From the NCBI GenBank assembly GCA_900316025.1, contig ONBJ01000010.1, forward strand, positions 1 through 35,030: 35,030 bases of DNA, written 5' to 3'. Shown one piece after another: positions 1-35,030 of this stretch (position 1 is the first letter of the stretch; each line of letters starts with the position of its first letter). A program made the translations under genes and the position numbers. This stretch comes from an uncultured Eubacteriales bacterium (GTDB lineage: Bacteria; Bacillota; Clostridia; Oscillospirales; Acutalibacteraceae). The notes beneath the pieces were generated by a model. It was not told the DNA's origin and did not search any database. It saw nothing but the letters and a program-made list of their open reading frames with translations.

Positions 1-334
1 ACTTTTCAGAGCAGCGACGCTGATATTTTTCAGTGCCGTAGTTTTCGGCAATTCTGTCAAGAATGAGTTCTTCATCTGTTTCCATAGTAAAAGGATTATA
101 TGCGTGACCGAAAAGAAAAAAAGTTTTTCCGTCATAATCCACACAATGCACAGACTGTTTAAAGTGTACATATGCGTAATATCTGCCGCTTAATTTTGCA
201 CGCCGCCAGTTTCCGTAGAACGGAAAAGCATCTAAATCTATTTCGCTGTCATCGGAAAGCATAAACCCTCGGACGAAAAGATACTGCTTCAAATCATCGT
301 GATTTTCAAGCATCTTTTTAAATTCATCGAACAT
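1..334 (-). CDS. Asparagine-synthase-like protein, 5' part only (runs off left edge)
   Basis: An open frame reads on the minus strand from ATG at 334 to the window edge (111 codons, no stop), preceded by an AAAGGAGG ribosome binding site about 8 nt upstream. Comparing by eye with the complete paralog starting at 4622, about 80 of 110 residues are identical, including the shared stretch HCVDYDGKTFFLFGHAYNPF. This part covers only the N-terminal glutaminase-like (Ntn) half. As in the paralog, there is no catalytic Cys at position 2, so glutamine hydrolysis is unlikely. The ATP-binding synthase half would lie outside the window. The product is probably an amidotransferase-like enzyme of unknown substrate. 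The gene is divergent from coaX and has its own promoter. Confidence 0.85.
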   Translation of the reverse strand, partial: MFDEFKKMLENHDDLKQYLFVRGFMLSDDSEIDLDAFPFYGNWRRAKLSGRYYAYVHFKQSVHCVDYDGKTFFLFGHAYNPFTMETDEELILDRIAENYGTEKYQRRCSEK

Positions 335-358
335 AAGAAATTCCTCCTTTGCCCGAAG

Positions 359-388
359 ATTATACAATATAGCGGCTGACAAATTCAA
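359..388 (-). promoter_or_regulatory. Promoter of the left-edge asparagine-synthase-like gene
   Basis: On the minus strand, TTGAAT (388-383) and TATAAT (364-359) are separated by 18 nt. They lie 25-55 nt upstream of the ATG at 334, as expected for a sigma-A promoter. Confidence 0.65.
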
Positions 389-495
389 GCGAAAATCGAA
401 AATTTAAGACATTGTTCATAACGATATTTGCACAAAAATTTTATAATATTTTGTGCAAATATCTAAAATCGAAAGTTCGGATAAAGAAAACAATA

Positions 496-582
496 AAGTT
501 TAGATCAAGCCTTTTCAAAGGCTTGCGGTTTCCAAAGGCGGAGCCTTTGGTCAGGATTTTTAAGGGTGAAACCCTTAAACTC
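496..582 (+). repeat. Family B triple-hairpin repeat, copy B1
   Basis: Three hairpins occur in a row. H1 is AAGCCTTT/AAAGGCTT (507-524), H2 is CCAAAGGC/GCCTTTGG (532-550) and H3 is TTTAAGGGT/ACCCTTAAA (559-579). The linkers GCGGTT and CAGGAT and the flanks AAGTTTAG and AAACTC are shared with the copies near 6224 (inverted) and 34241. There is no T-tract after the last hairpin, so it is not a standard terminator. Confidence 0.9.
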
Positions 583-637
583 TCAATAAAATACTTGATA
601 ACCGATTTAATGCACGTTATAATATTACATATAAATC

Positions 638-769
638 CACTATCCACAACTTAAGGTTTCAGACTTCTGAAATACAATTTTTATTTTCTCGAACAAAAAG
701 CAAAATCAGATATAAATTGATTTTTTCTCTTATGGTAAATTACGATTTTTCTTTAAGTTGTGGATAGTG
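638..769. repeat. 17-bp perfect inverted repeat upstream of coaX
   Basis: CACTATCCACAACTTAA at 638-654 is the exact reverse complement of 753-769. The arms enclose 98 nt of A/T-rich DNA containing a small hairpin (TTTCAG/CTGAAA near 658-673). The right arm ends 39 nt before the coaX start. It could be a long-range leader stem or the remnant ends of a small element. Confidence 0.8.
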
Positions 770-808
770 CATATAAATCTTATTCGTATGGAAACGGACT
801 GGTGTTTT

Positions 809-1579
809 ATGATTCTTGCAATAGATATTGGCAATACAAACATAGTTATGGGGTGCGTAGATAAAAGTTGCCGTGTTACCTCTTTGTTCAGAATAAAAAC
901 CGACATAAGCAGAACAGCGTGGCAGTATGCGGCTGAAATGTACGGTATGCTGAATATATTCAGCATTGACAAAAAATCCGTTGACGGCTGTATAATATCC
1001 TCAGTTGTGCCGCCGCTTACGTTATCAATAAAGCAAGCTGTCAGCATTGTTTTTCAGCTTGAAGCCAAAGTGGTAGTTCCCGGTATTAAAACAGGACTTA
1101 ACATACTGATTGACAATCCTGCAAGCGTGGGAAGCGATATGGTGGTAGACGCTGTAGCCGTCATAAATCAGTACAGTGTACCCGCCGTAATAATAGATAC
1201 AGGCACTGCAACAACCTTTTCCGTGGTAGACCGCAATAAAAATTACCTCGGCGGTCTTATTATGCCCGGAGTTATGATTTCTCAGGAAGCTTTGACGAGC
1301 CGAACATCTCAACTGCCTAAAATAAGTCTTGAAGCTCCTCAAAAGGTAATCGGCAAAAATACCGTTGACTGTATGAAAAGCGGTGCTGTTTACGGAAATG
1401 CAGCTATGATTGACGGTACTGTTGACCGCATAGAAAATGAGCTTGGCGAAAAAGTAACCGTAATTGCAACAGGCGGTCTTGCTCAGAGTATTGTTCCGTT
1501 CTGTAAGCGTGAGGACATAATCCTCGACAATGACCTTCTTCTTAAAGGACTGCGTATTCTTTATGATAAAAACACATAA
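809..1579 (+). CDS. coaX: Type III pantothenate kinase
   Basis: This enzyme phosphorylates pantothenate, the first step of coenzyme A synthesis, in the cytoplasm. CoaX-type kinases belong to the ASKHA fold and are insensitive to CoA feedback. The N-terminus MILAIDIGNTN carries the family's phosphate-binding DxGNT motif. DTGTATTF (about residues 130-140) and the later GGLIMPG and ATGGLA segments also match the family. The product is 256 residues, close to the usual length. The frame opens upstream at 758, but ATG 809 is chosen because family members begin directly with this motif; its ribosome binding site is weak. birA follows after 30 nt, a pairing common in Firmicutes. Confidence 0.95.
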   Translation: MILAIDIGNTNIVMGCVDKSCRVTSLFRIKTDISRTAWQYAAEMYGMLNIFSIDKKSVDGCIISSVVPPLTLSIKQAVSIVFQLEAKVVVPGIKTGLNILIDNPASVGSDMVVDAVAVINQYSVPAVIIDTGTATTFSVVDRNKNYLGGLIMPGVMISQEALTSRTSQLPKISLEAPQKVIGKNTVDCMKSGAVYGNAAMIDGTVDRIENELGEKVTVIATGGLAQSIVPFCKREDIILDNDLLLKGLRILYDKNT

Positions 1580-1609
1580 AAATATAAATATTCGGAAAGT
1601 GTCAGTATT

Positions 1610-2389
1610 ATGAATAAAACAGAGCTTGTAAAAAATCTTAAAACCGATTATCTCGGAAAACCGTTAATATACACTGACTGTGTGGATTCAACAAACAATG
1701 AAGTAAAAAGGCTTGCTAAAAAAGGCTGTCCACAGGGAACTACGGTAATAGCCGAAAGGCAGACAAGCGGCAAGGGCAGATTTGGCAGAGTATGGAAATC
1801 TCCTGTGGGTACAGGTCTATGGTTCAGTTTTCTGCTGCGTCCCGAAGCTGATTTTTCAAAAATTTCGGGAATAACGCTTGCGGCAGGGCTTGGAGTATGC
1901 AGAGCTGTAAGAAACTTTATGGGGCTTGACGCTAAAATAAAATGGCCTAACGATGTTATCATAAACAATAAAAAAATCTGCGGAATACTTACTGAAGCGG
2001 CTGCCGAAGCCGATAAAATAAAATATGCCGTTGTCGGTATAGGAATTAATGTAAACAACAGAAATTTTCCTGATGAGATAAAGGAAAAAGCAACATCACT
2101 TACGATTGAAAATGGAAATATACCTGTTGACAGAACAGAGTTTTTTAAAGAGGTACTTTTTTATACGGAAAAATGTATAGACTGCTACCTTGAAAATCAC
2201 ATAATTCCGGAGGATTATAAGGTGCTCTGTGCAACACTCGGAAGAAACATAACGGTAATACGTGGAAAGAATGTCCTGAAAGGAATTGCCGAGGATATTT
2301 CCGAAAGCGGAGATTTAATCGTTACAGATGAAAACAGAAATAAGGTTCTTGTTAATTCAGGAGAAGTTACTGTTCAGGGCATATATTAA
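1610..2389 (+). CDS. birA: Biotin--[acetyl-CoA-carboxylase] ligase, no DNA-binding domain
   Basis: It activates biotin to biotinyl-AMP and transfers it to the lysine of biotin carboxyl carrier domains. The visible family signatures are STNNEVKRLAKKG, the biotinyl-AMP loop GKGRFGRVWKSP, GLWFSFLLRP, the KWPNDVIINNKKICGILTE segment and GIGINVN. A small C-terminal SH3-like domain ends in GEVTVQGIY. The protein starts directly with the catalytic domain, so the helix-turn-helix repressor domain of bifunctional BirA is absent; it should be a ligase only. It is 259 residues long and sits 30 nt after coaX, probably in one transcript. Confidence 0.93.
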   Translation: MNKTELVKNLKTDYLGKPLIYTDCVDSTNNEVKRLAKKGCPQGTTVIAERQTSGKGRFGRVWKSPVGTGLWFSFLLRPEADFSKISGITLAAGLGVCRAVRNFMGLDAKIKWPNDVIINNKKICGILTEAAAEADKIKYAVVGIGINVNNRNFPDEIKEKATSLTIENGNIPVDRTEFFKEVLFYTEKCIDCYLENHIIPEDYKVLCATLGRNITVIRGKNVLKGIAEDISESGDLIVTDENRNKVLVNSGEVTVQGIY

Positions 2390-2415
2390 TTTTAATAAGG
2401 AGGTAATCAAATAAT

Positions 2416-3681
2416 ATGAACAATAATGATTATAACAATTCTTCGGATAATAACGTATCATCGGGAAACATGAAGGTAAACTCTGCTTATTTCAGAAAAG
2501 AACAGTATAAAAACAACTCGACTGACGCTGTTCAGCCTCAGCCACAGACTACACCAGTCAACCGTGCTGTAAATTCTACACAACAGCAGACAACACCAAT
2601 CAACCGTGCCGTAAATGCCGCACAATCTCAGACAGCACCAGTCAACCGTGCCGTAAATGCCGCACAACAGCAGACAGCACCAGTCAACCGTGCTGTAAAT
2701 GCTACACAACAGCAGACAGCACCAATTAATCGTGCAGTAAATGCCGCACAACAGCAGACAGCACCAGTCAACCGTGCCGTAAATGCCGCACAATCTCAGA
2801 CAACACCAATCAACCGTGCCGTAAATGCCACACAACAGCAGACAGCACCAGTAAACAGTGCTGTCAATAATAATACGCAGCCTAAGATTGATTCATCTGC
2901 ACAAAATAATCAGACATCAGGTTATTATTCTTCCTCTCCGAAAAGCACATCTTCAGAAAGCGATGTTCCTGTAAAAGTGCCTGATTTGAAAAAACACGTA
3001 TTCTACAATGAGTCTGCATTAACTCCGCCTGACAAAAAAAGCAACGCAATAATTATGGTAATATTTATTTTCCTTATTGCATTGCTTGTGTTTGGTCTTA
3101 TAGGCTTTGCCCTCACGGTTGAGGAGGATATAAACAAATCCCCGTATTCGTCATACCTGAATGCAAATCATTTTGACAGCATTTTTTCTACATCGAGCAA
3201 GCTGGAGGATTATGCAAAAAAGAAAATTTCCTCGTCAAAGTCTTTGGCAGATTTAGGCACACAGAAATTCAGTATACAGCTTAGTAATGACAAGGAACTC
3301 TTTTTCTCCATACCCATAAGATATTCTGTTTCCGAGTGGGGGGTAACAGATATTGAACTTAAAAATTTTTCGGGAGATGTTATAAATCTGTCAGTGTTAT
3401 TGGACGACTCAGGCTCTGCCGATGAACAATATGATTACTACCGTTCGCTTTATAGCAAATATTGGGAAGAACCTGACTGCAAAACACCCGAAGGTACTGC
3501 AAAGCTTATCTGTGTATCAGAACCTGACGGTGCTTATAAGGAGGCAGCGGCTCTTGTTGACAGCAAATACGGTCTTATCAGTGTTACTCTGCAAACAGAA
3601 AGAACGGAGGATTATATGACTGATGACCTTTTTCATCTGCTGCACAGTATCATAGAAAGCTTTGAAGAGAAAAACGTATAA
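2416..3681 (+). CDS. Membrane protein with 14-residue tandem repeats; function unknown
   Basis: The 421-residue protein has three parts. Residues 1-43 are Asn/Ser rich (MNNNDYNNSSDNN). Residues 44-155 are eight tandem 14-residue units of the type QTAPVNRAVNAAQQ. After a Ser-rich linker there is a single strong membrane segment at about 211-235, then a C-terminal domain of about 185 residues, likely outside the cell. There is no signal peptide or catalytic motif, and I do not recognise the C-terminal domain. With the N-terminus cytoplasmic, the repeats would form a disordered Gln/Asn/Pro-rich tail. An AAGGAGG site lies 12 nt before the ATG. It follows birA by 26 nt and ends at a strong terminator. 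Confidence 0.85.
   Translation: MNNNDYNNSSDNNVSSGNMKVNSAYFRKEQYKNNSTDAVQPQPQTTPVNRAVNSTQQQTTPINRAVNAAQSQTAPVNRAVNAAQQQTAPVNRAVNATQQQTAPINRAVNAAQQQTAPVNRAVNAAQSQTTPINRAVNATQQQTAPVNSAVNNNTQPKIDSSAQNNQTSGYYSSSPKSTSSESDVPVKVPDLKKHVFYNESALTPPDKKSNAIIMVIFIFLIALLVFGLIGFALTVEEDINKSPYSSYLNANHFDSIFSTSSKLEDYAKKKISSSKSLADLGTQKFSIQLSNDKELFFSIPIRYSVSEWGVTDIELKNFSGDVINLSVLLDDSGSADEQYDYYRSLYSKYWEEPDCKTPEGTAKLICVSEPDGAYKEAAALVDSKYGLISVTLQTERTEDYMTDDLFHLLHSIIESFEEKNV
2545..2880 (+). repeat. Tandem 42-bp coding repeat, eight units
   Basis: Eight in-frame 42-bp units encode 14-residue repeats (QT[TA]P[VI]NRAVN[AS][AT]Q[QS]). Neighbouring units are near-identical at the DNA level, so the array is likely to vary in copy number between strains. 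The last unit is degenerate (NSAVNNNTQ). Confidence 0.95.
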
Positions 3682-3692
3682 ATAATCAACAG

Positions 3693-3731
3693 AAAAACAG
3701 GTCAGGATTATAGAAAATCCGACCTGTTTTT
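3693..3731. terminator. Bidirectional rho-independent terminator
   Basis: AAAAACAGGTC pairs with GACCTGTTTTT, and an inner GGATT/AATCC extends the stem across a one-base bulge. A-tracts and T-tracts on the two sides let it serve both the convergent repeat-protein gene (+) and the GNAT gene (-). Confidence 0.85.
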
Positions 3732-3743
3732 AATTTCGGGAAA

Positions 3744-4316
3744 TTATAATTCGTGTAGTCTGAGAATTGTTTTTCCTTTGAAAAGTGCCTTGAATTCGTC
3801 CTGTAAAATTGAATAGCACCTTAAATTGACATACCTGTTATTCTTGATAAAATAGTCACGCATTGTACCCTCATATTTCATACTGAGTTTTTCCATAACT
3901 CTTGCAGAAGCTATATTATGTTCCATACAGCTTCCGCCTACCCTGTTTATATTCATAACGTTGAAAGCGTACCCTATAAGCTCTGAGGCTGCCTCAGTTG
4001 CAATTCCGCAGCCCCAGTATTCGGGATTTACAAAATACGAAATATCACACTTACGGCTTGCAATATCAATATTTATAAGTCCGACATTTCCAAGATACTG
4101 CCCGTCCTCTTTTCCTGTTATGGCATACTCATACGACTTATCTTTGACAGCATTGTTTATTACGCCTTTTATCCATTTTTTAGCGTATTTTAAATCGCAC
4201 GGGTGCGGTATTCCGTAGGTCGTAATATATACCTCATATGTTCCTATTGTATGAAGAAGATTTTCTGCATCTTTGATTGTATATGGTCTTATAATAAATC
4301 TTTCCGTTTCAAACAA
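3744..4316 (-). CDS. GNAT N-acetyltransferase, RimJ/RimL type
   Basis: It is predicted to transfer an acetyl group from acetyl-CoA to an amine, possibly a protein N-terminus as in RimJ/RimL or a small molecule. The N-terminus FETERFIIRPYTIKDA is the classic start of this subfamily. ISYFVNPEYWGCGIATEA contains the acetyl-CoA pyrophosphate-binding loop, and GGSCMEHNIASARVMEKL matches the conserved C-terminal motif. The start is chosen as TTG at 4316 because a GGGAGGG ribosome binding site lies 7 nt upstream. An earlier in-frame TTG at 4337 would place that site inside the gene. The product is 190 residues, the usual family length. The gene is monocistronic and convergent with the gene ending at 3681. 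Confidence 0.9.
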   Translation of the reverse strand: MFETERFIIRPYTIKDAENLLHTIGTYEVYITTYGIPHPCDLKYAKKWIKGVINNAVKDKSYEYAITGKEDGQYLGNVGLINIDIASRKCDISYFVNPEYWGCGIATEAASELIGYAFNVMNINRVGGSCMEHNIASARVMEKLSMKYEGTMRDYFIKNNRYVNLRCYSILQDEFKALFKGKTILRLHEL

Positions 4317-4358
4317 AATATATCCCTCCCGAAACAAGCTGACAATGTTTCATCTAAA

Positions 4359-4387
4359 AGTATAATGTATAATTATCGAAAAAACAA
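4359..4387 (-). promoter_or_regulatory. Promoter of the GNAT gene, overlapping an inverted repeat
   Basis: On the minus strand TTGTTT (4387-4382) and TATACT (4364-4359) are 17 nt apart, about 40-70 nt upstream of the TTG start. The -35 hexamer lies inside a 13-bp inverted repeat. Confidence 0.55.
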
Positions 4388-4416
4388 TTATTTTGGTTGA
4401 AATTTGTTTTTTCGAT
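4375..4416. repeat. 13-bp perfect inverted repeat (possible operator)
   Basis: ATCGAAAAAACAA (4375-4387) is the reverse complement of 4404-4416, with a 16-nt spacer. It covers the -35 box of the GNAT promoter, so it is placed like a repressor site. It could instead be a terminator-like hairpin, but no gene ends nearby. Confidence 0.6.
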
Positions 4417-4567
4417 GAAAGATTTTCTGAATGAGTGAAATATAAGCAGTAATGATAAATTAAGAATTTAACAGACGTTTAAGTTATTTTGCAGGAAAAG
4501 CTTTTTAAAATTGCATAACTTTTACCTTTTAAAGCTTTAATTTGCTATAAAAAATTTGCTTTACTAC

Positions 4568-4596
4568 TTGAAATCAAGGCTTTTATAGTGTATAAT
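4568..4596 (+). promoter_or_regulatory. Promoter of the complete asparagine-synthase-like gene
   Basis: TTGAAA (4568-4573) and TATAAT (4591-4596) are separated by 17 nt. They lie just upstream of an AAGGAGGG site and the ATG at 4622. Confidence 0.8.
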
Positions 4597-4621
4597 TTCT
4601 TTTGCTAAGGAGGGATTTCTT

Positions 4622-6202
4622 ATGTTTGATGAACTTAAGAATATGCTGGAAAAAAATAAAAACTTGCAGCAGTATCTTTTTGTAAGGGGATTTTTACTTT
4701 CCGATAACGATAAAATAGATTTGAATGATTTTCCTTTTTACGGCAACTGGCAGCGTAAAAGAATAAGCGGAAATTATTACGGATATGTTCACTGTAAGCA
4801 GACTGTACATTGTGTTGACTATGACGGAAAAACATTTTTTCTTTTCGGTCATGCGTATAATCCGTTCACAATGGAAATAAAGGAAGAAGCTATCCTCAAA
4901 AGAATTGCGGAAAGCTATGGCACAGAAGAATATCAAAGCCGTATAGACGAAATGACAGGTGTATTTGTATATGGAGTTATCATCAACGGAGAAGTTCAGT
5001 TTTTGGTTGACCCCTCAGGTATGCAGTCAGCCTGTTACGGTTATCTTGGAAATCATTTCTATATGTCATCACATTCTCAGCTTATAGGCGACCTTTGCGG
5101 TCTTACTATGTCGGACATAGCAAAAGAGCTTTCGGAATATAAATGGTACTACAGAATTTGCGGTCCTTATATGCCTGCTGACTATACTCAGTTTGATGAG
5201 GTAAAAAGAATTGTTCCGAATATTCTCTACAAATTCGGAAACGGCAGTATAAGCCACAAGCGTTTCTATCCTCTTAAAGATTTGCCCGAATGCAAAAATG
5301 AGGAAGAATACAACGAGGTTATAAAGCAGGGTGCTGAAATACTCAAAAACAATATGGAGCTTATTTCACGCAAATGGAAAAATCCTAAAATATCGCTCAC
5401 AGGCGGTATAGACAGCAACACAACATTCGCCTCTGCCAACGGAATTTATGACAGGTTTGAAGCATTCAGCTATCTTTCAGCCGAAAAGGAAACGATAGAT
5501 GTAGATGCAGCAAAGAAAATCGCAGAGCATTTCAATGTCAAGCACACTGTATACACTGTTCCCGAGGACGGCAGCGAGCTTAAAAATTATAACGAGTTTG
5601 TTCAGATTATCGAGCATAACAACGGCTATATTGCAAAAGGAAAGGGAAACGAGTACCGCAAGCGTGTATATCTGCTTCAAAATCTTGATGCGGACGTAGA
5701 GGTTAAGTCGTGGGTATCGGAAACAATAAGGGCTTACTGGTACAAGTATTACGGCAGAAATACTATGCCTGAGCTTTCGCCTAAGCTTTACAGAAACCTT
5801 TACAAGATATTTACGGTCAACCGTTCTCTTGCTCACAAGATAGACAAGATTTTTGCAAAGTATATAGATGAATTTGAGTATGATAAAATTCCTGCACAGT
5901 ATCCTACGGCAGATGTTCATTACAATGAGGTTACATGGGGAAGCTGGGGCAGTCTGAATATATCGGAAATGAAGATATACACAAACATTACCTTTATCTA
6001 CAATAACCGTAAATTCTTTGACCTTATGTTCAGAGTTCCTCTTGAAAAGAGAATTTCTGACCAGCATCATCTTGATATGAAAAAGATTTTGAACAAGGAA
6101 CTTTATGATATGAACATACGTGTTAAAAATATGAAGGAAACGAATTTCAGGGCATTTATGCTCAACGTTATATTTACGATAAACTCATTCCTTCCTTTTT
6201 GA
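4622..6202 (+). CDS. Asparagine-synthase-like protein (complete paralog)
   Basis: The 526-residue protein has an N-terminal Ntn-like half (about 1-215) and a C-terminal PP-loop ATP-pyrophosphatase half starting with SLTGGIDSNTT (258-268), the equivalent of the SGGxDS loop of asparagine synthase. True AsnB needs Cys2 for glutamine hydrolysis; here residue 2 is Phe, so only an ammonia-dependent or different adenylating reaction is likely. Such proteins often occur in peptide-modification or polysaccharide gene sets, but no such partner is seen here, so the substrate is unknown. ATG 4622 has a perfect AAGGAGG site. The frame ends in NSFLPF at a T-rich decamer repeat and is followed by a family B element. 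Confidence 0.88.
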   Translation: MFDELKNMLEKNKNLQQYLFVRGFLLSDNDKIDLNDFPFYGNWQRKRISGNYYGYVHCKQTVHCVDYDGKTFFLFGHAYNPFTMEIKEEAILKRIAESYGTEEYQSRIDEMTGVFVYGVIINGEVQFLVDPSGMQSACYGYLGNHFYMSSHSQLIGDLCGLTMSDIAKELSEYKWYYRICGPYMPADYTQFDEVKRIVPNILYKFGNGSISHKRFYPLKDLPECKNEEEYNEVIKQGAEILKNNMELISRKWKNPKISLTGGIDSNTTFASANGIYDRFEAFSYLSAEKETIDVDAAKKIAEHFNVKHTVYTVPEDGSELKNYNEFVQIIEHNNGYIAKGKGNEYRKRVYLLQNLDADVEVKSWVSETIRAYWYKYYGRNTMPELSPKLYRNLYKIFTVNRSLAHKIDKIFAKYIDEFEYDKIPAQYPTADVHYNEVTWGSWGSLNISEMKIYTNITFIYNNRKFFDLMFRVPLEKRISDQHHLDMKKILNKELYDMNIRVKNMKETNFRAFMLNVIFTINSFLPF

Positions 6203-6224
6203 TGTTTTTTGATGTTTTTTGATG
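6196..6224 (+). repeat. Triple decamer TTTTTTGATG at the gene 3' end
   Basis: Three tandem copies of T(5-6)GATG overlap the stop codon of the asparagine-synthase-like gene (TGA at 6200-6202) and run straight into a family B element. The short unit suggests slippage. Confidence 0.85.
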
Positions 6225-6311
6225 TTTTAAGGGTTTCACCCTTAAAAATCCTGACCAAAGGCTCTGCCTTTGGAAACCGCAAGCCTTTGAAAAGGCTTGA
6301 CCCAAACTTTA
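6224..6311 (-). repeat. Family B triple-hairpin repeat, copy B2 (inverted)
   Basis: Reverse complement of B1 with the same three hairpins: AAGGGT/ACCCTT, CCAAAGGC/GCCTTTGG with loop AGA, and AAGCCTTT/AAAGGCTT. The same linkers are present. It begins 22 nt after the asparagine-synthase-like stop codon. Confidence 0.9.
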
Positions 6312-6346
6312 TGGTTTTGTTTGTCACAATTACATCAGGAATACAG

Positions 6347-6396
6347 AAATCCTGTATTGAGGAAATGTTAATAACAGCCTCTATACAGGATTTTTT
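6347..6396 (+). terminator. Rho-independent terminator for the asparagine-synthase-like gene
   Basis: AAATCCTGTAT pairs with ATACAGGATTT, extended by GAGG/CCTC with one mismatch, followed by TTTTTTC on the plus strand. The right half overlaps the last codons of the convergent Nudix gene. Confidence 0.75.
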
Positions 6397-7103
6397 CTTA
6401 CAAGCTTTTTTTTATGTGTTATCATATTTTCAGCCTTTTTGAGTACACGTATATCGTTTTCGTATCTGCACATTTCCTGTGCCTGAGCAAAGGAAACCCA
6501 GGTATAGGAGTCAATTTCCGAATGCTGAATGCGTACATTTGACTGCTTTGCTTCGGCAAGGAAAAATACAGCACGCTTTTTTATTTTTCCGAAAGGGACG
6601 TAATCGCTTACTTGTCTGTAGTTATCGTAGAAATAGACGGAAAGACCTGTTTCCTCCTTGATTTCACGTGCGGCAGTCTGATGTTCGCTTTCGCCCTTTT
6701 CGACGTGTCCCTTTGGAAAGCTCCAGTATTTTCCGTTGCGGTTTTTGACAAGCAGAACCTTTATTCCGTCCTTGAAGCGGTGAAATACGATAGCTCCGCA
6801 GGATTTTTCATAAAGGCAGGTAAGCTTATGATAGCGGACATTTCTTACTTCCTTGAGAAGTTCCTTTATTTCGGGTTCATAGAATATCTGTCCGCAGGGA
6901 GCGGCAATAAATTTTATGTTGGTGTTGAGCTGTGTCGTGGCGATAACTGTGCAGTGTACAATATCGGTAAGCTCAGTACGTGAAAATATTACAATACTCG
7001 TGCGTCTGTAACGCTTGTCGTTACAGCGTGTTATATATCCCGTGTATACACCTTTTGAGGATATTTTACCTAGTATGGAAACGTCTATGAAAGAACCCAG
7101 CAC
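6381..7103 (-). CDS. Nudix hydrolase with divergent pyrophosphatase-like N-terminal domain
   Basis: The 240-residue protein has a perfect Nudix box at residues 132-154 (G132, E138, R146-E147, E150-E151, G153), so it should hydrolyse a nucleoside diphosphate linked to another moiety. SFPKGHVEKGE matches members acting on (di)nucleotides, but the substrate is unknown. Residues 1-85 (LGSFIDVSI...YTGYI...VIATT...FIAAPCGQIFYEPEI) resemble a shortened inorganic-pyrophosphatase-like domain known from clostridial proteins; this is recognised by eye only. Start GTG 7103 is inferred from an AAGGCGGTG site 6 nt upstream and from the N-terminus of that domain. It follows the gene ending at 7144 by 40 nt, probably in one operon. 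Confidence 0.87.
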   Translation of the reverse strand: MLGSFIDVSILGKISSKGVYTGYITRCNDKRYRRTSIVIFSRTELTDIVHCTVIATTQLNTNIKFIAAPCGQIFYEPEIKELLKEVRNVRYHKLTCLYEKSCGAIVFHRFKDGIKVLLVKNRNGKYWSFPKGHVEKGESEHQTAAREIKEETGLSVYFYDNYRQVSDYVPFGKIKKRAVFFLAEAKQSNVRIQHSEIDSYTWVSFAQAQEMCRYENDIRVLKKAENMITHKKKLVRKNPV

Positions 7104-7143
7104 AGTTATCACCGCCTTTCCTGAAAAATGAAAATATAAGGGT

Positions 7144-8343
7144 TTAGAACATAGCGTCTGTTTTTGCCGTTTTTGCGGCGGTATTTGCAGACATAATGCC
7201 GTTAAGGTATACAACGTCGGTTATTTTATTTTGAGTGAGATAATTTTTTATGTTACGCTCAAAGTTATCAATATCTATAAGATGAACCTCACTGTAGTTA
7301 TATGTGAGAAGGGGTGCGAGGGCATAACCGAACTTATCGGCAACAACTGCTATTTTGCCGCTTTCGATACTGCTGTTGCTCAGAACGGTATATGCACAGT
7401 CCTTGGAAGCGTAAATATCCGAGGGGGAAGCACCGTCCTCAGTATATGTGTTGTAGTAGCTCATATCGACAGTATTCTCCGAGCCTTTGGGCAGAGCTTT
7501 GACTGATACCGTTTCGGGCAGAGCAAAGAGAGTGACTTTGTCGGGATTGTCCAGAAGCTTTGGATTGCCGTTTTTGGTTTCCTTTGATATTGTAGAGCTT
7601 ATGTGAGAGCCTAAGAAGCTTTGTTCAAGCTTGATTTGTTCCGCTGATTTAATATCAACAGGTTTTATTTTAAGTGTGGAAGCAAGCTCCTTATAGCCGT
7701 AGTATGCTCCGAGCGGTGTCCAGTACTTGTCGGTATTGAAATAGATGTATTCGTTGCGGTGTTCGCCCAGAGAATTGTAAACGTCAACGGGAGTAACGTC
7801 CATTGAAAGACTGGTTATGACTGCGGTTATATTTTCACGCTGATTATTTGAAAAAGTTTTGCTGAGCCTTTCGGGAAGAGTTATTTCTGTAGCTGTGGGA
7901 ACTACAATGTTATATACATTACAGGATTTTCCCAATGCTCTTTTATAGCTGCTCACGCTGGAAGCGTATTCCTTTGCGTCCTTGATACTGCCCTTGAATA
8001 CTTCGTAACCTTTGTTCTGCCATATATAGACTGCACCGTCAAGGTAGCCTTCACTTTTTTTGTCATCAGATTTCAGAACAGGCATATCTTTTTCAATTAC
8101 CTTATGTACGGTGGCTTCTTCGGGAACAGTTGTTTCAACGGAAGAGCCTGAATAATCTGACATAGCCCGTTTTCCTCTGTCTGCGAGATAAGTCACAACA
8201 GCGGCTGAGCTTGCGATAAGAACAAGGGCAAGAAATACAGCTATCACAGTACCTGCTTTTTTAGAATTTGCGTTGCGGCTGTCTTTTCTGTCTGATTTTT
8301 TATCAGAGCTTTTATTTCCGTTTAGCTTTTTTTGTTTAGCCAT
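7144..8343 (-). CDS. Membrane-anchored DHHW/SGNH-like protein
   Basis: This 399-residue protein has a charged Lys-rich N-terminus, one membrane segment at about residues 31-53 and a large extracellular domain. The segment YFNTDKYWTPLGAYYGYKEL (about 201-220) matches the DHHWT...GA..GY signature of DHHW proteins related to the AlgJ/AlgX SGNH-hydrolase fold, although the two His are Lys and Tyr here. These proteins are usually linked to acetylation of exported polysaccharide. With the motif degenerate, catalysis is uncertain and a binding role is possible. ATG 8343 has an AAAGGAAA site and a good promoter upstream. It is first in a two-gene unit with the Nudix gene. Confidence 0.8.
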   Translation of the reverse strand: MAKQKKLNGNKSSDKKSDRKDSRNANSKKAGTVIAVFLALVLIASSAAVVTYLADRGKRAMSDYSGSSVETTVPEEATVHKVIEKDMPVLKSDDKKSEGYLDGAVYIWQNKGYEVFKGSIKDAKEYASSVSSYKRALGKSCNVYNIVVPTATEITLPERLSKTFSNNQRENITAVITSLSMDVTPVDVYNSLGEHRNEYIYFNTDKYWTPLGAYYGYKELASTLKIKPVDIKSAEQIKLEQSFLGSHISSTISKETKNGNPKLLDNPDKVTLFALPETVSVKALPKGSENTVDMSYYNTYTEDGASPSDIYASKDCAYTVLSNSSIESGKIAVVADKFGYALAPLLTYNYSEVHLIDIDNFERNIKNYLTQNKITDVVYLNGIMSANTAAKTAKTDAMF

Positions 8344-8393
8344 AAGAATATTTCCTTTCAGATTTATGTCCTCTGCAAAATATACCGTTACAA

Positions 8394-8422
8394 ATTATAA
8401 TATAAAATGACGATAATATCAA
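8394..8422 (-). promoter_or_regulatory. Promoter of the DHHW-Nudix operon
   Basis: On the minus strand TTGATA (8422-8417) and TATAAT (8399-8394) are 17 nt apart, about 50 nt upstream of the ATG at 8343. Confidence 0.75.
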
Positions 8423-8559
8423 GATAATTGTTGAAATTAACAGAAAAAGAGGAGTGATTTCTTGTTTTAAGCCTGAATACGGAGCAGAAAGGCTTATTTT
8501 CGGATATATTTTTTGAAAAAAGAAAGTGTAATCGGTAAGATTAAATTTACATAGTTTTA

Positions 8560-8589
8560 TTGAAATCAAAATAAGATTAATGTTATAAT
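8560..8589 (+). promoter_or_regulatory. Promoter of the ABC transporter operon
   Basis: TTGAAA (8560-8565) and TATAAT (8584-8589) are 18 nt apart, 40 nt before the ATG at 8630. The rest of the divergent intergenic region (8423-8559) shows nothing recognisable. Confidence 0.75.
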
Positions 8590-8629
8590 TTGGGTGGATA
8601 AAATAAATGATTTTGTGAGGGTGGATAAA

Positions 8630-9334
8630 ATGCTGAAAATTGAAAATCTTACAAAGGTTTACGGAGATAAGCGTGCAGTGGATAATCTCAGTCTGGAAAT
8701 AAAGAACGGAGAGATTTGCGGCTTTATAGGGCATAACGGAGCAGGCAAGACAACAACAATAAAATCGTGCTGCGGACTGGTAAATTTTGAACAGGGAGAA
8801 ATATATATAAACGGTATTTCGATAAAGGAAAATCCTATTGAATGCAAAAAAATTATGGCATATTTACCCGATAATCCTGATTTGTACGATTTTATGACAG
8901 GTATAAAGTATCTTAACTTTGTGGCTGATATGTTCGGTATGGACGGAGCTTACAGGGAAATTCAGATAAACAGGTATGCCGAAATGTTTGAGATAAAGGA
9001 AAATCTTGCACAGCCGATAAACAGCTATTCACACGGAATGAAGCAGAAGCTTGCAATTATATCGGCTTTTATGCACGACCCCAAGCTTATACTTATGGAC
9101 GAGCCGTTTGTGGGACTTGACCCGAAAGCATCACACAAGGTCAAGCTGGAAATGAGAAGATTTTGCAGTGAGGGAGCGGCAATATTTTTCTCGACCCACG
9201 TTTTGGAGGTGGCAGAGAAGCTGTGCGATAAGGTTGCTATAATAAGCGGCGGAAAACTGGTTGTAAGCGGAAATACTGAAGACATAATCGGAAATGCTTC
9301 CCTTGAGGACGTTTTCCTTGAACTGGAGGAATAA
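8630..9334 (+). CDS. ABC transporter ATP-binding protein
   Basis: The 234-residue ATPase powers the permease encoded next. Walker A is GHNGAGKT (34-41), the signature is SYSHGMKQ (about 132-139) and Walker B is LILMDEP (153-159). The D-loop GLDP and switch His (FSTHVLE) follow. It resembles the ABC-2 exporter ATPases (CcmA/BcrA-like). An upstream in-frame ATG at 8594 is rejected: ATG 8630 has GAGGGTGG just before it and gives the conserved start MLKIENLTKVYG. The permease starts one base after the stop, so translation is coupled. The substrate cannot be inferred from sequence. Confidence 0.95.
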   Translation: MLKIENLTKVYGDKRAVDNLSLEIKNGEICGFIGHNGAGKTTTIKSCCGLVNFEQGEIYINGISIKENPIECKKIMAYLPDNPDLYDFMTGIKYLNFVADMFGMDGAYREIQINRYAEMFEIKENLAQPINSYSHGMKQKLAIISAFMHDPKLILMDEPFVGLDPKASHKVKLEMRRFCSEGAAIFFSTHVLEVAEKLCDKVAIISGGKLVVSGNTEDIIGNASLEDVFLELEE

Positions 9335-9335
9335 T

Positions 9336-10976
9336 ATGAACAGACAGGTCTGGCAGATTACAAAAACAAGCCTTCAATCAATGGCGGCATCAATGCTTTC
9401 GTTTCTGAGCGGAAAAAGAAATACTCAGAAGCTTCAATTTACGGTGTTCGGAGTAGTAATAGCGGTTTTGCTGGGATTTTGTATTATGGCGGTGCTTTCG
9501 TTCTTTTTCATAATGTTTTTTATTCTGGCGATGTTTGTTACAACATCTGGAAAAGGACAGATGAACATTTATTTTGAAGCGGTTTTCACAGGTACGCTTA
9601 TATTTTCACTTGTGGGAAGTGTGCTTGCATCTCAGTCGTATCTTTTTGAGGCTTCGGACAATGAGCTGCTTTTCAGTATGCCGATAAAGCCTTCCGTAAT
9701 ACTTGTAAGCCGTATATCGACGCTTTTTATACTGAACTGTATTTACAGCTATATGGTTATGCTGCCCGCACTTTTTGCGTATGCGGCGGCTGTAGGATTC
9801 AGTGTAAAGGGAATTGTATTCTATATTCTGTCCCTTATATTTCTTCCGATGTTTATTACGGCAATATGCTGCTTTGCAGGATACCTTATATGGTATCTGG
9901 CATCAAAGATACCGGGGAAGAATACATTTATGGGATTGATAGGTATACTGGTATTTCTGTTCTTTATGTTTTTCGGAGCTTTTGCAGAGCCGCTGATTAT
10001 GTATGCGGTAAAGAATATCAATGATGTTGAAAATGCGTTGAGAACATATGTACCTGTTTCATATGTGTATGCAGAGGCGATAACGTCTGAAAATATAAAT
10101 ATAGGGTTGGAGCTGCTTTTTATTGTCATATGTATAGTTCCTATGGCTGCAGCATTCTGGTTTATATCGAAAAAGCTTACAAAAATAATAACGACAAAGC
10201 GTGTTAATAAAAATAAGGTCTATGTTGAAAAGACGATGAAACGCATAAGCGTTGTTCCTGCACTTCTTAAAAAAGAACTGGGATTTTTCTTCAGTATTCC
10301 CTCATATGTTATGAACAGCGGACTGGGTACTGTTATGACAGCAGTTATGGGTATTGTTATGCTGATAAAGGGTATTGATGCAGAGGGTATGTTTTCCGAA
10401 ACATTCACTAATTACAGGGCGATTATGATTATGGGTGTGATAAGTGCGTTGTCTACGTTGTGTGTTATGAACGACGTTACAGCACCAAGTATATCGCTTG
10501 AGGCTAAAACGTTATGGATGCTGAAATCTTTTCCTGTAGAACCTATGAAAATATTTACCGCAAAATTTCTGGTTTCTCCTGTTATAACCTTGCCGGGTAT
10601 ATTAATTACGGCAGTATGCTGTGCTTTAAGTATGCCCGTTAATGCGTTGGATTTTATATTCATAATTCTTATACCGGTTCTTGCATCTGTATTTTCGGGA
10701 ATGCTTGGACTGCTTATCAATCTTAAACTGCCTCGCTTCGACTGGGCTCACGAAATTATAGTTATAAAGCAGAGCGGAAGCGTGATAATTTCTCTTATTG
10801 CTTCGGCAGTTCTTACGGCAATACCTTTTATATTTGCCTTGATGCTGCCTGTGATTAATCCTGCTTTTGATGTGATTTTTTCGTATATGATATGTGCTGT
10901 ATATTTTTCTGCGGTTATCATTATTTGCTGGTGGCTTCTGAAAAAAGTCGGTACAAAACTTTTTAATTCGCTGTAA
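9336..10976 (+). CDS. ABC-2 type exporter permease
   Basis: This 546-residue polytopic protein has about 12 hydrophobic segments, for example around 42-70, 80-105, 130-160, 175-215 and several from 345 to the C-terminus. It is a full-size two-halves permease like the putative ABC exporters encoded beside CcmA-like ATPases in Firmicutes. ATG 9336 follows GGAGG by 6 nt. The C-terminus KKVGTKLFNSL is the usual end after the last helix. No substrate clue is visible; lantibiotic, lipid or drug export are all possible. The 3' end is followed by family A element A1. Confidence 0.9.
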   Translation: MNRQVWQITKTSLQSMAASMLSFLSGKRNTQKLQFTVFGVVIAVLLGFCIMAVLSFFFIMFFILAMFVTTSGKGQMNIYFEAVFTGTLIFSLVGSVLASQSYLFEASDNELLFSMPIKPSVILVSRISTLFILNCIYSYMVMLPALFAYAAAVGFSVKGIVFYILSLIFLPMFITAICCFAGYLIWYLASKIPGKNTFMGLIGILVFLFFMFFGAFAEPLIMYAVKNINDVENALRTYVPVSYVYAEAITSENINIGLELLFIVICIVPMAAAFWFISKKLTKIITTKRVNKNKVYVEKTMKRISVVPALLKKELGFFFSIPSYVMNSGLGTVMTAVMGIVMLIKGIDAEGMFSETFTNYRAIMIMGVISALSTLCVMNDVTAPSISLEAKTLWMLKSFPVEPMKIFTAKFLVSPVITLPGILITAVCCALSMPVNALDFIFIILIPVLASVFSGMLGLLINLKLPRFDWAHEIIVIKQSGSVIISLIASAVLTAIPFIFALMLPVINPAFDVIFSYMICAVYFSAVIIICWWLLKKVGTKLFNSL

Positions 10977-10988
10977 TCTGTGGAATAT

Positions 10989-11082
10989 CGGGCGATTGCA
11001 TTTAACGGCATTGCTGCCGTTAGTTTCAAGGCTATGCCTTGAAACAGGCAAAAGCGGCTGCTTTTGCCTATGCAATCGCCCG
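10989..11082. repeat. Family A four-way-junction repeat, copy A1
   Basis: The terminal 12-bp inverted repeat CGGGCGATTGCA/TGCAATCGCCCG encloses three hairpins. H1 is TAACGGCA/TGCCGTTA (11003-11022), H2 is GTTTCAAGGC/GCCTTGAAAC (11023-11045, loop TAT) and H3 is AGGCAAAAGC/GCTTTTGCCT (11046-11069). The hairpins are directly adjacent, leaving two unpaired bases on one side and one on the other. There is no T-tract, so it is not a simple terminator. Confidence 0.93.
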
Positions 11083-11280
11083 TTTCAGCGAAGAACAGAC
11101 TTTGTGCGGATATTTACAAGATATTGTGCCTGAACCGCAGTTTTTCCGCAATTTCGGGTATTCAGCCGAAATTTAAAAATGTTTATAAATTTTTCGTAAA
11201 ACGTATTGTTGAAAATATATAAAAAGCTTTCATTAAATTGTTGATAATCAGTGAAATTTTGTTTCTTTGACAAAAATGTA

Positions 11281-11309
11281 TTGCAAGATGTGTACATATA
11301 GGATATAAT
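11281..11309 (+). promoter_or_regulatory. Promoter of the EF-G-like gene
   Basis: TTGCAA (11281-11286) and TATAAT (11304-11309) are separated by 17 nt, about 80 nt before the start codon. Confidence 0.75.
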
Positions 11310-11389
11310 ATCACTGACATAATTTAACTTATTTATATATAATGCTAAGCTATGTAACACAGAGGAAATAAGGAGTTGTGCATTGTAAA

Positions 11390-13453
11390 ATGAAACAATA
11401 CGAGGCAAAGAAAATAAAGAATATAGTTCTGGCAGGTCACGGCGGCTGTGGAAAAACGTCTGTTGCCGAAGCTATGATGTATCTTGCAGGTGCAAGCGAA
11501 AGACTGGGCAAGGTCGATGACGGAAACACCGTTCTTGATTTTGACCCTGAGGAAATAAAAAGGAAGGTATCGGTATCATCGGCAGTAGCACCTGTAGAGT
11601 GGAAGGGATATAAAATAAATCTTATAGACACACCGGGTCTTTTTGACTTTGAAAGCGGAGTTTGCGAAGGTATGAGAGCCGCAGATACGGCATTGATAAT
11701 TGTATCGGGAAAGGACAGCGTAAACGTAGGAACGGACAAGGCTGTAAAGATGGCAAATGAAGCAGGAATGTCCAAGGTGTTTTTCGTAAACGGACTTTGC
11801 GATGAAAGTGCAAGATTTTACAGAGTATTTGAAACACTCAAGGCACATTACGGACCTTCGGTTTGTCCTGTGGTTGTACCGTATATAGAAAACGGTCAGG
11901 CAAACTGCTATGTAAATATTCTGGAATACAAGGCATACAGATATGAAAACGGAAAGGTTTCGCAGACAGCTATGCCCGATATGGGTGACAGACTTGAGGG
12001 TCTTCGTACCGCAATATATGAGGCTGTAGCCGAAACCGATGAAGAAATGTTTGAAAAATACTTCAGCGGAGAGGAATTTACTCCTGAAGAGGTTATAGTC
12101 GGAGTAAGCCGTGGCGTAAGAGAGGGAACGATTACACCTGTATTCTGCGGAGATGCTCAGAATACCTATGGAATAGAGCATCTGCTCAACGGAATAAACT
12201 GGCTTGTACCGTCAGCAGACGAGAAAAAGGAGATAGCAACAGATATAAACGGAGACCCCGTTGAACTTTCTGTAAATGTAAACGGAGCGGCTGCGGCTAT
12301 AGTTTTCAAGACTGTTGCAGACCCGTTTGTAGGAAAACTCTCGTACTTTAAGGTTGTATCGGGAAAGATAGCTCCTGATACTCCGCTTATAAATATGCGT
12401 ACAGGAGAAACCGAAAGAATAAACAAGGTTCTTATTCCCAGAGGAAAGAAGCAGGAGGAAGCAGCTTTCATAGGTGCAGGCGATATAGGAGCTGTGGCAA
12501 AGCTCAACAATACGGCTACAGGAGATACTCTTTGTGCACCTACAAGAAAAGTTGTTCTTGACGGAATAAAATATCCTGTAGCAAACTATAAAATGGCAAT
12601 TCTCCCCAAGACGAAGGGTGAAGAAGATAAGGTAGCACAGGCTGTAATGAAGCTTGCAGAGGAAGATCCTACAATCGTATTTGAAACAAACAAGGAAACA
12701 AAAGAAATGGTTCTCAGCGGTCTGGGAGAGCAGCATCTTGATGTTATTGTTTCAAAGCTTAAGAATAAATTCAATGTAGATGTAATACTCGATGCACCGA
12801 AGGTTGCATACCGTGAAACAATCCGCAGCAGTGTAAAGGTTCAGGGAAAGCACAAGAAGCAGTCAGGCGGTCACGGACAGTTCGGAGATGTATGGATTGA
12901 GTTCGAGCCTGCGGATAATGACGGTCTTGAGTTTGCGGAGAGAGTTGTAGGAGGAGCAGTTCCCAAGGGCTTTTTCCCGGCTGTAGAAAAAGGTCTGAGA
13001 GAGAGTATCAAAAAAGGAACGCTTGCAGGCTATCCTATGGTTGGCGTTAAGGCAACACTTTATGATGGTTCTTATCACCCTGTAGATTCATCTGAAATGT
13101 CGTTCAAGATGGCAGCTTCAATAGCTTATAAGAACGGCATACCCAAAGCAAGTCCTATACTTCTTGAGCCTGTTATGTCCGTATCCGTTACTGTACCCGA
13201 CAGCAATATGGGCGATATTATGGGAGAGATAAACAAACGCAGAGGAAGAGTTCTCGGAATGAATCCCGGTGAGGATAATATGCAGATTGTAGAAGCTGAA
13301 GCACCTGTATCGGAAATGAGTGATTTTTCTGTATACCTCAGACAGGTTACTCAGGGAAGAGGCAGTTATGTTACTGCTTTTGCAAGATATGAGCCTGTGC
13401 CTGAGCATATTGCAGCAAAGATTGTGGAAGAAAGAAAAAGTGAGGACAAATAA
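11390..13453 (+). CDS. EF-G-like translational GTPase paralog
   Basis: The 687-residue protein has the EF-G domain order: GTPase, beta barrel, and domains III, IV and V. The P-loop is GHGGCGKTS (16-24) and G3 is DTPG (80-83). SGLGEQHLDVIVSKL opens domain III, and GGHGQFGDVW and GRGSYV lie in domains IV and V. It belongs to the second EF-G group of Clostridia rather than being the ribosomal-operon fusA; its role is uncertain (translocation variant or ribosome rescue). The G4 guanine-specificity motif NKxD reads NGLC (134-137), an unusual loss. GTG 11378 is an alternative start, but AAGGAG is only 2 nt before it; ATG 11390 gives the family start. It is monocistronic, with a promoter and terminator. 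Confidence 0.92.
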   Translation: MKQYEAKKIKNIVLAGHGGCGKTSVAEAMMYLAGASERLGKVDDGNTVLDFDPEEIKRKVSVSSAVAPVEWKGYKINLIDTPGLFDFESGVCEGMRAADTALIIVSGKDSVNVGTDKAVKMANEAGMSKVFFVNGLCDESARFYRVFETLKAHYGPSVCPVVVPYIENGQANCYVNILEYKAYRYENGKVSQTAMPDMGDRLEGLRTAIYEAVAETDEEMFEKYFSGEEFTPEEVIVGVSRGVREGTITPVFCGDAQNTYGIEHLLNGINWLVPSADEKKEIATDINGDPVELSVNVNGAAAAIVFKTVADPFVGKLSYFKVVSGKIAPDTPLINMRTGETERINKVLIPRGKKQEEAAFIGAGDIGAVAKLNNTATGDTLCAPTRKVVLDGIKYPVANYKMAILPKTKGEEDKVAQAVMKLAEEDPTIVFETNKETKEMVLSGLGEQHLDVIVSKLKNKFNVDVILDAPKVAYRETIRSSVKVQGKHKKQSGGHGQFGDVWIEFEPADNDGLEFAERVVGGAVPKGFFPAVEKGLRESIKKGTLAGYPMVGVKATLYDGSYHPVDSSEMSFKMAASIAYKNGIPKASPILLEPVMSVSVTVPDSNMGDIMGEINKRRGRVLGMNPGEDNMQIVEAEAPVSEMSDFSVYLRQVTQGRGSYVTAFARYEPVPEHIAAKIVEERKSEDK

Positions 13454-13506
13454 AAAAAGCTTTTGTTTGTACGCACTTTTCGGAGTTTTGATGTGATTTT
13501 GTGATA

Positions 13507-13557
13507 ATAGCTTGAGTACATTTTCAGGTCTGTACTCAAGCTATATTGCTTTTTTTA
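13507..13557 (+). terminator. Rho-independent terminator of the EF-G-like gene
   Basis: ATAGCTTGAGTACA pairs perfectly over 14 bp with TGTACTCAAGCTAT around a 10-nt loop, followed by TTGCTTTTTTT. Confidence 0.88.
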
Positions 13558-13587
13558 AGATAAAGCAGGTAGGATTTATACTCAGGT

Positions 13588-13687
13588 CAGGCGATTGCAG
13601 CCATCAAAAGCTACGCTTTTGATAACTTTAAAGGGTAAACCTTTAAAGTTCCTTGCGGATTTATCCGCAAGGGGCTGCAATCGCCTG
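13588..13687. repeat. Family A four-way-junction repeat, copy A2
   Basis: The terminal 13-bp repeat CAGGCGATTGCAG/CTGCAATCGCCTG encloses H1 ATCAAAAGC/GCTTTTGAT (13603-13623), H2 AACTTTAAAGG/CCTTTAAAGTT (13624-13650) and H3 CCTTGCGGA/TCCGCAAGG (13651-13672). Only two unpaired bases lie on each side. A further outer pair CTCAGGT (13581-13587)/ACCTGAG (13700-13706) flanks it. The element lies between a terminator and the next gene. Confidence 0.93.
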
Positions 13688-13743
13688 TTGAAGCAGAAAA
13701 CCTGAGGTTTTAAGCGTAGCAGGGAGAGGGGAAGGTATAGTTT

Positions 13744-14526
13744 GTGAAGATTGCTTTATATCAGATGAATATAAGCTTTGAGGATAAGGAAGGTAATTTC
13801 GGGAAGGTATGCAGGGCGGCTGAAAAAGCTGCATATGAAGGAGCAGATGTTCTTTTTCTGCCTGAGATGAGCTTTACGGGATTTTCTATGAATACGGAGC
13901 TTACAGCAGAATCTGATAATTCAAGTATGAGCTTTGTAAGAAATCTGTGCGTAAGATTTGGAATTTCGACAGGCTGTGGCTGGGTGCGAAAATCGGAAAA
14001 TAAGGCGGAGAACTGCTACAGCGTTATTGACAGAAACGGACGTGAGCTTAATACATATGTAAAAATGCACCCTTTTTCATATTCGGAAGAGAACAGGTAT
14101 TTTTCAGAAGGAAGTAGCATAGCCTTTTATGCGGTAGAAAATATCGGATTTTCCACTGCCATATGCTATGATATGAGATTTCCGGAGCTTTTTTCAGGCA
14201 TATGCCGTGACGGAAAAGTAAAAGCGGTAGTCATACCTGCCAACTGGCCAGCGGAGAGGTCGGAGCATTGGAAAGTACTTACAAGAGCGAGAGCGATAGA
14301 AAATCAGATATATATATTTGCCGTAAACTGCGTAGGGGAGATGAATGGTCTGTACTATTCGGGAAATTCCTGCGTAATAGCTCCTGACGGAGAAATTATT
14401 GTATGTTCCGATGACAGGGAAGAGCTGATTTTCGCTGAAACTGATTTCAGTTATGCGGACAGATTAAGGAAAAGCTTTCCCGTAAAAAATGACAGGCGTA
14501 CAGAACTGTACAAAAGTTTTCTGTAA
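13744..14526 (+). CDS. Carbon-nitrogen hydrolase (nitrilase superfamily amidase)
   Basis: This 260-residue enzyme has the Glu-Lys-Cys catalytic triad in its usual contexts: FLPEMSFTGF (E41), VKMHPFSYSEE (K107) and TAICYDMRFPEL (C141). The MHPFSY and RFPEL neighbourhoods match the omega-amidase/YafV-like branch, which hydrolyses alpha-ketoglutaramate or ketosuccinamate; the exact substrate is inferred. The start is GTG 13744 with a GGGGAAGG site 7 nt upstream, giving MKIALYQMNISFED. The gene stands alone between A2 and the glgB promoter; no promoter of its own was recognised. Confidence 0.9.
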   Translation: MKIALYQMNISFEDKEGNFGKVCRAAEKAAYEGADVLFLPEMSFTGFSMNTELTAESDNSSMSFVRNLCVRFGISTGCGWVRKSENKAENCYSVIDRNGRELNTYVKMHPFSYSEENRYFSEGSSIAFYAVENIGFSTAICYDMRFPELFSGICRDGKVKAVVIPANWPAERSEHWKVLTRARAIENQIYIFAVNCVGEMNGLYYSGNSCVIAPDGEIIVCSDDREELIFAETDFSYADRLRKSFPVKNDRRTELYKSFL

Positions 14527-14673
14527 AATTATTGACTGCTCGGATAACAGAAAAAATGTTTGGGTATCAGTATTAATGTTGGAAAAATCTATGAAAAAAG
14601 AAGAATTGTGTTGTAAAATGTATAAATATTTTCGTGAGTATTTTTAAATATCTTATAAATTTTTACTAATCTA

Positions 14674-14702
14674 TTGAAATTTGCTTTCAGCATTGTTATT
14701 AT
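14674..14702 (+). promoter_or_regulatory. Promoter of glgB
   Basis: TTGAAA (14674-14679) and TATTAT (14697-14702) are 17 nt apart, about 65 nt before the chosen glgB start. Confidence 0.65.
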
Positions 14703-14767
14703 ATTAATGTTAGAGTAGTATGAGAAATTACAGGTATGTGACAAGACTGAAGAAAGGAATTTTCACT

Positions 14768-16873
14768 ATGGGATATGTAACGGACGACAGACAGTATCAG
14801 CAGGAATTCTGTTCGGGCGACAGCTGCAGCAGTTATGAATATCTGGGTGTACACAAAGCAGATGACGGAAGCTGTTATGTGTTCAGGGTATGGGCACCGT
14901 CCGCACTGTCTGTATCGGTTGTAGGAGCATTCAACAACTGGGACGAAAATGCCAACCGTATGTCACGCATTGGCAGCGGAAATATATGGGAGTGTTATAT
15001 AAACGGATTAAATGAGTTCGATGCCTACAAGTACTGCATTGTTGCGGAAAATTATGAAAGACTGTATAAATCTGACCCTTACGGATTTCACTTTGAAACA
15101 AGACCGCAGAATGCAAGTCTGATATATGATATTGAGGGCTTTGCTTGGAGTGATGAAGCATGGCTCAGTAAAAGAAAAAATACTGACTATAAACAGTCAC
15201 CGATGAATATATATGAGATACATGCAGGCTCATGGAAAAGATATGAGGACGGAAATCCTCTTAACTATCGTGAGCTGGCAGATGAGCTTGTACCGTATGT
15301 AAAGGAAATGGGTTATACGCATATAGAGCTTATGCCCATAATGGAGTATCCGTTTGACGGCTCGTGGGGTTATCAGACAACAGGTTATTATGCACCTACT
15401 TCAAGATACGGACAGCCTAAGGATTTTATGTATTTTATAAATTTATGCCATCAGAACAGAATAGGAGTAATACTGGACTGGTCGATAACGCAGTTTCCGA
15501 AGGACAGCTATGGACTTGAAAAGTTTGACGGAAGCTGCTGCTATGAATATAAAGACCCCAGAAAAGCAAACCGTAACGATAAGGATACTTTGACATTCGA
15601 TTATTCAAAAAATGAGGTTATAAGCTTTCTTATGTCGAGTGCCGCATTCTGGGCAGACAAGTATCATGCGGACGGAATAAGAATTGACAATGTTGCGGCT
15701 ATGCTTTATCTCGACTACAGCAGAGAGGGCGAGGAGTCGGCGACCAACAAGTTCGGAGGAAAGGAAAACCTCGAAGCAGTTGCATTTGTTCAGAAGCTGA
15801 ATGTAAATATGCACAGGTTATTTCCCAGCCTCATTACGTTTGCAGAGGAGTCGACAGCGTGGCCTATGATTACAAAGCCTGTGGAGCAGGGCGGACTTGG
15901 TTTTGACTTCAAATGGAATATGGGCTGGATGAATGATATGCTGCAATATATGTCTACCGACCCTTTTTACCGCCCCTTCAATCATTCCAGCGTTATATTC
16001 TCATTCTTCTATGCTTTTTCGGAAAGCTTTGTTCTTCCTATTGCACACGATGTTGTTGTATACGGAAAGAAATCCCTTTTCAGCAAGATGCCTGGAGATT
16101 TCAGAAGCAAGTTTGACCATGTGAGAATATTTATGGCATATATGATGATGCACCCCGGCAAGAAGCTTACGTTTATGGGTACAGAGCTTGCTCAGGCTGA
16201 AGAATGGAATACAGACGGAGAGCTTCCGTGGGAGGTTCTTTCCTATGCCGCAAACAGAAAGCTTCATAATTTTATAAAAAGCCTTAACAGATTTTACAAC
16301 GAAAACCCTGCAATGTACGAAACTGAGGATTCGTGGGAGGGCTTTCACTGGATACACCACGATGATTTTACACAGTGCGTACTTGCGTTCAGACGGCTTG
16401 GCAAGGACGGCGACGGTATAATAACCGTATGCAACTTTCTTCCTGTAAAGCGTGAAAATTACAGCATAGGTGTTCCGTATAAGGGAGTGTATACGGAGGT
16501 TTTCAATACAGATGACGTAGAGTTCGGAGGAAACGGCATATCAAATGTAAGTGATATAGTTTCCGAGGACGTTCCTATGCACGGCTATGAGCAGAGTATA
16601 GCTCTTACGATACCGCCGCTTTCTGTTATGTATCTGAAGTGCAAATTCAGAAAGACTGACGATGATGCAAAAAGCGTTGACCTTGAGGACGAAGAAACCA
16701 TAGAGGAAATCAAGGAGCTGAGCGAAAAAATAGCTGAGCTTGAGGAAATGGAAAATTCCGAAGCCGTAAAAGGCGGGGATACCTCAGAAAAGGAAAAAGA
16801 GAAAGAGCCTGAGCAATCGGAAGAAGCTGAAGCAGAAAAGAAAGTCAGCGGTAAATCTATGACTGAGGATTAA
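14768..16873 (+). CDS. glgB: 1,4-alpha-glucan branching enzyme with acidic C-terminal tail
   Basis: GlgB cuts alpha-1,4 chains and rejoins them as alpha-1,6 branches in glycogen. An N-terminal CBM48-like domain (about 25-115, FRVWAPSALSVSVVGAFNNW) precedes the GH13 barrel. The nucleophile is D307 in IRIDNVAAMLYLDY, the acid/base lies in AEEST (about 360) and D428 is in HDVVVYGK, where the common form is HDEVVHGK. The last ~70 of 701 residues form a Glu/Lys-rich tail absent from typical GlgB. ATG 14768 is chosen because AAAGGA lies 9 nt upstream; an in-frame ATG at 14720 lacks a site. It leads the glg cluster, but A3 and a second promoter separate it from glgC. Confidence 0.95.
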   Translation: MGYVTDDRQYQQEFCSGDSCSSYEYLGVHKADDGSCYVFRVWAPSALSVSVVGAFNNWDENANRMSRIGSGNIWECYINGLNEFDAYKYCIVAENYERLYKSDPYGFHFETRPQNASLIYDIEGFAWSDEAWLSKRKNTDYKQSPMNIYEIHAGSWKRYEDGNPLNYRELADELVPYVKEMGYTHIELMPIMEYPFDGSWGYQTTGYYAPTSRYGQPKDFMYFINLCHQNRIGVILDWSITQFPKDSYGLEKFDGSCCYEYKDPRKANRNDKDTLTFDYSKNEVISFLMSSAAFWADKYHADGIRIDNVAAMLYLDYSREGEESATNKFGGKENLEAVAFVQKLNVNMHRLFPSLITFAEESTAWPMITKPVEQGGLGFDFKWNMGWMNDMLQYMSTDPFYRPFNHSSVIFSFFYAFSESFVLPIAHDVVVYGKKSLFSKMPGDFRSKFDHVRIFMAYMMMHPGKKLTFMGTELAQAEEWNTDGELPWEVLSYAANRKLHNFIKSLNRFYNENPAMYETEDSWEGFHWIHHDDFTQCVLAFRRLGKDGDGIITVCNFLPVKRENYSIGVPYKGVYTEVFNTDDVEFGGNGISNVSDIVSEDVPMHGYEQSIALTIPPLSVMYLKCKFRKTDDDAKSVDLEDEETIEEIKELSEKIAELEEMENSEAVKGGDTSEKEKEKEPEQSEEAEAEKKVSGKSMTED

Positions 16874-17060
16874 TTTGGTAAGTCGGTTTATCTCTTGGAA
16901 AACAAGAGTAAATATATATGCCTGAATTCCGTAAAACACACAGAAGAAGCTTTTCAAAAAAACAGGCGTTGCTGAATTTTACGGAGGTTTGGCGAAAAAT
17001 TTCTGTTTCGTAATCTCCACGGTCTAAGTCGGGTTACAGCCCGTCTGACGGCTTCAGTCA

Positions 17061-17160
17061 GGCGATTGCAGTACGCTCACTTAACGTGAGCGTATGCCGT
17101 AAGGGCGTAGCCCTTACGTGACGGTCATAAAAAAATTTTTTTATGACCGCTGCAATCGCC
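17061..17160. repeat. Family A four-way-junction repeat, copy A3
   Basis: The terminal 11-bp repeat GGCGATTGCAG/CTGCAATCGCC encloses H1 TACGCTCAC/GTGAGCGTA (17072-17094), H2 CGTAAGGGC/GCCCTTACG (17098-17118, loop GTA) and H3, a 28-bp perfect palindrome at 17122-17149 (CGGTCATA... with a central A7T7). H1 and H3 abut the outer stem with no unpaired base. It lies between glgB and glgC. Confidence 0.93.
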
Positions 17161-17171
17161 GCAACTTTGGA

Positions 17172-17201
17172 TTGAGCGTAACAGGCAGAAAACAATATAA
17201 A
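17172..17201 (+). promoter_or_regulatory. Possible promoter of glgCDA
   Basis: TTGAGC (17172-17177) and TATAAA (17196-17201) are 18 nt apart, directly after element A3 and 39 nt before the glgC start. Confidence 0.5.
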
Positions 17202-17240
17202 TTTTCGGAAAAGAAGATATATAAAGGAGGAAAAAACATA

Positions 17241-18467
17241 ATGTATCCAAAGCAAACTACAGTAGCGATGATACTGGCAGGAGGACAGGGAAGCAGACTG
17301 GGAGTACTTACCAGAAAGCTGGCAAAGCCTGCAGTACCCTTCGGAGGAAAGTACAGGATTATAGACTTTCCGCTTTCAAACTGTGTAAATTCTGGAATAG
17401 GAGCAGTAGGTGTACTTACTCAGTATCAGCCGCTGGTTCTCAACGAGTATATAGGAAACGGACAGCCCTGGGATCTGGACGGTACTTATGACGGAGTAAC
17501 CTGTTTAAGTCCGTATCAGCAGATGGACGGTGCATACTGGTATTCGGGAACGGCAAATGCTATCTACAGAAATATGAACTTTATCGAAAGATACAATCCT
17601 GAATATGTTGTTGTTCTTTCGGGAGATCATATTTACAAAATGGATTATGCAAAGATGATTTCGGCACACAAGCAAAACAAGGCAGCCTGTACAATAGCAG
17701 TAATAGACGTGCCGCTTGAAGAAGCATCAAGGTTTGGAATACTCAATACAAACCCCGATGGTTCAATATACGAATTTGAGGAGAAGCCTGCAAATCCCAA
17801 GAGTACAAACGCTTCAATGGGAATATACGTATTCAGTTGGGGTAAGCTGAGAAAATATCTTGAAGCAGATGCGGCAGACCCCTCTTCAAGCAACGACTTC
17901 GGTAAGGACGTTCTGCCTGCAATGCTCAACGCAGGAGAGAGAATGTTTGCTTATCAGTTTGAAGGCTACTGGAAGGACGTAGGAACAATAGACAGCCTCT
18001 GGGAAGCAAATATGGATTTGCTCAATCCGAAAGTTCCGCTTGACCTCAGCGGCGAAAAGGACAAGATATATTCGAGAAATCCCTCAATGCACCCTCAGTA
18101 TATAGGTGAAAATGCTAATATACAGAATTCGCTTGTTTCGGACGGCTGCGAGGTAGACGGAAATATAGAATTTTCGGTACTGTTCCCCGGAGTAACAATA
18201 GGAACGGGAGCAACCGTAACGGATTCCATACTTATGCCGGGAGCAGTTGTTGAGGAAGGAGCTACGGTTGAATATGCCATAGTTTCGGAAAACGCTGTTA
18301 TAAAGAAAAGAGCTCACGTAGGAGCAAGACCCGAAAACTACAAGAAAGACGATCAGTGGGGTATTGCGGTAATAGGAGAGGGTGTTACTATAGCTGAGAG
18401 CTGTAATGTAGCTCCCAAGGCTATGGTTGATACCGATGTTGTGGAGGTGACAGACAATGAGGAATAA
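17241..18467 (+). CDS. glgC: Glucose-1-phosphate adenylyltransferase, catalytic subunit
   Basis: GlgC makes ADP-glucose from ATP and glucose-1-phosphate, the committed step of glycogen synthesis. The nucleotide-binding loop [12 protein letters not shown] (13-24), [15 protein letters not shown] (29-43), the substrate loop [14 protein letters not shown] and EEKPANPKS are intact. A left-handed beta-helix with hexapeptide repeats forms the C-terminus. It has 408 residues and ATG 17241 follows AAAGGAGG by 9 nt. It overlaps glgD by 11 nt, so the two subunits are probably translated together, as in the GlgC/GlgD heterotetramers of Firmicutes. Confidence 0.97.
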
Positions 18468-19572
18468 TGTACTTGGTATAGTATTTGGAAACAATCATGC
18501 AGACAGAGTAGCGGCTCTGACATCACACCGTGCACTGGCATCAGTTCCGTTTGCAGGTAAGTACAGACTTATTGACTTTAACCTTTCCAATATGTCCAAC
18601 AGCGGAATAACCAATATAGGAATAATAGTAAGCAAGAACTTCTTCTCTCTTATGGATCACGTAGGTTCGGGCAAAAGCTGGAACCTTTCAAGAAAGAACG
18701 GAGGCGTACATCTTCTGCCGCCGTTTATCCAGTCAGGTGAAGTAGTCGGAAATTCCGAGATTGAAGCACTTCATTCAGTAAAGAGATTTCTGAACGATGC
18801 AACCGAGGAGTACGTACTTCTTTCGGAGTGCGGTATGGTAGCCAACATAAACTATAACGATATGATCCAGAAGCATATTGATAATAAAGCCGATTTCACG
18901 GTTATGTATGTAACAGGACTTAAAAGCGAGGGAAGAAAAGATGCTCTTTCAATAACAATGGGAGCAGATGACAGAATAGACACGTTCTCGCTCAAATCCT
19001 ACGCAAGCCCCGAAAACAATATAGTAGTAGGAACTATACTGACAAACCGTAAATTCCTTATGGAGCTTGTAGAGGAATGTATAAGCAACAACAAACTCAA
19101 CTATATAAGAAACGTTTTCCAGACCTATGTAAGAAGCTACAGATTTTACGGTTATGAGTTCAAGGGTTATTATTCGCTCATATCCTCAATGGAGGAGTAT
19201 TTTGCCGCAAATATGAGCCTTCTTTCAAGAGAAAACAGACAGGCTCTCTTCAACGGCCGTCAGCCTATTTTCACAAAGGTTCGTGATGATATGCCCAGCC
19301 GCTACGGCTTAGGTTCATCGGTAAAGAACTCACTCATAGCACAGGGCTGTATAATAGAGGGTGAGGTTGAAAACAGTATAATTGCAAAGGGTGTACGCAT
19401 AGGAAAAGGAACGAAAGTAAGCAACTGTATAATTATGCAGGATACCAAGATAGGTTCAGATGCTACCCTTAATTATGTAATATCAGACAAGGACGTTGTT
19501 ATAAAAGATAACAGAGCTTTGTGCGGATATGATTCATTCCCTATTTACATTCCCAGTGAAAAGGTGTTATAA
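18457..19572 (+). CDS. glgD: Glucose-1-phosphate adenylyltransferase, GlgD subunit
   Basis: This GlgC homologue of 371 residues keeps the fold ([20 protein letters not shown] and C-terminal hexapeptide repeats such as [19 protein letters not shown]). The catalytic nucleotide loop is altered: [13 protein letters not shown] replaces GGxGxRL, and the product-binding EEKP segment is missing. GlgD of Geobacillus and Clostridia is known to stimulate GlgC in a mixed complex, so a regulatory, non-catalytic role is expected. ATG 18457 is preceded by GGAGGTG 7 nt upstream, inside the end of glgC. glgA follows after 59 nt. Confidence 0.95.
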
Positions 19573-19631
19573 TAACAGGAGGGTAATCGGGAAACCTGTT
19601 GCCCTATAACAATACGGAGGTAATATATACA

Positions 19632-21062
19632 ATGAAAATTCTTTATTGCACAAGTGAAGCTAATCCCTATGCAGGTTCAGGCGGACTTGCAGATGTTGCG
19701 GCTTCTCTGCCTAAGACACTTCGTCAGCGTGGAGTAGACTGTAGAGTGGTTATGCCGCTTTACGGGGATATTCCTCAGTATCTCAGAGATGGTATAAACT
19801 ATATAACAAACTTTGCCGTACCTGTAGCATGGAGAAGACAGTACTGCGGACTTTTCTGGGCACAGTATGACGGAGTAACCTTCTACTTCATAGATAATGA
19901 GTACTACTTCAAAAGAAAGGGTCTGTACGGATTTTATGACGATGCGGAGCGTTTTGCATTTTTCTCAAGAGCTATTCTTGAAATGCTCCCCCATATAGAT
20001 TTCCACCCCGACCTTATCCATACAAACGACTGGCAGACAGCTCTTGTGCCGACATATTACTATTTCTTCTACTCGAAAAATCCCTGGTATCACAATATCA
20101 AGAGCCTTTATACAATACACAACATACAGTATCAGGGAATGTACGGCTGGGACGTTAATAAGGAATGTGTAGGTATTCCCGAAAAAGATACCAAAATGCT
20201 CGAAATGGACGGCAAGCTGAATATGTCAAAGGGTGCTATAGAAACATCTACAAGAGTTTCCACCGTAAGCCCCTCATATGCAGGCGAAATTCTTGACCCT
20301 TGGTTCTCACACGGTCTTGACCAGATTTTGAAGCACAGAGCGTACAAGCTTTGCGGAATACTCAACGGTATTGACAATGACAGCTATAATCCTGCTACAG
20401 ATATGCACATGTATGCTCACTATACTCCCGAGTACCCTCAGGGCAAGGGTGAGTGCAAACGCAGACTTCAGGAAAGACTTAACCTCCCCCAGAGAGGCGA
20501 CATTCCTATGATAGCTATGGTAACACGTCTTGTAAGTCACAAGGGTCTTGACCTTGTACGTGACGGCATAGAGGATATAATTTACCATAACGATATTCAG
20601 TTTGTTGTTCTCGGCTCAGGAGATAAGGAATATGAGGACTACTTCTGGTATCTCAACAACAAGTATCCCGGAAAGGTATGCTTCTGTCCCGGATTTGTTC
20701 CCGAGCTTGCACGTAAGATTTACGCAGGTTCAGATATTTTCCTTATGCCTTCAAAGAGTGAGCCTTGCGGTCTTTCTCAGATGATAGCACTCAGATACGG
20801 CAGTGTTCCTGTTGTCCGTGAGGTAGGCGGTCTGAGAGACTCCATACACGACAGTCAGGACGGATACGGCAACGGCTTTACATTCAAGAACTATGATTCT
20901 ATGGATATGAACCACGCTCTCAGAAGAGCTATAAACGGTTACTGGAACCGTGACGGCTGGCGTACATTGGTTTACAGAGCTATGACCAGCGATAACTCAT
21001 GGGGACGTTCTGCTAATGACTATATGAACGTATATCAGGATACTATAGACAACTGGAAGTAA
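19632..21062 (+). CDS. glgA: Glycogen synthase (GT5, ADP-glucose)
   Basis: GlgA adds glucose from ADP-glucose to the non-reducing end of alpha-1,4-glucan. The 476 residues show the GT5 features: MKILYCTSEANPYAGSGGLADV at the N-terminus, HTNDWQTALVP, the IHNIQYQG segment, STVSPSYAGEI, VTRLVSHKGLDLV and SKSEPCGLSQMIALRYGSVPVVREVGGL. The N-terminal KxGGL motif reads GSGGL; loss of this Lys is, from memory, common in clostridial GlgA. Start ATG 19632 has ACGGAGG 11 nt upstream. It ends the glg cluster and is followed by family B element B3. Confidence 0.96.
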   Translation: MKILYCTSEANPYAGSGGLADVAASLPKTLRQRGVDCRVVMPLYGDIPQYLRDGINYITNFAVPVAWRRQYCGLFWAQYDGVTFYFIDNEYYFKRKGLYGFYDDAERFAFFSRAILEMLPHIDFHPDLIHTNDWQTALVPTYYYFFYSKNPWYHNIKSLYTIHNIQYQGMYGWDVNKECVGIPEKDTKMLEMDGKLNMSKGAIETSTRVSTVSPSYAGEILDPWFSHGLDQILKHRAYKLCGILNGIDNDSYNPATDMHMYAHYTPEYPQGKGECKRRLQERLNLPQRGDIPMIAMVTRLVSHKGLDLVRDGIEDIIYHNDIQFVVLGSGDKEYEDYFWYLNNKYPGKVCFCPGFVPELARKIYAGSDIFLMPSKSEPCGLSQMIALRYGSVPVVREVGGLRDSIHDSQDGYGNGFTFKNYDSMDMNHALRRAINGYWNRDGWRTLVYRAMTSDNSWGRSANDYMNVYQDTIDNWK

Positions 21063-21114
21063 TTTCCAAATGAGCGGTCGGAATGATTTTCTTATTGTAT
21101 AGCTATGACAATTA

Positions 21115-21198
21115 AAAGTTTTGTCCACTTTTTCAAAAGTGGTGGGGTCAAGGGGCAAAGCCACTTGTGGGATTTTTAAGGGCGAAGCCCTTAAACTC
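21115..21198 (+). repeat. Family B triple-hairpin repeat, copy B3 (divergent arms)
   Basis: Same layout, flanks (AAAGTTT, TTAAACTC) and linker (GTGGGATTT) as the other B copies, but H1 is CCACTTTT/AAAAGTGG and H2 is CAAGGGGC/GCCACTTG with one mismatch. H3 is TTTAAGGGC/GCCCTTAAA. Both H1 arms changed together compared with B1, B2 and B4. Confidence 0.85.
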
Positions 21199-21264
21199 AT
21201 CAACTATTTTATTTTCAACCGCTCAGTTAGAATAATTTTTTAAAATTCGGATATGACAGTATAA

Positions 21265-21298
21265 AGCCGCCGTTCAGGATAAAACCTGAGCGACGGCT
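21265..21298 (-). terminator. Probable terminator of the LytTR-DUF3021 unit
   Basis: On the minus strand AGCCGTCGCTCAGG and CCTGAACGGCGGCT pair over 14 positions with one mismatch and one wobble, starting 7 nt after the DUF3021 stop. The following TTTAT is a weak T-tract. It may also stop read-through from glgA. Confidence 0.5.
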
Positions 21299-21304
21299 GA
21301 GCTT

Positions 21305-21772
21305 TTATGAGCTAGTTTCAGAAGTTGTTTTAACTTTGTCATTAAAAGCTTCAATTTTCTTTTTCATTGAGAAGTACTGACCGAACCATATGAAGAAATA
21401 AATTGCGAGGAAGATGAATATATATACAGCGATTCCTATAAAATTGTGCGGCATCCAATACATAAGATATGCAATCGGAAACATTGTCAGAGAGATTGTT
21501 ATACAGTGAACAATTGTCTGCTTTAAAAGATTCCAACTGTCGATTTCCCAGATAACGGAAGAACCTGCAAAAACTGCTCCGTAAATCAAAGAGCATACAG
21601 TCTGAACGATTACTGCGTTTATTTCATTACCGCAAAGACCGATAAGCTGCGGAACGGTGGGATAATATTTACCGTTATTGATTATAGCTGAAATAATAAT
21701 TGTGATAATATAACTTATACTCAGACCAATCGTAGCACCGATTAAGCAACGCTGAATTATTTTTTTTTTCAT
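21305..21772 (-). CDS. DUF3021 family membrane protein
   Basis: This 155-residue integral membrane protein has four hydrophobic segments (about 8-30, 47-70, 82-105 and 109-131) and a short charged C-terminus. Size, topology and position match the DUF3021 family, whose members are almost always encoded with a LytTR DNA-binding protein; their biochemical function is unknown. The ATG at 21772 follows AGGAGG by 7 nt and starts 12 nt after the LytTR stop, so the two are co-transcribed. The membrane protein may sense or modulate the regulator; this is an inference. Confidence 0.88.
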   Translation of the reverse strand: MKKKIIQRCLIGATIGLSISYIITIIISAIINNGKYYPTVPQLIGLCGNEINAVIVQTVCSLIYGAVFAGSSVIWEIDSWNLLKQTIVHCITISLTMFPIAYLMYWMPHNFIGIAVYIFIFLAIYFFIWFGQYFSMKKKIEAFNDKVKTTSETSS

Positions 21773-21784
21773 TATGATAACCTC

Positions 21785-22225
21785 CTATAAGCCCAATATC
21801 TGCTTGATTTTTGACACATAACGTCTTGAAACATATGTAACCGTTCCGTCCGACAGAGTAACACAAATTGTACCTGAAAAGCTCAAATCAAAGTGAAGAA
21901 CTTTTTTAAGGTTTATAATCTCAGAGTTGGAAATTCTCACAAATCTGTACTGACTGAGATGTTCCTCCAGCTCATATAACCGCTGTCTTAGCGTATATTC
22001 CTTTTGCGTGGATAACGCAAAGGTTTTTCCGCCTGACGCATAAATGCGGATAATATCCGCAGGCGACAATATTTCTGCAAGATTGTTGTAAAAGCCTGTG
22101 ATGACTTCCGGAGATTTGGACGAAAGTCTGCTGATAATGCCGTTGATTTCATCATCTACCTTATCGGTTATGATAATAACCTTTGGTTCAGAACAGCCGT
22201 TATCGATTTTAATTTCTATCTGCAT
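21785..22225 (-). CDS. LytTR-family DNA-binding regulator
   Basis: The 146-residue protein has an N-terminal region (1-45) of unknown role and a C-terminal LytTR domain (about 50-146). IIRIYASGGKTFALSTQKEYTLRQRLYELEE and FVRISNSEIINLKKV...LSDGTVTYVSRRYV are the conserved parts; only these fragments are used as evidence. There is no receiver domain, so it is not a typical two-component regulator. LytTR proteins paired with DUF3021 commonly autoregulate. The ATG at 22225 has AAAGGAGG about 8 nt upstream, and candidate LytTR boxes lie at 22298-22326. Confidence 0.9.
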   Translation of the reverse strand: MQIEIKIDNGCSEPKVIIITDKVDDEINGIISRLSSKSPEVITGFYNNLAEILSPADIIRIYASGGKTFALSTQKEYTLRQRLYELEEHLSQYRFVRISNSEIINLKKVLHFDLSFSGTICVTLSDGTVTYVSRRYVSKIKQILGL

Positions 22226-22297
22226 TCTGTTTTCCTCCTTTGCTGACAGCAGTATATCATTAATAAAACTGAAAATCCATCGATTTTCAACAGGTGG

Positions 22298-22326
22298 TCA
22301 GTTTTCGGATATAAGTGGCAGTTATA
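22298..22326. promoter_or_regulatory. Candidate LytTR direct-repeat binding site
   Basis: TCAGTTTTC (22298-22306) and GCAGTTATA (22318-22326) are two CAGTT-core repeats 20 bp apart, about two helical turns. They lie about 75-100 bp upstream of the LytTR gene. A minus-strand -10 TATACT without a good -35 lies between them and the start, as expected for an activated promoter. This is pattern recognition only. Confidence 0.4.
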
Positions 22327-22343
22327 AAAGCATATCGGAAATT

Positions 22344-22781
22344 TCATAGCCACTGAATAAAAGCCGTTTTGTCGGAGCTGTTATATCCAGCTTTTCTGTA
22401 AAAGTTCAGGGTATCGCTGTTTTTTGAGCCTGTCAGCAGCATAATTTTATAGCAGTCTGCATTTAATGCAAGCTTTTTCGCATAGTCAAGGCAGGCAGTA
22501 GAATACCCCTTTTTTCTGTAGTCGGAGTGTGTCACAACATTTTCAATAAAGGCATATGGGCGTATGTTTCTTGTCAGATTTGGAATAATCACACATACGC
22601 ACGAGGAAACAATTTTACCGTCTTTTTCGCATACAATTATATGATGATTTTCGTCACTCAGAATTTTATTCCATGTATTTTGCAGATGTCTGCTGTTTTC
22701 AGGTATACCGTTTTCGTGTAAATGAGTATATAATTCAAGCAGATCATTAAGCTCGTTTTCTCTTATTTCTCTGATAATCAT
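22344..22781 (-). CDS. GNAT N-acetyltransferase
   Basis: The 145-residue protein is a single-domain GNAT. MIIREIRENELNDLLELYTHLHEN is the usual start, FIENVVTHSDYRKKGYSTAC contains the acetyl-CoA-binding loop (R-K-K-G-Y-S), and LNFYRKAGY is the conserved motif B. The substrate is unknown. ATG 22781 is chosen over an upstream in-frame ATG at 22829 because GAGGTGG lies 5 nt before it. It stands upstream of the LytTR gene on the same strand with a 118 nt gap, so it may be a separate unit. Confidence 0.88.
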   Translation of the reverse strand: MIIREIRENELNDLLELYTHLHENGIPENSRHLQNTWNKILSDENHHIIVCEKDGKIVSSCVCVIIPNLTRNIRPYAFIENVVTHSDYRKKGYSTACLDYAKKLALNADCYKIMLLTGSKNSDTLNFYRKAGYNSSDKTAFIQWL

Positions 22782-22941
22782 TTGTACCACCTCATATGAA
22801 ATTTTAACAGTAAAGCAAAAATATGGCAATAAGAAAATATTCTGCCTATGTATAAAATTACAGTTTATGACATTATAGTCAAAAGATTTTTCTGTAATAT
22901 GGCATATATTAAAACATTATTAAAAAATACGTATAGTGATA

Positions 22942-22970
22942 TTGACAACGTATTATCATTCTAGTAAAAT
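22942..22970 (+). promoter_or_regulatory. Strong promoter of the low-complexity membrane protein gene
   Basis: Consensus TTGACA (22942-22947) and TAAAAT (22965-22970) are 17 nt apart, just upstream of the AAGGGGG site and ATG 22995. Confidence 0.8.
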
Positions 22971-22994
22971 TAAGTCGTAAAGGGGGATTTTTTT

Positions 22995-23792
22995 ATGAAT
23001 AACAGCGGAAATGACAATCAGTTCAATAATTACTACGGCGGCTCAGGCTCGGACAATAATTACGGTCAGCCTAATTTCTCGTCGGGACAGGGATTTGACC
23101 CTAATTCACAGAATTATTCGGACGGAAACTATTCCGGCGGCTTTAATCCGAACCAGCAGTATCAGGACAACAGCTTTAACAAGGACGCAAACAGTTACGG
23201 AAACTATAACAGCTTCAATAACGGATACAACAACGGCGGCGGTTATAATAACGGAAGCTACTATAACAATCAGCCTGCTTCGGGTTCATTTGACAACGAC
23301 CCCAATCAGGGAAAGGCTGTAGCAGCTTCGGTTACAGGTAGAATAGGATTTTCGCTTGCAATACTCGGAATTGTAATTTTTTGGGGTTTAAGCTGCGTTG
23401 ATAGCAGAGTGGTAATTGATTGGGGTGCTGATCCAGTGAATTTAACACTAGGCTATATTACATCTGCTGTAATGACGGTAGCAGGCTTTATAACCAGCAT
23501 AGTAGGAGTTGTTTTAGGAGCTTCTTATAAAAAAATTTCCAATCAGATGGGTATTGTAAACGACAGCAACAGGTCAAAAAACAATGTCGGATTTGTGCTT
23601 GCCATAATTGGTCTTGTGTTCTCGTCACTTTCGATACTTTCGTGTGTTGCCTGTGTAGGCTGTACAGCCTGTTTTGTAAATTCTGTTGCTAACAAGGCAG
23701 ACATATACAGTGATTACAGCAGATATTTTACCTCTGTATCAGAGAGTGCTGAAAGCATAGAAGGTTTGTATCCTGAATATTTTTCATTTTAA
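22995..23792 (+). CDS. Membrane protein with Asn/Gly/Tyr/Ser-rich N-terminus
   Basis: Residues 1-105 of 265 are almost entirely Asn, Gly, Tyr, Ser, Gln, Asp and Phe, without exact repeats, like a prion-like or phase-separating segment. Three hydrophobic segments follow (about 116-136, 150-178 and 198-228). The last contains several Cys (SCVACVGCTACF). A short hydrophilic tail ends in YPEYFSF. This design (disordered Asn/Gln/Gly tail plus a DUF4190-like membrane region) is common in Firmicutes, but its function is unknown. It has a consensus promoter, an AAGGGGG ribosome site and a strong terminator, so it is probably an abundant single-gene transcript. Confidence 0.85.
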   Translation: MNNSGNDNQFNNYYGGSGSDNNYGQPNFSSGQGFDPNSQNYSDGNYSGGFNPNQQYQDNSFNKDANSYGNYNSFNNGYNNGGGYNNGSYYNNQPASGSFDNDPNQGKAVAASVTGRIGFSLAILGIVIFWGLSCVDSRVVIDWGADPVNLTLGYITSAVMTVAGFITSIVGVVLGASYKKISNQMGIVNDSNRSKNNVGFVLAIIGLVFSSLSILSCVACVGCTACFVNSVANKADIYSDYSRYFTSVSESAESIEGLYPEYFSF

Positions 23793-23815
23793 TCTGAATA
23801 AAAGCGAAGTTTTGG

Positions 23816-23844
23816 GGGCAGTGTAGGGTTACACTGCCCTTTTT
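23816..23844 (+). terminator. Rho-independent terminator
   Basis: GGGCAGTGTA pairs perfectly with TACACTGCCC around loop GGGT, followed by TTTTT. It lies 24 nt after the stop of the low-complexity protein. Confidence 0.92.
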
Positions 23845-23876
23845 GAATTTAAAAGGTCTAAGGAGGTTGCAGTACA

Positions 23877-24692
23877 TTGTTCAGTACAGCGGATACACTT
23901 GGAATGGAATTTCCTTTTTACGGTTTGGCAACTGCGGCAGGAATATTTTTCGCATTTCTTCTGCTGCGTTTCACATCTGAAAAAAGAGAAGGAACGGACG
24001 CTCTGGAATATATTTTTATAGCTGTATGCGGAGGAATAGGGGCATTTATTACGGCACATATTTTTTACGCACTGGCACAGTACAAAAAGGTTGCTTTTAT
24101 TATAGGACATACGGACAGGCTTTTTTCAAGCTTCAGAATGTTCTGCTTATATATGATTGACATATTCGGGGGTATGGTTTTTTACGGCGGACTTATAGGT
24201 GCGTGTATAGGAGCATATATCTATATGAGAAGAGCTAAGCTTGATGTCGGGGCATATGCTGATACGATAGCTCCGTGCATACCGCTTTTTCACGCATTCG
24301 GCAGGGTCGGCTGTTTTCTTGTCGGCTGCTGCTACGGAATAGAAAGCAGCTTTGGTGTAGTATATCACAATGCAGCGGCGGAGTCTGCAAACGGAGTGTG
24401 CAGACTGCCTATACAGCTTTTTGAGGCAGGCGAAAATCTCATAATCTGTTTAGTTCTTACACTGATTTTATACAGGTGCAGAAATATTGAAAAAGGTATA
24501 TTGATATGGATTTACGGATTGATTTATCCTGTTGTAAGGTTTATAAACGAATTTTTCAGGGGAGATACAGAAGAAAGAGGATATTTCGGAGCTTTGTCAA
24601 CATCTCAGTGGATTAGTATTTTTATATTTGTGCTATCTGTTTTTATGGTAACGAAAATTATTTTGAAAAGAAAAAGGAGCGATATGCTTTGA
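23877..24692 (+). CDS. lgt: Prolipoprotein diacylglyceryl transferase
   Basis: Lgt attaches diacylglycerol from phosphatidylglycerol to the lipobox Cys of prelipoproteins in the membrane. The 271-residue protein has about seven hydrophobic segments and the Lgt signature HAFGRVGCFLVGCCYG (139-154), including the essential Arg143. GGMVFYGGLIGA and the late ...YPVVRFINEFFRGD segment are also typical. The start is TTG 23877, 10 nt after AGGAGG. Its stop overlaps the next gene's start by 4 nt. The terminator at 23816 lies just before it, so a promoter should sit in the ~30 nt between, but none is obvious; read-through is possible. Confidence 0.95.
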   Translation: MFSTADTLGMEFPFYGLATAAGIFFAFLLLRFTSEKREGTDALEYIFIAVCGGIGAFITAHIFYALAQYKKVAFIIGHTDRLFSSFRMFCLYMIDIFGGMVFYGGLIGACIGAYIYMRRAKLDVGAYADTIAPCIPLFHAFGRVGCFLVGCCYGIESSFGVVYHNAAAESANGVCRLPIQLFEAGENLIICLVLTLILYRCRNIEKGILIWIYGLIYPVVRFINEFFRGDTEERGYFGALSTSQWISIFIFVLSVFMVTKIILKRKRSDML

Positions 24693-25480
24693 AGTTCGGA
24701 ATTTCAACGGCATGCTTTTATCCCGAGGATTTGCTTAAATCCATTGAGAGGCTGACGGCTGAAAATGTGTGCTGTATGGAGATTTTTGTAAATACTATAG
24801 GAGAGGTTACAAAGGAATTTGCCAAAGAGGTAAATTCTGTGACATCATCGGGTATAAAAATAACATCTGTACACCCTTTTACATCGGGATACGAGCATAT
24901 TCTGCTTTTTTCAGACTATTACAGAAGATTTGAGGAAAGCATAGACTTTTATAAAAGATACAGCGAGTTTGCCTGCCGTGTGGGAGCGGATATAGTTGTA
25001 CTTCACGGTGACAAACGCTTTGAGGGAAGCGGAGGAATTTCCGACTTTGAATACTTTGAGAGATACTATAAGCTTAGAGAGGCTATGAAAAGAGAGGGTG
25101 CTGTACTTGCTCAGGAAAATGTAAATCTTTTCAGAAGCCAGAGTCCCGAATTTATAGAAAAAATGATAAAGTATCTTGGAAATGATGTCGATTTCGTTTT
25201 CGATATAAAACAGGCGGTGCGTTCAAAAAACAATCCGTTTGATGTGTGCAGGGCGATGGGTAACAGAATTGCCCATATGCACATAAATGATAATGACGGT
25301 TATAATGACTGTCTGTTGCCGGGAAAAGGAACTATGGATTATGAAAAAATTTTAGGTATGATGCGTAGTCAGGGGTACGGCGGTAATGCTGTCATAGAGG
25401 TATACAGAAGAAATTTTTCTGATATGGAAGATATTGTTCAGTCATACCGTATGCTTAACAGAAATTTCGGTAATCTGTAA
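24689..25480 (+). CDS. TIM-barrel sugar-phosphate isomerase/epimerase-like protein
   Basis: This 263-residue protein belongs to the AP endonuclease 2 / xylose-isomerase-like TIM-barrel superfamily. Metal-ligand positions are visible: VVLHGD (His), LAQENV (Glu), FVFDIKQ (Asp), AHMHIND (His) and AVIEVYR (Glu). The reaction is unknown: isomerase, epimerase or dehydratase are all possible. The start is TTG 24689, inside the end of lgt with a 4-nt overlap and preceded by AAAAGGAG, so expression is coupled to lgt. No functional link with lipoprotein maturation is known to me. Confidence 0.85.
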   Translation: MKFGISTACFYPEDLLKSIERLTAENVCCMEIFVNTIGEVTKEFAKEVNSVTSSGIKITSVHPFTSGYEHILLFSDYYRRFEESIDFYKRYSEFACRVGADIVVLHGDKRFEGSGGISDFEYFERYYKLREAMKREGAVLAQENVNLFRSQSPEFIEKMIKYLGNDVDFVFDIKQAVRSKNNPFDVCRAMGNRIAHMHINDNDGYNDCLLPGKGTMDYEKILGMMRSQGYGGNAVIEVYRRNFSDMEDIVQSYRMLNRNFGNL

Positions 25481-25497
25481 TTAATTTTTATTTATTA

Positions 25498-25526
25498 TTG
25501 AAATTATATTGTGAATATGTTATAAT
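25498..25526 (+). promoter_or_regulatory. Promoter of nrdR
   Basis: TTGAAA (25498-25503) and TATAAT (25521-25526) are separated by 17 nt, 38 nt before the nrdR ATG. No NrdR box is evident there. Confidence 0.8.
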
Positions 25527-25563
25527 ACTTGAAGTACGAGTGTGTTGCTAAGGAGGTTTTCAG

Positions 25564-26019
25564 ATGAAATGTCCCTATTGTGGTTGTGTTGAAAGCAAGG
25601 TTGTGGATTCACGCTCTGCAGATGACGGAGAAAGAATAAGACGCAGACGTGAATGTCTGCGGTGCGGAAAACGTTTCACGACTTATGAAATGGTGGAAAG
25701 CTTTCCGCTTATGGTAATCAAGCGTGATGAATCACGTGAACCATTCGACAGGGAAAAGCTGCGTTCGGGAATTATGAGAGCCTGTGAAAAACGTCCCGTT
25801 TCGATGGGAATGATTGATAAAATAGTGGATTCCATAGAGAGAAAGCTCCAGAACTCCTTTGACAGAGAGGTTACATCAAACGTCATAGGAGAGTATGCTA
25901 TGGAAATGCTCAGGGAAACAGATGAAGTCGCTTATGTACGCTTTGCCTCGGTTTACCGCCAGTTCAAGGATATAAACACTTTTATGGACGAACTCAACAA
26001 GCTTATAAATGCAAAATAG
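25564..26019 (+). CDS. nrdR: Transcriptional repressor NrdR
   Basis: NrdR represses ribonucleotide reductase genes in response to ATP/dATP. The 151-residue protein has the family's zinc ribbon (C3, C6, C31, C34 in CPYC and CLRC), the basic stretch RIRRRREC, and an ATP-cone domain from about 48 ([20 protein letters not shown]) to about 140 ([15 protein letters not shown]). The length matches the family. ATG 25564 follows AAGGAGG by 7 nt. No nrd gene is present in the window, so it acts on distant targets. It is monocistronic and followed by family A element A4. Confidence 0.97.
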
Positions 26020-26040
26020 AGATATATATTAAGGGGAGGG

Positions 26041-26136
26041 GCGATTGCAGACGTCAAAATACTTTGTATTTTGACAAGATTGAAGTGCATGGCACTTCAA
26101 TCCGCCGCAGATTAATCTGCGGCGGTCTGCAATCGC
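26041..26136. repeat. Family A four-way-junction repeat, copy A4
   Basis: The terminal 11-bp repeat GCGATTGCAGA/TCTGCAATCGC encloses H1 GTCAAAATAC/GTATTTTGAC (26053-26075), H2 GATTGAAGTGC/GCACTTCAATC (26078-26102) and H3, a 24-bp perfect palindrome at 26102-26125 (CCGCCGCAGATT and its complement). H3 abuts the outer stem directly. Confidence 0.93.
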
Positions 26137-26183
26137 AACGCTGACGAAAATCTGACACTATAAGGCAAATTTGGCAATAAAAA

Positions 26184-26212
26184 TTGACATTAATCCGCAC
26201 AGGTGGTATATT
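26184..26212 (+). promoter_or_regulatory. Promoter of the asd-dap operon
   Basis: Consensus TTGACA (26184-26189) and TATATT (26207-26212) are 17 nt apart, giving a leader of about 120 nt before asd. Confidence 0.82.
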
Positions 26213-26287
26213 ATATAGCGAGGTTGTATAAAAGTCCGTTTTGCAGTCTGCGTAAAGGTATCCTGCACGCAGATGTGCTGTGTATTA

Positions 26288-26299
26288 CGGGCGATTGCA
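26288..26299 (+). repeat. Orphan family A terminal arm
   Basis: CGGGCGATTGCA is identical to the left arm of A1, but no partner arm or three-hairpin set follows. It lies in the asd leader, 42 nt before the start codon. Confidence 0.6.
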
Positions 26300-26340
26300 A
26301 TTCAAATATTCATATGTGTTATATGTAGGAGGACTTCATT

Positions 26341-27420
26341 ATGAAAAAATACAAAGTAGGTATCATCGGAGCAACAGGAATGGTAGGACAGAGATTTTCA
26401 CTTCTGCTTGAAAATCACCCTTGGTTTGAGGTTGTTGTTCTTGCAGCAAGCAAGCGTTCAGCAGGAAAAACCTACAGGGAAGCAGTAGGCAAAAAGTGGG
26501 CTATGACATCAGACATTCCTGAAAAGTTCGCTGATATGGTAGTTATGGACGCTTCCGAGGTAGAAAAGGTAGCGGCACTCGTAGACTTTGTATTCTGTGC
26601 GGTAGATATGAAAAAGGACGAGATAAAGGCACTTGAAGAAGCGTATGCAAAGGCAGAGTGTCCTGTAATGTCAAACAACAGTGCAAACAGACACACACCG
26701 GACGTACCTATGATTATACCTGAGATAAATGCCGACCATGCGGCTATTATACCTGCCCAGAAGAAGCGTCTTGGAACAAAGAAGGGCTTTATAGCAGTAA
26801 AATCGAACTGTTCTTTGCAGAGCTATGTACCTGCCGTACACCCTCTTATGGATTTGGGAGTAAAAAAGATTCTTGCATGTACCTATCAGGCAATTTCGGG
26901 AGCAGGAAAGACGTTTGAAAGCTGGCCCGAAATGATAGATAACGTTATACCTTATATCGGAGGCGAAGAAGAGAAATCAGAGAAAGAGCCTCTCAAGATA
27001 TGGGGACATATAGAGGGCGATGTAATAAAGGATACGGAAGTACCTTCAATAACATCACAGTGCATAAGAGTGCCTGTAAGTAACGGTCACACAGCGGCTG
27101 TTTTTGTAGAGCTTGAGAAAAAGGCAACTATGGAAGAGATAATCTCAAGATGGGAAAACTACAAGGGCAGAGCACAGGAGCTTAATCTTCCCAGTGCACC
27201 CAAGCAGTTCTTACATTACTTCACAGAGCCTGACAGACCCCAGATAAAGAGCGAAAGAAATCTTGAAAACGGAATGGCAGTATCCATCGGCAGACTTAGA
27301 GAGGATACTCAGTATACAATAAAATTTGTGTGTATGTCACACAATACCCTCAGAGGTGCAGCAGGAGGAGCTGTACTTATGGCAGAACTTCTTTGTGCAG
27401 AGGGTTATCTTGATGACTAA
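26341..27420 (+). CDS. asd: Aspartate-semialdehyde dehydrogenase
   Basis: It reduces aspartyl phosphate to aspartate semialdehyde with NADPH, the branch point to lysine/diaminopimelate and threonine/methionine. The nucleotide-binding loop GIIGATGMVGQRF (7-19) and catalytic C157 (VKSNCSLQ) are present, followed by the SGAGKTF segment and SNGHTAAVFVE. The 359-residue length and sequence style match the archaeal/fungal-type ASADH rather than the E. coli type. ATG 26341 has AGGAGG 9 nt upstream. It is the first gene of an operon with dapA (24 nt), dapB and an ACT protein. Confidence 0.96.
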   Translation: MKKYKVGIIGATGMVGQRFSLLLENHPWFEVVVLAASKRSAGKTYREAVGKKWAMTSDIPEKFADMVVMDASEVEKVAALVDFVFCAVDMKKDEIKALEEAYAKAECPVMSNNSANRHTPDVPMIIPEINADHAAIIPAQKKRLGTKKGFIAVKSNCSLQSYVPAVHPLMDLGVKKILACTYQAISGAGKTFESWPEMIDNVIPYIGGEEEKSEKEPLKIWGHIEGDVIKDTEVPSITSQCIRVPVSNGHTAAVFVELEKKATMEEIISRWENYKGRAQELNLPSAPKQFLHYFTEPDRPQIKSERNLENGMAVSIGRLREDTQYTIKFVCMSHNTLRGAAGGAVLMAELLCAEGYLDD

Positions 27421-27444
27421 TCAGAACAACGGAGGTTATTAATT

Positions 27445-28344
27445 ATGAATAAGCCTGTATTTACCGGAAGTTGTGTAGCGATAGTTACGCCTATGAACTA
27501 CGACGGCTCCATAAACTATGAGGAATACGGCAAGCTGATTGATTTTCAGATAGAAAACGGAACAGATGCCATACTTGCCTGCGGAACAACGGGAGAGTCT
27601 GCGGTAATGGATCACAAGGAACATTGTGAAGTTATAGAATATACTTTAAAGAAAGTAGACAAGAGAGTTCCCGTTATTGCAGGAACAGGAAGCAACGATA
27701 CAGCATATGCAGTTGAGCTGACAAGGGAAGCAAAGAAATTAGGAGCAGATGCTGTTCTGTCGGTTACTCCCTACTACAATAAGACTTCACAGACAGGTCT
27801 TGTAAGGCATTTCAGCACTATAGCAAATGCAGTTGATATTCCTATGATTTTGTACAATGTTCCCAGCAGAACAGGTTGCTGTATAAAGCCCGAAACATAT
27901 GCCGAGCTTTGCAAAAATCCCAATATAGTTGCTACTAAGGAAGCAGGCGACAAGATAGGTGAGGCTGCAAAAACTATGGCTCTCTGCGGAGATAATCTTG
28001 ATGTTTATACAGGCTGCGACGATATGACAGTACCTGTTATGTCACTTGGCGGAAAGGGAGTTATTTCGGTATTCTCAAATGTTATGCCGAAGGAAATGCA
28101 CGAAATAGCAACGCTTTGTCTTGAAGGCAACTTCAAGAAGGCTGCTGAAATGCACCTTTATTATCTGGAACTTATGAACGCACTTTTCTGCGATGTAAAC
28201 CCTATTCCCGTAAAGGAAGCTATGAATATGATGGGCTTTAACTGCGGAGCTTGCAGACTGCCTCTTGTACCGCTCAGCGAAAAGTCATATGAATATCTCA
28301 AATCAGTTATGGTTAAGTACGGACTTTTTAAGGAAAAAATCTGA
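27445..28344 (+). CDS. dapA: 4-hydroxy-tetrahydrodipicolinate synthase
   Basis: DapA condenses pyruvate with aspartate semialdehyde, the first dedicated step to diaminopimelate and lysine. The 299-residue barrel has the Schiff-base Lys165 (VATKEA), Tyr137 (LYNVPSRTG) and the CGTTGES loop (47-53) that hold the catalytic triad, plus TPYYNK. ATG 27445 follows CGGAGG. Its substrate is the product of the preceding gene, asd. Confidence 0.97.
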   Translation: MNKPVFTGSCVAIVTPMNYDGSINYEEYGKLIDFQIENGTDAILACGTTGESAVMDHKEHCEVIEYTLKKVDKRVPVIAGTGSNDTAYAVELTREAKKLGADAVLSVTPYYNKTSQTGLVRHFSTIANAVDIPMILYNVPSRTGCCIKPETYAELCKNPNIVATKEAGDKIGEAAKTMALCGDNLDVYTGCDDMTVPVMSLGGKGVISVFSNVMPKEMHEIATLCLEGNFKKAAEMHLYYLELMNALFCDVNPIPVKEAMNMMGFNCGACRLPLVPLSEKSYEYLKSVMVKYGLFKEKI

Positions 28345-28388
28345 TATAAAAAAGGTTTGAAATTAACTTTTTCAGAAGTGAAATGTTT

Positions 28389-28420
28389 TCGGGCAATTTG
28401 CATTTATGCGAATTGCCCGA
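28389..28420 (+). promoter_or_regulatory. Hairpin just upstream of the dapB ribosome binding site
   Basis: TCGGGCAATT (28389-28398) pairs with AATTGCCCGA (28411-28420), with an inner GCA/TGC. The structure ends 3 nt before the GGAG of dapB. It has no T-tract, so it could be a translation-control or RNA-processing element. Confidence 0.6.
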
Positions 28421-28437
28421 TATAGGAGAATTTAAAA

Positions 28438-29193
28438 ATGACCAATATAATTTTAAGCGGCTGCTGCGGAAAAATGGGAAGAGTTATAGCAGAAGAGGTA
28501 AGCCTGAGAAACGACTGTGAAATTGTTGCAGGAGTGGATATTTTTTCCGACAGTTCACTGAACTTTCCGATATACAGCAGCTTCGATAACATCACTGAGG
28601 AGGCTGATGTTATAATAGATTTTTCCAATCCGTCTGCACTTGACGGATTGCTGAAATATGCAACAGGAAAGAGCGTTCCCGTTGTAATATGTACAACAGG
28701 ATTTTCGGCAGAGCAGGTATGTGCTATAAAGAAAGCAGCAGAAAATACAGCAGTATTTTACTCAGGAAATATGTCTTTGGGAATAAATCTTCTCATAGAG
28801 CTTGCAAAGAAAGCCGAAAAAGTACTCGGCAGAGCATTTGACGTTGAGATTATAGAAAAGCATCATAACAGAAAGCTTGATGCTCCCAGCGGTACGGCTA
28901 TGATGATAGCTGACGGAATATCTCAGGTTATGGAGCAGGAGCCGCAGTACGTATATGACAGACATTCATACAGAAAAAAAAGAGAGAAGAACGAAATAGG
29001 AATCCACGCAGTACGAGGAGGAACTATAGTAGGCGAGCATCAGGTTATATTTGCAGGTCACGATGAAGTTCTCACTCTTACTCATCAGGCACAGTCCAGA
29101 GAAGTTTTTGCAGTAGGTTCGATAAATGCGGCAGTATACCTCAAGGGTAAAACCTGCGGTATGTATGATATGTCCGATATGCTCAGTGAATAA
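28438..29193 (+). CDS. dapB: 4-hydroxy-tetrahydrodipicolinate reductase
   Basis: DapB reduces the DapA product to tetrahydrodipicolinate using NAD(P)H. The 251-residue protein shows the dinucleotide loop GCCGKMGRVIAEE (8-20), the VVICTTGFS segment, the SGNMSLGINLL segment and the family signature EKHHNRKLDAPSGTA (140-154) with the catalytic His/Lys. ATG 28438 has GGAG 10 nt upstream. It lies 93 nt after dapA, an unusually long gap that contains a strong hairpin, and 25 nt before the ACT gene. Confidence 0.97.
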   Translation: MTNIILSGCCGKMGRVIAEEVSLRNDCEIVAGVDIFSDSSLNFPIYSSFDNITEEADVIIDFSNPSALDGLLKYATGKSVPVVICTTGFSAEQVCAIKKAAENTAVFYSGNMSLGINLLIELAKKAEKVLGRAFDVEIIEKHHNRKLDAPSGTAMMIADGISQVMEQEPQYVYDRHSYRKKREKNEIGIHAVRGGTIVGEHQVIFAGHDEVLTLTHQAQSREVFAVGSINAAVYLKGKTCGMYDMSDMLSE

Positions 29194-29218
29194 TAGTTTA
29201 TTCGGAGGTCTTGATAAT

Positions 29219-29671
29219 ATGAGTGCAAATATAAGCGTTGCAGGCGATATAACACTTGTTACCCTGCATAATACTCCTGCTGATATGGAATTTATAGCTT
29301 CGGTTTTCGAGGAAATTTCCAAACTGAACATAGATGTTGATATGATTTCCCTTGCACCCGTTCAGGGAATTACAACGAGCGTTTCATTTACAATTTGCGA
29401 TGATGACCTTATGACTTTGCTAAGCTATACATCAAAGCTTAAAGATAAAAAGATAAAGCCCGTTATAAGCAGCGGAAATTCCATAATAAGTATTTCAGAT
29501 ACCGAAATGGAGAACAATCCGGGTGTAGCGGCAAAAATTTTCAGAGCTATAGCAGATTCAAAGTCTGATATAAGAATAGTAACAACATCACAAATTCAGG
29601 TATCGGTTCTTGTTACCGATGCTGTATTTGAACAGGCATACAATGCGTTGAGCGATTGTCTGAATTCATAA
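29219..29671 (+). CDS. Free-standing tandem ACT-domain protein (aspartokinase regulatory-like)
   Basis: The 150-residue protein looks like the C-terminal regulatory part of aspartokinase: GDITLVTLHNTPADMEFIAS...LNIDVDMIS (first ACT domain) and NNPGVAAKIFRAIADSKSDIRIVTTSQIQVSVLV (second). No kinase domain is attached. In Bacillus, the aspartokinase II beta subunit has this same make-up through internal translation; here it is a gene of its own. Last in the asd-dapA-dapB operon, it is a plausible lysine or threonine sensor for an aspartokinase encoded elsewhere. The start ATG 29219 has CGGAGG 9 nt upstream; an earlier in-frame ATG at 29126 lies inside dapB and is rejected. Confidence 0.88.
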   Translation: MSANISVAGDITLVTLHNTPADMEFIASVFEEISKLNIDVDMISLAPVQGITTSVSFTICDDDLMTLLSYTSKLKDKKIKPVISSGNSIISISDTEMENNPGVAAKIFRAIADSKSDIRIVTTSQIQVSVLVTDAVFEQAYNALSDCLNS

Positions 29672-29693
29672 AATTAAGATTAAGATTATGATA

Positions 29694-29744
29694 AGGGTAG
29701 TTTTGACCGTGTATGGTATCGGTTCAGAGCTGCCCTGTTTTTTT
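29694..29744 (+). terminator. Rho-independent terminator of the dap operon
   Basis: AGGGTAG and CTGCCCT pair with one wobble, with an inner GACCG/CGGTT stem, followed by GTTTTTTT. It lies 22 nt after the ACT gene. Confidence 0.82.
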
Positions 29745-29803
29745 ACAGATTAAATAATTAAGTAATGTAAATCTTTTCAGAAATTTGTGGCTATGCTCAG
29801 GCT

Positions 29804-29899
29804 GCGATTGCAGACGATAAAAAGCAAAGCTTTTTATCAGCTTTCAAGCGTAAACGCTTGAAGCTCACGGCAGCGAATGCTGCCGTGGTCTGCAATCGC
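29804..29899. repeat. Family A four-way-junction repeat, copy A5
   Basis: The terminal 11-bp repeat GCGATTGCAGA/TCTGCAATCGC encloses H1 GATAAAAAGC/GCTTTTTATC (29816-29838), H2 AGCTTTCAAGCG/CGCTTGAAGCT with one bulged T (29839-29865), and H3 CACGGCAGC/GCTGCCGTG (29866-29887). The three hairpins are directly adjacent, with one unpaired base on each side. Confidence 0.93.
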
Positions 29900-29954
29900 C
29901 GCAACTCAGACCAAGCATTTTTTCAGTGAAGCAATAAAACGAGGTGAACTGTAT

Positions 29955-32303
29955 ATGGAAGAAAAAAATGGTGACAAAATTAAAAAAGATGAAGAAAATA
30001 ATCCTGAATATGAATACGACAAGACAGAAGCTGAAATTATAGAAGAGCTTGAAGCCGAAGAAAAGGAAAAAGAAGATTTGTTTGACGAAATAGTCAGCAA
30101 TCTTGAGGCGAACGAAAAAAAAGCTGAAAAATCAGATAAAAGCGAAAAAAAGAAAAGAGCTTCAAAAACAGAAAAGCGTAAAAAGACAAAGGAATACATA
30201 CCCTACAACAACAGGGAGCTTAGCTGGCTGGATTTTAATTTCAGAGTTCTTGAAGAAGCTATGGAGCATGAAAACCCTGTTATGGAAAGAGTTAATTTTC
30301 TTTCAATAACAGCCTCTAACCTTGACGAGTTCTTTATGGTAAGGGTTGCAGGAGTACTTGACCAGGTTCATCAGGGCTTGAAGAAGCAAGACCCGAGCGG
30401 ATATACACCCAAGGAGCTTTTAGTAAAGCTTGCCGAAAAAATACATTATTTTGCCAAAAGGCAGTATTCCTGTTTAAGCCATTCTATTCTGCCCGAGCTG
30501 AAAAAACATAATATGAGCTTTTCTGAAATAAAGAAGCTGAACAAGGAACAACTGCAATTTATAGACAGATATTTTGACAGCGAGGTATTCCCCGTACTTA
30601 CACCTTTGGCAGTCGATACAAGCCGACCTTTTCCGCTTCTGGCAAATAAAAGTCTTAACATAGCGGTAAGACTTAATGACAGTGACGGTGAATCGGTATT
30701 TGCAATTATACAGGTACCCTCAATACTTCCCAGATTTCTTGAAGTTCCGTCAAAAAACGAGGAAAGAATATTTGTAATGCTTGAAAATGTAATTATGTAT
30801 AAGCTAAAGGAGCTTTTTGAGCTTTACAGAATAAGTGCTTATGCACCTTTCAGAATAACCCGTGACTCGGATCTGGACATTGACGAGGAAGCAGATGACT
30901 TACTTGTCGAAATTCAGAATTCCATAAGAATGAGAAAAAGAGGAAAGCCTGTACGACTTGAGATAAGCAAGCGTATAGATACAGAACTCAGAAATTTCCT
31001 TGTCGATATGCTTAACGTAAGCGAAAAGGAAATATATGAGGTTTCAGGGCCTCTTGACCTTACTTTTCTGTCAAAATTCTGTAGGGTAGATGACAGGGCA
31101 GACCTTCATTTCAAGCCTATAGTACCCGTATCACCTCCGTCAGACTTTTATGGCTATGACGATATTTTTCAGGCTATAAGGGAACGTGACAGAATGGTAC
31201 ATCACCCTTATGACAGCTTTGATGCCGTCCTTGAATTTATAAAGAAGTCAGCAGAAGATCCCAGCGTACTTGCGATAAAACAAACTCTTTACCGTGTAAG
31301 CGGAAACTCGCCCATAATAGCCGCACTGAGCAAAGCTGCCGAAAATGGCAAGCAGGTAACTGTACTCGTTGAGCTTAAAGCACGTTTTGATGAAGAAAAC
31401 AATATACACTGGGCTAAAAAGCTTGAAAAAGCAGGCTGTCACGTTATATACGGTCTTACAGGACTTAAAACCCACTGCAAGATATGCCTTGTTGTAAGAC
31501 GTGAAAGTGACGGAATAAGAAGGTATCTTCACGTTGCAACAGGAAACTATAATGACAGTACGGCACGTTTTTATACCGATATAGGAATGTTTACGTGCAG
31601 GGAGGACTTCGGCGTTGACGCATCATCGCTGTTCAACGTTATAACAGGCTATTCTCTGCCGCCCGAGTACGAAAAATTTGTTGTTGCTCCGAGAGGTATG
31701 AGATCATTCTTTGAGGAGAAAATAAAACAGGAAATAGAAAATCACAAGCTGGGACTTCCAAGCGGAATAATCGCCAAAGTAAATTCTTTAGTAGACCCTG
31801 AAATCATAAGACTTTTATATATCGCTTCGGGTGAGGGTGTAAAAATAACCCTGATAGTAAGAGGAATATGCTGTCTTATTCCCGGACTTGAGGGCTGGAG
31901 CGAAAATATAGAGGTATACAGTATCGTAGGTCAGCTTCTGGAGCACAGCAGAATTTTCAAATTCCAGAACGGAGGCAATCCCGAAATATATATGGGCAGT
32001 GCCGACTGGATGCCGAGAAATCTTGACAGACGTGTTGAGCTTGTATTCCCGGTTGAGGACGAAATTCTCAAAAAGAGAAGCGATGAAATTCTTGCAATTT
32101 CGCTGAGCGATACCGTTAATGCAAGAAGACAAAATTCCGATACCACCTATACACTTGTAGACAAGCGTGGCAAAAAGAGAATAAACAGTCAGCTTGAATT
32201 TTCAAAGCTTTCCAAAAAGGCACTTAAAGACGTAAAAAAGGATATTATATCGTCAAGAGAAATCGGTACGCCGAGGTTTGCAAATGACGAATTAAAAAAC
32301 TAA
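29955..32303 (+). CDS. ppk1: Polyphosphate kinase 1 with charged N-terminal extension
   Basis: PPK1 makes polyphosphate from ATP reversibly through a phosphohistidine. The 782-residue protein contains the family start IPYNNRELSWLDFNFRVLEEA (from about 82), the phosphorylated-His segment GLKTHCKICLVVRRE, YLHVATGNYNDSTARFYTD and the C-terminal MGSADWMPRNLDRRVELVFPV. The first ~81 residues are an extra Glu/Lys-rich, probably disordered or coiled-coil segment. ATG 29955 follows GAGGTG by 8 nt. pfk follows after 38 nt, so the two are likely co-transcribed. No promoter was recognised; A5 lies 55 nt upstream of the start. Confidence 0.96.
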   Translation: MEEKNGDKIKKDEENNPEYEYDKTEAEIIEELEAEEKEKEDLFDEIVSNLEANEKKAEKSDKSEKKKRASKTEKRKKTKEYIPYNNRELSWLDFNFRVLEEAMEHENPVMERVNFLSITASNLDEFFMVRVAGVLDQVHQGLKKQDPSGYTPKELLVKLAEKIHYFAKRQYSCLSHSILPELKKHNMSFSEIKKLNKEQLQFIDRYFDSEVFPVLTPLAVDTSRPFPLLANKSLNIAVRLNDSDGESVFAIIQVPSILPRFLEVPSKNEERIFVMLENVIMYKLKELFELYRISAYAPFRITRDSDLDIDEEADDLLVEIQNSIRMRKRGKPVRLEISKRIDTELRNFLVDMLNVSEKEIYEVSGPLDLTFLSKFCRVDDRADLHFKPIVPVSPPSDFYGYDDIFQAIRERDRMVHHPYDSFDAVLEFIKKSAEDPSVLAIKQTLYRVSGNSPIIAALSKAAENGKQVTVLVELKARFDEENNIHWAKKLEKAGCHVIYGLTGLKTHCKICLVVRRESDGIRRYLHVATGNYNDSTARFYTDIGMFTCREDFGVDASSLFNVITGYSLPPEYEKFVVAPRGMRSFFEEKIKQEIENHKLGLPSGIIAKVNSLVDPEIIRLLYIASGEGVKITLIVRGICCLIPGLEGWSENIEVYSIVGQLLEHSRIFKFQNGGNPEIYMGSADWMPRNLDRRVELVFPVEDEILKKRSDEILAISLSDTVNARRQNSDTTYTLVDKRGKKRINSQLEFSKLSKKALKDVKKDIISSREIGTPRFANDELKN

Positions 32304-32341
32304 AATATAATCTATCAATAAACAGAAAAGGAGAGGTAAAT

Positions 32342-33427
32342 GTGATTAAAAGAGTTGGATTTTTAACAAGCGGCGGAGATTGTCAGGGACTTAATGCTTC
32401 TATGCGTGGAGTTGCAAGGGCACTCTATGAACATTACGGAGATAAAAACCTTGAGATAATAGGAATACTCAACGGTTATAAAGGTCTTATACACGGCGAC
32501 TACAAAAAGATGAAGCCCGAAGATTTTTCGGGAATACTCAGCCGTGGAGGAACAATTCTCGGAACATCACGCCAGCCGTTCAAGATGATGAGAGTTATCG
32601 AGGAGGACGGAATAGACAAGGTTGCGTGTATGAAAAAAACATACAGATATCTCAAGCTTGACTGCCTTGTGGTACTGGGCGGAAACGGTTCTCAGAAAAC
32701 AGCGAACCTTCTCAGGGAAGAGGGCTGCAATATAGTTTCACTGCCTAAAACCATAGACAACGACCTCTGGGGTACTGATAAAACATTCGGCTTCCAGAGC
32801 GGAATCAATATAGCTACAGAGGGTATTGACGCAATCCATACAACGGCAGAATCCCACAGCAGAATTTTCATAGTTGAGGTTATGGGACATAAGGTAGGCT
32901 GGCTTACGCTTTATGCGGGCATAGCAGGCGGTGCAGACGTAATACTTCTTCCCGAAATTCCCTACACTGTTGACAATATAGTAAAGAAGATAGTTGACAG
33001 GGAACGCAGCGGAAAGCATTTCACAGTTGTTGCTATGGCTGAGGGAGCTATACCTAAGGAAGTAGCCGAAATGCCGAAAAAGGAGAAAAAACAGGCTATT
33101 ATGGAGCAGCCTAACGGTACATTTACCGAAAAGCTTGCAAGGGATATACAGATTGCCACAGGTCACGAAACAAGAGCTACCGTACTCGGACATATCCAGC
33201 GTGGAGGAACTACCTGCCCTTATGACAGAGCATTGTCAACATTCTTCGGAGCTAAGGCGGCAGAGCTTATCATAAATGAGCAGTACGGCAATATGGTTGC
33301 ACTTCAGGGCGACAGAATAGTACCCGTACCTCTCTCTGAGGTTGCAGGAAAGCTTAAAGTTGTTCCCGTTGACTGTGAGGAAATCAGATGTGCAAGAGCT
33401 ACCGGCATTTCTTTTGGTGACGAATAA
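32342..33427 (+). CDS. pfkA: 6-phosphofructokinase (mixed-type signature, probably ATP-dependent)
   Basis: PFK phosphorylates fructose-6-phosphate to the 1,6-bisphosphate, the committed step of glycolysis. TSGGDCQGLN (9-18), GGNGSQKTA (113-121), PKTIDNDLWGTD (135-146), the MGHKVGWL segment and GHIQRGG are visible in 361 residues. Gly at the phosphoryl-donor position (third in GGNGS) points to ATP, while Lys in PKTIDND is typical of pyrophosphate-linked and group III enzymes. The usual GGDGS Asp is Asn here. Donor choice is therefore an inference. The start is GTG 32342, preceded by AAAGGAGAGG. Confidence 0.94.
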   Translation: MIKRVGFLTSGGDCQGLNASMRGVARALYEHYGDKNLEIIGILNGYKGLIHGDYKKMKPEDFSGILSRGGTILGTSRQPFKMMRVIEEDGIDKVACMKKTYRYLKLDCLVVLGGNGSQKTANLLREEGCNIVSLPKTIDNDLWGTDKTFGFQSGINIATEGIDAIHTTAESHSRIFIVEVMGHKVGWLTLYAGIAGGADVILLPEIPYTVDNIVKKIVDRERSGKHFTVVAMAEGAIPKEVAEMPKKEKKQAIMEQPNGTFTEKLARDIQIATGHETRATVLGHIQRGGTTCPYDRALSTFFGAKAAELIINEQYGNMVALQGDRIVPVPLSEVAGKLKVVPVDCEEIRCARATGISFGDE

Positions 33428-33455
33428 TTGACTACAGAGAGGAATGACTTTGTCT

Positions 33456-33872
33456 ATGCCTGACAAGGAGTTAATGAGCGAGCGTAAGAGGTGGGGATTT
33501 TTAGGCTTACCTTTTACATTCACAAAATATATTATTACAGATAAAAAGCTTCTGATTGAAACAGGATTTTTTACATCAAACGAAAATGAAATACTTCTGT
33601 ATAAGGTTATCGATATGAAATACTCACGTTCATTAGGACAAAAGATGTTCGGATTGGGAACAATAAAACTTTTTTCACAGGACGTAACCAATCCTGAACT
33701 GGAAATAAAGAATATAAAGCATTCCCGTGAATTTAAGGATCTTCTGTCCGAACAGAGCGAACTCGAAAAGCAGAGGCTGAGTGTAAGACGTGGAGAGTTT
33801 TCGGGTATACCTCATAACGACCATATGCACCATACAGATTTACCCGATGATGATTTTAATGATTCATATTAA
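33456..33872 (+). CDS. Bacterial PH-domain protein (YdbS/bPH2-like)
   Basis: The ~138-residue protein contains one PH-like domain (about 8-95): FTKYIITDKKLLIETGFFTSNENEILLYKVIDMKYSR and FGLGTIKLFSQDV are the characteristic strands; only these fragments are cited. A charged, His/Asp-rich tail (HNDHMHHTDLPDDDFND) follows and could bind metal. There is no membrane segment. Starts are possible at ATG 33444, TTG 33450 (best spacing from GAGAGGA) and ATG 33456; the last fits the family N-terminus best. It begins 17-29 nt after pfk and is probably its operon partner. Function unknown. Confidence 0.8.
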   Translation: MPDKELMSERKRWGFLGLPFTFTKYIITDKKLLIETGFFTSNENEILLYKVIDMKYSRSLGQKMFGLGTIKLFSQDVTNPELEIKNIKHSREFKDLLSEQSELEKQRLSVRRGEFSGIPHNDHMHHTDLPDDDFNDSY

Positions 33873-33894
33873 AGCAAAAACCTTGAAATATGTA

Positions 33895-33923
33895 TTGACT
33901 TTTTGTTGATTTTTGGTTATTAT
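33895..33923 (+). promoter_or_regulatory. Promoter of the 57-residue membrane protein gene
   Basis: TTGACT (33895-33900) and TATTAT (33918-33923) are 17 nt apart, about 50 nt before the start. Confidence 0.72.
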
Positions 33924-33973
33924 ATACATTAGTAGAAATAATATAAATTCTGATTGTCGGGAGGTAATTTGTG

Positions 33974-34147
33974 ATGTGCAGAAAAAAAGACCAGTTGTGT
34001 CATAACAAGCTCATACTTATAATTTCGATTATTACTGCTGTTACGGCTGTAATAGCAACGGTTACTACCTTGCTTGTAATAAGAGAAAGAAAAAAGAAGA
34101 AGGAAGAACAGGAACTCGACAGCTATTTGGATTCTTCAATTCAGTAA
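33974..34147 (+). CDS. Small single-pass membrane protein, 57 residues
   Basis: A short gene with complete signals: promoter, GGGAGG site 9 nt before ATG 33974 (an in-frame GTG at 33971 is also possible) and a strong terminator. The product starts MCRKKDQLCHNK, has one membrane segment at about 13-36 and then a charged RERKKKKEEQELDSYLDSSIQ-like tail, given here by its ends only. Positive charges follow the helix and a conserved-looking DSYLDSSIQ end is present; I have an impression of similar short proteins in other Clostridia but cannot confirm it. Function unknown. Confidence 0.75.
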   Translation: MCRKKDQLCHNKLILIISIITAVTAVIATVTTLLVIRERKKKKEEQELDSYLDSSIQ

Positions 34148-34178
34148 AGTTTTGTCTTAATTAATTCCATTCTATAAC

Positions 34179-34228
34179 TGAAATCCTAGCCTTACATTAA
34201 TGCAAGGCTAGGATTTCAATTTTATTTT
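34179..34228 (+). terminator. Rho-independent terminator of the small membrane protein gene
   Basis: TGAAATCCTAGCCTT (34179-34193) pairs perfectly over 15 bp with 34204-34218 around a 10-nt loop, followed by ATTTTATTTT. Confidence 0.85.
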
Positions 34229-34240
34229 GGCAGAAAATTT

Positions 34241-34327
34241 AAAGTTTAGGTCAAGCCTTTTTAAAGGCTTGCGGTTTCCAAAGGCAGAGCCTTTGGTGGG
34301 ATTTTTAAGGGCAAAGCCCTTAAACTC
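34241..34327 (+). repeat. Family B triple-hairpin repeat, copy B4
   Basis: AAAGTTTAGG, H1 AAGCCTTT/AAAGGCTT, linker GCGGTTT, H2 CCAAAGGC/GCCTTTGG with loop AGA, linker TGGGAT, H3 TTTAAGGGC/GCCCTTAAA, then CTC. Its right end overlaps the stop codon of the minus-strand Mrr-like gene by two bases. Confidence 0.9.
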
Positions 34328-35030
34328 AATTGATGTATTCATCAAAGAAATCTGAATCTATACGCTTTACTTCATATGTAGCTATGGTTGAAACTCCCAG
34401 ATTGTATTCTATCATAAGTTTAGCAAGTTGCCTTCCGTCTACGAGAACAATTTTGCTGTGAAGCTGTTTTGAAGCAAATTCAACAGCCCCTTTTGAAAAC
34501 TGTGAGGTTGTAATAAATATTCCTTTTGAAGCTCCCTGTCCTGCCAAAGCACCTAAAAAACGCTGAATTTCAGGTCTTCCTACTGAGTTATCCGATTTCC
34601 ACTGCTTTGCCTGAATGTATATTGAATCAAAACCAAATTTATCAGCACTGACAATTCCGTCTATTCCTTCGTCATCAGACTTTTTTGTTACAGCATCTTT
34701 ATTTTCTTCCATATCTCCGTAACCCATTTTTATGAGAAGCCTTACAACAAGTTTTTCAAATTCATACGGTGATATTTTGCTTACTTCAACCATAAGCTCA
34801 GATATTAACTCATCATTCAATTCCTGAAGAGCAAGTTCAATCTGTTCCTGAGGACTTTCATTTTTTATTTGTGAAACCTCAAAATTTTGGTCTTTTTTGT
34901 TTTTGCTTTTATCCCCAATATTGTTTTTAAATTTTTTAAATGAATCGAAATTATTCAGATACTCCAATGTTATATCAGAAAGATTGTTTTTACAGGCTTC
35001 ACGACCTGCTGCGGTTAAACGTACTGTACC
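34326..35030 (-). CDS. mrr: Mrr-like restriction endonuclease (5' end beyond right edge)
   Basis: The frame stays open from the stop at 34328-34326 to the window edge, so the start lies outside. The first visible residues GTVRLTAAGREACKNN match the end of the N-terminal winged-helix (Mrr_N) domain. The catalytic restriction-endonuclease-fold domain follows: SPYEFEKLVVRLLIKMGYGD, then Asp in DDEGIDGIVSADKFG and QAKQWK, the D-(E/Q)xK active site. It is expected to cut modified (methylated) DNA. A TTG at 34967 could be read as a start, but it would remove the conserved N-terminal part. No partner methylase is visible. Confidence 0.88.
   Translation of the reverse strand, partial: GTVRLTAAGREACKNNLSDITLEYLNNFDSFKKFKNNIGDKSKNKKDQNFEVSQIKNESPQEQIELALQELNDELISELMVEVSKISPYEFEKLVVRLLIKMGYGDMEENKDAVTKKSDDEGIDGIVSADKFGFDSIYIQAKQWKSDNSVGRPEIQRFLGALAGQGASKGIFITTSQFSKGAVEFASKQLHSKIVLVDGRQLAKLMIEYNLGVSTIATYEVKRIDSDFFDEYIN

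Follow-up and report, generated by a model that had tools for sequence, protein, structure and literature searches.

The window analysed here, the whole stretch of 35,030 nucleotides, raises the question of how short repeats can keep a fold whose letters they do not keep. Five elements of three consecutive hairpins each had been described in it, with one bulged base in the second hairpin of the fifth. An architecture-only scan of the window returned four of them (10989-11082, 13588-13687, 17061-17160 and 26041-26136) and nothing else, and the same scan of three block-shuffled windows gave 0 elements. The fifth, A5, was missed by the scan setting (bulge in the second hairpin); it parses with wider junction gaps and then folds as described. 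The window contains the end sequence GCGATTGCA 11 times versus 0.33 expected, and ten of these mark the two ends of each of the five elements. The features are as follows, with orthologs given in the sister species G005:

A1, 10989..11082, no strand: outer stem of 13 bp (10989-11001 / 11070-11082); hairpins 11003-11022, 11023-11045 and 11046-11069; ortholog L133:1382
A2, 13588..13687, no strand: outer stem of 15 bp (13588-13602 / 13673-13687); hairpins 13603-13623, 13624-13650 and 13651-13672; ortholog L133:3885
A3, 17061..17160, no strand: outer stem of 11 bp (17061-17071 / 17150-17160); hairpins 17072-17094, 17098-17118 and 17122-17149; ortholog L133:7309, with paired changes in hairpin 1
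A4, 26041..26136, no strand: outer stem of 12 bp (26041-26052 / 26125-26136); hairpins 26053-26075, 26078-26102 and 26103-26124; ortholog L138:4640
A5, 29804..29899, no strand: outer stem of 12 bp (29804-29815 / 29888-29899); hairpins 29816-29838, 29839-29865 (one bulge) and 29866-29887; ortholog L138:8479, with a paired change in hairpin 1
Lone GCGATTGCA, 26291..26299, + strand: partnerless; absent at the corresponding place in G005

The copies in the window sit singly after unrelated housekeeping genes. A4 follows an NrdR-like gene, starting 21 bp past its stop codon. By eye, a terminator-like hairpin precedes A2 at about 13510-13555. For the polyphosphate kinase gene, the predicted start at 29877 was set aside for one at about 29955, and A5 therefore need not overlap the gene. 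None of 4227 Rfam families reaches its gathering score in the window, and in locus L118 only sub-threshold microRNA models appear, at 16995-17073, outside the element at 17101-17196.

A fixed fold with variable arms

Of the 290 exact-end copies, 97 were examined, and every one is predicted to form an outer stem and exactly three hairpins, so that a four-way junction is the predicted fold of the element DNA. The hairpins are near-perfect, mostly with stems of 9-11 bp and loops of 3-4 nt, and the outer helix is formed by the terminal inverted repeat, which has a preferred sequence (GCGATTGCAG...). Some copies carry other versions of the end (GCGGCTGCA, GCGGTTGCA or GCGATTTCA), with both ends matched. 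Among 113 parsed copies, the perfect outer stem spans 9-33 bp and the length as cut 85-132 bp; the parse allows one mismatch per arm, which makes its mismatch count a lower bound. These 113 copies, on which the counts of gene context, T-runs, orientation and arm identity also rest, pool 97 exact-end and 16 fold-found copies, cover both species with orthologs counted twice, and include one fold-found copy (L054, TAAAGTTTAGG...) that is a member of another hairpin family.

The arms are less free than first thought. The original prediction called the hairpin sequences unrelated and completely different, but half-arm identity between parsed copies of the source genome (G000) averages 41%, with nearest neighbours at 36% to 97%, subfamilies exist, and each arm position shows base preferences, e.g. 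AAAAGC in the AT-rich arm.

Pairing outlasts sequence. Of 4185 cells compared from copy to copy, 1393 are double changes and 11 reach another standard pair by a change on one side only. Covariation reaches 0.806 versus 0.170 after shuffling, with 98.5% of cells paired and both sides changing at 36 of the 42 pairs of the alignment, which was fitted to the structure model and in which most copies are entered on both strands. Together with the uniform fold and the compensated changes, this bears out the central part of the original prediction, a real family of fixed four-helix design, and points to a maintained structure in which the letters change but the pairs persist. Selection for structure and copying of one arm from the other are both compatible with these data.

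Spread and orthologous sites

An absence of further copies, which had been named as a point against the family, was not found: the source genome holds 142 exact-end copies (0 genome-wide matches for the reversed control end pattern) and one sister species, G005 (rumen MAG RUG213), holds 148. This amounts to well over a hundred repeats per genome in two related rumen bacteria. Among the 398 genomes of the bacterial family searched, only one besides these two, G003, has a real exact-end copy; in G089, a single exact-end match shows no hairpins by eye over the 80 letters inspected. In loci classed as unrelated (464,641 bases), a structure scan gave 0 three-hairpin elements among the matches listed. 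End-pattern matches in wider taxa were regarded as mostly chance, about 116 being expected per 257 billion bases at equal base frequencies. The covariance-model searches of genomes are unsuited as negatives, as neither recovered the real copy in G003, and one had no positive control; a weak match of this kind (E 8.8e-5) was seen in G008. The IMG/VR contig L183 was rejected as a viral carrier and is read as host DNA, its three elements being letter-identical to L123, and the other two IMG/VR matches (L184, L185) show no three-hairpin fold.

We compared 20 orthologous sites, in stretches mostly 80-95% identical between G000 and G005; in one pair (L120), the two sides were linked over a stretch that in G005 is about 2 kb longer. 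In G005, 16 sites hold exact-end elements, three hold elements with changed ends (one compensated, two one-sided) and one is reduced to half a terminal repeat. The “missing” copy at this 20th site is therefore a deletion, and none of the 20 gives a clean empty site when the two species are compared. The arms are 81% identical, the outer stem about 89% and the adjoining flanks 65-69%. The G005 arms at ortholog sites contain 552 pairs beside 3 mismatches.

It had been proposed that arm differences should not break pairing as often as they keep it, and the outcome depends on the way of counting. Counted outward from the loop in 19 of the 20 ortholog pairs, 119 pair-keeping double changes stand against 3 broken pairs, a count that is biased for pairing, with shifted registers inflating the double changes and 52 positions where stem lengths differ kept apart. 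Plain sequence alignment of 18 of the 20 pairs (minus 20 gap cells and one cell unpaired in G000), which is biased against pairing by shifted arms, yields 31 double changes that keep pairing, plus 3 changes to G-T, versus 18 one-sided and 14 double non-pairing changes. By this second count, non-pairing changes are as numerous as pair-keeping ones, which speaks against the proposal. Within this dependence on alignment, the orthologous sites agree with the comparison from copy to copy.

Comparison with known repeat families

MITE families of the ERIC, RUP, Correia and YPAL type are defined by shared sequence, whereas here mainly the end sequence is common, while the arms vary but stay paired. 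According to the available text of PMC2229807, bacterial MITEs (ERIC, RUP, Correia/NEMIS, YPAL) are like our family in being about 100-200 bp long, intergenic and highly base-paired, and many have terminal inverted repeats, as in our copies. The elements are likewise short, end in inverted repeats and hold no gene. In the flanks inspected here, no target duplication was seen. The bcr1-bcr18 repeats of the Bacillus cereus group resemble the family as dispersed intergenic repeats, often in UTRs; bcr1-3 are MITE-like and bcr10 and bcr18 have conserved secondary structure, whereas the descriptions available from PMC3446304 do not mention any four-helix design whose arms are free.

Besides, the family shares its extragenic position 3' of genes, and its rarity between divergent genes, with the REP/BIME group. 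REP and BIME elements lie 3' of genes and protect mRNA, and BIMEs are thought to act as 3' boundaries. The available part of PMC3733652 describes REP, BIME and REPIN sequences as palindromic and extragenic, like our elements. In contrast to these, the arms of our family are not conserved in sequence, so that a conserved palindromic unit is lacking at the mean half-arm identity given above. In addition, the REP-type Y1 (RAYT-type) transposase (PF01797) gave 0 matches in G000 and G005 while 5 of 14 control genomes match, and we rejected a REP/RAYT origin on the absence of this transposase.

Certain small elements of adjacent hairpins have two hairpins, occur in organelle genomes and lack a closing outer stem. 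Such putatively mobile elements, cited in the available text of PMC7218506, are like the family in form. The Pae-1 and Efa-1 families consist of a stem-loop pair, versus three stem-loops closed by an outer helix here, and the available text on them (PMC2267715) contains no word beginning with “covari”.

Origin, upkeep and role

We tentatively favour a reading that could well be right, namely a MITE/BIME-like repeat from the ancestor of the two species whose pairing is kept at the DNA level and which now provides strand-symmetric 3' boundary hairpins. A gene-less miniature repeat would have multiplied in the ancestor shared by two rumen Clostridiales species, its copies moved by a trans-acting recombinase that recognises the terminal repeat, and would now be mostly fixed 3' of genes. 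Pairing would be policed at the DNA level, because G-T pairs, tolerable in RNA, are nearly absent like other mismatches. Whenever a strand is single, on the lagging strand or in a cruciform, the arms may fold; templated repair or template switching may then mend mismatched folds, and selection would remove copies whose fold is lost. At present, the hairpins may protect mRNA ends or bound neighbouring transcription units on either strand. Points against this reading are the missing Y1 transposase, the one type sought as a mobilising enzyme; the lack of a target duplication or a clean empty site at the places compared; the two one-sided end changes; the non-pairing changes counted by plain alignment; and a level of loop inversion no higher than chance.

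The position of the copies fits such a role and would also suit an element working only as RNA, the fold being selected in the transcript as a 3' UTR stabiliser or a processing or termination signal and DNA pairing being a by-product. We regard this as possible, if on the unlikely side. Of 80 codirectional copies, 68 lie at most 70 bp from the upstream stop codon, and 7 of 106 copies lie between divergent genes versus 38 of 227 gaps of at least 100 bp in the same loci (113 copies with self-made gene predictions; the comparison gaps include those that bear elements). The predicted RNA folds are very stable, and T-runs (five or more, within 70 nt) are commoner after the element than before it (32 versus 19 of 83). 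However, A-runs are as frequent after it (41 of 83, with 26 before). The arm order relative to transcription is 42:38 with 3 ties, i.e. either orientation occurs; palindromic arms fold alike on both strands, and the absent orientation bias is therefore no argument against an RNA-level function. Against it stand the base pairs: G-T makes up 12 of 3990 pairs (0.3%) in the 97 exact-end copies versus 304 of 2897 with shuffled interiors, far below the 11 of 91 in nine terminator-like hairpins and 5 of 63 in three tRNAs from the same or related loci. The scarcity of one-sided changes to another standard pair and the lack of an Rfam match in the window also speak against it.

It is unlikely, in our view, that the four-way DNA junction is itself the recognised feature, its shape being read, almost whatever the sequence of the arms, by some protein or by the repair machinery. 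If true, the genome would carry a sequence-free DNA-structure mark at some 150 places just after genes, with arms changing only in concert.

Quite unlikely is a purely mutational upkeep, in which an old, inactive and functionless MITE has arm copied onto arm by template switching or hairpin-directed repair. One-sided states are indeed nearly absent between copies, and arm homogenisation by template switching is documented in the available texts of PMC8604942 and PMC6649704. In contrast, the elements are more conserved than their adjoining flanks, an argument tempered by the statement in the available text of PMC8604942 that regions with short inverted repeats are better conserved than the sequence around them. 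Loop inversion, a mark of template switching, did not exceed chance (3 of 29 versus a permutation mean of 1.8; p 0.26; with 14 arms of unequal loop length and 2 with changed stems set aside), and we rejected spacer inversion as proof of this process. Lone ends, moreover, are few in the DNA examined.

A currently active MITE, with copies still moving and arm variety stemming from many founding sources, is very improbable. The burst is limited to a clade, orientation is random, a few copies have near-identical half-arms (up to 97%), and A3 is missing from the matching gap of G004 and G002, where the flanks are too diverged for a clean junction. On the other side, 19 of the 20 orthologous sites hold the element in both species and the 20th holds a remnant, and inspection by eye of the listed flanks showed no target duplication, although outer stems of varying length make the true ends uncertain. 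Integron attC sites conserve structure with free sequence and have extrahelical bases; that our elements are folded single-strand recombination sites of this kind is highly improbable despite the shared principle. The single copies after housekeeping genes in the window and the nearly perfect arms without extrahelical bases speak against it.

Searches for structured intergenic repeats usually rely on shared sequence, and free-arm families could therefore be missed; the present family came to light through its conserved ends. Numbering about 150 copies per genome in two species, it offers a natural experiment on the upkeep of near-perfect palindromes, in which selection on RNA, selection on DNA shape and templated arm-to-arm copying are the routes to separate, and the near-absent G-T pairs separate them more sharply than in ordinary structured RNAs.

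Architecture of the elements and their ends

RNA folding of all five family A elements, which lie in the window at the positions originally predicted, gave the fixed design claimed for them, with one outer stem closing three hairpins. One arm of A5 (29804-29899) is bulged as described, and this element was parsed once wider gaps were allowed. A script relying on architecture alone recovered four of the five elements and no other match in the window, and found zero elements in three shuffled windows. The end sequence GCGATTGCA was observed 11 times in the window versus 0.33 expected.

A genome-wide search with the exact-end pattern GCGATTGCA-N60-90-TGCAATCGC returned 142 copies in the source genome (2.08 Mb), where a reversed control pattern gave none, and 148 in the sister species G005. 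Exactly three hairpin loops were folded in 97/97 exact-end copies examined of these 290, and the three-hairpin fold was absent among the listed matches to the end pattern in unrelated loci (464,641 bases). Together with 16 copies identified by fold, one of them from another family, these 97 make up 113 parsed copies, in which stems of 9-11 bp and loops of 3-4 nt predominate and most junctions have a gap of 0. Mismatches number 10 versus 3350 pairs, with a parser that tolerates one mismatch per arm.

Some copies among the fold-scan matches listed carry other ends, matched on both sides (GCGGCTGCA, GCGGTTGCA, GCGATTTCA). Perfect outer stems reach 33 bp, and many flanks show CTGCGGCTACGCTCAGG-like extensions on one side or both. 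The majority of GCGATTGCAG decamers in the DNA examined lie within elements; distinct decamers outside exact-end pairs number three in the source genome and seven in G005, several being elements with one end changed.

Pairing is maintained while arm sequences change

In a covariation alignment of 102 matches fitted to a model, with most copies entered on both strands, 98.5% of cells are paired versus 64.5% after shuffling, and 36 of 42 alignment pairs change on both sides, in agreement with the original prediction. Double changes account for 1393 cells versus 11 with a one-sided change to another standard pair, and sliding the partner columns by one to three leaves 34-40% pairing. The arms had also been called unrelated, which has to be revised: base preferences at each arm position and the presence of subfamilies indicate that they are related and not arbitrary.

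The corresponding place in G005 was compared for 20 of 50 copies examined. Sixteen sites hold an exact-end element, three an element with changed ends and one only half a terminal repeat. Where the ends differ, the change is one-sided in two elements and compensated in the third, both of its ends reading GCGGTTGCA instead of GCGATTGCA. The site with half a repeat (L129:7436-7530 versus L162 of G005) is the sole loss and, because that half remains, the element decayed by deletion.

Whether arm changes between orthologs keep pairing, as expected originally, depends on the alignment method. Counted outward from the loops in 19 ortholog pairs, 119 double changes pair, three changes do not and one further change is from G-T, with 52 positions of unequal stem length; this count favours pairing since both folds are found first. 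Plain alignment of 18 ortholog pairs, which counts shifted arms as broken, gave 31 double changes still pairing and three one-sided changes to G-T versus 18 one-sided and 14 double changes that leave the position unpaired, half of these 14 coming from a single pair (L122). In G005, the orthologous arms comprise 552 pairs with three mismatches. At one site in the two species (L122:2566 and L061:1321), all three arms are replaced and the ends and design are kept. Identity between orthologs is 81% in the arms and about 89% in the outer 12 bp, versus 65-69% in the adjoining 40-bp flanks and 31% in unrelated flanks; therefore, the elements are under constraint at their sites.

G-T pairs make up 12/3990 (0.3%) in the elements versus 304/2897 with interiors shuffled, and 11/91 in nine terminator-like hairpins and 5/63 in three tRNAs, both small controls. 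A structure selected solely as RNA is expected to tolerate G-U, and mainly because of this scarcity we place the upkeep of pairing at the DNA level. The scarcity is compatible with selection on DNA shape and with templated correction alike and does not decide between them. Loop inversion, a direct mark of template switching, was not above chance in orthologous arms.

Distribution and origin

Among 40 genomes, the source genome included, exact-end copies occur beyond it in G005 (RUG213, a rumen metagenome assembly, records ONDU01, presumably of rumen origin judging by the isolate name) and once in G003; these two belong to the same genus. A search of 398 family genomes gave matches in four (G000, the source genome; G005; G003; G089), and the displayed letters of the G089 match lack hairpins. 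At the site orthologous to the G003 copy, the relative G002 has an element with a shortened outer stem, and a fold scan of G001 found none there. The four-helix design therefore predates the burst.

The single-lineage burst, the free orientation, the matched ends and the lack of A3 (17061-17160) in the corresponding gap of G004 and G002 point to a putative mobile-element past. Neither target duplication in the listed flanks nor a clean empty site between the sister species was seen, and the Y1 family transposase of REP elements is absent from both genomes. Three elements on L183, a contig filed as viral in IMG/VR, are letter-identical to those of L123 in the source genome; this contig is probably host DNA.

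No Rfam family matched the window. Within the parts of the open-access literature seen, subscription papers being mostly outside it, no bacterial repeat combines three variable hairpins with a conserved closing outer stem, which is no proof of novelty. The nearest relatives in kind are MITEs, ERIC and YPAL among them (PMC2229807), the Bacillus cereus bcr repeats (PMC3446304), REP/BIME elements, and the double-hairpin elements of mitochondria (cited in PMC7218506).

Other repeats in the window

480-590, 6215-6325, 21063-21203 and 34240-34330: second hairpin-rich intergenic family with adjacent hairpins (e.g. TTTAAGGGCGAAGCCCTTAAA), in which the folds examined show no closing stem like that of family A; the 21063-21203 copy has dozens of matches across G001, G002 and G003
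2503-2910: 42-bp tandem units, which encode a 14-residue protein repeat since they lie inside ORF 2416-3681
21-352 and 4604-4935: inverted 332-nt stretches, 79% complementary, 4.25 kb apart
34173-34224: palindrome without spacer, 26-nt arms 88% complementary

Genomic placement

Among the neighbouring genes in the window are those for elongation factor G-like, carbon-nitrogen hydrolase, branching-enzyme-like amylase, nucleotidyl transferase, NrdR-like, semialdehyde dehydrogenase and polyphosphate kinase proteins. Adjoining an element elsewhere, L118:16995-17073 gave weak, below-threshold microRNA-model scores on both strands, likely by chance.

Predicted genes exclude 110 of the 113 copies. A5 overlaps one only through a start predicted too long, the L120 copy has a 14-bp contact with a gene start, and the L039 copy lies entirely inside the first 100 bp of a predicted gene, counted from a putative start. 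In codirectional gaps, 68 of 80 copies start at most 70 bp past the upstream stop codon, and arm order is random with respect to transcription direction (42:38, three ties). Divergent-gene gaps hold 7 of 106 copies versus 38 of 227 among gaps of at least 100 bp. BIME-type repeats show the same placement after genes. Such a placement fits either a role at 3' boundaries or plain avoidance of promoters.
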